Source: Dysidea avara (taxonomy: Eukaryota > Porifera > Demospongiae > Dictyoceratida > Dysideidae). Taken from it: DNA of 64,000 nucleotides. Within the stretch, counting starts at the first letter, position 1; each line of letters begins with the position of its first letter. Where the stretch lies: assembly GCF_963678975.1 (NCBI RefSeq), contig NC_089280.1, positions 16,528,780 through 16,592,779 on the forward strand. Direction: 5' to 3'. This document shows, in pieces, positions 1-64,000 of this stretch. The notes beneath the pieces were generated by a model. That model searched no databases. It was not told the origin of the DNA and saw only the letters and a list, made by a program, of their open reading frames with translations. A program made the position numbers and the translations under genes.

Positions 1-1
1 T

Positions 2-573
2 TTGAAGTTTACATCTCATGTTAATCAAATTGTAATGAAAGCTAACAGGGTATTGGGAATTATTAAATGTACCTTTGCCTCCAGGGATGCCAACACAATA
101 AGATTATTATACGTTACTCTTGTTCGCCCAATTTTGGACTATGCGTCAACTGTCTGGAACCCTCATCTTATGAAAAAATCCGTAAATTAGAAGCAGTTCA
201 AAGAAGAGCCACAAAACTTATACCCTCCTTCTATAATTTGACATACTCTGAAAGACTCCAAGAACTTAATCTACCCAGCTTACTTTACCGTCGAACCAGA
301 TTGGATCTGATTATGACTTACAAAATCCTGAACAATTTAGTATCTGTAGACAAAGACTATTTTTTTACTGTTAATACCAACCCCACCCGATCTAATGGAC
401 TCAAACTTTACAAAAATCGCTTCAGCACTACTATTAGAGGTCATAGTTTTTCACAGAGAATCGTCAATGATTGGAACACCTTACCCCATGAAATTGTATC
501 TGCACCTAATGTACTGATCTTTAAGACTAAATTAGATGTATTTTTATATGACCGCCGGTTTGATTTTATTTAG
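2..573 (+). pseudogene. LINE reverse transcriptase C-terminal fragment, frameshifted
   Basis: This is the 3' end of a non-LTR retrotransposon reverse transcriptase gene of the CR1/Jockey-like kind, cut at the window edge. The first reading frame (2-190) carries the block around VRPILDYASTVWNPHL. The reading then moves to the next frame near 170-190 and continues through KLEAVQRRATKLIP, YSERLQELNLPSL, RTRLDLIMTYKIL and FSQRIVNDWNTLP to a stop near 573. These blocks are the usual order downstream of the RT palm in such LINEs. The catalytic YxDD part lies outside the window. The frameshift shows that the copy is dead. Family assignment is from motif recognition only. Confidence 0.8.
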
Positions 574-740
574 ATGTACTTGAGATTGGTTTTTATAAGA
601 CTTTGTCTTCCTTATACCAATTAATAAATAATAATAATAATTTTGTAAATAGTATGGCTTGGTTAACTGGGTATTAGAACCTTTTAATTTGCTGCCTTTC
701 TGAAGGTGACTCTTCCTTAGTGAAATCAATTCTTAAGCAA
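574..740 (+). repeat. 3' tail of the LINE fragment with AAT-rich end
   Basis: Downstream of the LINE stop there is a short untranslated stretch that reaches an (AAT)n run at about 620-642. Short A/T-rich simple-repeat tails are typical 3' ends of CR1-like LINEs. The exact end of the insertion was not defined. Confidence 0.45.
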
Positions 741-1530
741 CAACTTACTTTTGACTTATCAATTTGTGATATTCAGCACCATAACAAATTGGAGATTAAG
801 TGTATTGGCTACCGAATTGTATTCCCACACGTCTGTTAATTTGCAACGCACTCTTTCTTTGGCCAGTGAAAAGGGAGCACCATCGTGTTTATCTTTCCTA
901 CCTGTGGAAGAGCATAGTTTTATTCTACACAAGGCTGCAGCTTTGTGCTTACGTTACAGTTGGCTTCCCGCTCGTTTGTGTACCTAGAGTGCTTGTGCAA
1001 CAGTTGTACTGTTGATCTGCTCCACAAGGGATTCCCCACATTCTGACATAATGAGTTGAGAGAATTTACAGCTGCTGTCCTAATCAAAGTGTATACTGAT
1101 GTGAAGGTCAAGCCTCAATTACAGTCCCTTAGACCTTTAGATTTGCAACAACTAATAATGAGAAGAATATCTTTCCTGCTCATGTAGATGTTTCTGCTGC
1201 TGGATTCTGGGATTAAACAGCAGAAGACATTTTTAACATCAAAGTGTTTGATACTAATGAATGCTACATGTTATGGTATACAGTTTGAATGTGATAAACA
1301 GTAAACAGAAGGATGAGCAACCTATTAGGGGGCTTTTTTATCCCTCTTGATGTATTTTCAACTTTTGGTGGTATGGTTCATACTGCTGTGTTCTACAAAA
1401 GACTTCCCTACACCTTGTCTATGGTTGTCATATACTTCTTTGATGTCATAATTATGGTGTAGGATTAGTTATTCTCTGTTATGTCCTCTATTATGTGCTC
1501 GCAAAGAGCTATATCACACCAGGGATGTCC
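741..1530 (+). pseudogene. Decayed C-terminal region of a second LINE-type polyprotein
   Basis: Broken reading frames on the + strand carry a recognisable series: LASEKGAPSCLSFLPVEEHSF, then a KAAALCLRYSWLPARLC block, then DVSAAGFWD, FNIKVFDTN, PLDVFSTFGGM and FYKRLP. I recognise this order from the region that follows the reverse transcriptase in repetitive elements of many invertebrates, where an ALRYGWP block and a THGGM-like block occur. Several stops and frameshifts are present, so it is a fossil. It is not part of the LINE copy at 2-573, because the sequence type differs. Function of the domain is unknown to me. Confidence 0.6.
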
Positions 1531-2260
1531 ATTTTCACTAAGAGCACTTAACCTCGCACTAAGTCAACTGCTCATTGATTTGTAAGTTGATTTCAGTATT
1601 CATTTAGTACTTTTAACATCTCAGTGTGGGGATGGTGGTGGTAATTAAAAAGTCTCAAAACTATTTTTTTAAACCAGGCCTACATCCTATATTTTGTGTT
1701 CCAAAAACTGCTAAGTGTTGCCAAGCATGTGCCTGGTTAGCACTTAATCTTCTTATGATGTACCATGCCATTTAAAGTATTGCCAGCATAGAATATTTGG
1801 GATTACTTCTAATAAACAATTAATATGAGTGTTGTTTGTCTCATTCTCTGTAGTTTACCCATCATTAAAACCAGTAAAAGGTGCAGTGGTGATTAGTCAA
1901 ATTAATAGTAAGTGACTTGGATTGTGTATGGGTTTTTGTTTGTACGTATTGGGTCTAGCAACTTTAAGTGATTGTGTACTTGGACTATAGATTTTATATT
2001 ATAGTTTGAATATGTTGATAAGGTATATGCACAGTTGAGAGACCCAAAGATGATGTGAACAAGGATACCCACTAGTTAAGTACCACAGCAGCATGCAGGC
2101 AGAGGAAATTAACTTTAGGTAGCCAAGGCAACATCATCTGAAGGGCTCTGAATTGCATACAAACTGTCAGTTGACATGTTCTCGTTTGAGCAAAATAGAA
2201 AAGAACGGTTAAGGGAAACAGACAAACTGAAGCCACCAGCTTCAAGCTTTACCTGCTTGA
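1531..2260. other. Unassigned AT-rich stretch
   Basis: No credible coding region, RNA gene or inverted repeat was recognised here. Short open frames lack domain signal. Confidence 0.5.
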
Positions 2261-2690
2261 CTCTAGCTTAGTGGCAGCATTGCATGATTGTTCCCATCCA
2301 TCCTATTAATACTGATGATATCTGTCTTGTACCGGAGAGTAGTACTTCTTGATTTCACAACTTTTTTACCCAGGCTTTTTAAGGCCACACCTTTTTCACA
2401 GCTTGGCTGTTTTTTTTGTGTGGATATCACTTCTTTTTGTAATTGCAAGCTCCAAAGCCAGCCTATGGTTGGCCCTTTCAACCTTTCTCTCTACTACAGA
2501 AATTGTCAAAGACTGCGTGGATCCCATTCAAGCACTACGCAGCTAAAGAAATGGCTGCAGTGATGCTGTTACCAATCATTGTTATTAGTAACTCACTCTG
2601 GCTTTTTTGGAAGGCTGCACCCTTTTCTCACAGCTTGGCTGTTTTGGTATAGATATCACTTCATTTTACAATTGCATGCTCCAATGGAGC
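2261..2690. repeat. Two half-copies of the palindromic AAACAGCC element
   Basis: Around 2350-2421 and 2590-2645 the sequence repeats one arm of the long palindromic element found complete at 25045-25374, 59477-59794 and 63607-63936. Each half ends in a CACAGCTTGGCTGTTTT block. Between them (about 2455-2475) lies a GCCAGCCTATGGTTGGC palindrome that also occurs just outside the complete copies. These are old, single-arm remnants. Confidence 0.6.
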
Positions 2691-3194
2691 TTCTTGTCTT
2701 TATCTTTGCTAAATAGCTACATGATAATCATTTTATTCAGTTTCAAATTTACAATAAATACACAGATTCATAACAGCCTTCAATAATTCCTGTGATGAAC
2801 TTTCAATGTACAAAGATGATAGCAATAAATTCTTTACAACCATAGTAGTGTTTCAGATGAGTGACTGACAAACTCAAAAAATCAGCTACAAGATTTAGCC
2901 AAAATCTTTAAGTTTTTAAGATTTCACTAAGATTTTAATTTGTCCTTGTTGCGGATCCCTCAGATTTAGACCAGTCTGTCTCTCTTTACTCATGTAACAT
3001 GGCTGGTTTCAATGTTTGCTCCCATACATTAATTGACAATTCACTCACTGGGGCAAAAAACCACAAGTTGGCTATCACCCAGTGATAACTATGTTACTTA
3101 TCACCATGCACAGCACTTTATAATCTTCACATGGGATATAAACATGCACTGCATGGGATATAAATTCTCAATAATTCTTGGAAACATTTATCAT
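2691..3194. other. Unassigned stretch
   Basis: Nothing recognisable was found between the palindrome remnants and the first R1 repeat. Confidence 0.45.
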
Positions 3195-4013
3195 ACAGTA
3201 CGGTAGTATTAGGGATCATGGAGGTTTTGGTTTTTCTGGCCAAAAATATCACCTTGGAAGTATTAGTTATACAGGCTCAAAGTGCTTTCAGTATGACCCT
3301 AAATACTTCCAATAGGCAACTACAATTTTTTAGAAATATTTATTCAGTGGAATTTGACTAACTGCCTGCCTGCCTTTCTGCCTGATTCCTTCAGACAAGT
3401 ATGACTCAATAATGGCTAAGGCTACGAGCTCGATTTTTTCACTGTTCAACATTGCTTTGTGTCTTTTTGCATACCGCAGTACGTAAAATGTATGCATCAT
3501 GGACTTACCTTTGTCCCCTTTTGTGTCCATTTCTTTTTGCTGACAGTCCAAGGTGTCAGTTCGTGGTAGTGCAATGCATGGCTTCCCATTTGTAAACAGG
3601 AATTGTCCATATTTGCCGTGGTGACTAGATTGATTGCAGAGGCGTCTTCATTTGTAATGCTGTGTAATGTGTGAAGGCAAAGTGTAAAGGCCACTTCGAG
3701 TCAGTAATTGATAGTTGGTGTGCACAAATTGTCTGTATTTTTAGTGGTGGCTGGATTGATTGTAGAGGCACTTCTCCTGCTGTTCTTCATTTGTAGCACT
3801 GTGTAACGGGCTGAACATAGCTGAAAGCAAAGCATAATGGCTACTTCACTTTTGAGTCAATAATTGATATATAGCTGGGGTGAACATTCAGATGAAAACA
3901 TTAACTCTGGTACCATCTTTTCTTTTGATGCGGTATGCACGGATTCACCAGTCATAATAATGTTATAAAAAAGTAAACAAACAAGTATAAGGGAAAGTTT
4001 CAAGTTCAATTAG
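3195..4013 (+). mobile_element. R1 repeat family, copy 1
   Basis: R1 is a name used here for a ~0.8-1 kb dispersed family. It starts near a CAGTACnGTAGTA block and a TAGGGATCATGGAGG block. It contains a 4-bp microsatellite (here CTGCCTGCCTGCCT at about 3361), then ATTCCTTCAG, a CATCATGGACTTACC block, and two tandem blocks reading GATTGATTG(C/T)AGAGGC. It ends with CACCAGTCATAATAATG. Other copies lie at 6385-9176 (interrupted), 10241-10720 (reverse), 11792-12713 and 53335-53870 (reverse). No intact transposase is present, so it is non-autonomous. Confidence 0.7.
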
Positions 4014-4195
4014 GGATCATAGAAAAAAGTAGGGAAACAAGAGAGGTTGCTTATATACTAGTGAACATTTAATCCCTACTTCAGTCATAAGTAGGGATTA
4101 AATGTTCACTAGTATATAATATTATATATCCGCTGGTGTAGGCAACCTCCCTTGTTTTCCTACTTTTTTCTATGATCCCTAATTTCCATTTTTCC
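4014..4195. repeat. Palindromic MITE at the R1 tail
   Basis: A near-perfect inverted repeat runs from TTAGGGATCATAGAAAAAAG on the left to its reverse complement before 4195. Its centre is the dyad of AGTAGGGATTAAATGTTCAC and its complement. The same palindrome type follows R1 at 9177-9362, and related ones lie at 12714-12960 and 53872-54068. Confidence 0.75.
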
Positions 4196-4639
4196 CTTAT
4201 ACATGTTGATATTATATATGTAGCACTATTTTCGTTAGTCTTTCAGTGATACTTCTCAACACAATTCAATAATCTTTCTGTATGTTGCTCCAATACATTA
4301 CTCAGGCCAATGAAATTCAATTAGCAGATTTGCAGCATTGCCTACAGTCTTTTGGTACATGGAAGTTTCATTATTTAGGTGATTTAGATCAAGATACTCT
4401 AATAGAGCAGTCAATTTTACTCTAATAGAGCAATCACTTATATACATTAAATATTCATCAGAAGGGCAACAGGTATACTAGTGTTTTTCATATTTGCTAT
4501 AGCTATAGCAAGTTATGCATGCAATTTATGCATTTAGATTTCATTGTAAAAATAGCGGATATAAGTTTACTTAACATGTCCCTTAATAATTAGTGAGCAT
4601 ATTATATAACAACAGCTTTTACATTGTCCTGCAGTGTGT
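4196..4639. other. Unassigned stretch with one CTCTAATAGAG motif pair
   Basis: No gene is seen. Positions 4391-4436 hold two copies of the window-wide motif ACTCTAATAGAGCARTCA in the same orientation. Confidence 0.5.
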
Positions 4640-4695
4640 ATGCATATGACGTGTGTGTTTGTGTGTGCATGTTTGTGTGTGCATGTGTGTGTGTA

Positions 4696-4778
<83 letters not shown>

Positions 4779-4822
4779 ACATGTGTGTGTGTGTGTGTGT
4801 GCACATGTGTGTGTGTGTGTGC

Positions 4823-4886
<64 letters not shown>

Positions 4887-4905
4887 ATGTGTGTGTGTGC
4901 ATGTG
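4640..4905. repeat. (GT)n microsatellite with ATG/CAC interruptions
   Basis: About 265 bp of nearly pure TG dinucleotide repeat is interrupted by GCATG and GCACATG. Long alternating purine-pyrimidine tracts of this kind can adopt Z-DNA. Open frames across it on both strands are a by-product of the repeat. Confidence 0.97.
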
Positions 4906-5427
4906 TTGGTGACTGAGAACAATGAAACTAGATCACCACATAATTATACTGCATGACTGGAAAGAGGAACAAACAGTCCTTGTGACTAACATGTGAGTCA
5001 GAGGTTATGCTGTTGAATCATCAAGTGCAGAATGATTTAACTAATAGTTGTGTCGATTTACAGAAGATTATGGTATTGTACATGCAGTGATAAAGGGTTT
5101 CATCTTGAATTTCTTTTGTGAAGCATGTGCACAAATGTAAGGCTTCTGTGATGTCTCATTGTACACATATAGTGCATATGTGGTCAAGGATTTTATATCT
5201 TAGTGGATACCATCCCACTATAGACATAATAATTATACTTGCTAATGTTTTAAATCTGTTCTGATGTGTGTATGTGCATGTGCACATGTGTGTGTGTTTG
5301 CATACATATATATGTGTGTATTGAGACCTTTTTACATTATCTTCTGAGGTATACATGTATGCTGGAACTTTTATTGCTCATGACATTTTTAGTTAGCCAA
5401 TGAACATTTATCATTATGCTGGGGTAT
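4906..5427. other. Unassigned stretch
   Basis: No coding signal is seen. A small secondary GT-rich patch lies at about 5262-5320. Confidence 0.5.
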
Positions 5428-5930
5428 AGGGGTGGATCCAGGGTTCAGAAAGGGGGTGCACCAAGGTAGTAGGCATATAGAGCAGGGGGTCTACAGCCCC
5501 CCAGAAGCTAAAGCTATTTCATATGTTTCAGGGCTAAAAAAATTGATGTAGAGTGGTTTATACACAAATTAAATATCTAAATCATACTGCTTTCTAAGTG
5601 GACTACATTGATCAAGAGTTATATAGGGATAAGTGACTGACATGTGTAGTTGAGCTAGCTATATAGCTAATAGTTATGGACCTAAGGAATGGCATATACA
5701 AGACCAAGTGCATTTCATTTGCAAAATATCCTTAGCTGGCTAAGTGTGTTCATGCATGGGATAGTGCTGCAGATACTAGTTTTTTTTCATATTATACTGA
5801 GCAACTATGAAGGTAGTGTGGTGACTGTTCTATTAGAGTATTTGACTGACTGCTCTATTAGAGTATCTCGATCTTGTATTTTGGCTTCCCTTTTGGGGAG
5901 GCATGTCCCCCTCTCTGGATCCACCACTTG
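5428..5930. mobile_element. hAT5-like MITE, copy 1
   Basis: A 503-bp element has ends AGGGGTGGATCCAGGG and CTCTGGATCCACCACTTG, which are inverted repeats of each other. It is flanked by the direct repeat GGTAT (5423-5427 and 5931-5935). It matches the end structure of the elements at 8611-9068 and 17548-18049. Five-bp target duplications and CAG...CTG-like ends fit the hAT5 branch of hAT transposons (family knowledge, not searched). The left terminal C seems lost. Inside, 5821-5875 holds two CTCTATTAGAG motifs. Confidence 0.65.
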
Positions 5931-6165
5931 GGTATGTGATTGAAAAATAATGACCTCTTGCCCACATCAAATTTTCAAAAATCTGAGCAAGAAACTGGTA
6001 ACCAATCAAGTTTCGTTGGCCTCACCTATAATCAAGTTTCTTTAAACATTGTGCATATGCTCATAACAGTTGGTAGCATGCATATATTTAGCAACTGCTC
6101 TGAGGGTTTTGCACAATATATAGTGCTTCATTATAAAGTAGAAATTAAGTCAGGTGAGCAACTGA

Positions 6166-6245
6166 GAGCAGTGGTGGAGTGATAAAGGGTTGGGCATATA
6201 GGTGTTGAGGTCCCTGGTTTGAACCCTGGAGAATCTTGTCTGACT
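6166..6245 (+). repeat. tRNA-derived SINE-like fragment
   Basis: The sequence GTGGTGGAGTGATAAAGG resembles a pol III A box, and GGTTTGAACCC about 35 bp later resembles a B box. The spacing fits a tRNA-related SINE head. The acceptor stem does not pair cleanly, so it is not a functional tRNA gene. Confidence 0.4.
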
Positions 6246-7082
6246 TTTTCTTCTTGGTGGCTGTTCTATTAGAGTATCTCAATTGCACTTGTTTCACATG
6301 TTTGGTTTTTGCTTTATATCTCCTCTCAATACTTTCAAACATTTGCACTACAATAGTTATTTCATGTACAAATCAATTTTCAAGTTATCATACAGTACAG
6401 TAGTACTGTAGCAGAGATTTGGGTGTTTTTGGCCTCCAAAAACCAACTTCACAACACCATCCTGGTGTCATGGCAATATTGGTTAGGTATAACCAAGCCC
6501 AAAAGTGCCTTTAGTAAGACCCTAAATGCTCCTAATAGATTGCTACAACATTCAATTCAATGGAATTTTCTATTGACTAACCTCCTACCTGCCCAGTTCC
6601 TTCAGGCAAGCATAACTTGATAATGACTAAGGCTACGGGCTTGACTTTTTCACTGTTAGACGATGCTTCATCCTGAGATGTGCATATTGGCATACCGCAG
6701 TACATACAACGCATGCATCATGGACTTACCTTTGTCCTCCTTTGTGTCCCATTTCTTTTTGCTGACTGCCCAAGGTGTCAATTTGTGGTAGCACAATGCA
6801 TGGCTTACGTTTGTAAATGGAAATCATCTGTGGTGACTGGACTGATTGCAGAGGTGCTTCTGATACTGCTTTTTGTTTGTAATGCTGTGTAACGGGCTGA
6901 AAATAGGGTAAAGCAAAGCATAATGGTTATTTCACTGTCGAGTCAGTAATTGATTGTTGGGGTGTACGAATCATTCATATTTTTCATGGTGACTGGATTG
7001 ATTGCAGAGGTACTTCTCCTATTGTTCTTTGTTTGTAGCACTGTATAATGGGCTGAATATAGCTGAAAATGAAGCGTGATGA

Positions 7083-8544
7083 TAGGGTACGCAAACTCAA
7101 AAATCAACTTTTACAAATTGACCCCCCTACCATTGTGGGATGCTCATCATAGTATACCATTGCTACATCTACCATGAAACTGGAACTGTGATTATTGTCT
7201 TCACAAAAATATCAAATTTTATATCTTGTGATATGCAAATTTTATTTTTAAAATTTCATGCCCCACACAAATGACTGGATAAAACTCACTACTTAGCGAA
7301 TCTTATCTAGAGTTGTTGTAGTTAAAAAGTACACACAGCAATAAGCAAATGATTTGTTGGATTCCCAGCACAAGGCTGCTTTCTTTAAAAAATCACAAAA
7401 CGAAGCATGAATTTTCGAATTCAAACTTCCTTACTAGCCAAGATAAGAAAAGCTATACTTCACAGTGTTGTAATAAGGTTGGGTGCATAGTCTGTCTATG
7501 CTGTTGGTCTGGAAAGGATCTGAGACTTCTCACCATCTGGGTGACAAGCGTCAAAATTTTCATGCTTCATTTCACGGGATGACACTTAAGTCCTTTTCAG
7601 CACTTCTGATGCCACACTGAAAATGTTTAGAATGATGATAAAAGATGGACCAAATGTTTGGCAGTGGTAGCAGTTGGTTTTTCTGTCATTTCATATGATG
7701 AGGTATAGCAGCAGCTCACCAGGAGCCTCACCTAGCTCGATTTGAAAATGAAAAATTTTGTGCTTTTTTAGTGTAGTTTTGAATATTTTGCAACATGATG
7801 ATGGTGTAGGATGATCTAGTAAAGATTTGAAGCCACTGTGGAGCATGATAAGTGAAGTCATTTTTGGATGATTTAGCTGCCTTCAGTGGTGTAGAGCTTT
7901 GAACACACGTGGTGGGTATGGGTGAAATAATAATTGACAACCACTGGCACCAACCATCCAGGGACATTTTTGCTATCTTTCTAGTCAACCATTGATGGCT
8001 ATTGTGGTTGAAAAAGTATTGGAAATGGCTAGAAGGCACAATATAATTCCGTAATGTTGCAGAAAATTTTGACGCTCGTCACCCAGATGGTGCGAAGTTT
8101 TAGATCCTTTCCAGACTAACAGCATAGACAGACCATGCATTCAATCATATCGAAACACTGTGAAGAATATTTGGCTTTACTTGTCTTGGCTGGTAGGGCA
8201 GCTTGAATTTGAAAGTTTGTGTTTCGTTTTGTGATTTTAAAAGAAAGTAGCCCTATTCTGGGAATCCAGCAAATTATTTGCTTACTGCTGTGTGTACTTT
8301 TAACTACAACAACTTTAGATAAGATCTTGCTAAATAGTGAATTTCATCTGGTCCTTTGTGTGGAGCACGAAATTTAAAAATAAATTTTGCATCTCGTGAG
8401 ACACAAAAAGTGATATATATTTCTGTGAAGACAACAATCATGCCTCTGGTTTCATGGTGGATCTAGCAATGGTATACTGTGATCAACATCCCACAATGTT
8501 AGGGAAATCGATTGTAAAAGTTGATTTTCAGAATGCAGACCCTA
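7083..8544. mobile_element. Foldback DNA element with ~480-bp inverted arms
   Basis: The left arm (7083 to about 7561) begins TAGGGTACGCAAACTC. The right arm (about 8062-8544) is its diverged reverse complement ending GCAGACCCTA. Landmarks shared by both arms include the pair TGGGTGACAAGCGTC / GACGCTCGTCACCCA. The ~500-bp middle shows no transposase. Flanks GTGATGA (7076-7082) and GTAATGA (8545-8551) look like a 7-bp target duplication with one mismatch. It is inserted in R1 copy 2. Confidence 0.75.
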
Positions 8545-8610
8545 GTAATGACCACTTTTGAGTCAATAATTGATAGCTGGGGCATACATTCAAACAAAAC
8601 GTTAACTCTG

Positions 8611-9068
8611 CAGGGGCGGATCCAGGACCTGGCAAGGGGAGAGGCACAGACAGGCAAGTTGTAGATGATTAGGGAGAGCCAGACCCTGTTGATAGTTGCT
8701 GCATTTTTTGAAGCAGCAAATAATACACCTCTTAGTAGTATCTCACTGTTGATTTTTACTATTATGGCCTTTGCAGCTGGTTGTGAAGTCTTGAAAAGCT
8801 GTTTAAAAACAGCAACACTATAATTATTTTTAGAGGCACTTAGTACACACAAATGTGCTGGATGACAATTTCATAGTTAGTTTGACTTTGGTTTGCTTTA
8901 GTTTCAGGTGAATTCGTAATAATGCTAGTAAAATGTGCATATTTCCATGAGTTTTGTAGAGTGATCTTGCCTGACATAAAGTTTGTATTTTAATCTGAAG
9001 TATGGCTCCTCCACAAGGTGAGGGGGGAGGGCATTTGCCCCAAATGCCCCATCCTGGATCCGCCATTG
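8611..9068. mobile_element. hAT5-like MITE, copy 2
   Basis: A 458-bp element has ends CAGGGGCGGATCCAGGA and TCCTGGATCCGCCATTG. It is flanked by a perfect 5-bp duplication CTCTG (8606-8610 and 9069-9073). The uninterrupted R1 copy 1 reads AACTCTGGTACC at the same place, which is the empty site. It has no coding capacity. Its internal sequence matches, in reverse, the element at 17548-18049. Confidence 0.85.
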
Positions 9069-9176
9069 CTCTGGCACCATACTTTTCTATGATGCACAGG
9101 TTCACCAGTCATAATAATGTTACAAAAAGAAAGTAAACAATAAGTATAAGGAAAACTTAGGAATTTTAAGTTCAAT

Positions 9177-9362
9177 TAGGGATCATGGAAAAAAAAGTAA
9201 GGGAACAAGGGAGGTCACCTGCACCTGCAGATGTACTAGTGGACATTTAATCCCTAATTTGGTCTATAGTTACCCATGGCTGAGTTAGGGTTTAAATGTT
9301 CACTAGTATATCTGCAGGTATAGGTGATCTCTCTACATTTTTTTCTATGATCCCTAATTGAA
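9177..9362. repeat. Palindromic MITE at the R1 tail, copy 2
   Basis: An inverted repeat has outer ends TTAGGGATCATGG and TATGATCCCTAA and inner ACTAGTGGACATTTAATCCC / TTTAAATGTTCACTAGT arms. It has the same architecture as 4014-4195. Confidence 0.7.
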
Positions 9363-9365
9363 CTT

Positions 9366-9960
9366 AAAATTTTCTTTATACTTGTTCAATTAAGCAGATT
9401 ACCTTGTAGGCTCATATGACAACAAATCACTTTTGCAATTGTAAAAATCGTGCATAACTCCCTTGTTCTTAATTTGATCTGTATGAAAATTGAACTGTAA
9501 ATGTGCTACATTATGCTCTTACTGCCGTCTAAATTTGACTAAAGGTTATTGTGATTTTTCTAAAGCGTGCAAAAAGAAAAAGATTATGTAAGAAAATAGA
9601 TACTAAGTAGAAAAATACAAAGAAAATAAGATGAAATTTGGAGGTGCATATCTCAGTGATAGCTGGACAGATTTGGCCCAAATTTGAAATAGGAGATGCC
9701 TTACCCTGAGGGAGTTTTTACAGCAAACTAGCTAATTTCTGTTCAGACACTGTCAAGCTACGGATGCATGATACCGGAATTTTCTTGGTTCCCGTAAAAT
9801 ACACACTTGTCTGTTGTATGTCTGCACTAGCTGTACTTGGCCACATAACACACTATCGTGTGTCCCGATTTAGAACCACCTGAGTAACAAAAGTGCTATG
9901 AGTAACCACGTGAGTACTATAGTCCATGCAAGTTGGTATGCATGCAGATGTGTACCATTC
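9366..9960. other. Unassigned stretch
   Basis: No gene or repeat boundary was recognised. Confidence 0.45.
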
Positions 9961-10720
9961 AATTTTTTGCCTTTATTTTTAGACTTTATTTATATAGTAG
10001 CAACACACTGCATAATGGTTACCATTCTGTTACAATGACCATGATTCAAATTGCTGGGCGTCAATCTGATCTGTTTAAAATAAATGCGTAGTCTCAACTG
10101 AACAAGTATAAGAAATTTTAGGGATCATAGAAATAAAAAAAATATGCAATGAAGCAAGGGAGATCATCTACACTTGCAGCGATGCTAGTGGTAGCTGCTA
10201 GTGGACATTTAATCGTTACTTTAATTAGTCACTACGAGACTTATGAGTGAACGTACCCCCAACTATCAATTACTGAAATGCAGAATGGCCATTCAATTCT
10301 GCTTCAGTTTCAGCTTTGTTTCACCTGCTATGCAGCATTTACAAATGAAGAACATTGCAAAAAGTGCCACTGCAATCAATCCAAGTACTGAAGCCATGAC
10401 ACAATACTGCCAATCAACACATATGTGGAAAAAGAAATGATAATTATGCAAAAGAGAACAAAGGTAAGTCCATGACAATGGACAGTGAAGAAATCAAGCC
10501 CATAGCCTTATCCACAATTAAGTTATGCTTGGGTGGAGACATCATTTACTTAGTCAGGCAGTCAATTAGTAGAAAGCTCAGTTAAATTAAGATTAAAAAC
10601 TTGTAGAAAACTTATTGGAAGGGTTTGGGGTTGCTCTGAAGACATTTATAGGCTGGGTTATGCCTCGTATTTTTTAAGTTGGCAGGAAGAAGCCACCTAA
10701 GGGCAAAGTTTGCCTCAGTT
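9961..10720 (-). mobile_element. R1-related fragments, mostly reverse orientation
   Basis: 9961-10240 resembles an R1 tail on the + strand. 10241-10720 is R1 body in reverse: read on the - strand it carries GTCATGGACTTACC, GATTGATTGCAGTGGCAC and CAGTAATTGATAGTTGGGG. On the - strand at about 10300-10420 this copy encodes a hydrophobic stretch, VMASVLGLIAVALFAMFFI, followed by Cys and basic residues, like one membrane-spanning helix. Other R1 copies are degraded at this place. It is a possible relic of a captured exon and is unlikely to be a working gene. Confidence 0.5.
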
Positions 10721-11515
10721 GCCTTAATACAGTCTTCATCTAGCCTTTTTTGCTATTTTCACTATTAAACGGTTTTGCTTACAAGTGTGTGTATGGACAA
10801 ACATAGGCACGTACATGATCGCAAACAATATTATGAAAACAGTTTCAGGAACTAGGTGCACACCCACAGCCAGCCATGGGCACAGACCTGGTTTAAAATT
10901 TTCAATTGTAACCATCCTTGCCTCTCCTTCACAATGATGACAATGCGTTGCTATGATTTACCTGCAGATATAATGATCTCTGTACTTCAGTCATGTTTAT
11001 AGACTGAAGTACAGGGATTAAACGTTCACTGGTATATTCTGATCCCTACTAATTTTCCTTCTATTTGTCTATTAGCCAGTTGTTCAGTCAGTCAGTCAGT
11101 CAGTCAATAGAAAAAATTCCTTTAAAATTACAATATAAACCCTGGTGATATATAATATAGAGTTTATTATTATGGTAGCAATACATGCAATCCACTATGC
11201 ACAGGTTCGTTACAGTCATACCAACTAAACAAGGTGAAGGAATTTTAAGTTGGATTAGGGATCAAAGAAAAAAAGTAGTGTAATAAGGGAGTAGCTAAAA
11301 AGTAGTGAAACAAGATATATTGCCTAGGTACGTACCTGTAGTGATTTCTTACAGGCTTTGTGAATGAGCTTTCCGTTGAGCTCTACGACCAAAACAACAC
11401 TGTAACTAACCTCCTAAAATTCCAGGAATAGTGATTTGTTTCCTATGTATGCAAATGTAAAATGAAGAGCATTACAGCTATTAGTAGTAACAGTCAAGGA
11501 AGTTATATCCACACA
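10721..11515. other. Repeat debris
   Basis: Fragments of the R1-tail palindrome type occur (around 10955-11050 and 11220-11300), with a short (GTCA)n run at about 11083-11105. No gene is seen. Confidence 0.45.
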
Positions 11516-11755
11516 AAAACAGCCAAGCTGTGAAAAAATGGTGTGGTCATAAAAAGCCTAGGTGAAAAAAGTTGTAATGGCAGCCAAGAAATGGCTGCAA
11601 TAATGATAATGGCAATAAATTTTAACAATGCACACAGCCATTATTAAAATTTATAAGCATTAACATCATTGCAGCCATTTCTTGGCCACCACCTTTGATT
11701 TCACAACTTTTTTCACCCAGGCTTTTTATGGCAGCACCATTTTTTCACAGCTTGG
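11516..11755. repeat. Long palindromic element, short diverged copy
   Basis: An inverted repeat of about 240 bp has outer ends AAACAGCCAAGCTGTG and TTCACAGCTTGG. It is a shorter, diverged relative of the 330-bp palindromes at 25045, 59477 and 63607, with the same AAGAAATGGCTG(C/T) block in each arm. Confidence 0.75.
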
Positions 11756-11791
11756 AATGCAAAAACCTCCACCATTTTAACTATACAGTAT

Positions 11792-12713
11792 ACAGTACAG
11801 TAATGATTTAAAGAAAGTGTATGTTGCATCTATCTATTGTACTGTATAGTAGGGACCACAGAGGTTTGGGCATGGCCCATGAAAAAACATCACCCAAAAA
11901 TCAGCCTCACTTTTCCCTGATGATGATGAGGCAGTGTTGATTAGATAAAACTACGCCCCAAACACCCAAACAAGCTTTCAGATCCACCTGAAATGCTTTC
12001 AACAAGTTGCTAAGGATTTTTTTAGTTATCAAATGGAATTTTCTAGTGACTGACTGACTGACTGACTGACTGACTGACTGACTGACTGACTGACTGACTG
12101 ACTGACTGACTGACTGACTGACTGACTGACTGACTGACTGACTGACTGACTGACTGACTGACTGACTGACTGACTGACTGACTGACTGACTGACTGACTG
12201 ACTGACTGACTGACTGACTGACTGACTGACTGACTGACTGACTGACTGACTGACTGACTGACTGACTGACTGACTGACTGACTGACTGAGTAACTGACTG
12301 ACTGATTCCTTCAGCCAATTGCTTGATTTTTTCACTGTTTTACATCGCTCCAGCCGGACACATACCTTAGTGTGATGTACAATGCATCTTCATGGACTTA
12401 CCAGTGTCCTTTCATCTTTGCTGACAGCAAAAGGTGTCGATTTGGTGGTAGCGCATGATGTCTTCCCTTTGTAATGGAAATCGTCAATACTTTTCATAGT
12501 GGCTACTTTGATTAAAGAGGTGCTTTTTGAACAGTTCTTGATTTGTAATGTTATGTAACAGGTTGAACATATCTGACAACGAATCTTCACTTTTCAGATA
12601 GCTGGGATGTGCAGCACCATTTTTTTCTTTTGATGCCGTATCACCAGTCATAATAATTTTATTTTTCAAAAAATTTAGCAAACAAGTACAGAAAAAAAAT
12701 TGGAATTTCTAGA
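11792..12713 (+). mobile_element. R1 repeat, copy with expanded microsatellite
   Basis: It starts at ATTGTACTGTATAGTAGGGACC and follows the R1 order: CAGCCTCAC block, AATGGAATTTTCTAGT, a very long GACT repeat, ATTCCTTCAG, TCATGGACTTACC, then CACCAGTCATAATAAT. A palindromic element (12714-12960) follows as in the other copies. Confidence 0.7.
12047..12305. repeat. (GACT)n microsatellite inside R1
   Basis: About 64 uninterrupted GACT units end in one GAGTAACT variation. The position corresponds to the short CTGC/CTGA runs in other R1 copies, so it is an expansion of a seed carried by the mobile element. Ser-Gln-Ser-Val open frames on the - strand are artefacts. Confidence 0.97.
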
Positions 12714-12960
12714 GTAGGGACCATAGCACATTAATAAAAGTACTGAAACAAGCTGGAGTAGTGCACAATATTAAATCACAGTAAAACAATAAGAAGTGTT
12801 ATATCCCTACTGTGCTCATAACCATAATGGAAATGCACAGCAGATATATATATATATATATATAACACATTGTTTTACTGTGATTTAATATTGTGCACTA
12901 CTCCAGCTTGTTTCAGTACATTTTATCAATGTGCTATGGTCCCTACTCTAACTGAAATTC
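12714..12960. repeat. Palindromic MITE with (TA)n centre
   Basis: The left arm GAGTAGGGACCATAGCAC and right arm GCTATGGTCCCTACTC enclose long complementary arms, including TGCACAATATTAAATCACAG. A (TA)n run lies near 12845-12864. Confidence 0.8.
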
Positions 12961-13988
12961 CAAATCTTTTGTGTACTTAAAAAGTTAGCTAAATGGCAAT
13001 TCTATGGGGTCTATGTAACTCCTAAATCTGGATAGCATTTCTGTGTTTACCCTGAATGCTTCTAAATAGGCACTGTAGGGAATGCCTAATCCTAAACCAT
13101 ATATATTAGCAGAAACAAATGAAAATCCCTAGATGGTTTCACCATGCTAACCACATAATTAGGGTAAAAAAAGAAGGATAATCAAAATTTTGCAATATGT
13201 AGGTTTTAGAAAAAAACTCATTGGCAATACTTCTTGTAATGATGATCACTTATTTTTACATGACAATATTAACAAACCATTTAAAGACATTTCAGGCTTG
13301 CTTCATTGTGTATTCTTTAACCTAGTCACTGCCATAACCACTCACTGCCATAACCACTATAAATGTCTGTAGCATCACTTTTGTAACTCTGTCATACACA
13401 GGGTTTTAGCCAGACATTTGATAATGCCAGAGCTTAGCTTCATATCATTATATCTATATAAGAGATTTTTGTTTAGAGGGAAGGCAAGCCTTAGTGTACA
13501 AAGTTGCTAACTTGAAGAATGTCCTCCCAGGAAATTTTTTTAAATTGAGAGAGTGATTTCAGCAGCTTATCATGTAGGATTTAATCTTGTATTTATTTCA
13601 CACTGCTGTAGTAGGGTGACTGCTCTATTAGGGTATTTCAATCCAGTAGCCTTTTACTAAATACATGCCACTAGGAAAATTTTAAACATTAGACTATCTA
13701 AAATTTAATATGAGAGCAAGTGATTTCAGCAGTAGTTTATTAGAATAATTGGCAACTGTATTCGAGTTTTTGGCCAGAAAAGCCCAATTATGATCCGTAA
13801 TGTATTGTACTGTAATTTTAGTGGCTTTGAAGCAGCAGATTAGAGCCTCTACAAATTCAGTGGCGAGGGGGTCCTTTAAAAGTTACCATTCTGGTCATTT
13901 GTGATCTTTACTATGTAATGATATGTATACTGAGCAGCTAGTGTTTGTTTACTTCCATCACAGTATCACTATCATATATAATCTGTAG
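12961..13988. other. Upstream flank or intron of the Death-deaminase gene
   Basis: No convincing first exon was found, although the Death exon needs an upstream exon ending in phase 1. A single CTCTATTAGGGTATTTC motif lies at about 13617-13645. Confidence 0.4.
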
Positions 13989-14261
13989 GGAATGTTGCTC
14001 CAAATTTAAAAGACCTCAACAGACATGTCATTAAAAAATATGCTGATATATGGAGGGATGTTGGCATAGAGCTAGGATTGGAACTTTCATTGATTAAAAG
14101 TATTGAACAGAACTATCCTAAAAATGTCACAACTTGTTTTCAAGAGACACTGGATAGATGGTTGAAGTTGGTTCCTGGTGCTACGTGGAAAATGTTGGAG
14201 ATTGCTATTACTAATGTAAATAGGCAGAACCTTCATCTTAATCCTGTTAAGAATGTGTATG
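13989..14261 (+). CDS. Death-domain exon (exon A)
   Basis: The exon is 91 codons long, phase 1 at both ends, with acceptor TCTGTAG and donor G|GTGAGG. The protein runs from NVAPNLKDLNRHVIKKYA through WRDVGIELGLELSLIKSIEQ and WLKLVPGATWKMLEIAITN to the donor. Six-helix Death domains have this pattern: a conserved W in helix 1-2, the G-x-x-L turn, an I-E-x-x-x-P motif before helix 4, then CF..L..WL and TW..L..AI. Death domains mediate homotypic assembly in cell-death and innate-immune complexes. The partner cannot be read from sequence. The short extra open frame past the donor is intron. Confidence 0.85.
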
Positions 14262-15026
14262 GTGAGGATATGTGTATATGTATGCAATAGTATGCTCCAG
14301 CTCTACATATTGTAGACATATTTTATAGTTCTCTTAACTGAGTGCCCTGTAGTACAACAATATATCTAGTTGGAATTAACTACTCCCATATAACCAGTTT
14401 TGAATAGTTTATTGTGGTCATATTGAAGTAATCTTATGTTTCACAGATGCGACAGGTCAGTGTTTCTGCAAAGTAAGAAATAAACGTGCGATCATTTGAT
14501 ATCTTTAAAGAGTGCTGATATACATAGCTAGCTGAATATTGTGCAAGTAGTTATATAAAGGTATAGTAGAAAAGTGAGAAAAATGTAGCTCTTTCACTAG
14601 GGATTTAACCCCTGAAGATCATATAATATAATTATACTGTAATATAGCAGTCAGGTGTAGTTGATTTTCCCAACTTGCCGAGTCATTATATAATTTGGTA
14701 TGGTTCAACTGTAATGCTTTATGAATTTTTCCAACTGTGCACTGAAAATAGAGAGGTTTGCTGGTATCAATATTTAAAATTTCATATTGTTTAAAATGAA
14801 GTTAAGCAGTTTGTACAATGCTCAAATATAATTATTATGTTTCTCCCAAGGTCATAAAACTCTACTGTGCATATAAGAATTGATAAAGCTAAAATACACC
14901 TAATTTTAATATTAACTACTAAATGGTAGTATTAATGGGTTTAGTGTCTTATGTGCATTCATCAGTGCTATTGTGTATGTATAAGGGGTGTAATATCTGA
15001 CATTGATATCCTTTACTGTCATGTAG
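14262..15026 (+). other. Intron 1 of the Death-deaminase gene
   Basis: An AT-rich intron between GTGAGG and CATGTAG. No repeat with clear ends was seen. Confidence 0.6.
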
Positions 15027-15266
15027 AAGAAGATGAAAATGACAATGATTCAGGCTTGGTAGTTATGAATCAATCAACTACAGCACCATCAATTGTTTCT
15101 GACATGGAAATAACTGGCTCACAGCAACCAAGCCTTGATTGTTATGAGTTTAATGAAACCATGGAACCATTGCCAACAGCAACAAATGCTTTACTTGAAA
15201 ATGCAACATCTACTACTGAGGCATCAACACAAACCAGTGCGGTAACTGCTGCTGTTCCTGCTGCTG
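15027..15266 (+). CDS. Acidic Ser/Thr-rich linker exon (exon B)
   Basis: The exon is 80 codons long, phase 1 on both sides, with acceptor CATGTAG and donor CTGCTG|GTAAGG. The peptide begins with an acidic run (EEDENDNDSG) and continues with a Ser/Thr/Ala/Pro-rich low-complexity stretch. It has no fold signature, so it probably is a flexible linker between the Death and ubiquitin-like modules. The frame is open across the exon and matches the phase of both neighbours. Confidence 0.7.
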
Positions 15267-16405
15267 GTAAGGTGATGCAAAAGTATTTGGACAAAGTGCT
15301 ATTTCAGAAATGGCATTTTAATTTGATGAATTAACTAACAACAATTTGTAAGCAAATTAATTAGCACAAGCAAAAGGCCCCTAATCCCTTAGAAGACACA
15401 CAAATTGTATACTTTAATTGTGTAGTGGAAGTAATCATATTACAATGTCTATTTTGCTGAATGGCATACGTAAGAATATTTCTGTCTTATGGTGTCTATG
15501 ATTTAAGAGTAATTAAAAGGTTAGCTATTAGCCATTTACAAACCATGCAATTAACAAGATTGCCCTTGTTTGGTCTGACATTTGTATAATCAGAGAAGGT
15601 GGTATCACCTAATTGTTTTTGTAGTTAAAAAGTTAACAATGTTCTGTTGTTAGGAGATTAACCAGCCAGGTGGAGTCACTGTGCAACATTTCCTTCTTTG
15701 AAATGACTATCTCATGAACTTAGTTCATGAGATTGATTGTCTGGCAGGCATGTCAGATCAACTATTAATTATTGGTCTGACATTTGTCTGGTCATTACTG
15801 AAAAACTGAATAATAATTATGATCACCGATGACTATCCCCTTAAAATTTTTTCCTTAAAAGAGTTTGTACTTTAGGAGACTGTCAAGGTGTGTAAGTAGA
15901 AATTTGATAGTTGTTTGCTCAGTAGGCATAATAATAAATTTTACTCATATTGTATTTTTTTACGAGTATATATCCCTCATAACTAGCCACTGTTTCATCC
16001 ATTCTATGCTAAACTTTGCATGTGCACATACTACTAGTGTGTGTTTAAAATATGGAATTTTCCCACAAAGTGATGTTGTAATACCATCATTCATAGGTTA
16101 TGTTGCTTCACTACTTATTATTACTTGAATCCTTAAGATTAAATTTAAAATACTAGTTTGTTAATGTCACAGAACAGGAGTATTATCAAAGGCTGTACAT
16201 AGCTTTATTGCTTCATGTCTCTCAATTCTCTGAATAGTAATCTGTTAAGAACAACAGTGCATACAGATTTTGGGAACGATCTTGCAGAGGTGTGTACAAT
16301 TAAAGAAACAAAAAAATTGACTCCATAATCATCAGTAGAATATTTAATATTCACATTTTTTTGGCAACATGTACAGCTATGATTTTATTTAGGCTTGATA
16401 CAGGA
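15267..16405 (+). other. Intron 2, first part
   Basis: No gene is seen. One open frame at 15865-16128 lacks domain signal and was not called. Confidence 0.5.
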
Positions 16406-17329
16406 CAGTGGCGTAGCCAGGAAAAATTTTTTACCGAGGCAACAAAGTTTATACATTGACCTAACTGAGAGAGTCTGACTCAACTGATCATAAACACTTT
16501 CAAGCATGGGTGGTACAGCATTTACTGGGATGGATGGAAGAAACTGTTTTAGAATACTCTGAGCGTTTTCTACATGTCATAAGAATACTCCAGCTTAGTT
16601 AATGATACATATGTATACCATGCTAGTTTAATTGTACTCAACGCAAAAAATTGACTTACTCCGGAGATATTTTGAGTGGTCAAGCCATCCATGGACTGCA
16701 ACAGAGGTTATAGTCATGCACACTATAACTTTTATTGATCTGGTGTGATATGTAAGTCAGAGATTACCTCTTTCATATGATGCTCAACTGCACATGCTAA
16801 GCATGTCAAACTAGAGAGTCTGGGAGCATGCTCCTTCAAGGAAAATTTGAAAATATATGCTTTGAAATGGCTATTCTTTGATTGTAACTGCTAATGCATG
16901 ATATGCATGATCAATTAGCTCAATGAAATGCCATGCGGTTGACTCACTGGAACTTTTGAAAAGTAAACGTAAATGATTTAGACCAAGCATGCAGTGTAAT
17001 GAGAACAGTGACTATAGTCTATACTGAATGCTCTATTAGAGTATATTATGATGACTGCTCTATTAGAGTATCTCGATCTTTTTCATACAAATTCAAGTAG
17101 CTGAAAAGTAGTCCAGGTAATGCCAGACCGTGTCACTGTGGGTCCCTGCCCTACTTAGTAGCCATAGATTTTATCTGTGTGGTCAGTACTGGCCGTATTA
17201 AATACTCTCTATAGTAACATTTGAGTAGAAAAATCGGGGGGTCAAAACTCAAGCCTGCTCAGCCTGAATTGTTGAGCATATTTTACCGAGGCAGCTGCCT
17301 CGGTTGCCTCAATGGTAGCTACGCCACTG
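16406..17329. mobile_element. hAT-like element with CAGTGGCGTAGC ends
   Basis: A 924-bp element has ends CAGTGGCGTAGCCAGG and GGTAGCTACGCCACTG. Flanks CAGGA (16401-16405) and CAGGG (17330-17334) form a 5-bp duplication with one mismatch. A second internal inverted pair, TTTTACCGAGGCA, sits near both ends. Internal blocks recur at about 30344-30440 and 32950-33230. A double CTCTATTAGAG motif lies at 17030-17075. No transposase is seen. Confidence 0.7.
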
Positions 17330-17547
17330 CAGGGTACATATTAATTAAACTATCGACCGAATATTGCAGTGTATCATGCTCAATGCACATTAAGTGTAAA
17401 GTTCAAGACCTTTATACGTGTTTGTCACTGTGTTAACAGCTATGTACCTCCAAATAAAAATATTTGCAGTTTGTTCACAATGTGAAAAGTCAGTTGTACA
17501 AAACTTAGGTTCATACTCTTGTTAATTTATAAAATAACCACCTAATG

Positions 17548-18049
17548 CAATGGCGGATCCAGGATGGGGCATTTGGGGCAAATGCCCCCCCCCCCCCCCC
17601 CCCCCTCCCGGCTCACCTTGTGGAGGCGCCAGCCATACTTCTGAGTCTGATTAAAATACTAAATTTTATAGATCAGTTTATAAAACTCATGAAAATATGC
17701 ACATTTTACTAGCATTTATTACAAATTTACTTGAAACCAAAGTAAAACAAAGTCGAACTAACTGTAAAATTGTCATCCAGCACCTTCGTGCGTACTAAGC
17801 GCCTCTAAAATTAATTATCGTGTTGATGTTGGTTAAGACATTCAGAGCCTTTAAAACTGCTTTTAAGACTTCACAACCATCTGCAAAGGCCAAAATGACA
17901 AAAATCAACAGTGAGACACTGCTAAGAGGTGAATATTTGCTGTTTCAAAAATGCAGCAACTAACAAGAGAATATGGCTCTCCCTAGCTAACCACCAACTA
18001 CTTAGCCTGTTTGTGTCCCTCCCCTTGCCAGCTCCTGGATCCGCCCCTG
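17548..18049. mobile_element. hAT5-like MITE, copy 3 (reverse), with poly-C tract
   Basis: A 502-bp element has ends CAATGGCGGATCCAGGA and TCCTGGATCCGCCCCTG and a perfect 5-bp duplication TAATG (17543-17547 and 18050-18054). It is the reverse-complement relative of 8611-9068 across its whole length. A C-run at about 17586-17605 replaces a short GGGGG segment of the other copy. Confidence 0.88.
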
Positions 18050-18204
18050 TAATGTACAAACTGTTTCAGGGCAGTAGTTAGTTAGTTATATGATAAAAAT
18101 TACGTAGTATTTAGCTTGTACAAGTTTATTATTACTGACAACTGATATTCATAGTGCATGTATGCATAGTTTTGTGCATGCAGCACCTTAACCTGGGTGA
18201 TTGC

Positions 18205-18530
18205 CACCATAGGCTGTGGAGACGGGGGAGCCATAGCCCCCCCACTTTTTTGGGACACTATTTGCAAGAAAAGATCGAGATACTCTAATAGAACAGTCAG
18301 GATCTGGATACTCTAATAGAGCAGTCACAGTATTCAGAGAAGCAGTGTAGCAAACTACTTAGCTGCGTATGTGTAGTTATAAATAAGGAGATATAATTGG
18401 TAGAGAGCTAGCAGCTATTGTCAGCAGGCTGTGACCTCTTTTTTTTCTTTTCTTTTTTGGTCTTCAACTTACAGCTGGCCTGGCCCCCTCACTCTTTGGC
18501 CTGCTCCACTGCCCCTGATTGCTACCACTA
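18205..18530. repeat. Repeat fragment with paired G/C-rich ends
   Basis: GTGGAGACGGGGGAGCCATAG on the left and a GGCCTGCTCCACTGCCCC segment on the right suggest the ends of another non-autonomous element. Two ACTCTAATAGARCAGTCA motifs lie at 18276-18327. Borders are uncertain. Confidence 0.35.
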
Positions 18531-18590
18531 TACATGTAAATAATTTCCACTACTATTGTTAACTATGGTATGCCACACTGTTTCATGTAG

Positions 18591-18842
18591 AGCATAAAAT
18601 CAAGGTCAAATTTAAAAATGACCATGAGAGAACTACAGAAGTGGATCATTTATCTGAAGAGATAAAAACAATACACCAAGTAAAGAGTGAAATTGCTGAA
18701 AAAGAGCATGTGTCAAAGGACCGTTTAATATTTACTGTACATGATGAAGAGTTTGATTCTTCAGTAATATTAGAAGATGACGATCTTATAGAAAAATGGA
18801 AACTTGACAAAGGAGGATTCCGAGTCATTACATGTAGTAAAG
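18591..18842 (+). CDS. Ubiquitin-like domain exon (exon C)
   Basis: The exon is 84 codons long, phase 1 at both ends, with acceptor CATGTAG and donor AAAG|GTACCA. The peptide starts EHKIKVKFKND and continues with VKSEIAEKEHVSKDRLIFTV and SSVILEDDDLIEKW. This resembles the ubiquitin fold: strand 1, a helix of the VKxxIxxKE type, then a RLIF strand and a 'L.D..L' turn. No Gly-Gly end is present, so it would be a built-in ubiquitin-like or PB1-like interaction domain and not a conjugated modifier. The sequence alone does not separate Ubl from PB1. Confidence 0.7.
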
Positions 18843-18910
18843 GTACCACAATTTTTTAACATAGTTAATTAGAGAGACTATTGCTCTGGGTACATATCTA
18901 TGTATGTGCG

Positions 18911-21034
18911 TGTGATAGTACTGTGTGTGATAGTACTGTGTGTGTGATAGTACTGTGTGTGATAGTACTGTGTGTGATAGTACTGTGTGTGTGATAGTAC
19001 TGTGTGTGATAGTACTGTGTGTGATAGTACTGTGTGTGATAGTACTGTGTGTGATAGTACTGTGTGTGATAGTACTGTGTGTGTGATAGTACTGTGTGTG
19101 ATAGTACTGTGTGTGATAGTACTGTGTGTGTGATAGTACTGTGTGTGTGATAGTACTGTGTGTGTGATAGTACTGTGTGTGATAGTACTGTGTGTGTGAT
19201 AGTACTGTGTGTGTGATAGTACTGTGTGTGATAGTACTGTGTGTGATAGTACTGTGTGTGATAGTACTGTGTGTGTGATAGTACTGTGTGTGTGATAGTA
19301 CTGTGTGTGATAGTACTGTGTGTGTGATAGTACTGTGTGTGATGGTACTGTGTGTGTGATGGTACTGTGTGTGATAGTACTGTGTGTGTGATAGTACTGT
19401 GTGTGATGGTACTGTGTGTGATGGTACTGTGTGTGATAGTACTGTGTGTGTGATAGTACTGTGTGTGATGGTACTGTGTGTGATAGTACTGTGTGTGATA
19501 GTACTGTGTGTGTGATAGTACTGTGTGTGATGGTACTGTGTGTGTGATAGTACTGTGTGTGATAGTACTGTGTGTGTGATAGTACTGTGTGTGTGATAGT
19601 ACTGTGTGTGATGGTACTGTGTGTGATAGTACTGTGTGTGTGATAGTACTGTGTGTGATAGTACTGTGTGTGTGATAGTACTGTGTGTGATAGTACTGTG
19701 TGTGTGATAGTACTGTGTGTGATAGTACTGTGTGTGTGATAGTACTGTGTGTGATGGTACTGTGTGTGATGGTACTGTGTGTGATGGTACTGTGTGTGAT
19801 GGTACTGTGTGTGATGGTACTGTGTGTGATAGTACTGTGTGTGTGATAGTACTGTGTGTGTGATAGTACTGTGTGTGTGATAGTACTGTGTGTGTGATAG
19901 TACTGTGTGTGATAGTACTGTGTGTGTGATAGTACTGTGTGTGTGATAGTACTGTGTGTGTGATAGTACTGTGTGTGATAGTACTGTGTGTGTGATAGTA
20001 CTGTGTGTGTGATAGTACTGTGTGTGATAGTACTGTGTGTGATAGTACTGTGTGTGATAGTACTGTGTGTGTGATAGTACTGTGTGTGTGATAGTACTGT
20101 GTGTGATAGTACTGTGTGTGTGATAGTACTGTGTGTGATGGTACTGTGTGTGTGATGGTACTGTGTGTGATAGTACTGTGTGTGTGATAGTACTGTGTGT
20201 GATGGTACTGTGTGTGATGGTACTGTGTGTGATAGTACTGTGTGTGTGATAGTACTGTGTGTGATGGTACTGTGTGTGATAGTACTGTGTGTGATAGTAC
20301 TGTGTGTGTGATAGTACTGTGTGTGATGGTACTGTGTGTGTGATAGTACTGTGTGTGATAGTACTGTGTGTGTGATAGTACTGTGTGTGTGATAGTACTG
20401 TGTGTGATGGTACTGTGTGTGATAGTACTGTGTGTGTGATAGTACTGTGTGTGATAGTACTGTGTGTGTGATAGTACTGTGTGTGATAGTACTGTGTGTG
20501 TGATAGTACTGTGTGTGATAGTACTGTGTGTGTGATAGTACTGTGTGTGATGGTACTGTGTGTGATGGTACTGTGTGTGATGGTACTGTGTGTGATGGTA
20601 CTGTGTGTGATGGTACTGTGTGTGATAGTACTGTGTGTGTGATAGTACTGTGTGTGTGATAGTACTGTGTGTGTGATAGTACTGTGTGTGTGATAGTACT
20701 GTGTGTGATAGTACTGTGTGTGATAGTACTGTGTGTGTGATAGTACTGTGTGTGTGATAGTACTGTGTGTGTGATAGTACTGTGTGTGATAGTACTGTGT
20801 GTGTGATAGTACTGTGTGTGTGATAGTACTGTGTGTGATGGTACTGTGTGTGATGGTACTGTGTGTGATGGTACTGTGTGTGATGGTACTGTGTGTGATG
20901 GTACTGTGTGTGATGGTACTGTGTGTGATAGTACTGTGTGTGTGATAGTACTGTGTGTGATGGTACTGTGTGTGATAGTACTGTGTGTGATAGTACTGTG
21001 TGTGTGATAGTACTGTGTGTGATAGTACTGTGTG
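18911..21034. repeat. 15/17-bp minisatellite (GATAGTACTGTGTGT)n
   Basis: About 2.1 kb of tandem units come in two lengths, GATAGTACTGTGTGT and the same plus GT, with a GATGGTAC variant in runs. The variant order from 19341 to about 19830 recurs from 20137 to about 20626, a shift of 796 bp, which shows a segmental duplication inside the array. All three - strand frames are open because no unit contains a stop there. This is not coding. It lies in the intron between the ubiquitin-like and deaminase exons. Confidence 0.97.
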
Positions 21035-21256
21035 CATACATAAGAATGCAAATACATGACAGGAACATTGATGTATATAATACAGTAACTAAAAAGTATC
21101 AGTCAAAGCCCATGCAATATTGCTTAGCGATCATTCTAATGTGATATGTATTTGAATAACATAATGTCTTTCTAAAATGTTTTATTTGGGCTGTTATAAA
21201 GTAAATAAACTACATTTTTGTTTACATAAATAGTTATATGTGGTACGTTTTTGCAG

Positions 21257-21290
21257 TGATAGAATTAAAGGAAGCTACGAGAGAAAAACA
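21257..21290 (+). CDS. Small joining exon (exon D)
   Basis: After a polypyrimidine tract and TTTTTGCAG, the exon adds V-IELKEATREK and ends at CA|GTACGT (21290), in phase with the next exon. If the GTGAGT site four bases later is used instead (end 21294), the last codon is Tyr and the phase does not fit exon E. The peptide is helical and highly charged. Confidence 0.5.
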
Positions 21291-21369
21291 GTACGTGAGT
21301 TATGGATTTTTGTTTTAAATATTAGTGTTTAAACTGACTACCTTCATCAAAGTTTAATACATAGCAGTA

Positions 21370-21735
21370 TAGCTGCCTATCGTAGGCCATCTGTTTCAAA
21401 ATGATTATTTGATATGTTCAATGAATTATTTGGCGGTATATTCAATAAATCATTTGGCATATTCAATGATTTTAGTGTTTTATTCTGTGAACTATATTTT
21501 TACAACTTATATATTTTGTGTTGGTATATAGCTCGATATATAGTTTGTGTTAGACATTGTTATCATAATCGGGTTGTTGTTAGTATCGCCATAGAGCTTA
21601 TGCAGGAGGTGTGGTAATTATTTCTAAGCGCCTAGCTCTCACAAATGTAAGACACACATTGCCATTTGCAGGGGGAGAGAGAGAACCATCATTAGTAATA
21701 AAATGATACATTCAATACATTATTAGTCCTTGGTC
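21370..21735 (+). repeat. Left member of a ~360-bp inverted pair
   Basis: It matches 28890-29245 in reverse complement. Shared landmarks are ATAGCTGCC...AGGCC, a series of TATTCAATGAATTATTTGG-like blocks, GGGTTGTTGTTAGTATCGC and TCTAGCTCTCACAA. The pair encloses 7.2 kb. Confidence 0.6.
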
Positions 21736-21835
21736 TCATGCGACCACTGTCAGATCAAGTAAAATGAGATCTTGTGGGCATGAAAAAGAGTCTGTACATG
21801 TAAAAAAAAAAGACTAACAACAACAGCAACAAACA

Positions 21836-22649
21836 AGACACACGGTAGTGTGTCGTGCGGCCCAAGAAGCCGGCGCGTAACACCCGTGAGTATATTGACA
21901 GGAAGAAAATGCAATTTTCGCACCTCCGTAGCTCTGTGCTGCCTTGATGAAACAAGACGAGTTTTGCTGTGGATACTCCCTCCAACATCAGCACTCCACA
22001 TTCCAAATTTGAGCGCAATCGCTTCTCGCATTCCCGAGATATGCGACTTCAAAAAGTGGATTAGTTTCTTCGTTTTGTTTTTCTTCTTATTTTTCTTCCT
22101 CTTGTCGCACACTTACAAAAACTGCTATAAAACGCGAACACCATATCCGATTGCCTTGAAATTTTGCACAAAGAAGGGGGTATAAAGGCGCATCTCGGTA
22201 CCAACTTTGGCTGGAATACGATAAACAGGCAAAGAGTTATGAGTGATTATTCACGAAAAATAACACCAATATGTTGTCACACCTACAGCGTAAACCGCGT
22301 ATGGGAAGAAGCTGAAAATCGGTGGGTGAATAGGTTAACTATTGAACCTCAAACCTTTTGTGGTTTGAAAGAAATCGAGCTTAAAACCAGAAAGATACAA
22401 CGAAAAAACCAACAGTGTGTAACAATTACACAATCGAGATTAGCTATTAAAAAACGACTGCTTGCCACGCCTACCAGATAGACTGCTTGGGGTAATGCTT
22501 TGAAAATCACTGTTCAGATGGAGTAATCATCTTAGAATGGTGTAGAAGAATCAGACTTAAAGCCACGGAGTTATAACATGAAATCCAACTTGGTGCAGCA
22601 AGTGCGACATCGAGATACTCTAATAGAGCAGTCATCCTAATAGAGCAGT
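21836..22649 (+). repeat. Composite repeat A: head
   Basis: The head begins at the CACGGTAGTGTGTCGTGCGG block and contains GCCGGCGCG, GACAGGAAGAA and GATATGCGACTT. It also holds an open frame at 22164-22481 (GGIKAHLGTNFGWNTINRQR ... WVNRLTIEPQTFCGLKEIEL). It ends with two CTAATAGAGCAGTCA motifs directly before the satellite. It is nearly the same as 55816-57290. The TTAA at 22557-22560 is the empty site of the insertion seen at 56557-57194. Confidence 0.85.
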
Positions 22650-24835
22650 CACCCTGAAGAGAATTCAAGAGATCAGCTAGAAACAAGTAACCTGTATAGA
22701 GATCAGCTACAAACAAGTCACCCTGTAGAGAGATCAGCTAGAAAAGTTACCTTGTGGGGAGTTCATGCAACTATGGAAAGAGATAGTTCAGCTAGAAGAA
22801 ATCACCTTGTAGAGTTCAGCTACAAAGAAACCACCATGTAGAGAGTTCAGCTACAAACAAATCGCCCTGTAGAGAGATCAATAGCAGAAGTTACCTTGCA
22901 GAGAGTTCAGCTACAAAGAAACCATGCATCATGTAGAGAGTTCAGCTACAAACAAATCACCTGTAGAGAGATCAGCTAGAAGAAGTTACCTTGTAGAGAG
23001 TTGAGCTACAAAGAAATCATCATGTAGAGAGTTCAGCTACAAACAAATCTCCCTGTAGAGAGATCAACAACAAGAAGTTCCTTGTAGAGAGTTCAGCTTC
23101 AAACAAATCACCCTGTAGAAAGATCAGCTAGAAGAAGTCACCTTGTATAGAGAGTTCAGTTACAAAGATACCACCATGTAGAGAGCTCAGCTACAAACTA
23201 GTGACCTTGTAGAGACATCAGCTAGAAGAAGTTACCTTGTAGAGAGTTCAGCTACAAAGAAACCACCATGTAGAGAGTTCAGCTGCAAAGAAATCACCCT
23301 GTAGAAAATTCAGCCACAAATAAATTGCCTTGTAGAAAGATCAGTTAGAAGAAGTTACCTTGTAGAGAGTTCAGCTACAAAGAAACCATTCTGTAAAGAG
23401 CTCAGCAGCAAACAAATCACCTGTACAGAATTCAGCTACAAACAATCACCCTGTAGAGAGATCAGCTAGAAGAAGTTACCATGTAGGGAGTTCATGCAAC
23501 TATGGAAAGAGATAGTTCAGCTATAAGAAATCACCTTGTAGAGTTCAGCTACAAAGAAACCATGATGTAGAGAGTTCAGTTACAAACAAATCACCCTGTA
23601 GAGAGATCAATAGAAGAAGTTACCTTGCAGAAAGTTCAGCTACAAAGAAACCATCATGTAGAGTGTTCAGCTGCAAAAAAATCACCTGTAGAGAGTTCAG
23701 CTACAAACAAATCTCCCTGTAGAGAGATCAGCTAGAAGAAGTTTCCTTGTAGAGAGTTCAGCTACAAACAAATCAATTTGTAGAAAGATCAGCTAGAATA
23801 ATTTCACTTTGTAGAGAGTTCGGTTGCAAAAAAACCACCATGTAGAGAGTTCAGCTACAAACTAGTGACCTAGTAGAGACATCAGCTAGAAGAAGTTACC
23901 TTGTAGAGAGTTCAGCTACAAAGAAACCATTCTATAAAGAGTTCAGCTGCAAACAAACCACCTGTACAGAATTCAGCTACAAACAAATCAGAAATCAGCT
24001 AGAAGAAATTACCTTGTAGATAGTTCAGCTACAAACAAATCAGAGATCAGCTAGAAGAAATTACCTTGTAGATTGTTCAGCTACAAACAAATCACCCTGT
24101 AGAAAGATCAGTTAGAAGAAGTTACCTTGTAGAGAGTTCAGCTACGAAGAAACCATTTTGTAAAGAGCTCAGCTGCAAACAAATCACCTGTACAGAATTC
24201 AGCTACAAACAAATCACCCTGTAGAGCAATCAGCTAGAAGAAGTTATCTTGTAGATAGTTCAGCTACAAATAAATCTCCCTGTAGAGAGATCAGCTATAG
24301 AAGAAATTACCTTGTAAAGAGTTCAGCTACAAAGAAACCACCATGTAGAGAGTTCAGCTGCAAAGAAATCACCCTGTAGAAAATTCAGCCACAAACAAAT
24401 TGCCCTGTAGAAAGATTAGTTAGAAGAAGTTACCTTGTAGAGAGTTCAGCTACAAAGAAACCATTCTGTAAAGAGCTCAGCTGCAAACAAATCACCTGTA
24501 CAGAATTCAGCTACAAACAAATCACCCTGTATAGAGATCAGCTAGAAGAAGTTACCTTGTAGAGAGTTCAGCTACAAAGAAACCACCATGTAGAGAGTTC
24601 AGATGCAAAGAAATCACCCTGTAGGAAATTCAGCCACAAACAAATTGCCCTGTAGAAAGGTCAGTTAGAAGAAGTTACCTTGTAGAGAGTTCAGCTACAA
24701 AGAAACCATTCTGTAAAGAGCTCAGCTGCAAACAAATCACCTGTACAGAATTCAGCTACAAACAATTCACCCTGTAGAGAGAGCATCTAGAAGAAATCAC
24801 CTTGTAGAGTATTCAGTTACAAAGAAACCACCATG
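22650..24835 (+). repeat. Composite repeat A: ~30-bp satellite array
   Basis: About 2.2 kb of diverged 30-31-bp units of the type GTAGAGAGTTCAGCTACAAA plus AAACCACCAT, alternating with GTAGAGAGATCAGCTAGAAG plus AAGTTACCTT and a variant ending AAATCACCCT. The three variants follow each other in a loose higher-order pattern. No separate spacers exist, so this is a satellite and not CRISPR. Confidence 0.95.
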
Positions 24836-25044
24836 GAGATTTCTGTAATCAGTACCACTATGGAGATTTCTGTAATCAATATAATGTATTATATATATAA
24901 TTTGTACATTTACTGATAAAATATTTAAAGTACATCTACTTCATCTTTTCTTCTTCCTGTGGAAAAGAAAAAAAGATAGGTTAGAAAAGTCCCAAAGCCG
25001 GCCATTGGCTGGCTTTGGGGTATACAAATACAAAAAGAAATGAA
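24836..25044 (+). repeat. Composite repeat A: tail
   Basis: The tail GGAGATTTCTGTAATCA, a TATATATA run, AATTTGTACATTTACTGATA and a CTTCATCTTTTCTTCTTCCT block lead into the palindrome. The same tail precedes 59477 and 63607. Confidence 0.8.
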
Positions 25045-25374
25045 ATCTAATCCAAAACAGCCAAGCTATAAAAAAACAGTGCGGCCCTCAAAAAGGCTAT
25101 GGTGAAAAAAGATGTGAAATCCAAGGTGGCGGCCAAGAAATGGCTGTGATGGTAGGTTAATGGTAAAAATTTTAATAATGACAATTCAGGTGAATCTTGT
25201 GCCAATTGACCAAGCGGCACCAAAATTCACCTGAATTGTCGTTATTAAAATTTTTACCATTAACCTACCATCACAGCCATTTCTTGGCCGCCACCTTGGA
25301 TTTCACATCTTTTAACCATAGCCTTTTTGAGGGCCGCACTGTTTTTTTTACAGCTTGGCTGTTTTGGATTAGAT
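25045..25374. repeat. 330-bp long palindromic element, copy A
   Basis: The ends ATCTAATCCAAAACAGCC and GGCTGTTTTGGATTAGAT are perfect complements. The arms stay complementary nearly to the centre (CAATTCAGGTGAAT... / ...ATTCACCTGAATTG). It would form a hairpin as RNA. The other full copies are at 59477-59794 and 63607-63936. Confidence 0.95.
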
Positions 25375-26149
25375 AATAATTACAAGACAAAATTAAGTCA
25401 AGTGCTCGGTTGATCAGTCACTATAATTCCTGGCCAAGAAAATCTTTTACTGTATCAGTTTAACAGCAACAAGGGGTAGTAACTTCCATACCATCAACTG
25501 ATGCGCTTGCTACTTGATACCTCGATAAATTGAAGCTGATTTGTTGCGAGGAAGATCTTACTGAAACGCCAGCTATTGAGTGGGCATGGATGTCCAGATG
25601 TACTGTATGGAGATGTATATAACTACACCCGGTCTTTATACACATGAGCAACAAAAATCTTATAAAAAGTCAAGAGGATTCAATCAAGTTGTAAATGGAT
25701 AGGTGAGTGATAGTGTTTGCACTGTCAGTTGATCCATAGTTCTTGTTTACAGCACTTGTAAAACATTCTCAAAGCCTTTCCTTACCCTGAAGGTATGGGG
25801 TTTCAGTTAAGGCCATCATTATTAAATTCCTTGTTTCCCATCACCACCCACCTCAATTTTTAGGTAATCACACCAAATTTTAATTATTTGATTATAGATC
25901 ACGTGAATGCACTATTTCATGATAGAAGGAGGCACAGAATGACCAAGCTTTAAGGTAAATGCATTAGCCATGCCTATAAACATAGCAGAAGGGTGGAAGA
26001 CCCTCCACTCTTGTTCAGCTAGGTGCATGGGTGTACAGTCCTGCATGCAGCATGGCAGCCTTCAAGACTGAGATACTCTAATAGAGCAGTCAGAGACTGA
26101 AATAACAAGGGTCAAATGTATAATTAATAATCACCTCCCACTCACATCA
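25375..26149. other. Unassigned stretch
   Basis: No gene was recognised. A single GATACTCTAATAGAGCAGTCAG motif lies at about 26071-26094. Confidence 0.5.
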
Positions 26150-27480
26150 GTTTTTGTTCAGTTGGGTGATGGGAAACAGGGAATATAATTTTGATGGCCT
26201 AAACAGGGTGGCACTTTTCGAAGTGTCCCCTTTTCTGAAATCAGCAAAATAGATTTCACCACACCAAAACATAAGTGCAAGCAAGCTGTCACTGAAGGTT
26301 GTGGAGAGCCCACTACAAAAAGTAAGAAGTTTTCTATTCCTAAGTCTACTGATTCTGATTTAGCCACTTTTCATAACAAAATGTCTCAAGGGCTGGGAAA
26401 AGCAGTTGTCCTGTGATTGATGGCAGAGTATAATGACACGTATGTATATCCCACAAACAGAATTTGGGGTTTTATCTAAACCTTTAACAGGCCTGCATGA
26501 TCCCGCAAGAGCAATGGAACTGACATACAATGACCTTTTGACACATTAACCAAACAACCATGGTGGAGGAGCATACAAGAGATCGGAGTGAATGCCACAC
26601 TTGGTTTGACTAAGTGCGGGCAGGATAACAGTATCCAAGTTGCATGAAGCCTTGCACACTAGCAGCCATCTGTTTCTCTGATCAAAGTTATATGCTATCC
26701 TGAGTTTACATCCTCTGCATGCCAGTATGAGTGCAAGCATGAAGATATTGCCAGGGTAGCAAATACAGAAAAAATGCAAGCTTGTCATGAAAAATTTATG
26801 GTGATACAATGTGGCCTTATTTTGGATCCAGAATTTCCATTCATGTGCCTCACCAGATGCATGGTCTAGTCTATTGTGTTAGAAATCAAGTGGCCTTTTT
26901 CTTGCAAAAATAAGGCAGTCTCTGAGGCCATTCTTGATAATCACTCCTTTTCCTTAGAACATGACAGTAGCACTTTAAGAAGATTACATGCATGTACTAT
27001 TATCAAGTTCAACTGCAAATGAAACTATGCCATGTACAATACTGCAATTGTGTAGGAAGATGAAATAATTTTACCAGAAAGTAGAGCTGGATTCTGATTT
27101 TGTTGACTCTGCTATAAGGAACCAATAATGCCACTACATTCAGGCAGTACAGTTATTAGTGATGCAGATGGTACAAGCTCAATTGTTGATGCAAACAATC
27201 TACTGACTCTCAGGTTGGTGAGGTGGATGCCACTGCTAGCTTTAGGAACAATGATGTCCATGCTTCTTCAAGATCTTCTAATGACCAGCAAGGGTACTAC
27301 TATTGCGGTAAAGGGGAAGACTGTGATGACATAATTTGCTGTGATAGCAGGGACTGTGTGATAAAATGGTTTCATTTTTGTGCTTGCAAATAACTGGAAA
27401 AGATGGCCAAGAGGAAAATATTATTGTCCAGACTGCCACAAGCTAAGGAACTCAAGGAAATCAAAGAAGACAAAAATTCA
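26150..27480 (+). pseudogene. Decayed YqaJ-type nuclease with C-terminal PHD finger
   Basis: Broken + strand frames show the start of a YqaJ-like nuclease domain near 26540-26660 (an RDRSECHTWFD block, then VRAGRIT, then a KLHEALHTS block). A CASPDAW-like motif lies near 26840-26880, close to the GASPDG motif of the family, with further remnants after it. Near 27300-27450 a PHD finger follows (YYCGKGEDCDDIICCDSRDC, then KWFHF, then YYCPDC) with one or two frameshifts. YqaJ-family exonucleases accompany the transposase in ISL2EU (IS4EU) DNA transposons, and the neighbour on the other strand fits that. Many stops show it is dead. Confidence 0.65.
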
Positions 27481-27619
27481 CTGATTATTTTACATGTACA
27501 TTTCAATAACATAAATATCAACAATGTACATTATTTCAGAATCACATAACTAAGGGTACATTATATAAAAAGATAGTTACAATGGTACTACTGAGTCACA
27601 ACAATATATTACATAGTGC

Positions 27620-28040
27620 AGCTATTTTATCAATAGGAGATATGCTCTCCTTCATCACCTTTGAGCATATTAGTAGAAAGAATTGATTGCAATATCGAAA
27701 ACTTTTGCCTCACCAGCCTGATAACTCTTTCAACATGTATCCTAACTTGAGACAGCTGGCAAGCAGTGTCAATTTCTACTTGTAAAAGGACGTATCTTGA
27801 CTTCTGCACAGTGCAGCCTCCAGGCAACAGTGTTGAAAGCAGAGCACAATTTTCAGTCAAATGTACATCGGATACCCTTCCACCCCAGCTTTTTGAGTGA
27901 TGCCTATTAAAAGTTTGCATGTGTTATGCTTCTTATAGTTCAACCAAGTTTTGAGTCCTTGTCATGCCAAATCTTGATGTGGAATATTTAAGCATAATTT
28001 CATCAAAGTAATTAAGAGCTGATCAAACATGGCACAGCCA
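27620..28040 (-). pseudogene. Decayed DDE_Tnp_4-type transposase
   Basis: The - strand reading includes TWLNYKKHNT, then SKSWGGRVSDVHLTEN, then LLSTLLPGG, and ends with QVRIHVERVIRLVRQKFSIL. These match the order of DDE_Tnp_4 transposases: a TWS.YK.HNT block, a GGR.SD block, then RIHVER.I. The frame is broken at least twice. It converges on the YqaJ-PHD fossil, and both together look like an ISL2EU-type element remnant. Confidence 0.75.
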
Positions 28041-28189
28041 GAAAAATGGCATTCAGGTATATAGCTAGCAAAACTGCAAAAGACGGCAGCCCGGTATAAA
28101 ATTTTACCTGCTTATTGTTGTCTTCTAAACTCTGTCTGTTGGCTGACTGTAACCAATTGACCTTCATGTTCAGTTTGGCTTCTCTTGTT

Positions 28190-28610
28190 CTCAGGAGTTC
28201 AAGGCCTTATACTTCTGGAGTAGTTCTTCATTATTTCTTGTGTATAGTTCATCATAGTCTAATTTAAATATTTCTTCAGCTCGTTGTAATCTGTTCAGTT
28301 CATCCAACCTCAACATTTTTCTTACTCTAGCTCATACACCTTCTCTTGTTCGTCTTCTCTTAACAATCTCTCCCTCTCATCTTCACATCTCTAGAGGTCC
28401 TCTCCACCTCTAACCTTTGCCGGCTGTTCTTCTCCTTCCAGCTTTCTTGCTTCTTCTGCTAGACTCTGCACTCCTTTGCTTTTTCCTTTTGCTATTCAGC
28501 TATTAGAGAGTTCTCGGTCTGTTCCAGTATCCTGGAGGCTGTTCTTCTTTGAAAATCTGTGACTAACCGAGCTTCCATTTTTGTCTCATTGGACTATCAA
28601 CATGTTTGAA
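28190..28610 (-). pseudogene. Decayed charged coiled-coil coding sequence
   Basis: The - strand gives broken frames rich in Glu, Lys, Arg and Leu, for example MEARLVTDFQRRTASRILEQ, then KMLRLDELNRLQRAEE and LLQKYKALNS. It looks like a coiled-coil protein fragment, perhaps of a ciliary type or part of the neighbouring transposon. I do not recognise a specific gene. Confidence 0.35.
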
Positions 28611-28889
28611 GATAGAAGGGACCTAGTTCGATACAAAATGGTTGTTAGCTACTCTTTTTCTCTATCAATGACTGCATGTTTACTGGCTACATATGACCAT
28701 ATGCTTCACTGGGTAGCTAGCTAGCTAGCAATCCTTTCTGTTGACATGCAGCACTGTTATTTCTTAGATCTGGATCTTTTGGGAAGTATAAAAACTTAAC
28801 CCATTTCCATTCGCACATAGATTAGAACAATTCACAGCTCTTTACTATTACTCCTGTCTGGCCTCTTTCATCCCCTACGGCAAATGGCG

Positions 28890-29245
28890 GTGCAACCCTA
28901 ATGTGTGTCAGCTTAAACTTGTGAGAGCTAGACACTTAGAAATAATTATCACGCCCTCTGATAAGCTCTACAGCGATACTAACAACAACCCAATTATGAT
29001 AATGATACCTAACACCAATATTGATACCTAACATCATTATTGATAATGATACCTAACACCAATGCAAAATATATAATTCACAAAGATATAGTCCACTAAA
29101 TAAGACACTAAATCATTGAATATACCAAATCATTTATTGAATATACATTGAACATATCAAATAATTAATTGCACATACCAAATAATTCATTGAAAATATC
29201 AAATAATCATACAATTGGCCTATCATAGCTGCCATATGGCAGTAT
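28890..29245 (-). repeat. Right member of the ~360-bp inverted pair
   Basis: This is the reverse-complement relative of 21370-21735, with extra tandem TAGGTATCA-type units near 29000-29060. It lies a few hundred bases from the transposase fossil, so the pair may be the terminal repeats of that element. Confidence 0.55.
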
Positions 29246-29332
29246 GGTATTGCCTGGAGCTTATTAGCACCGAAGCCTTACGGTGTATACAAGCTCCTGG
29301 AATTACAGTGCATGCAATAAAGTATATATTGT

Positions 29333-30961
29333 ATCATATACTGTATAGTAGGGTTCTCCTCCAAAATATAAAGGGCACCTGCTGCCACTAAAAGCCATTA
29401 TAGAAACTTCCTCCATGACATTAAATATAGTATTTAAAAGTAACAAAAACAAGAAAATATCAAACTGTTAAACTACCAAAACCTGGATTTAGTCTGTCTA
29501 TTGCCAGACTACAGTCAAAAGGCTAGAAACTAAATAGAACATAGTACAACCTCTATTGTAGACCAGAATGACAACACATGTGTGGCATGTGCCTTTAGGG
29601 TTCTGATGAGTGTTTGCCCTCTTCACCTTGTCTTTACCTTTCATCTCCAATCTTACTGGTTGTCATCTTCATGTAATTTTGAAGCAGTAATTTTTGGTAT
29701 CAAACCTTTTCTTAAAGGTGTGTACATAGTCACCACAAATTATTTGGAGTACTTATGTTAACTGTAAAAGGGAATAGACATCTTCATTTATAACGATTGT
29801 ATTTGCTGCAGAAAACAAAGCACAGCAAATATGTAACCATGCCCCTAATTGATCACATAGGACATTTCTCACCTGAGGCTGAGACCAGCATTAGAGTGAG
29901 ATACCAGTTAAACACCGATTACCTTAGTTTCAAAATAATTGATGAAGCAACTATTCAAACTTGACCACCACTCAATGTTTGAAAATGACGTGTAAGCCCT
30001 CATATTTGAAATGGATTGTGGCATCACTCAATTGAGGCTACTACTAAAGGTGTGGTGTTTAACCAAGTAAATACAGTACTGTAGTAGTAAAGCTGTCATC
30101 CTAATACAACAACCATGTATGATATTATAATAGAACAGTCATGCATATTGCTATATGTCTGATATTTGCTGTGGTGCACAAAATATAGAACAAATCTATG
30201 CGGGAAAGAATTGGCTAAACTTGCGTAGTCAAAAACTATTAATTTTAAAATGAAGTAGGGATCCAAGTGATAAAAAAGCAGCAAAACAAGATAATGGTTT
30301 TTGGTGATATATTCGGACAGGAAATCTCAAAGCTTCATGATCCCTCAAGGAGCAGAGCCCAGTAATTTTGAGGCCATCCATGGACTACAATGGAGGACAT
30401 AGTCATACACACTTTTTATTGATCTGATGTGATATATAAATCAGAGCTGCTTTCATGCAATAATGCAATACAATAGTATGTATCATATATTAGGGATCAT
30501 GGCTTTTCTGGCCAAAATATCATCCCAACCAACCTCACAATACCTTCATGGCATCTTGGCAGTATATATTGGTGAGGTATGAGCAAGTTCAAAAGTGTCT
30601 AACAGAGCAGCCAAAAATACTTCCAATAATTGTTACAGAATTTAGTTTTTTATATTTGAATTTTCTTCTGACTGACTAGCTAATTGCAGCGTGCATAAGC
30701 ATGCAAAACTAGGAGGTCTGAACTAGTTTGAAATAGCTAAAATGGCTTAGACCAAGCAATGTATTTAGAATAGTGGCTGTATTCTACTATGGTTTCATTA
30801 GAGTGTAATGGCGAGTGCTCTATTAAAAAAAAAAAAGTATCTCAACCTTTTGCAAACTTCTTGGAGCTAGCTTAACAATGGTCCAACCAATACTGGACTA
30901 TACTGGACTGGCTGGACTGTGGGCTCTGGCCCTGTTATATCCCTACTATACAGTATATGAT
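29333..30961. mobile_element. 1.63-kb element with perfect 21-bp inverted ends
   Basis: The left end begins ATCATATACTGTATAGTA and the last 21 bases are its exact complement over the full 21 bp. Inside are a partial R1 5' end (about 30500-30670), a block shared with 16406-17329 (about 30344-30440), and a CTCTATTA motif broken by poly-A (30815-30842). No intact transposase is present. Confidence 0.65.
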
Positions 30962-32479
30962 TCGTGGCTGTTAAAGTAGTGCACTTAAAGCATTGTTACA
31001 AGCTTGCACTTTGGTTTTCTGTGCATCATTAAACCCACAATTGAAGCTTTCTGCATACTGGTATTGTTACACATATGTTTGGCCTCGATTTACACCTTGT
31101 CATTCTTCTTATGTACATAGGTTATCCATTGTTGAAATTCACAAGGCCCAATATAAATACACTTATGAAGCATGCTTGCAGTTTCCTACACTTACAGGTG
31201 AATCACTGAAGTGGTTGTAGCCCTGCTGCTCTTGTTCTTGTGTGTATATGTCAGGCAAATTACTTGCGCCCATGTTACTGTACAACTATTACATGTATCA
31301 GTTTCACACCTCAGATCAAAAAGGAGCTGCCTGGGCTACATTTGCAATGTAGCCAGGGATAAAACTGGACAGCAATTATTATAGACAGTAAGGCCAAAAT
31401 TGATTGTGGGGGATTGATTATAAGGCTCACATGATTAGTATGCGTGACCTGGATTTGGCCATGTAAAACACTAATGTTTTGTATGCTAAGGTAAGAACAT
31501 AATGCTACAGCAAACATTTCCCCCAGTATTGACCTGCTCATCTTTATGAACCAGTTTTGATTAGGGTATATGCATGCATGCACAAACACACATAAAAGAT
31601 GCATGGTAATGATAAATTTAGCATGTACTACTGGTATCACTCCAGCAGAGAATTTCGCCTTACAATCTGTAGATTAAAACCAAACACAAAGATATGTACG
31701 TACCTCGGGGATTAATTTGATAATTATACCATCAACAGTACTGATTAAAACATTAAATTGCATAACCAAAATTCTCCATCGATTTCTCCGTTCATCATAC
31801 ATAGCCAAACATAGCCAAAAAGTACCAGCTGCTGACCCATAATTGAATCTTTCAGGCATGTATATATATATATATATACGTTTATCTAGTGGTTGCACTC
31901 ATATTGGGTGATTGATCACCCAGCATGGATCTGAAGAGTTACATAATAGCTGTAACACAGGGCATTTGGGCTTTTACCTGATATGCATTCCCTAGCCCTC
32001 GGGCTTTTGGGTACACATATCAAGCAAAGCCCTCATTCCCATGTTGCAACTATTGATTTTAGACTACAACAAGTTTGGTACTGAAATTTGATTGGCTGAA
32101 AACGTGGTCTCTAAATCCTGTAGTGCCATGCTCATGTCCAATAGGGACCATGCTCTGAGGCAATACGAAACATGATAATTACGCACCAGTAACATTGGCA
32201 ATGCACAGACATTTGTAACAATACTGAATTAGAGGGAGGTGTAATTGACTTGTTTGTACCAAGCAGCTGTCAAGGCACAACAACAGCAACAATGAGTTGT
32301 AGTCCAGTACTTCTCGAAACATATGCCTGTAACATTGGCAGTGCATGAGCGTTTAAATGGGTAGCAACAGCCACCCTGAAGTTCCGCAGTGTAGAGGGGT
32401 TGTTTCTAGTAATTAATGATACATTTCTCATTTACAAGCAGCTGTCAACTCAAGGTACAATAACGAGTTGTAGTCTAAA
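30962..32479. other. Unassigned intronic stretch
   Basis: No gene is recognised. A short (TA)n run occurs at about 31860-31878. Small open frames on both strands lack domain signal. Confidence 0.45.
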
Positions 32480-32582
32480 TAGGTTAGAAGTCAAGAACCA
32501 CTGGACTCTACGAGATTTAGAAGTCCCTCAGGCCCTTAGCGAGTTTTCTATATCCTGTAGAACCCTGGTTCTTGACATCTAA
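32480..32582. repeat. Small palindrome
   Basis: The arms GTTAGAAGTCAAGAACCA and TGGTTCTTGACATCTAAC enclose about 65 bp. It could fold into a hairpin. Confidence 0.6.
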
Positions 32583-32602
32583 CTATTATATATTGATATT
32601 AG

Positions 32603-33428
32603 TGCTGGGCGATATAGATTTTTCTTATGTCATATGTCATGGCAAAATTTATTCATGATATGAATATATGTCACGATATATACCAATATTTTAACTTGAA
32701 TATTTATTTTCTTTGTTTCAGATGGTTTTCAAGTTTGTAGCTACTACTATACTGTACACAAAACACAGGAATAAGATCATTTATTAGCTAATACATCATA
32801 TGCACTTATACAGCTAGTTAAAATGAAAATGTTGATTTGCATACTGGAAATTTACAATACTTAGTCTTCCGGTTCACCTACAACTTAATCTCCAATAGCT
32901 TCATCATCTTGATCTATTATAATATTTAGAGATTATCAGTTTACAATAACTACATGTTCAAAGCACATGCAAGCTGCTAGGAGGGGCATGCTCCCCAGGT
33001 AATTTTTTAAAACAGATGCATTGAAATGGCATTGGAGGCTTTTTTACATACACAGTCTCTTTCTCCTTTCTTTTTTAATATGAAGATAACTTAGACCAAG
33101 CAGTATAATTAGAGCAATGGTTATACATTCTACTGACTGTTGTATTAGAGTATCGCACTGACTGCTCTATTAGAGTATTTCGATCTTTCTACAAAAACCA
33201 TTGCATACAGATCTACGTAGATAGCGCCTACAAAACACCCAACAGTATGCCACACCATTGACGTAGGTGAGACGTGGGTGCAGCAGGAGTAATGGCGAAA
33301 CTGGAGATGCTATCTTATGAGCTCACGTTGTACTGCTTAGATCACGTGCGCTATATCGCGATATAATTTCAAGCTATTGTATCACGATATAAAAACAATA
33401 TGTCGTATGTCAGCTATATTGCCCAGCA
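32603..33428. mobile_element. Element with GTGCTGGGCGATATA ends
   Basis: The left end GTGCTGGGCGATATAGA and right end TATATTGCCCAGCAC are inverted repeats flanked by TA on both sides. Repeated TATCACGATATA-type blocks mark both subterminal regions. A fragment related to the interior of 16406-17329, with two CTCTATTAGAG motifs (33133-33184), is nested in it. No coding region is seen. Confidence 0.6.
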
Positions 33429-33496
33429 CTAATCGATATCATGATTAAGATTAACCAACAGCCCTAATATCACAGTGCATGGGTCATAACCATGAT

Positions 33497-34335
33497 TTAT
33501 GGCGTAAGTGATCAATTATCGAACAAGTTTATACTTTACTTCATAAATATCTCCAGGAAAGTAGTACCAACCTCGAATTTTCATCAGGAGGTAGCACCTT
33601 TCTCGTAGAATACCTCACATAAGTTTGAACAATAGTATCCGATTAGTGTCCGTGTTATGAGTGGATTTCTGCTTTCGTATAATACGAATAATCAAACACC
33701 GGTACCTATTATTGAATGCTCATTAATTTCCATTGATCAATTATCAAACGTTTTGCACCTTTTCTACTATGGTGACCTTAGTACAACCTACGTACTCACT
33801 CTTAATTATTATATCAATGTGTTAACTGAAGTACCATGATACTGTAACTGAAGTATAGTTTTGATACAAGCATGCACTTGTGAGTTACAAGGGCAAATCG
33901 TGTAGTGATAAATGCATATACAGTAAAAAATCAGCACATTACGAACAATAACACAGTCTTATCATTCTTGTTTACAACAACCCCTTCTGTACAGTTTTCA
34001 TGGATACATCTTTCACACGGGAAAACCGCGATAAACAGTCGGCAAATTCTGTTGCTAAGTTATGCTCGAGTTGTAGTTCTTTCACGGAAATCCCTGTGTT
34101 CTTTTTCTTCATTTCTTCTCCAGTGGTGATGAGTATCAAGACTGCTGTGATATCCACACATAAACTCTAAAGGGTGGAAAACTCATTAAGAATAGGCTAC
34201 ACTATTGAAATTCTCCATTTAAACACCTTACGAGTATGTGGAATAACATTGTAAACTTCCGAATATGTTACATGATTTTAATGTTCGATAATAGGTACCA
34301 TTTGATAATAGGTCACTTACGCTAAACTATAAACA
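33497..34335. mobile_element. Element with GCGTAAGTGA ends
   Basis: GGCGTAAGTGATCAATTATC on the left and GATAATAGGTCACTTACGC on the right are inverted. No coding region is recognised. Borders are approximate. Confidence 0.5.
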
Positions 34336-34655
34336 AAAGAATAAAATGACCTTGAACTAATTCTGTTCCCTTCGGGAAAGAGTAAGTGTGGCAATATTTT
34401 GATTTTAGAAGTGATAGAGGAAGTGTAATGTTTAACAGCTAGGTCTGAGGGAAATAGTGTGCGTAATTATCATACTCAGTACATAATGCTGTACATGTAT
34501 ATTGACTATGAGGTCATAAACTTTTTGAAGGTTAATTATTGTAATAAAATTATTTTGCATGCAATTATCACAATATGCACTATACATTAAAAGCTATATT
34601 CCACATCACTAGTGTTAATCTGCAATTCTTGTACTTTATTTTTATCTGGTTACAG

Positions 34656-35958
34656 GCTCTGTGATGTGCTGCAAAAGTCATATGAGGAGTGGTTTCTACA
34701 AAAACATGGAGCTTTTAATTCAGATGATAGTGGAGACCAACGTATCAAAGTTATTTCAGCCATGATAAGAGAGAAAATAACAGCCGAAAAAGAAGAAAGA
34801 TTTAAGGTTATACTAATGAGTGCTGGTACAAAATATCACGATAACGTCAAGTGCTCAAGTAAGGATTTCAATGGTATCTGTGACGGCCATGCAGAAGCTC
34901 TCTGTTATGAAACAATAGTTCACTACTTCTTAAAGCTTATACGAAAAAGAAACTTCAATGTTTTGTTGCTGTCTAGAGAAGGGTTTCAGCTTAATCCAGA
35001 ATACAGGTTTCACCTATTCATTTCACATCCTCCTTGTGGTTTCATGACAAATGAAAGTGAGCCATTGATATCATGGAAAACACCTTTTGTGGAGGAACCC
35101 CATGTCCTCACATGTAGCTCAAAGATTATACTCAACTCATACTTAGGAATTCAAGGCCCACTTATTTGTTTGTTTGCTGAACCTGTATACATTAGTGAAG
35201 TTATCGTACTAAATACTGATGATACAATCATTGAAAAAGCACACAAAAAATTTGAAGAAGCTGCAAACAAGTTGGCACAACAGTCTTTATTTTCATTTCA
35301 TCCACCGGAAGTTAAGGTACTAAAAGCTCCACAACTTTTTGGTATCGAATACATAGGTGCTAAAAATCATAAAGCTCAAGAGGGATCATTGACATGTATT
35401 GCTGTGTTGCGAAATCCAGGTGATGATTGCAATCCTGTATTTTCTGTACGCGTTTTAAAAAAGAACAATGAAAAGATACAAGGGAGTAAAGGAACTGAGA
35501 AAGTGCATGATAATGAAAAGTTATTTGACATTAATGACCTGGTTTGGTCTAAACATCCAATAAAACTGCATTTTAAAGAATTTGATGAAATACACAAAGC
35601 AATAATCAATAATCTCATGATATTTCAAGAACTTATCAACCTAAGGAAAAAACTAGAAGAAGATTGTGGACATACCACATCAAATCTAAAGGAGAAAATA
35701 GATAAAACTTCAGCAGAAGTCACAGAACTTGTTAAAGAAATGAACTATAAGCACTACAAAGAAGCCAATTTAGCAGCAACAGATTTTCTTCATGATGTAA
35801 TCAACCTTAAGGATCAAAAAGAAGAATTAAGAATGATAGAAGATATTCAGGTATTGATAAAACGGCTTAGCAAAAATGGGACAGGCTACATTCCAATGTG
35901 TTGCTGCTGGAAAAGGTATCACACCTTTTTACAGCTAATAGAAAACAAAGCAAAGTAG
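34656..35958 (+). CDS. ADAR/ADAT1-type adenosine deaminase exon (exon E)
   Basis: The acceptor GGTTACAG precedes an uninterrupted 434-codon exon ending in TAG at 35956. Counting from its first full codon (LCDVLQKS), H78-A79-E80 form the HAE motif (34888), P126-C127-G128 the PCG motif (35035) and C153 the second zinc Cys in TCSSK (35113). GIQGPLICLFAEPVYISEVI follows. This is the signature order of the adenosine deaminase/editase domain that turns adenosine to inosine in RNA; His and two Cys bind zinc and Glu is the catalytic acid. No dsRNA-binding domain is present, unlike classical ADARs. Residues from about 300 to 434 are charged and predicted to be coiled coil, ending in a Cys cluster MCCCW. 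Confidence 0.88.
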
Positions 35959-38652
35959 TTCTTTAAACAATGAAACTCCCAGATTGTGCTATAGCTATAG
36001 GTTTTTGGCGATTATAAAATTAATTTTGGCAACTATTTTTATACTAGTTTTAGTGAAACAGATATTTGGTGTTTTTTCTTTAAATAGTATGCTTTTGACA
36101 AGATAATAATTATGTTTTGGAAAAATATGTGCTATGCTCATGGGCAGAAGTTTCAGTGACAAACCAGTTTCCCAGTATTTGGAGGGTACATAACATGTGT
36201 ATACACATTATTCCGTATGGAATTACCCAGAGTATACATTACTATTGGGCTGCATCAATATCATGGTGTACTAAGAAGCACAAAGACAAGTATGAATTGC
36301 CATAGGTCACATAGTCATTGTGATCGGGAAAAATTTTAAAAGAAAAAATTAGTGTATATAGCAGATTGTTTTGTACTTACTCAATCATTATAAAACACCA
36401 TGATACACACAATGAATGACGCATTCTTATAGGCATGCATGCATTAAGGTAACAAATTTATTTTGTATGTGTGTACTGTACATGTATTACCATAATTTTC
36501 TTTATTTTCATGCAAAAAAATTGTGATAAAAATTTTCGTGTAAAAATATTTTCGTATGATTTACATGAATGACTGCAAGTAGTCCAATCTTATGTAAAAA
36601 TTTTCTTACAATTTTTGCATACGAAAATTATTTTGCAATGAAAAAAAGCAAATTACAGTAATGTGATTAAGTGACTTCTTTTTATTGGCTGTTGGCATAC
36701 ACAACAGTGGTATCCCCATCCCTTGGACAAATTCAGTGCAATGTAGTTGAGGTCTCAGCTGCAGTACTGTGTATTTTTCTGCAATGCAAGAAGCCTATCA
36801 TTAGTCAAGTACATGTTTTAGTGATGAACATGCAAATTGATTAACCAATTACAATAACCATCATTAATGAAATCATTGAAATGATAATCTTACACAACAA
36901 AAACTACAGAAAGGTGTGCACACCAGAAAGTGTCTACTCAGTGGGCAAATAGCATGATGCAACATGCTGGTCCAGTATAGTTAAATCAAAATTTCTGTCT
37001 GGTATATATTTCTCAATGAAATTATATTACAACAAAAATATATATCCCACATGGAGGCAGCATTGAAATTACTTTACATGTGCTTTTGTTATTGTCTTTA
37101 CTGTGAGCTTAATTTAATTGTTGATGCTGTGTTAAATTGAGAAAAATTTATTACTAAACAGCATTCCACCTAATGCAGCTGTACTGGTAATAAAGATGAA
37201 ACCTTAAAATGAATGTATAATGTGATATTGAAATAAAATCCATGTCAACTATATGTTACATGGATGATACACAATAAACCAAAGGAACAGCAATAGAATA
37301 CCAGCGCCATATAGTTTGGCATGTATTTAGACTTTAATAACCACACGATGGTACATTAGTTGTCACTCGGGCCACACACAAACTGAGGTTATATGGAGAC
37401 AAATTTACCATGGGTTTCTTGCATGTGACATACATGCTATGCATGCATGTGTTTTACAGCAAAATAATTATAATATTTTTGGTGCAGGAATTTAGTTTTA
37501 ATGCCATCTTCAATGCATTTTAGTTTCAAGAGCTTTAGTTGCAGCTATCCATACGGTACCATTGTAATTGTAATATTTAAGCAGGGAATATGCTGATTTT
37601 CAGTGGAGCCCTGAAAACAACATACAGAAATATACACCCAAAACAAATACCATATAGTACTAAATATGATCATTTGGTCTTTTCTGGTCAAAAATAACAC
37701 TGCTGCACGTATACCCATCATCGACACAATAGATCTTGAAACATTTAAGAACGCTGTAAGTAATATAATATAATATGTGATTGTAATGCTCATTAGCGTG
37801 TTGCCCCTAGTGGGCTTTGCTAATTAACAATAATAATAATAATAATAATCTTTGTACGGCAGTGCTGCCAGTGTAGTCGGCCTATTCCAAGAGGGCGGTT
37901 CTTCAGAACCCCCTCGCTACGGGCCTGGATCAGTCACAAGCCTACAAGTTCTGCTAGCAAGAAAGACCGGTGGGATTTCATGCAATACGTGGCATTTGAA
38001 TTTCGCCGAGTGAAGTGAGTGAACATGTCATCCTGTCCGCAGTGTGCTAGGACTGCAACACAAGCCGTGGCTAACGTAACTTGTATTAGCACTAAAATAT
38101 TAACAATATAGCTCTACCGGACTGTGGATGAATTTGTGGAGTACAGTTGTGGCACGTGCGATGATGCTCGACAAATGAATCATTGATAAAAGATAAGCAA
38201 TTAATACTGAAGTAGTTACGTAGCTAGTTGTGTGAGCTGTAATAATACAACACCGTATGTTGGCTAGCCCACCATTGGGTCATTAGCCCTTTTTACGATC
38301 ATGAATGATTTTGAGCGTTTCATGGGGGCATGCCTGCCCCTCCATCACCTTCTGGCTAGCTACGCCCCTGACCACAACAATGAAGTTTGCTTTGATACCT
38401 AACTCCTGATCAATTCATTATTAGGGTAACTGTAGGCATACATTCCATGTAGAATGTTACTATAGAAACCTAAACATTTATCTGTTACCATAGAAACCTA
38501 ACCATACCAAAAAGAAACATTGAAAACACTCAGTATAGTGTTTTCAATAGTCTTGTAATCCATATGTAAAATAGTACAAGGTTATAAGCTCTTTGTTCTT
38601 ATAACGATATAGCTCAGTAAATATCAGAAAACAGCTGATAATACCTGTAGCT
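35959..38652. other. Intergenic region between the deaminase gene and the BEL element
   Basis: No gene is seen. An AT-rich inverted structure with TTTTCGTATG / CATACGAAAA arms lies at about 36485-36660. An (AAT)n run at 37829-37848 is followed by a GC-richer repeat piece (to about 38010) holding GGGCGGTTCTTCAGAACCCC. Another repeat end (TAGCTACGCCCCTGA) lies at about 38355-38370. Confidence 0.5.
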
Positions 38653-38657
38653 ACTAT

Positions 38658-38793
38658 TGTAAAATACACTAAGAATCGTTCTAGGGGCTTCACTACTGGT
38701 TCGCGTCTAACACGAGGTTCAACAACTGTTCATCACGCGATGTCAACCAAAAGTACATGTGATACATTACATAATCCCTATAGATATCCTACA
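38658..38793 (-). repeat. 3' LTR of the BEL element
   Basis: 136 bp, begins TGTAAAATACACTAAG and ends ATATCCTACA on the + strand. It is identical to the other LTR. Confidence 0.95.
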
Positions 38794-38806
38794 CTCCCCC
38801 CATTGA
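38794..38806 (-). other. Polypurine tract of the BEL element
   Basis: Read on the - strand, AATGGGGGGAG abuts the 3' LTR. This is the normal place for the plus-strand primer. Confidence 0.7.
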
Positions 38807-38888
38807 CCAGTTGGTCAATAAGGGATACTGTTCTAAATGAAATAGGTGTTACAATATCAATGCATGTCCTACCATGTGTGCATGTGAG

Positions 38889-41534
38889 TCAGTCTGTATC
38901 GTCACTCATAACAGCTCTAATGAACTCATTAGCCTTCCGTGCTGCAGCTCTCTTTGGCCTGTTTGTGTTAGGTGTACGTACCTGCTGAACTGCCAGATCT
39001 GAACCAGTGTTCGGTGTCTCATCAATCCTTCTATCAGTCTCAAGCACATTCATACCAGATTCAGCAGTATCATCTCTATTACAGTCCACTTCCAATGGGT
39101 ACAAATACTGTAGTGGTCTCCTTAAAATGTTACTGCCAGACTCCCCAGAGGGCAACTGCAACACAGCACCTCTAACTTGGCCATCTCTACTTCTCAATAT
39201 TTGCTGCACTCTTGCCAATTTCCACAACCCCCTGAGTTTACTATCACTCCGTAGCAGCACAACTTCACCAACCTTCGGCTCTCTATTCTTAACACCACTC
39301 TTGTCATAACTATGACACTCCCTCAACTGCAGCAAGTACTCAGTTCTCCACCTTCTCCAAAAGTGGTTGAGAGTACAATTAAGGTGCCTCATTCTTTGGT
39401 TCACTGTTTCATGGCACACATCTACTCGAAACTCACTATCCTCGGTTGGTCTTCGGTAATGAACCGCATCTGGCAAGCTCAATAGTCTTCGTCCGGTCAT
39501 CAAGTGAGAAGGTGTTAATGGCTCTTCAATATCTTCTGTCGATACGTAAGACAATGGTCTGGAATTTAATATCATTTCTACCTCTGTCAGGGCAGTCAGC
39601 AGCTCATCATAGGCTAGCTTGGCCTTACCAATTGTCTTCTTCAAGCAACGTTTGGTGGACTTCACCATACGCTCAAATATGCCACCCCACCAGGGGGCTC
39701 TCTCCAAGTTGAAAACCCATTCTGTCTTAAGCCCTGTCAAATACTGTTGCACCTCTCGATCATCTATCACCGATCGTACCATCTTGGCTGCTGACTTGAA
39801 AGTCTTAGCATTATCCGAAATCATCATCACTGGAAAGCCTCGTCTGGCTGTGAACCTCTTAAAACTTCGAATAAAGGCTTCAGCAGTCATTCGAGGAACT
39901 ATTTCTAGGTGTACTGCTCTGGTCACACAACAAGTGTACAAGCAGATCCAGACCTTGTTATTTGTGTTGATTCCTTTATCCTTGATGTATAGAGGTCCTG
40001 CCAGATCAACACCAGTATATGAGAATGCAGGGGCCTCTCTTACTCTAAAGTCAGGTAGTGGGGATGCTGGCGGTGCTGGCGGTACTGGATATGGCTTACA
40101 TTCTGTCTTATGACAAACTGTGCAGTTAAGTAGCACTTGTCTAACAAACTGCCTACCTCTGGCAATCCAAAACTTTGACCGTATTTCCGTCAAGGTTTCC
40201 TTGACGCCATTGTGGAGTACCCTCTTGTGCGCATTCTCAACCACCAACTGTGTGAAACGGTGCTCCTTGTCCAACAATGCGGGGTACCTCGTGCAGTACG
40301 GGACTTGCGCATTGTCAATCCTCCCCTTACACCTCCAAACTCCACTATCTAAGAAGAGGTGGAACTGTTGTTCCCAGGCTCGGAAACTCTTGTGCTGCAG
40401 TAAGCTCCCTTGGGATTCCTTCACCCATAGATCTTCAGCTCTCATCAGTTCAGAGGTCGTCAATTCCATTCCATTGTCCATGTTATTTCCCTTCACCTTA
40501 AAGAGATTGGCAAACTTGATAACGTAGGCTGTGACCCTTAACAGACGACGCATTTGGCTGAACTTCTCACAATCAACTAACTTCCCAATATTGCACAAGT
40601 CCCAAGTGGACGAGTTACATGCGAGATAACAGTGAGTAACTCTCACCTCCTTAGCGCATTCTTCAGGCATACACAGCTCCTCCTCTTCAATAATGAACCT
40701 AGTGTCCACAAGCCAATCTGGTCCGTGTCTCCACAGTTTGGATGTCACTAATTCTGTGGGGGCAATTCCCCTTGAAGGGAGGTCTGCAGGATTTTCCTGT
40801 CCTGGACAATGCTTCCAATACTCTGACAGTACTAATCTCCTCACTTCGTTTACCCTGTTCTCCACAAATGGCTTCCATTCCTTGGTTGTCCCTCTAATCC
40901 AATAAAGTGCTACCTTCGAGTCAGTATAACAACATGGCTCTTGCAACAGAAATTCTGTCGTTAGTGCCGCAGAGATGTTAGATATAAGGTTCGCTAGCAA
41001 TAATGAAGACAGAAGCTCAAGTCTTGGGATCGATAGTTTGCTAGTTGGCGCCACCCGTGTCTTTGATGCCACAAAATTTGCAACTGTGCCAGCACTTCCT
41101 TCTATTCTTAGGTATACAACTGCTGCATAAGCTGCTGATGATGCATCACAAAACCCTTGCAGACTGCAGCGGCTCGAGGCCTTATCTAATAGTGTGAAGT
41201 AGCATCTGGGGATTGACGTTGTAATTCCTTGGAATCCTGACACTAGTGCTCTCCATTTATCCAGTAAATGGCCTGACAATGGCACATCCCAGTCTACCTT
41301 GCTACTACAGAGTTCTTGGAATAGAATCTTAAAGCGAACAATGACAGGGGACACAAATCCAAGCGGATCATAGAACTTTGCTGTCACACCAACAATGTGC
41401 CTCTTCGTTGGCTCTATGGTGCTGATCAATATTGCCAGTTCATTGAGGTCAAATAGTAGTTCATCTTGGACATAATTCCACCGCACTCCTAGGATTTTCT
41501 GTTCATTGTCTTGTTGCTCTAGCCTTCCCCCCAA
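38889..41534 (-). CDS. BEL pol, RT-connection/RNase H/integrase part
   Basis: The frame has 881 codons. It holds the end of the RT/tether region (KILGVRWNYVQDELLFDL). RNase H follows with Asp in GFCDASS, Glu in RLELLSS and Asp in YTDSKVAL. The integrase has an HHCC zinc end (HRFTQ...H..C..C), then GVDLAGP, SDNAKTF and the ERAPWWGGIFERMVK block that supplies the third acidic residue. A C-terminal BEL-type domain (LLPS-like LQLPSGESG) closes it. All catalytic residues appear intact. Its Met is unlikely to be a true start: the frame continues upstream of it, and one frameshift separates it from the RT part. Confidence 0.9.
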   Translation of the reverse strand: MGGRLEQQDNEQKILGVRWNYVQDELLFDLNELAILISTIEPTKRHIVGVTAKFYDPLGFVSPVIVRFKILFQELCSSKVDWDVPLSGHLLDKWRALVSGFQGITTSIPRCYFTLLDKASSRCSLQGFCDASSAAYAAVVYLRIEGSAGTVANFVASKTRVAPTSKLSIPRLELLSSLLLANLISNISAALTTEFLLQEPCCYTDSKVALYWIRGTTKEWKPFVENRVNEVRRLVLSEYWKHCPGQENPADLPSRGIAPTELVTSKLWRHGPDWLVDTRFIIEEEELCMPEECAKEVRVTHCYLACNSSTWDLCNIGKLVDCEKFSQMRRLLRVTAYVIKFANLFKVKGNNMDNGMELTTSELMRAEDLWVKESQGSLLQHKSFRAWEQQFHLFLDSGVWRCKGRIDNAQVPYCTRYPALLDKEHRFTQLVVENAHKRVLHNGVKETLTEIRSKFWIARGRQFVRQVLLNCTVCHKTECKPYPVPPAPPASPLPDFRVREAPAFSYTGVDLAGPLYIKDKGINTNNKVWICLYTCCVTRAVHLEIVPRMTAEAFIRSFKRFTARRGFPVMMISDNAKTFKSAAKMVRSVIDDREVQQYLTGLKTEWVFNLERAPWWGGIFERMVKSTKRCLKKTIGKAKLAYDELLTALTEVEMILNSRPLSYVSTEDIEEPLTPSHLMTGRRLLSLPDAVHYRRPTEDSEFRVDVCHETVNQRMRHLNCTLNHFWRRWRTEYLLQLRECHSYDKSGVKNREPKVGEVVLLRSDSKLRGLWKLARVQQILRSRDGQVRGAVLQLPSGESGSNILRRPLQYLYPLEVDCNRDDTAESGMNVLETDRRIDETPNTGSDLAVQQVRTPNTNRPKRAAARKANEFIRAVMSDDTD

Positions 41535-41565
41535 AAGGTGTTTGGTGTAAGTCTTGTCTTCTTCC

Positions 41566-43527
41566 TTAATTGGTCCGCCTTCTGCATCGACTGTAGAATG
41601 ACTCTTTCATATTCATTTTCTGTTGTAAGTTTGCCGAATTGGTGATGAACTTTCTGAGGTTAAAGCCTCCCTCTGACAGTATCTGCTTGGATCGTAAATA
41701 CAGTTCATATGTGTCATCATCACAATCAGCACCAAAACTTACATCATCAACATACACTGACCTTAGAAACCTCTGTACAAATTCTGGGTGGACATCATTG
41801 TACTTCTCGAGATGGTGTCTGATGGTAGCATTTAGGAGGAAGGGACTTGATGATACACCGAAAACAACACGACTGAAACGGAAAGTCAGGACCTTGGGTG
41901 TTCTCTCACTGACACTATCCACCCACAGAAATCGGAGGGCATCTCTGTCCTTAGGGCAGACCGAAACCATTAAGAACGCCTTTTCAATGTCTGCAACTAG
42001 GGCCACCTTGTGAGACCGGAACCGTACAATAATGTCCATGATCTTCTGTCCAAACTTAGGGCCTGTATACAGACAATCATTCAATGCCGGACCGTCGGTT
42101 CTGGCTGAAGCATCATATACCACCCTGAGTTTGGTAGTCTCCTTGTCACTCCTAATGACAGCATGATGGGGTAGATAGTGCACTTGATGACTGGGGGCCT
42201 TGAGTTCATCCACTGGTTCAATAATTCCCCTACTTAATTGGTCCTTGATAACTGCATCATACTGACACAGTACACTGGGTGTATGTCTCAAACGTTTAAG
42301 CAACCCGCCTAACCTCTTTAGTGCAAGTTCATAATGATCTGGTAAAGTTGGGTGAGATTGCTTCCATGGGAGAGAGACCTCATACCTCCCATCTCGAAAG
42401 GTAATATCTTTCTGAAAGTCTTGATAAACAGATGGCTCGTTCTGCTTTACTCCGAGTGATTCCAAATCCCAAAACTTCTTAAGGGTACGGTCAAGTTCCT
42501 GTAAACTATCATCCACAGTGCACACATCCACTAACAAGGTGTGGGTGGTAACAAGATTCACGGGAGTCGCCGTACATAATAATCCGTGCACTGGACCAGA
42601 TAACACCCACCCAAGTTTAGTATTAACTGCTACTGGGCCATCTGCTTCGCGAAGGGTCTGTCCAGTAACTAGCTTCCAATAATGATCACACCCAATCAAG
42701 ATGTCTATCTCCAAGCAATCCTCTTCGGAACAGTGGTCAGCAAGATCCAAGTGTGATAAGTATTGAAAGGTCTTGCTTGCATGTATCACAGGTTGACAGG
42801 AAAGAGGCTCACAGATTGAAGGCACTGACAGCAGAGAAACCTCAATCATACTCTCATTCTTCGTGTAAAGTCCAATAGAGACCACATCACATAACTGTCT
42901 TTCACCCTTGCTGGAACCAAACGTTTTAATTATCATCGACTCGGCTTGTCTTGGTCTCAGAGACAGAGCTTCCTTTAACTTGTCAGTGATGTACGATCTC
43001 TGGCTTCCACTGTCAAAGATTAACCGTACATTCCTTGTGCCTTGTGGGTGATCAGGTCTAAAAACCTGGGCTTTAGCAGTTTGCAACAAGACTGGTGTTT
43101 TTAAACTTCCACAATAAAGTGAAGCTGTGTCTGATGTGAAGTTGGATGTTGAATTACCGGAGGGCGGGGCTGTCTGAGGTGCTGGGGGATTTCTTGCCCG
43201 GTCATGTGTAGTCAGGCCTGAATCGACAGGGGCTTTAGGTACCCGGTTTATAGGTCGTGATGTTTCAGAGCAGATGCTGACATGGTGTCTGCCATTACAA
43301 TTGCTACACCTTAAACGTGATCGGCAGTCACGGCTCATATGATACTTCTTCAGGCACACAAAGCACCTGCCTGATCTTCTAAGCACAAGTTTTCGTTCAG
43401 CCACGTCTGATACTGTTGAACATGAAGCCGAAGCATGTGATTGGCGACAAAAACAGCAACTAACTATTGAAGGTCCACCTCCTGCCATCAGTGCAGCAGT
43501 AGTAGGAGGGGGTGCTCTAACTGGCAT
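41566..43527 (-). CDS. BEL pol, zinc knuckle/protease/RT part
   Basis: The frame has 653 codons. The N-terminal part has Cys/His knuckles (CFVCLKKYHMSRDC and CSNCNGRHHVSIC). The aspartic protease (DUF1758 type) shows DSGSQRSYI. The reverse transcriptase shows KLRVVYDASAR, ALVADIEKAFL and the YVDD active site (RFLRSVYVDDVSFG). The frame stops at about 41566 in a region where the BEL family should read on, and the reading resumes in another frame (41534). The product is the processing protease and polymerase of the element. Confidence 0.92.
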   Translation of the reverse strand: MPVRAPPPTTAALMAGGGPSIVSCCFCRQSHASASCSTVSDVAERKLVLRRSGRCFVCLKKYHMSRDCRSRLRCSNCNGRHHVSICSETSRPINRVPKAPVDSGLTTHDRARNPPAPQTAPPSGNSTSNFTSDTASLYCGSLKTPVLLQTAKAQVFRPDHPQGTRNVRLIFDSGSQRSYITDKLKEALSLRPRQAESMIIKTFGSSKGERQLCDVVSIGLYTKNESMIEVSLLSVPSICEPLSCQPVIHASKTFQYLSHLDLADHCSEEDCLEIDILIGCDHYWKLVTGQTLREADGPVAVNTKLGWVLSGPVHGLLCTATPVNLVTTHTLLVDVCTVDDSLQELDRTLKKFWDLESLGVKQNEPSVYQDFQKDITFRDGRYEVSLPWKQSHPTLPDHYELALKRLGGLLKRLRHTPSVLCQYDAVIKDQLSRGIIEPVDELKAPSHQVHYLPHHAVIRSDKETTKLRVVYDASARTDGPALNDCLYTGPKFGQKIMDIIVRFRSHKVALVADIEKAFLMVSVCPKDRDALRFLWVDSVSERTPKVLTFRFSRVVFGVSSSPFLLNATIRHHLEKYNDVHPEFVQRFLRSVYVDDVSFGADCDDDTYELYLRSKQILSEGGFNLRKFITNSANLQQKMNMKESFYSRCRRRTN

Positions 43528-43543
43528 CTTGTTAAACTTTGCG

Positions 43544-44464
43544 TTAGTGCCGGATGCTCTCTCTAGCTTCTATCTCTCCTTCAATAATCCTCATCAATTC
43601 ATCCAACTCCCACTGTCTGTCCTTCACTTCACGGCTAACAATGAGGCGTAGCTCAGGAGGAAGTTTGTTCATGAGCACAGACGACAAAAGGCTGCCATAA
43701 GAATCTGATTCTATACCCAAGGCCTTCAAGCCTCTAACCTGTGCTTCAATTGAGTCATACAACTGACGGAGAGCCTTAATGTTATTCTGTGAAGCGACAG
43801 CATCAAGATTTATCAAAGTGTCCATGTGCTTGGCGATTATCTGCTTCTTGTCGCCAAAACGCTTCTGCAGTATAGCAATAGCTCCATCGTAGTTTGTAGC
43901 TGTGATTCTCAAACCGGATATTGCCTCAGCTGCTGATCCTTCCACCAAGGAGTTCAAATATGCAAACTTATCGATTGAAGACAAATCCGAATTCTGATGT
44001 ATTGAGGATTCAAAGGAATCCCAGAACGTGGACCATTTGGTCAAGTCACCATTAAACCTTTTTAATGACAATTTTGGTAACTTAACTCGGGTTGTTGCAG
44101 TTGGAAGAGTAGGTGGTGGTGGTGGTGGTGTGACAATGGATGAGTGCCCCCTTACTGGTACTTCCTTTGCTGTAATTGCACTTGTTGCATCAATGATTGC
44201 CCTCTGTACCTTCTCTTTAAAGACATCGGCCTGATCAATTTCATTTTCTACATCAGTTTCGTCCACCTCATCAAGAATATCAGCATCAAGCTGTTTCACA
44301 GTATCTAGCTTTTCTTCAAGCGCCGCCTTACATTGTTTAAGCTTAGTCAAGGTTGACTCCGGGTTGTCCGGGTGTTCTATCGCATCGAGTACCTGTGTGA
44401 CCATTCTAGTGGCTGACGCTCGATGGCCTCCACGGATTTTCTTCTTACGAGCTAATTCCGCCAT
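43544..44464 (-). CDS. BEL gag (DUF1759 type)
   Basis: The 306-codon protein starts MAELARKKK. It has an acidic coiled-coil stretch, a proline run, and then the conserved KLPKLSLKRFNGDLTKWSTF and FAYLNSLVEGSAAEAI blocks of BEL gag proteins (DUF1759). The frame is lost near an AG dinucleotide run just before the stop. One base of shift would join it to the zinc-knuckle frame, so gag and pol were probably one frame. Confidence 0.9.
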   Translation of the reverse strand: MAELARKKKIRGGHRASATRMVTQVLDAIEHPDNPESTLTKLKQCKAALEEKLDTVKQLDADILDEVDETDVENEIDQADVFKEKVQRAIIDATSAITAKEVPVRGHSSIVTPPPPPPTLPTATTRVKLPKLSLKRFNGDLTKWSTFWDSFESSIHQNSDLSSIDKFAYLNSLVEGSAAEAISGLRITATNYDGAIAILQKRFGDKKQIIAKHMDTLINLDAVASQNNIKALRQLYDSIEAQVRGLKALGIESDSYGSLLSSVLMNKLPPELRLIVSREVKDRQWELDELMRIIEGEIEARESIRH

Positions 44465-44754
44465 GGCTTCTCACAGCTGTACAATTTATTAATAATCTCT
44501 ACACACTGTTAATTCCACAATATCAATCACGAAACCAGTAGAATAACTAGAGTTCCAATTGACGCCCACTTTAAATCTAGATAAACGAAAAACAGCACAC
44601 AAATAACCGTTCGGATGAAAAGAATTTACTCGCCTTCCGGGGTACCGTTCGCCCGGTACCAAGGATTTTGCGTTTCTGGTTAGAAATTTCAACGCCGAGT
44701 TCTGGCAGTATCCACTTCAAAGACGTTGAACGGTATCCGTTGGTCGCTGGTTCG

Positions 44755-44775
44755 CTGGTAAGGTTCGAAGGACCA
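44755..44775 (-). other. Primer-binding site of the BEL element
   Basis: Directly inside the 5' LTR, the - strand reads TGGTCCTTCGAACCTTACC. It starts with TGG as expected for pairing with a tRNA 3' CCA end. The tRNA was not identified. Confidence 0.65.
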
Positions 44776-44911
44776 TGTAAAATACACTAAGAATCGTTCT
44801 AGGGGCTTCACTACTGGTTCGCGTCTAACACGAGGTTCAACAACTGTTCATCACGCGATGTCAACCAAAAGTACATGTGATACATTACATAATCCCTATA
44901 GATATCCTACA
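44776..44911 (-). repeat. 5' LTR of the BEL element
   Basis: 136 bp, identical to 38658-38793. It should contain the promoter of the element. No TATA box stands out. Confidence 0.95.
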
Positions 44912-45064
44912 ACTATTCAGAAAACAGTATGCAATGAATCAAAAATCCAACTAAGTACGTACAATCAATAATAATAATTTACTAAATTTTACTGTATATG
45001 AAAACCTTAAGTAATATTAAGTAGTCTATCAAGTGTTGTCACTCTCAGTATTAGCTATCTAAGC

Positions 45065-45955
45065 AGTTACAGAGCTCTGTGCACTACCAACCAGCTTTTC
45101 TGCATGAACATCTACCACCACAGCTCTTACATTTACATTTGACTAGTTCGCTGCAAGCTTTAGCATATGCAGTAGGTATTGCGCTCCACACTGGAACCCA
45201 GACATTGCATTCATCAAGTGTCCACCACAGCCTTCTGGAGGTGGGATTTGTTGCATGTACTTTGCTCCATATTTCAGCTTGGTATGCCACTTTTTTGGTA
45301 TGCTGCAACAGTGTGTTGGGGGTAGTGTCTCCATCATCCTACCCTTGTGGAAAAATAAAGCTTTTCTAGCTTCATTCACACATTGTAGCTCACTTGTTTT
45401 GTCATACATTATGTTCTAGCAACTTGAAATGTGGAGAATCAAGATCTATAGTAGATAAAGGATGCAGTGCCACATAGGTGAATCATTATTGAAACAATTC
45501 CATGCCTCCTATTCTGATCTCTTACCCTTACCGTAAAACAAAGATGTAGTGTCACAACCTGTGAAACTTTTTGTATGAAAAACTGCTATATAGAGCAATG
45601 GACCTCTCTGTACCAAGCTTTTGACATATGGCACTTAATTATGTGATAGTAATTATTAAAATGTTTGTCAGCACCAAAGGCCAAACAGTGCAGTTGGTGT
45701 GGCTATTCATAAGAGCTTTGGATAACCAGCCTTGTGTCAGCTTCTATATTGATTGTTAAAAGAGACAAATTCAGACTTTTGGCTGTGGTACTTGGAGGAT
45801 TGTGACCAAGGTTGTCAAGTGCACCAACAGTAAACGGACAAGTTAGCTGAATCAACAACTCCCTTCTCTCCATATTCCTTACAGACAGCAGTTGTTAACT
45901 GGCTTTCTATTTCAAGAACCCTGTCATAGCTTAAACACTTAGACCAAATCATATA
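45065..45955 (-). pseudogene. Decayed repetitive ORF with FTGCDT and CKCKS motifs
   Basis: Broken - strand frames run in this order: SYDRVLEIESQLTTAV, TVGALDNLGHNPPSTTA, FTGCDTTSLFYGKGK, VNEARKALFFHKGR, METLPPT, then HTKKVAYQAEIW and WVPVWSAIP. A Cys-rich end CKCKSCGGRCSCRKAGW follows. I recognise this arrangement from a protein family that occurs in very many copies in cnidarian and other invertebrate genomes. Its function is unknown to me. At least three frameshifts or stops make this copy a fossil. It lies just outside the BEL insertion. Confidence 0.7.
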
Positions 45956-46332
45956 GATGATTTACTATCTTTTTAGACCTATATAGTTTCTGTGAATTTT
46001 TATCCCAATAATAGAGAGGCAATGGAGGTTGTCTCTCCAATAAAAGACGACACTTAACAGTAGCTGGTGTGTGCTTACTAAAATTAAAAAGGAGTGTTTG
46101 TGAGATTATGTGGTTTACCTGTGAATCAGTAGAATCTTGATATTGTGAGTCAACACCATTAAGTATTATGGATTCTAGAGTCTTGAAACAGGATGGCACT
46201 GACAGCCAGGTGGGAACTTACCATGAAAGAAAAACTTTTGTACTACCTGTAATGTCTTTTCACACAACCTTGGCAGCTTTAGCCAACAATACCATTTGAT
46301 CCTGTGTGGTAGCCTGTTTTAACATATCCTGT

Positions 46333-46650
46333 ATCAAGACACACGGTAGTGCGGCCCTATTTTAAGAAGGGGTTCGCTATATTTACTCGACCTGAAGTCC
46401 GGAAATGATGTAATGCATAGAAATTAAAGCACTGCGCGTTCTACCAAATACCGTTTTGGCGCGAATCTTGGTGAGGGTTCAGTTTCTCCGTAGAAATGTA
46501 CCGGTAGAGTGATGGTCTGGCTAGTTCTGGGCCAACTATTACACCGGACTTGTAACGAATCTAGAGGAGACTTTGGAAGTTCACAAGCAACAGACCAAGA
46601 GCTGTTTTGGTACGCCGGAGATCGACTGTTAACAAGAAGCCGCTGGATGT
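46333..46650. repeat. GC-richer repeat related to the composite head
   Basis: It opens with CAAGACACACGGTAGTGCGGCC like the composite heads at 21836 and 55816. It then goes into a different sequence with ACGTCATTTCCGG-like elements shared with 55400-55480. No gene is seen. Confidence 0.45.
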
Positions 46651-47362
46651 GGGTTTATGTTAAATAGCTAACTCTTGTATCTGGTGCCTATATTATCTCA
46701 TTAGCTGTACAGCATATGTGGTAGTCTCTTAAAATTGAACAGAATTTGTATAGCTTTCCATACACAGTATCATAGGTGTCTTGAGCCAGTGTAGCTAAGC
46801 TATAAAATTATTCAGACAAAGCCTAGCTACAGCTACTGGAAATGTCAGTAAAACTGTATGCCAGACAAAGTCTTTACTTTACGGAAGTCATGAATTCAAA
46901 ACATGCATGCATGGTGCACTTTCAAATGGAACTAGCCATGACATGCATAATGTGATATTTCCTGGACATATCTTTAATGGAGTATTTAGCTATACCAAAC
47001 TGTAAAATTATATCAAGTACTGTATCAGTAATATATATATGGGTCAAGTACTGTTTTATTAATGGAATGTACCACTATGTACACAGGGGAAATCCTTGGG
47101 TATATTCATAGACAGACATTTAGTGAATTCATTGCCAGTTAATTTCATTGTTGCAACCAATGCTACTAATTATTGCAATCAGTCTGACAGACATGCACCA
47201 CTTACCACTCAACATTTTTCAGATGTATGGAATTTTTAATGCATGGATCCCTGTTACTAATGTGTGTGTTATAAACTGAAGCTAAATAAATAATCAACTG
47301 TAGTTAGCATTAAGTTTGGTACGATTTCAAGCAATGAAGAAGTGTAGTAACAGGTTGCAGTA
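46651..47362. other. Unassigned stretch, possibly 5' part of the MULE-Ulp1 gene
   Basis: No first exon could be identified, though exon 1 of the gene below starts at an acceptor and so needs one. Confidence 0.4.
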
Positions 47363-47544
47363 TACTGTATAGAGGGAAACTTTGGCAGGGATGAATAGCT
47401 GAATTTGGCAACATAAACTTTGACAAAATGTTTAGTTATAAAGATGCTAATCTGAGTATTTGGCGGGTTAAACTTTGGCAGATTTGTAGCAAATTTCCAA
47501 ATTTGTAAAAGTTTCCCTCCACCAAAGTTTCCCTCTATACGGTA
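47363..47544. repeat. 182-bp MITE
   Basis: The ends TACTGTATAGAGGGAAAC and TTTCCCTCTATACGGTA are inverted, with CTTTGG / CCAAAG continuing the pairing. No coding region is present. Confidence 0.8.
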
Positions 47545-47614
47545 ATATACTTCTGATCACTAACCTTTTCATAGTTTCTGTAATAATTATACAGGATCAC
47601 ATTTATTTTGACAG

Positions 47615-48934
47615 GAATCCACACGAATATTTTGGGAACACACTATCCATGGACAAAAGGTATGCTTTGAGAATACTCCATTTTATGTGTCTGAAATTAG
47701 AAAGATGGACTGCCAGTTTGGAAGCCACTATTACAAAGACAAGAGCACTGGCAAAAGAACATGTCTACAGGGAACACGGAAAAGAGGTTGTGCTGCTCAC
47801 ATTGAAGTCCATGTGATTTCCCTGTTTCCAGAATATAAACTGTCCTTTTCTGATGGCATGACTGGAGTGAAGAAGGTGAAAGACATTAAGCAAAAGAAAT
47901 TGCAGAAACTCAAGAGTAACCTAGCAGAACCCACATCAACTGTGTCCTCAGAAAGTTGTTATTTTGTAGTTTTGCCAAAGGAGGAGGCACACTCTTGTGA
48001 CATTGATGGTCCAGCTTTATATGGCCAACGAATCCATCCAAAGCTTGTCTCTAAAATCTATGAGCTGGTTGCAGAAGGTATTACGAATGTACAAGAGGTG
48101 AAAAATCATCTCAAGTGCTATGTATTGCATGTTTTGTATGTTCATCAAAGACCAGATCTTACAGACAGAGCTTATTTTCCTAACACTAGTGATGTCAGAA
48201 ATTATGTCTATCTTGCGCAACGTGCATGTCAACTGTCTAAGTTTGACCAGGAAAATTTGAGGCTTAAAATTGAACACTGGAACAAGATAACCCAACTGCA
48301 TTGTATTTCATTCATAAGTTCTGAATACACCAGCAGCTCATCAGAGAACAATAGCAACCAGACCTTGCTCTTTGTTCACCAGGAGGCTTGGCAGCAAGAT
48401 TTGCTATCTAAATATGGAAACACAATTTCCTTGATGGATGCTACATACAAAACAACCAAGTATGAAATTGCACTATTTTTTGTCACTGTTAAAACAAATG
48501 TAGGATATAGTGTAGTGGCAGACTTTGTGGTGCAATCAGAGTCAAAGGAGAACATTTCAGAAGCCCTCAGTCTGTTGCTTTCTTGGAACCCAAATTGGAA
48601 TCCACCTTTTTTTGTGACAGATTATTCAGATGCTGAAATTGGTGCAATTGAAGCTATATTTCCAAGCTGCAAAGTGTATATCTGTGATTTCCACAGAGAG
48701 CAGTGTTGGGAGAGATGGGTCAAGGATAGGAAACATGGACTTGCATCAAGTGAGGCAGATACTTTGTTGAGTTTCCTCAGAGACATAGCTAACTCGCCAT
48801 CACCAACATCCCCAGACCTATCAGTTGATTACCATTACCAGAAGCATGTAGACAGCCTGAAGAGTGGAAACATATGGAAAAATAATTTACAGCTACGGGA
48901 GTGGTTAGAGAACAAATGGTTGTCATGTCCACAG
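47615..48934 (+). CDS. MULE-Ulp1 gene exon 1: transposase domain
   Basis: The acceptor TTTTGACAG opens a 440-codon frame (ESTRIFWEH...). Residues around 30-60 contain a Cys/His-rich piece (DCQFG...C...RKRGCAAHIEV) like the DNA-binding head of CaRF/MULE proteins. The transposase core has Asp275 in SLMDATYKTTKYE, Asp336 in FFVTDYSDAE and the CDFHREQCW motif (His360). The third acidic catalytic residue was not assigned. The donor is CACAG|GTAAGT. The frame would run a few codons into the intron, so the ORF end at 48955 is not real. Confidence 0.9.
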
Positions 48935-51900
48935 GTAAGTACACTTGTAAAATGAATCATGAATATAACACTACAAACGTAGTATGGTGCACACAAGCAC
49001 ATGCACATGGACACATACACATACTACACGGATCCATGTATAAACACACATATTTGCTTTTATACTGCAATCAGAGTTTAGGAGAACAGTGTTCTTATAC
49101 TCATGTACTTATATTGTACTTTAATCATAGCGATGGGCAAGAGCATATCGTGATAGAGATTTCCATGCTGCTGTTAACACCAATAATGGTACTGAAGCTT
49201 TGAACAAAGTGTTGAAATATAATTACCTTCCTCACAACAAGAATATGACATTGTCTGCTACTGTTACTCTCATTGTAGAGAAGTTTCTTCCTGACAGCTA
49301 TCAGAAGTATCTATTCTTGAATTACAAGCAAAATGACATGTATCGTACTTACAAAAGCTTTGTGCCCAGTTACCTACAAGGAAGACCTTGATCTGTTATT
49401 TTGCATTGCTTAGAAAGACGCTCTAAAGCCTTAAAGTATATTTCCTCAGATGTAACTGTGCTTGATGAAGCAACAGGCAAGTTTGAAGTTAAAGGTTCCA
49501 GTGAAAAACACCATACTGTTTTCTTTGAGGATCCTTCATGCACTTGTCGTGACTGGACAGAATGGAACTTACCATGCAAGCACTTCTTTTGCATATTTGA
49601 ACTTTATCCACAATGGAACTGGGATCGTCTACCTGACCGATACACCAAGAGTGCATACTTAAGCACCGACCAAGCCGCACTGAACAGCTATTTTTCTCCC
49701 AGTGTAGATCAAGACGCTGCATTTCATGACAGTAATGTTGATAGTAGCAATGATGACATCAGTGAACTACCTCCTCCAATGGATGGTTATAATGAAGAGG
49801 TACCAGCAAAAAAGGTATGTATCACATAAAATTTATTATATATTTTACTAGGATTCTGCATCATTTACAGACCTATTCCTGTTCACTAAAGAGAGAGAGC
49901 GTGCTAGAATTGGTTTAAAAGCCCTGGAAACTTTGACATATTGTTGTGTTAATCCAGATGATTTACATGAAGTAGGAAATAAGATACAAGATATAATCAC
50001 CTTTTTAAAGGAGAAGCTTCCCAGCTGTGAAGGTTTGATTATTAGGCCAGAGCTAAGGAACACTGTAAGGAAGCAAGCAAGAATGCAAGCACCCAAAGTA
50101 TGCCAGAAATATCGAAAGCTACCATTGCGGAGTAGACGTGGTCCAGCAGCAAAAGATTGGCGGTATCGCAATAGGGTTGGGATCAAGGCAGACAGTCTTA
50201 GAAAGGTACATGTTTTGTTGTAAGGTACGTAAATTGGATCTGTTGCATTGCTGCTTTTCAACTGGGGCTTTTTCAATGCAAAAGTAGTTGCTAATACTCC
50301 ACCAATGCATATACAGTGTATGGAACCTGATTACTGTTAAAATAACATACACCTACTAATTATTATACTGTAGCACATGGTGGTTTCCGCTATAACATAA
50401 AAGTGTGTTAGTAACCTCTGTACAAAGACAAATTCCAATGCACTTCATTGTAACAACTAATGGAGAACTTACAAATTACTTGTTTATAATTTACAAACTT
50501 ACAGTCAACATGTACTGTAATCATTTATACTAATAGCTTACAGGGTCATAATATACTGAATTTGCTGGCTGGCCACTCTGATGCCAGCTGAAGATCTGGA
50601 TATCTCTATTATCATTTTTTGTCAGTTTTAGCATTTGAGTTTCAATTTGCTAAAATACATGTTACAGTGCATGTTACCTCAGGACAAATTGGACACTACT
50701 GGGTGTATATATGTATTAATAATTTTTTCTTCTAGGCAGCTACAGCTGAACAGATTTTGAAGGATGCAACCAATAGGTTAAGGTTGAAAGTTGATAACAA
50801 AGGAGAAGGTAAATAATTTATGTAACTTGTCTATTACTGATGTATGACTATACCATTTAGACGTACCCAATACAAGTGTACCATCCAAACTAAAATCAAG
50901 TGGTATGCTCATGTGTTTACTGTGATTGCGTGTACATACATACATTCATGCAGCAACAAGAACAGGAATGAAGAGAAAGCGGTGCGGAGACTGTGATGGA
51001 TGCCAGGCCGCAAATTGTGGAGAGTGTACCAACTGTTTAGACAAGAAGATATTTGGTGGCCCTGGCATCAAAAAGCAGTGTTGCATGCGCCGCCGCTGTT
51101 TGACATTCTTAACCCCATTACAGGTACTAAATTAGTAATAGATCATTGTACATACTTTATACACCTGAAATCTAGCAACTATCACAGAGAATATTGTCCA
51201 GCAATGAGAATGTTGAGAAGGAGACAGATGCATATCATGTGGATGATACAGTAGGAGACACTGAGAATGTATGTGATGTCATTGTTATGCACAATCACAC
51301 ATCTGTGTTTTTGCGTATATGGATAGTGGGTGGATGTTATGAAACAAGATTGGTATGTACTGAGTAAGAAGCAGAAAGAAGAGGTTTGCCATTGTAAACA
51401 GATGGATGATAATTTATGTACATACTGTATGAACAAGGTTTACAAGATATGGAACAATGCAAAGAAGAAAACACTGACAGTACTACCTAGTGGGCTCTCA
51501 TTAAATGATGTCTGGTCACTATTTTTAACTCACTGGCTCACAGACAAGGTTTGTAAATATTAGTTTTCAGTATGTGACTATTTTGTTATTCTCACAGGTG
51601 ATCACAACGTTTTTACAAATTGCCTTGCAAAAGTATTCAAATGTTAGTATGCAATGCAAATGCAACTGAAGGTATTTAGAAGCACTTGTTTAGGATACGA
51701 GAAGAACATTTGTCGCATTGACCTTCTTATGCAACAGCCTGAATCGACATTCTGAAGTAACAAGAAGGTGGTACCAAAAGGTATACTACAAATTTTTTTT
51801 GATAATTTAATTAAGGGCCTTCTAATGCATTTTTGTATGACTTGCTGTAGGTTAATTTCCAGGAGTACAATGTGTGCTTGTTTCCAGTTCATGTGCACAA

Positions 51901-52456
51901 TAATCACTGGATACTTCTGGTATGCCTATAGAGTACCACTATAACATACAATTAACAAAGATTTAATACCAAATAGGCCTTGCATATTGCTGACAAAGAG
52001 CTCTTAGTGTATGATTCACTTGGTCGTACACAGTACAGCTGTGTAGAAGCACTGAAAGGATGGATTTTGGAAAAGAAAGAAATAATAACAGAATGGGATG
52101 ATGTGAATTTTAGATACATACCTGAAAAGGTTCAGTTCAAGTTAAAGTACTGTACTGCAATAACAGTACTTACTTACTGTATTGTTAGGAAGTGCCACGA
52201 CAGCAAAATGGTCATGACTGTGGTGTATTTTTATGTGTAGTAAGTGAATACATGACGTATGACATTATTATTTTATGTTTTCTCTATAGTACGCCTTACA
52301 TGAAATGTTGGGGATTAAGACTTACAACTGTAATGCGGTAAGCTGATATCTTTATTATAGTAATAACAAGATAGTGATGAAGTTAAACACTTTTTTTAGG
52401 GTAACTTTAATCATATTAGAGAATGGATGACATGGATGCTGTTTAATACACATTGA
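47615..52456 (+). CDS. MULE transposase-SWIM-CXXC-Ulp1 protease fusion gene
   Basis: The model has 15 exons: 47615-48934, 49131-49814, 49852-50205, 50736-50808, 50861-50902, 50954-51123, 51188-51268, 51327-51548, 51598-51642, 51694-51780, 51851-51919, 51977-52129, 52189-52239, 52290-52337 and 52400-52456. Every intron starts GT, ends AG and keeps the frame, giving about 1,150 codons. Domains in order: a Cys-rich start, MULE transposase, SWIM zinc finger, CXXC zinc finger, Ulp1-type protease. One in-frame TGA at 49389 is the only lesion seen. It may be a young MULE transposon gene or a host gene derived from one; no terminal inverted repeats were found around it. The 5' end is missing. Confidence 0.85.
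49131..49814 (+). CDS. MULE-Ulp1 gene exon 2: SWIM zinc finger, with in-frame TGA
   Basis: The frame begins RWARAYRDRDFH and NTNNGTEALNKVLKY, the usual block after the MULE core. The SWIM zinc finger (CxCxnCxH) is at 49539-49595: SCTCRDWTEWNLPCKHFF. A TGA stands at 49389-49391 between QGRP and SVILHCLERR; the frame is otherwise open for 228 codons. CGA to TGA would be the simplest cause. After the SWIM motif an acidic Asp/Ser stretch ends at the AAAAAG|GTATGT donor. Confidence 0.85.
49852..50205 (+). CDS. MULE-Ulp1 gene exon 3: helical basic region
   Basis: 118 codons, phase 0 at both ends. It is helical and charged in the first half, then very basic (KQARMQAPKVC, LRSRRGPAAKDW), which suits nucleic-acid contact or nuclear import. 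No named domain is recognised. An opposite-strand open frame here is a shadow. Confidence 0.8.
50736..50902 (+). CDS. MULE-Ulp1 gene exons 4-5: short linker
   Basis: Exons 50736-50808 and 50861-50902 are joined by a phase 1 intron and link to the CXXC exon by another. They encode AATAEQILKDATNRLRLKV and a Ser/Pro-rich piece. Both introns are about 50 bp, typical of compact genes. Confidence 0.75.
50954..51123 (+). CDS. MULE-Ulp1 gene exon 6: CXXC zinc finger
   Basis: This exon carries a classical zf-CXXC domain: KRKRCGDCDGCQAANCGECT, then NCLDKKIFGGPGIKKQCCMR and RRC. It has the two CxxCxxC clusters, the FGGxGxxKQ loop and the terminal Cys. Such fingers (DNMT1, MLL, KDM2, TET) bind unmethylated CpG. 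The phase 1 start and phase 0 end fit the neighbours. Confidence 0.92.
51188..51548 (+). CDS. MULE-Ulp1 gene exons 7-8: linker and start of protease domain
   Basis: Exon 7 (51188-51268) is an acidic linker. Exon 8 (51327-51548) has a small Cys/His cluster (CHCKQMDDNLCTYC) and ends LPSGLSLNDVWSLFLTHWLT, where the Ulp1-type fold normally begins ('W L x D x x I'). Confidence 0.8.
51598..52456 (+). CDS. MULE-Ulp1 gene exons 9-15: Ulp1/SENP-type cysteine protease
   Basis: Seven small exons build the C48 peptidase fold. Exon 9 gives VITTFLQIALQKYSN and exon 10 the helix ending in TRRWYQK. Exon 11 has the catalytic His in HNNHWILL (51905). Exon 12 has Asp in LLVYDSLG (52013). Exon 13 has Gln and Cys in RQQNGHDCGVFLC (Cys at 52219). 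Exon 15 ends the protein at TGA 52454. The complete His-Asp-Gln-Cys set predicts a working deSUMOylase-like or related isopeptidase. The substrate is unknown. Confidence 0.88.
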
Positions 52457-53334
52457 CAATGAACACTGTATACAACACATGGCATATAGTATGTACATAT
52501 GTATATTAACTCTATTCTTGTACGAAGCCCATCTTTGAGTTTGAACACACATCATACGTATCTTCACAGTAGTGTTTTTAAAATGCTTGATGGGATTTCT
52601 GTAAATAAAAACCATGTTTCAATCACCAGTGCAAAAACTTCACAAGTAAATGACTTAGCCCTGGAGATCCATACAAACTATAAAAATTCACAACTCTTGC
52701 AAGCAGGCATGCAGTCCACACACACACATTGACAAAAAAAAATCCCTGAACAGTGTTGTATACAAACCTCACAAACAATTATACTTGCGTGCACTATGCT
52801 TATATCTACTGAGTTGCAAGGACTTATAATATAGTACCTCATTAAAAAGTCAGACCAGGAGCCCCATTAATGGACTAGAAATTGACCAATACTAATCCTT
52901 GACAATTTTGTAATACGAATACTAATATGTACGTGACTTTGTCTGACAATACCAGCCTTAAGCTTTTCCAGATCTACAACTTTTCACAACTCATAACTTC
53001 CCAACCCTTTAATGAATCTACTTGAAACTTAGCCACACTATTGTGGTGACTACTCCACACTGGTCACTGGATGAGGTACTCTTCTTATCATATAAACACC
53101 ATCCAAACAAATTATCAGACGACAAACAAGACCTGCAGCTACATAATATTATGTACAAAATAAAAATTAAGACACATGATATTGTACTGCAGAGTATATA
53201 CGACCTGCTGAGTGATAACCTGACCTGTTTGCATAATTTTGTTTTTGAGATAAATGCCATTGATATACATTGGGTAAAAAACGTGTGCTTTTTACACATG
53301 TTTTATTCGCTTCAGTAAACCGTGAAAGAAGACC
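52457..53334. other. 3' flank of the MULE-Ulp1 gene
   Basis: No gene is recognised. Two opposite open frames at 53018-53318 have no domain signal. Confidence 0.5.
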
Positions 53335-53635
53335 TGAATTGAGATATCTGATATAGAAGTGCCTCTGCAATCAATCCAGTCACCATGGAAAATATGAATG
53401 ATTTCTGTTTACAGATGTACTGTAGAGAAACCATGCACCGTGCTATCATGAATCAACACCTTGGACTATCATCAGCAAAAAGAAATGGGACACAAAGAAG
53501 GACAAACATAAGTCCATGATGTGTGCATTGTATGTACTATGGTATGCCAAAAGGCACGTCTTAGGATGAAATGACGCCGAAAAGTGAGAAAATCAAGTTT
53601 GTAGCCTTAGTTGTTATCAAGTTACACTTGCCTGA

Positions 53636-53681
<46 letters not shown>

Positions 53682-53870
53682 TACAAAATTCCATTGAATT
53701 ATTTTTTTTAATCTCACAATGATCTATTGGAGGCATTTAGGGTAGTACTGAAGGCACTTTTGGGCTTGGTTATAGTTATAATAATACTGCCTAGGTACTA
53801 GCATGACATTGTGAAGCTGGTTTTGGGTGATATTGTTGGTCAGAAAAACCCAAAACTCAAAAATTAATAT
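53335..53870 (-). mobile_element. R1 repeat, reverse copy
   Basis: Read on the - strand it has the R1 order, ending (on the + strand) with the TTGTGAAGCTGGTTTTGGGTG block. The 4-bp microsatellite is AGGC here. Confidence 0.7.
53636..53680. repeat. (AGGC)n microsatellite inside R1
   Basis: Eleven AGGC units occupy the same R1 position as the GACT run at 12047-12305, but have a different unit sequence. Confidence 0.95.
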
Positions 53871-53871
53871 A

Positions 53872-54068
53872 GGGATCCAAGCGATAAAAAGTAGATCAAT
53901 GATGGTATTACATACAACATAGCTCTGTGAGAAAATCCCTACATTGGCATGTTATAGCAATAATTTCTTCAATGCCAAAGTAGGTATTTTCCTACAGAGC
54001 TTTGTTGCAATACCATCATTCATCTCCCTTTTCACTACTTTTTTATTGCTTGGATCCCTACTTCATCT
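53872..54068. repeat. Palindromic MITE next to reverse R1
   Basis: ATAGGGATCCAAGCGATAAA and TTATTGCTTGGATCCCTA are inverted ends; the inner arms GATGGTATT / AATACCATC and AGCTCTGT / ACAGAGCT pair. A one-armed relative lies at about 30254-30296. Confidence 0.8.
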
Positions 54069-55320
54069 TCAAATTAATAATCTTTAAATGTACTACTTTT
54101 TATAGCTACAGCTATAGTCTATTCACATTTACCTGAGTCCTTGTCTCTTGTTGCATGGGCCAGCTGCCCAAAGATTATGCAAGGGCTATAAACTGACCCA
54201 GGTTTAAAGTACTTCACAAGACAAGTTATCATTTGTCAATATATGAAGGCTATAAGACTGGTTTTGTCACATACAAGTACTGATTCAACTCTAGTGTCTA
54301 TAATACGTATTTCAGTGCCTGTAAATTCTCCAGTTATAGTACCCTGTGCACTTGGCTGCATGGATTACAAGGCTATATCACATGTTTCTGTGCCTGGCTA
54401 TAGATAAGTATTTCAAACCTTCTGCTATTACTTTAGTTTTACGTCAAACCATTTTTCAAATGCTAAACTTTAACATAAAGCATATACTGCAATGCAATAT
54501 ATCCCATGTGATTTATATTATACCCATAGTCCAGCGATTTTAGCCTACCATTGATTAGCACTCTTGGCAAGAAGGGTAAAACTAATACTCTAGGAAAAAT
54601 TATGTACAATGTTGGCTGGGAGAAAAAAATTATATGCAATATTGGCTGAGTATGGGAGACAGTGTGGCATTCATGTCCAACTCCCATATACCCTACTACT
54701 GTACGTAACCGTAGAAAGGTATAATGTGATGCACACAACACTCGAACATAACATCAATTGTAAGCATACATAACAATGTAGCTAGAAACTGAACTACTCA
54801 AGCATCACTGTCACAATGAACTAATCATAGCTTAGAGGCATTTTCACTAGGATATATTCATGAATGGGAATATGCACGTGGTTGCCACTGACAGTATTTA
54901 GAATACACTCTCTATAGGGCATATAAGAGTAGGACATCCTACTCAGAACATAATATATTAACTCTTGTAGCTAACTTTAGCTGTGGGGAGTCTGGGGACT
55001 TGCCTTTACCAGAGAATTGCCTTTAACCTTTTGGGTGCTACTGCCTTTGTATTAATTGAACACACCACTTAGCGACTTTGATCACAACCCAATACATGCA
55101 TTGATAAATGGTACAATTTGTTGGGATGTGTGGGGATTTATGGATTTACACCACCATTACTACTGCCTCAGTAAATGGGAAATGTAATTTTCAATGTCCC
55201 AAGCCCCCAACTCAAGTGGTTGTATGGGGATTAGATCTGGTACGTTATTAAACTATAAAAACTCACGTCAACAGATCATCTTGTTACAAAGTGAAAACGT
55301 CAGATCCGCTATATAGATTT
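54069..55320. other. Unassigned stretch
   Basis: No gene or clear repeat border was found. Confidence 0.45.
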
Positions 55321-55815
55321 GCGATAGTAGCAGTAGCCAGCCAGGGCCATAGATAGCCACACTGTAAAAACAAAGAACGAGTGAGCGCAAGTAGTAAGAA
55401 ACGCGCAGTGCCTTACAGTCGTATGCTTTACGTCATTTCCGGACCTCAGATCGTGTGAAAATAGAAAACCCCATTTTAAGAAGCCGGCGCGCAACACCCG
55501 TGAGTACATTGACAGGAAGAACGAAAACGCAATTTTCGCACCTCCGTAGCCCTGTGCTGCCTTAATGAAACAAGACGATTTTTGCTGTGGACACTCCTTC
55601 CAACTTCAGTACTCCACATTCCAAATTTGAGCGAAGTCGCTTCAAGCGTTCCCGAGATATGCGACTTAAAAAATTGGCTTAGTTTCTTCATTTTCTTCCT
55701 CTTTTCGCACACTTACAAAAACCGCTATAAAACGCGAACGCATATCCGATTGCCTTGAAATTTGGCACACAGAAGGGGGGTATAAAGGCGCATCTCTGTA
55801 CCAACTTTGGCTGGA
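55321..55815 (+). repeat. Partial extra head of composite repeat B
   Basis: From about 55480 the GCCGGCGCG...GACAGGAAGAA...GCTATAAAACGCG part of the head is present once. It is repeated directly from 55816, a tandem duplication of about 345 bp. The preceding 150 bp is shared with 46333-46650. Confidence 0.7.
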
Positions 55816-57290
55816 ATCAAGACACACGGTAGTGTGTCGTGCGGCCCAAGAAGCCGGCGCGCAACCCCGTGAGTATATTGACAGGAAGAAAGAAAACGCA
55901 ATTTTCGCACTTCCGTAGCTCTGTGCTGGCTTGATGAAACAAGACGAATTTTGCTGTGTACATTCCCTCCAACTTCAGTACTCCACATTCCAAATTTGAG
56001 CGAAATCGCTTCAGGCATTCCTGAGATATGCGACTTCAAAAATTGGCTTAGTTTCTTCGTTTTTTTTCTTCTTATTTTTCTTCCTCTTTTCGCACACTTA
56101 CAAAAACTGCTATAAAACGCGAACGCGTTATCCGATTGCCTTGAAATTTGGCACACAGAAGGGGGGTATAAAGGCGCATTTCGGTACCAACTTTGGCTGG
56201 AATACGATAAACAGGCAAAGAGTTATGAGCGATTATGCACGAAAAATAACACCAATATGTTGTCACGCCTACAGGGTAAACCGCGTATGGGAAGAAGCTG
56301 AAAATCGGTGGGTGAATAGGTTAACTATTGAACCTCAAACCTTTTGTGGTTTGAAAGAAATCGAGCTAAAAACCAGGAAGATACAGCGAAAAAATCAACA
56401 GTGTGTAACAATTACGCAATCGAGATTAGCTAATAAAAACGACTGCTTGCCACGCCTACCAGATAAACCGCTTGGGGTAATGCTTTGAAAATTGCTGTAC
56501 AGATGGAGTTATCATCTTAGAAAGGCTCTTCAATGGTGTAGAAGAATCAGACTTAAGAGTGCTCTGTACAGTCCGCTTATATGGCTTCCCATGAAATTTA
56601 ATTTGTACTATAACTTACAAATGGTTTTAGCAAATGTCCTGTACTTTTTTACTGGATATAAGCTAACACTAGTACACAGTTTAGTCCAAACCCAACTGCT
56701 AAATTTGCTTTAGAACATGAGTTACAGTTTTTCCCTTTATACTAGAACTAGTCCTACAGTTTACACACTAGAACCTTGATACTTTTATGATACACTATGT
56801 TAAACAGCACAAACCATTGTGCATTTTTAGTTTTGTCTTTTAGCTTCTCAATCATCACATATTTATCTTTTGGGTTGACAGTCCCAGAAATCCTTGTTCT
56901 ACTTCTACGTTATTCATCATCTGAACTTGCTATTTCAAAATGGCAAACGCTCTTCTTTGGCAAATTTACTAAAGTAGCTTGTGTGAAAATTTCATGTCTA
57001 TTGGATTAAAAATGACGGAGTAGTTCTAATTTAAGTGATAGGGTGTAGAATAGCAAAATCCGTGTGCTTGTTGCTATGGGATACCTAATTTACAGGTACT
57101 AAAATGCGTCAACATGTCACAGACTAATAATATTTCTTTTAGTGCAAAACAGACTATGTTTTGGGAAGCCTTGTACGAACTGTACAGAGCACCCTTAAAG
57201 CCACGGAGTTATAATACGAAATCCAACTTGGTGCAACAAGTGCGAGATCGAGATACTCTAATAGAGCAGTCATCCTAATAGAGCAGTCAC
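55816..57290 (+). repeat. Composite repeat B: head
   Basis: Same order as 21836-22649. The open frame at 56141-56488 is almost the same protein as at 22164-22481 (FGWNTINRQRVMSDY, VWEEAENRWVNRLTIEPQTF). It is enlarged by the insertion at 56557-57194. It ends with CTAATAGAGCAGTCA motifs before the satellite. Confidence 0.85.
56557..57194. mobile_element. 638-bp element at a TTAA site
   Basis: The ends GAGTGCTCTGTACAGT and ACTGTACAGAGCACCC are inverted (15 of 16). It is flanked by TTAA on both sides (56553-56556 and 57195-57198). The composite copy at 22.5 kb has a single TTAA at the homologous place. TTAA targets are typical of piggyBac and Kolobok elements. No transposase is present. Confidence 0.88.
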
Positions 57291-59052
57291 CCTGAACAGA
57301 ATTCAAGAGATCAGTTAGAAATAAGTAACCTGTATAGAGATCAGCTACAAACAAATCACCCTGTAGAGAGTTCAGCTACAAACAATTCACCCTGTTCAGA
57401 CATCAGTTAGAAGAAGTTTTCTTGTAGAGAGTTCAGTTACAAACAAATCACCCTGTTGAAAGATCAGCTAGAAGAAGTTACCTTGTAGAGAGTTCAGCTA
57501 CAAAGAAACCATCATGTAGAGAATTCAGCCGAAAACAAATCACGTGTAGAGAGTTCAGCTACAAACAAATCTCCCTGTAGAGAGATCAGCTAGAAGAAGT
57601 TTCCTTGTAGAGAGTTCTGCTACAAACAAATCACCCTGTAGAGAGATCAGCTAGAAGAAATCACCTTGTAGAGAGTTCAGCTTCAAAGAAACAATCATGT
57701 GAGAGTTCAGGTACAAACAAATTGTCCTGTAGAGAGATCAGCTAGAAGAAGTTACCTTGTAGAGAGTTCAGCTACAAAGAAACCACCATGTAGAGAGTTC
57801 AACTACAAACAAATCATCCTGTAGAAAGATCAGCTATAGAAGAAATCACCTTGTAGAGAGTTCAGCTACAAAGAAACCATCATGTAGAGAGTTCAGCTAC
57901 AAACAAATCGGCCTGTAGAGAGATCAGCTAGAAGAAATTACCTTGTAGAGAGTTCAGCTACAAAGAAACCATCATGTAGAGAGTTCAGCTGCAAACAAAT
58001 CACCTGTAGAGAGTTCAGCTAGAAGAAATTACCTTGTAGAGAGTTCAGCTACAAAGAAACCATCATGTAGAGAGTTCAGCTGCAAACAAATCATCCTGTA
58101 GAGAGTTCAGCTAGAAGAAGTCACCTTTTAGAGAGTTCAGCTACAAAGCAACCACCATGTAAAGAGTTCAGCTACAAAAAAATCAATCACCCTGTAGAAA
58201 GATCAGCTAGAAGAAGTTACCTTGTAGAGAGTTCAGCTACAAAGAAACCACCATGTAGAGAGTTCAGCTGCAAATAAATCACCCTGTAGAGAATTCAGCT
58301 ACAAACAAATCACCCTGTAGAAAGATCAGCTAGAAGAAGTTACCTTGTAGAGAGTTCAGCTGCAAAGAAACCACCATGTAGAGAGTTCAGCTAGAAACAA
58401 GTCACCCTGTAGAGAGATCAGATAAAAACAAGTCACCCTGTAGAGAGTTCAGCTAGAAGAAGTCACCTTGTAGAGAGTTCAGCTACAAAGAAACTACCAC
58501 GTAGAGAGTTCAGCTGCAAAAAAATCACCCTGTAGAGAACTCAGCTACAAACAAATCGCCCTGTAGAAAGATCAGCTAGAAGAAGTTACCTTGGAGAAAG
58601 TTCAGCTACAAAGAAACCATTTTGTAAAGAGCTCAGCTGCAAACAAATCACCTGTACAGAATTCAGCTACGAACAAATCACCCTGTAGAGAGATCAGCTA
58701 TAAAAAGTTACCTTGTAGAGAGTTCAGCTACAAAGAAACCACCATGTAAAGAGTTCAGCTGCAAAGAAATCACCCTGTAGAAAATTATGCCAGAAACAAA
58801 TTGCCCTGTAGAAAGATCAGTTAGAAGAAGTTACCTTGTAGAGAGTTCAGCTACAAAGAAACCATTCTGTAAAGAGCTCAGCTGCAAACAAATCACCTAT
58901 ACAGAATTCAGCTACAAACACATCACCCTGTAGAGAGATCAGCTAGAAGAAGTTACCTTGTAGATCGTTCAGCTACAAACAATTCACCCTGTAGAGAGAG
59001 CAATTAGAAGAAGTCACCTTGTAGAGTGTTCAGTTACAAAGAAACCACCATG
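57291..59052 (+). repeat. Composite repeat B: ~30-bp satellite array
   Basis: About 1.76 kb of the same unit types as at 22650-24835, in the same orientation and with similar higher-order alternation. Confidence 0.95.
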
Positions 59053-59073
59053 GAGATTTCTGTAATCAATATA

Positions 59074-59312
59074 TGTGACCGGATTTGCGAAAAGGGGTCT
59101 TCCACACACATCCAATTCCGTAAACGTTGGAGACTATAACTCAGTGTTCAAGTAACATATTAACCTGAAACTTTCACCATGCATTCAGCTATAGTGGTGC
59201 TCACCACTGCCCAAATTTCAAGGCAATAGCTCTTTCCAATCTGAAGTTATCAATTATCAAAGTTGGCAAATTGGATGTGTGTGGAAGACCCCTTTTCGCA
59301 AATCCGGTCACA
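59074..59312. mobile_element. 239-bp MITE with ~40-bp inverted ends at TA
   Basis: TGTGACCGGATTTGCGAAAA and its complement form the outer ends; pairing continues through AGGGGTCTTCCACACACATCC. TA flanks both sides (Tc1/mariner-type target). It is absent from the tail of copies A and C. Confidence 0.88.
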
Positions 59313-59476
59313 TATGTATTATATATATAATTTGTACATTTACTGATAAAATATTTAAAGTACATCTACTTCATCTTTTCTTCTTCCTGTGGTAAAGAAA
59401 AAAAAACATAGGTTAAAAAAGTACCAAAGCTGGCCATAGGCCGGCTTTGGGGTATACAAATACAAAAAGAAATGAA
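59313..59476 (+). repeat. Composite repeat B: tail
   Basis: This is the same tail as 24836-25044 after the MITE, with the CTTCATCTTTTCTTCTTCCT block. Confidence 0.8.
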
Positions 59477-59794
59477 ATCTAATCCAAAACAGCCAAGCTG
59501 TAAAAAAAGTGTGCGGCCCTCAGAAAGGCTATGGTGAAAAAAGATGTGAAATCCAAGGTGGCGGCCAAGAAATGGCTGTGATGGTAGGTTAATGGTAAAA
59601 ATTTTAATAACGACAATTCAGGTGAATTTGGTCTTGGTACAAAATTCACCTGAATCGTTGTTATTAAAATTTTTACCATTAACCTACCATCACAGCCATT
59701 TCTTGGCCGCCACCTTGGATTTCACATCTTTTTTCACCATAGCCTTTCTGAGGGCCGCACACTTTTTTTACAGCTTGGCTGTTTTGGATTAGAT
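59477..59794. repeat. Long palindromic element, copy B
   Basis: 318 bp with the same perfect ends ATCTAATCCAAAACAGCC and complement. It is joined at once to the head of composite copy C through ATACGATAAAC. Confidence 0.95.
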
Positions 59795-60237
59795 ACGATA
59801 AACAGGCAGAGTTATTAGCAATTATTCACGAAAAATAACACCTGAATATGTTGTCACGCCTACAGAGTAAACCGCGTACGGGAAGAAGCTGAAAATCGGT
59901 GGGTGAATAGGTTAACTATTGAACCTCAAACCTTTTGTGGTTTGAAAGAAATCGAGCTAAAAATCAGGAAGATAGAACGAAAAAACCAACAGTGTGTAAC
60001 AATTACGCAATCGAGATTAACTAATAAAAAACGACTACTTTCCACACCCACCAGAAAAACCGCTTGGGTAATGCTTTGATATTCGCTGTACAGATGGAGT
60101 ATTCATCTTAGAAAGGATCTTCAATGGTGTAGAAGAATCAGACTTGAAGCCACGGAGTTATAACACAAAATCAAACTTGGTGTAGCAAGTGCGAGATCGA
60201 GATACTCTAATAGAGCAGTCACTCTAATAGAGCAGTC
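59795..60237 (+). repeat. Composite repeat C: truncated head
   Basis: It starts at ACGATAAACAGGCAGAG, about 400 bp into the head of copies A and B, and continues through NRWVNRLTIEPQTF-coding sequence. Two CTCTAATAGAGCAGTCA motifs close it at 60193-60240. Confidence 0.85.
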
Positions 60238-60905
60238 ACCCTGAAAAGAATTCAACAGATCAGCTAGAAACTAGTAACCTGTATAGAGATAAGCTACAAA
60301 CAATTCACCCTGTAGAGAGATCATCTAGAAGAAGCTATCTTGTAGGGAGTTCAACTACGTAGTTCAGCTAGAAGAACTCACCTTGTAGAGAGCTCAGCTA
60401 CAAAGAAACCACCACTGTCATGAAACAGGACACCTTTCTTTTATGTTAGTTAAATAATAGTTTCTAACATGATAGCAACACTCATAGCATTGTTCTGAAT
60501 TATGATTTTAGTGAAAAGATCGAGATACTCTAATAGAGCAGTCAGGTAATATAAACTACTCTAATATAACAGTCACTTAGCTGAAGTGGAAACCCCTTTT
60601 CAAAATTCCTGCGTACATCCCTGTGTAGAGTGTTCAGCTACAAACAAATTAACCTGTAGAAAGGTCAGCTAGAAGAAGTCACCTAGTAGAGAGTTCAGCT
60701 ACTAACTAGTGACCCTGTAGAGACAACAGCTAGAAGAAGTTACCTTGTAGAGAGTTCAGTTACAAACAAATCATCCTGTAGAGAGATCAGCTAGAAGAAG
60801 TTACCTTGTAGATAGTTCAGTTACAAACAATTCACCCTGTAGAGAGATCAGCTAGAAGGACTCACTTTGTGGAGTGTTCAGTTACAAAGAAACCACCATG
60901 TAGAA
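60238..60905 (+). repeat. Composite repeat C: short satellite, split
   Basis: Satellite units cover 60238-60412 and 60622-60905. Between them lies about 210 bp of other sequence with a further CTCTAATAGAGCAGTCA (60520-60543). Confidence 0.85.
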
Positions 60906-60984
60906 TTCTGTAATAAATATATGCATTATATATATATGTTATACTTTTGCCTCGCACTATGGCACCCTTTCCTAAATATGTATA

Positions 60985-61535
60985 TCTTTTGGCATATATT
61001 TCGAATACAATGATATCTGTAGTATAATATGTTAATACAACATCTCATCTCCCACTTGGAAGCAGTAACAGCAATTTCTAATGTTTTTACAGTAATTCCA
61101 TGGGATTAGCATGCTCAAGGAGTATGCACATGTGTTGCAGCCTGCAATCTTCTTGAAAATTGGTCCAATATTCCATAGCAACTGTTGCTAGGCAACAAAA
61201 TTTAAACCTGACCTAGTTATATGCCTTTTGGTGGTTGCTTAGCAACCGTTGCTATGGTGTCAAAAATTTTTTTAGAATTAGTAGTGGTTGTCTAGCGACG
61301 GTTGCTAGGCAACAATGTTGTTGCTAGGTAACAGGTATTGGTTACTATGGTACCACAAGTTGTCAAGTCGGACATGCCTAACTGGTAAAACAACTAAACA
61401 CTCAGTTTTTTTAGCCAATTAGATGCGTATATCAAATGTACAATGATATACTGATTCTATTGGCTAGTTTGCTGTAGTATATCAAAAATATACCACAAGC
61501 TGCTATTGGAGTTTTTGTACAGGACATGATATTGA
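60985..61535 (+). repeat. X-box-rich unit 1
   Basis: A ~0.55-kb unit that recurs at 61536-62095 and about 62516-63082. It holds palindromes of the RFX-site (X-box) type: GTTGCTAGGCAAC at 61184 and 61301, GTTGCTTAGCAAC at 61234, GTTGCTAGGTAAC at 61320, and a weaker GTTGTCTAGCGAC at 61287. Confidence 0.85.
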
Positions 61536-62095
61536 TGTTGTATTAGTATAATATGTTAATACAACATCTCGTCCCCCACTTGGAAGTAGTAACAGCAATT
61601 TCTACTGTTTTTATACCATTGTTAGTACTGGTAAGTAATTCTTTGTGATTAGCATGCTGAAGGAGTATGCACATGTGTTGCAGCCTGTAATCTTCTTGAA
61701 AATTGGTCCAACAATTCATAGCAACTGTTGCTAGGCAACCAAATTTAAACCTGACCTAGTTACATGCTTTTCGGTAGTTGCTTAGCAACCGTTGCTGTGG
61801 TGCAAAACCATTTCTAAACTCAGTATCGGTTACCTAGCAACGGTTGCTAGGCAACAATGTTGTTGCTAGGTAACAGGTATTGGTTACTATGGTACCAGTA
61901 GTTATCAAGTCGGACATGCCTAACTGATAAAACAACTAAACACTATCAAAAAATTTTAGCCAATCAGATGCGTATATCAAATGTACAAGTGATATACTGA
62001 TTCTATTGGCTAGTTTGCTGTAGTATATCAAAAATATACCACAAGCTGCTATTGGAGTTTTTGTACAGGACACGATATTGATGTTGTATTAATAT
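61536..62095 (+). repeat. X-box-rich unit 2
   Basis: Direct tandem copy of unit 1 with X-box-like palindromes at 61727, 61777, 61829 (GTTACCTAGCAAC), 61843 and 61862. Confidence 0.85.
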
Positions 62096-63462
62096 ATATA
62101 TATATTAATACCATACCTGTTTCACTGCCCATACAAAAGTCTCAATAGTAGCAGTGAAATTTATCCCGTATTTCACTGACAGCAGTGAAAAAGTTGTAAT
62201 TGTAATTTCATTGGCTAGAATTTATGTTAACAATGTAGCGCCAATTAGTGTCGACACGTGTTTAGTGTGTTTAGTACATAGTGACAAATTGCGTACATAG
62301 CAATGCTAATGCACAGCATGCGTATATGCAGCGAGTATGGTATTAACTGGGAATAGCATGGGTAGCAGTGAAATTTGGGATAAATACCACTCTTGTTGTA
62401 TTGGAAATGGTAAATTTCACTTGGCTTCGCCTCGTGAAATTTATCCCCATTTCCAATACAACACTCGTGATATTTATCCCAAATTTCACTGCTACCCATG
62501 CTATTACTAGTACATATATGATATCTGTAGTATGATATGTTAATACAACATCTCGTCTCCCGCTTGGAAGTAGTAACAGCAATTTCTACTGTTTTTATAC
62601 CATTGTTAGTACTGGTAAGTAATTCTTTGTGATTAGCATGCTGAAGGAGTATGCACATGTGTTGCAGCCTGTAATCATCTTAAAAATTGGTCCAACAATT
62701 CATAGCAACTGTTGCTAGGCAACCAAATTTAAACCTGACATAGTTACATGCTTTTTGGTGGTTGTTTAGCAACCGTTGCTATGGTGCCAAAATCATTTTT
62801 AGAATCAGTAGTGGTTGCCTAGCAACGGTTGCACGGTTGCTAGGCAACAATGTTGTTGCTAGGTAACAGGTATTGGTTACTATGGTACCAGTAGTTGTCA
62901 AGTCGGACATGCCTAACCGGCAAAACAACCAAACACTATTGAATAAATTTAGCCAATCAGATGCGTATATCAAATGTACAAGTGATATACTGATTGTATT
63001 GGCTAGTTTGCTGTAGTATATCAAAAATATACCACAAGTTGCTATTGGAGTTTTTGTACAGGACACGATATTGATGTTGTATTAGTACTAGTAATAGCAT
63101 GGGTAGCAGTGAAATTTGGGATAAATATCACGAGTGTTGTATTGGAAATTTACCATTTCCAATACAACAAGAGTGGTATTTATCCCAAACTTCACTGCTA
63201 CCCATGCTATTCCCAGTTAATACCATACTCGCTGCATATACGCATGCTGTGCATTAGCATTGCTATGTACGCAATTTGTCACTATGTACTAAACACACTA
63301 AACACGCGTCGACATTAATTGGCGCTACATTGTTAACATAAATTCTAGCCAATGAAATTACAATTACAACTTTTTCACTGCTGTCAGTGAAATACGGGAT
63401 AAATTTCACTGCTACTATTGAGACTTTTGTATGGGCAGTGAAACAGGTATGGTATTAATATA
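62096..63462. mobile_element. Foldback structure around X-box unit 3
   Basis: The arms, about 62096-62515 and 63083-63462, are inverted copies with landmarks ATTAATACCATACCTG / CAGGTATGGTATTAAT, CTGCTACCCATGCTATT and GCGCCAATTAGTGTCGAC. Each arm holds its own smaller palindrome (TGTATTGGAAAT / ATTTCCAATACA). X-box unit 3 sits between them. Confidence 0.85.
62516..63082 (+). repeat. X-box-rich unit 3
   Basis: It has palindromes GTTGCTAGGCAAC at 62711 and 62836, GTTGTTTAGCAAC at 62761 and a perfect GTTGCCTAGCAAC at 62814. A local duplication of GGTTGCAC occurs before 62836. Confidence 0.85.
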
Positions 63463-63606
63463 TATATAATTTGTACATTTATTGATAAAATCATAAACAT
63501 TTAAAGTATTCATCTGCTTCATCTTTTCTTCTTCCTGTGGAAAAGAAAAAAAAGATAGGTTAAAACAGTCCCAAAGCTGGGGTGTATAAATACAAAAAGA
63601 AGTGAA
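63463..63606 (+). repeat. Composite repeat C: tail
   Basis: The tail block with AATTTGTACATTTATTGATA and CTTCATCTTTTCTTCTTCCT resumes, so the X-box units and foldback interrupt composite copy C. Confidence 0.75.
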
Positions 63607-63936
63607 ATCTAATCCAAAACAGCCAAGCTGTAAAAAAAGAGTGCGGCCCTCAAAAAAGCTATGGTGAAAAAAGATGTGAAATCCAAGGTGGCGGCCAAGA
63701 AATGGCTGTGATGGTAGGTTAATGGTAAAAATTTTAATAATTACAATTCAGGTGAATTTTGTGCCAAGACCAAGCGGCACCAAAATTCACCTGAACTGTT
63801 GTTATTAAAATTTTTACCATTAACCTACCATCACAGCCATTTCTTGGCCGCCACCTTGGATTTCACATCTTTTTTCACCATAGCTTTTTTTTAGGTCTGC
63901 ATTCTTTTTTTACAGCTTGGCTGTTTTGGATTAGAT
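63607..63936. repeat. Long palindromic element, copy C
   Basis: 330 bp with ends ATCTAATCCAAAACAGCC / GGCTGTTTTGGATTAGAT. It has the CAAGCGGCACC loop sequence of copy A, which copy B lacks. Confidence 0.95.
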
Positions 63937-64000
63937 TATATATACATTATACCTTGCTAAAAAACCATAATTTTATTATTGCCATTGCTTTGATCTTGTG

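Follow-up and report, generated by a model that had tools for sequence, protein, structure and literature searches.

The plus strand of the 64-kb stretch of sponge DNA analysed here (the window) carries, between positions 13989 and 35958, a probable gene, for which the best reading is a Death-domain-recruited effector with a repurposed ADAR-derived deaminase core, encoded by one gene in the order Death domain, linker, ubiquitin-like domain, deaminase (probability roughly 40%). This domain order had been proposed by an earlier sequence-only reading and is still the best account of the DNA. The three N-terminal modules and the deaminase likely belong to a single gene, with a predicted splice through a short intervening exon.

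Deaminase core and its altered RNA- and IP6-contacting elements

Exon E (34656–35958, plus strand) is the terminal exon and ends in a stop codon at 35956–35958. Its product gives a significant match to the Pfam A_deamin profile (PF02137; E = 5.2e-12, 46.3 bits against a cut-off of 27), as do residues 1–186, which approximate the deaminase core, when searched by themselves (E = 4.2e-11), and it also matches ADAR2 in the PDB (E = 1.9e-9). The HAE, PCG and second zinc cysteine attributed to this exon by the sequence-only reading align with human ADAR2: the His-Ala-Glu codons at 34888–34896 correspond to H394 and E396, the first zinc cysteine codon, in the PCG motif (35035–35037), to C451, and the second, in TCSSK (35113–35115), to C516 (all plus strand). 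T375, K376, D392 and K519 (ADAR2 numbering) are likewise retained, and exon E keeps 45 of the 156 columns that are identical in ADAR1 and ADAR2, with 27 of the 156 gapped.

While this homologous core and zinc site are shared with ADAR1 and ADAR2, other parts of the enzyme differ. The insert between the zinc cysteines (35038–35112, plus strand) comprises 25 residues as against 64 in ADAR2, 44 of the 64 being missing and five others inserted. A single alignment gap spans ADAR2 residues 469–512, including E488 and R474–R481, and contains the base-flipping loop, the dimerization helix and the RNA-contacting end of the 5′ loop; in ADARs this insert bears the base-flipping and 5′ RNA-binding loops (available text of PMC11334849). 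The IP6 residues R400, R401, K519, R522 and W523 are represented by Y, E, K, L and N, leaving K519 as the sole survivor, and N391 and S531 are also replaced. Among the C-terminal IP6 contacts, where the alignment is unreliable, K629 and K672 are kept and Y658, K662, Y668, W687 and K690 are not. The roles of the base-flipping loop and of the IP6-site residues are treated in the available text of PMC11334849, PMC11120146 and PMC8809894, in which IP6 is described as required by ADARs and ADAT1 (PMC11334849) and R400, R401, R522 and W523 of ADAR2 as extremely intolerant to mutation (PMC8809894), so that their replacement here may mean that fold or activity has been lost.

Homology was undetectable in the C-terminal half of exon E, a further difference from ADAR1 and ADAR2. 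A resemblance of YKEANLAATDF to ADAR2 YHESKLAAKEYQ was dropped because a combined ADAR1 and ADAR2 profile scored this half at −2.3 bits, and a Cor1 match in the same half (Pfam E = 0.003–0.006, below the cut-off) was taken as coiled-coil likeness. Structure prediction for exon E without an alignment gave an unusable model (mean pLDDT 36). The best NCBIfam match was no better than E = 0.04, and no relative of the exon E protein was found in the non-animal collections viral_contigs and genome_contigs or by tblastn against plasmids.

Probable Death-domain, linker and ubiquitin-like exons

Exon A (13989–14261, plus strand, phase 1-1) is an open exon with a Death-domain match weaker than the sequence-only reading had stated; the match to Pfam Death (PF00531) covers profile positions 17–77 of 86 and, at 19.3 bits (E = 0.0012), lies under the gathering score of 22.6. 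Its best PDB match is FADD (E = 0.067). Splice sites were scored with general consensus matrices rather than this organism's own; on this scale the exon A acceptor is mediocre (top 13.6% of AGs) and the donor good. Exon B (15027–15266, plus strand, phase 1-1) is an open frame with splice ends that would encode a linker, acidic at its start and then rich in Ser, Thr and Ala; DUF4651 (E = 0.17) is the sole Pfam match in the stretch around it.

Exon C (18591–18842, plus strand, phase 1-1) probably encodes a ubiquitin-like (beta-grasp) fold. The Pfam matches to ubiquitin (E = 0.045) and PB1 (E = 0.14) fall under the Pfam cut-offs and are weaker than the sequence-only reading had stated, while a match to polyubiquitin in the PDB reaches E = 6e-4 when summed across four repeats, each repeat singly being non-significant. 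A predicted model of low confidence (pLDDT 55) has strand-strand-helix-strand-strand order, and its best 50 of 384 Foldseek neighbours are mostly ubiquitin, ISG15 and other ubiquitin-like proteins, none at E < 0.37. The TRADD-N family is absent among the Pfam matches to exon C listed up to E = 10. The exon C donor ranks only in the top 8.7% of GTs. A Pfam scan of four exons (A, B, C and E) detected no dsRNA-binding or Z-DNA-binding domain of the kind that usually accompanies the deaminase in ADARs; any exon N-terminal to A would lie outside this set.

Exon chain and alternative gene structures

Five plus-strand exons with AG/GT ends can be joined into 699 open codons. The compatible phases claimed for them hold through exons A, B and C, each of phase 1-1; exons C and E are incompatible unless a further exon intervenes, and the passage from one to the other depends wholly on exon D (21257–21290, plus strand, phase 1-2), a putative 34-bp bridging exon encoding VIELKEATREKQ. 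In formal terms 1094 exons could bridge the two, and among them exon D ranks first on a combined splice and coding score trained without it, a rough measure given a training set of only 685 codons; on splice sites alone it ranks ninth of 1094, and one of 1544 minus-strand decoys matches its score. Leave-one-out coding scores are clear for exon C alone (23.4 bits over 83 codons) and small for exons A (2.2 bits over 90), B (5.7 over 79) and E (10.5 over 433). The stop-to-stop frame around exon E spans 455 codons, compared with a longest stop-free stretch of 200 (mean 144) in 60 simulated 64-kb windows of matched dinucleotide make-up; the simulation does not mimic minisatellites, which in the window carry longer frames on the minus strand. 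Among 593 candidates for a first exon with a start codon upstream of exon A, none stands out. AATAAA and ATTAAA are absent from the 1.2 kb past the exon E stop, the first such signal being at 37189. In the window, tblastn with the gene model returned, beyond its own exons, four weak matches (best E = 0.016 over 19 residues), and searches with Rfam at gathering scores and a tRNA scan returned no match.

The acceptor of exon E is strong, ranking in the top 0.5% of all AGs of the window. In the frame of this exon no ATG lies between the preceding stop and the acceptor, and the first Met inside the exon follows 35 residues; together these features make an upstream exon likely. The locus could instead hold two genes: one of Death domain, linker and ubiquitin-like domain, its last exon unrecognised, and another for an ADAR-like deaminase with its first exon between C and E. 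Such an arrangement is less probable than the single-gene reading. In its favour, exons C and E are separated by 15.8 kb of repeat-rich DNA, in which an inverted-repeat element and a pair of large minisatellites lie, their phases clash unless a further exon intervenes, and 285 ATG-to-phase-2-donor candidates (nine with a donor score of at least 6) could supply a first exon for E. There are also 1105 possible last exons downstream of C; 44 of them match exon D in acceptor quality, and 17 of the 44 have a polyA signal no more than 500 bp away. Against it stand the availability of a coding-like phase-1-to-2 exon in the top-ranking D and the small size of the best first-exon candidates, none of the top 12 of the 285 exceeding 95 bp. 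A decaying gene copy whose frame is open by chance is the least probable of the readings; the surroundings are rich in transposons and repeats, some splice sites are mediocre and the deaminase lies in one exon, as might be expected of a retrocopy, but a five-exon join with 699 open codons and the retention of the catalytic residues argue otherwise.

Possible activity and relation to known proteins

If the single gene is real, what its deaminase does can be read in several ways. The sequence-only reading had placed A-to-I editing or a related activity under Death-domain signalling, and a canonical dsRNA editor so controlled would account for the ADAR catalytic-core homology and the intact zinc site. 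The short insert and the loss of IP6 residues are evidence against ordinary dsRNA A-to-I editing; with the base-flipping loop absent, the 5′ RNA-binding loop shortened and the scanned exons devoid of dsRNA- or Z-DNA-binding domains, this half of the proposal is very improbable. Exon E may instead have a related activity with a different substrate, or serve non-catalytically. ADAD proteins, described as catalytically inactivated in the available text of PMC9989829, offer a precedent for the fusion protein using its deaminase as a non-catalytic scaffold. This is rather improbable: the missing base-flipping loop and IP6-site residues and the IP6 requirement of ADARs and ADAT1 speak for it, but H394, E396, C451, C516, T375, K376, D392 and K519, some of which should have been lost from an inactive enzyme, are all intact in a sequence that keeps so few of the columns shared by ADAR1 and ADAR2.

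In the preferred reading of a recruited effector, the Death domain would bring the protein to a death-fold signalling assembly, the ubiquitin-like domain might link it with ubiquitin-type partners, and the deaminase would be the local effector. Its substrate would not be long dsRNA but, for example, free nucleotides or RNA that is single-stranded or structured. For a protein with a Death domain it is reasonable to suppose an effector role in immunity or cell death, and to this extent the suggestion of an innate immune effector or sensor may be kept on its effector side. Tentatively, and with less assurance than the reading as a whole, the protein may represent an ADAR-derived lineage that has lost most of the dsRNA-engaging insert, together with most of those IP6 contacts that can be aligned. 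As the enzymatic effector of a Death-domain complex it would deaminate a new substrate, either single-stranded RNA or nucleotides, and its output would be immune or cell death.

By published description the ADARs are a metazoan family of dsRNA editors that has not diversified dramatically. A survey of sponges and ctenophores, in its available text, chose its sequences by the ADAR-associated domains AD, dsRB and ZB and distinguished three classes among them: ADAD-like with one dsRB, ADAR2-like with two dsRB, and ADAR1-like with ZB and dsRB (Grice and Degnan, 2015; PMC4323055, also for the description of the family). By that sorting a Death-Ubl-deaminase protein would fall outside all three classes. 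It has the AD domain family in common with ADAD-like proteins and, by description, with ADAT1; in ADAD-like proteins one dsRB accompanies one AD, whereas here Death and ubiquitin-like domains would precede the deaminase (PMC4323055). No Death-ADAR fusion was found among the literature listings searched or in text passages of PMC4323055, PMC9989829, PMC3482391, PMC8195603 and PMC6723221. If transcribed, the fusion would connect a catalytic domain of ADAR origin with death-fold signalling in an early lineage of animals and would constitute a natural test of how far an ADAR core functions without its RNA-engaging insert and most IP6 contacts.

Sponge proteins in which Death domains are followed by variable C-terminal domains, some of them enzymatic, have been described (eLife 2021; available text of PMC8195603), the main text of that article, as distinct from its figures and source data, making no mention of ADAR. 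The protein predicted here would resemble these Death/TRADD-N proteins in having an N-terminal Death-superfamily module and a variable, possibly enzymatic C-terminus, and probably differs in the domain after the Death domain, which is likely to be ubiquitin-like and not TRADD-N. As part of the best reading, it may be regarded as a new variant of the sponge theme of a Death domain joined to a variable effector.

Exon model and the proposed join to the deaminase exon

Stop-to-stop frames of at least 80 codons were listed in the region, and a set of five exons bounded by AG and GT was assembled on the + strand, namely exon A (13989-14261), which encodes a weakly matching Death domain, the linker exon B (15027-15266), exon C (18591-18842), which encodes a probable ubiquitin-like domain, a 34-bp candidate bridge from C to E with AG/GT ends (exon D, 21257-21290) and the terminal ADAR-type deaminase exon E (34656-35958). 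An in-phase join of the five yields 699 open codons, closing with the TAG at 35956-35958. Splice sites are of uneven quality; among the GTs and AGs of the window, the A and B donors and the E acceptor rank in the top 0.5%, but the A acceptor reaches just the top 13.6% and the C donor the top 8.7%. The compatible phases claimed by the sequence-only reading hold for A, B and C, all symmetrical (1-1), and from C to E depend on exon D; exon C ends in phase 1 and exon E begins in phase 2, so that an extra exon is required between them.

In the frame translation, no in-frame ATG lies between the upstream stop and the exon E acceptor, and the first Met occurs after 35 residues, within the aligned deaminase core; exon E therefore most likely requires an upstream exon. 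The C to E gap spans 15.8 kb and contains minisatellites of 2.1 kb and 2.2 kb and a nested inverted-repeat element. Among 1094 bridging candidates in this interval (open stretches of 6-300 bp leading from phase 1 to 2, scored with general consensus splice matrices), exon D ranked 9th by splice score. It moved to first place once a codon score was added whose training set was the other four exons, and one of 1544 reverse-strand decoys from the same interval reached its score. The codon score is rough, with leave-one-out values of 2.2 (A), 5.7 (B), 23.4 (C) and 10.5 (E) bits. These rankings support exon D as a candidate bridge. Against it stand 285 candidate ATG first exons for E (donor score at least 6 in nine) and 44 candidate last exons downstream of C whose acceptors are as good as that of D, 17 of which have a polyA signal within 500 bp, whereas the nearest AATAAA downstream of the exon E stop is 1.2 kb away.

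The deaminase part lies entirely within one 1.3-kb exon (34656-35958). A captured, retrocopied ADAR would fit this arrangement, given the intron content usual for ADAR genes.

Catalytic and RNA-engaging residues

Pairwise alignment of exon E with human ADAR2 gave 91 identities over 327 aligned positions. The zinc-site deaminase recognized earlier from its HAE, PCG and second zinc Cys is borne out, as H394, E396, C451 and C516 are all kept, together with T375, K376, D392 and K519. Aligning the deaminase sequence jointly with ADAR1 and ADAR2 gave 156 columns in which these two agree, of which 45 are kept and 27 fall in gaps. An ADAR1+ADAR2 profile detected no relation to ADAR in the C-terminal half of exon E (-2.3 bits). 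The Cys-to-Cys insert comprises 25 residues, in contrast to 64 in ADAR2; nothing corresponds to ADAR2 residues 469-512, five residues absent from ADAR2 are inserted, and alignment persists for the opening part of ADAR2's 5' loop, up to about residue 468. In ADAR2 the base-flipping loop and the 5' RNA-binding loop sit in this insert (PMC11334849; residue lists from PMC11120146). Positions described as extremely intolerant to mutation in a mutational scan (PMC8809894) are R400, R401, K519, R522, S531, W523, D392, K483 and the zinc residues; in exon E R400 is replaced by Y, R401 by E, R522 by L, W523 by N and S531 by P, and the K483 position falls inside the alignment gap. For IP6 contacts in the C-terminal half, which shows no detectable relation to ADAR, the pairwise alignment is unreliable; it pairs K629 and K672 but not Y658, K662, Y668, W687 or K690.

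Retention of the catalytic residues with loss of the RNA-engaging parts suggests a repurposed deaminase core, one whose substrate would be smaller or presented in another way. Of the proposal of A-to-I editing under Death-domain signalling, the catalytic residues survive, but ordinary dsRNA editing by this deaminase is unlikely given the lost RNA-engaging parts. A non-catalytic, dead scaffold is the weaker explanation, solely because every catalytic residue persists. In the repurposed-core reading, a Death-domain assembly and the ubiquitin-like domain would hold the deaminase core in place, where it may act on such a substrate.

Comparison with known sponge proteins

An Amphimedon survey (PMC8195603) counts 357 TRADD-N proteins; most of their architectures have Death-superfamily domains at the N-terminus and a C-terminal part that varies and can be an enzyme. 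Its main text does not mention ADAR. PMC4323055 describes sponge ADARs as carrying Z-DNA-binding, dsRNA-binding and deaminase domains, and its sequences were selected by these ADAR-associated domains. No Death-ADAR fusion was found in the literature searched, which was largely outside subscription papers, and the architecture is likely novel.

Repeats and mobile elements

A minisatellite of alternating TGTGTGATAGTAC units lies a short way beyond exon C (18905-21034; 2.1 kb, 32-bp period, 67 copies, 92% matches). Three arrays of a 31-bp family (TGTAGAGAGTTCAGCTACAAA...) occupy 22668-24839, 57329-59056 and 60624-60904, and a 17-bp repeat, CTAATAGAGCAGTCACC, is found at 22620 and 57258, ahead of the first two. 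Between exons D and E, nested inverted repeats (25045-25374; arms of 93, 39 and 32 nt, 97-98% complementary) resemble a small hairpin or terminal-inverted-repeat element. Downstream of exon E, a BEL/Pao-type retrotransposon on the - strand (38889-44470) comprises three open stretches with matches to DUF1759, DUF1758/aspartic protease, RT (weak), Peptidase_A17, integrase zinc-binding and DUF5641 domains. In a transposase-like gene on the + strand (47612-49829), the first open stretch matches ALS2CR8 and MULE/ZSWIM RNase H-like families, and another bears a weak SWIM match under the cut-off (E 0.0046).
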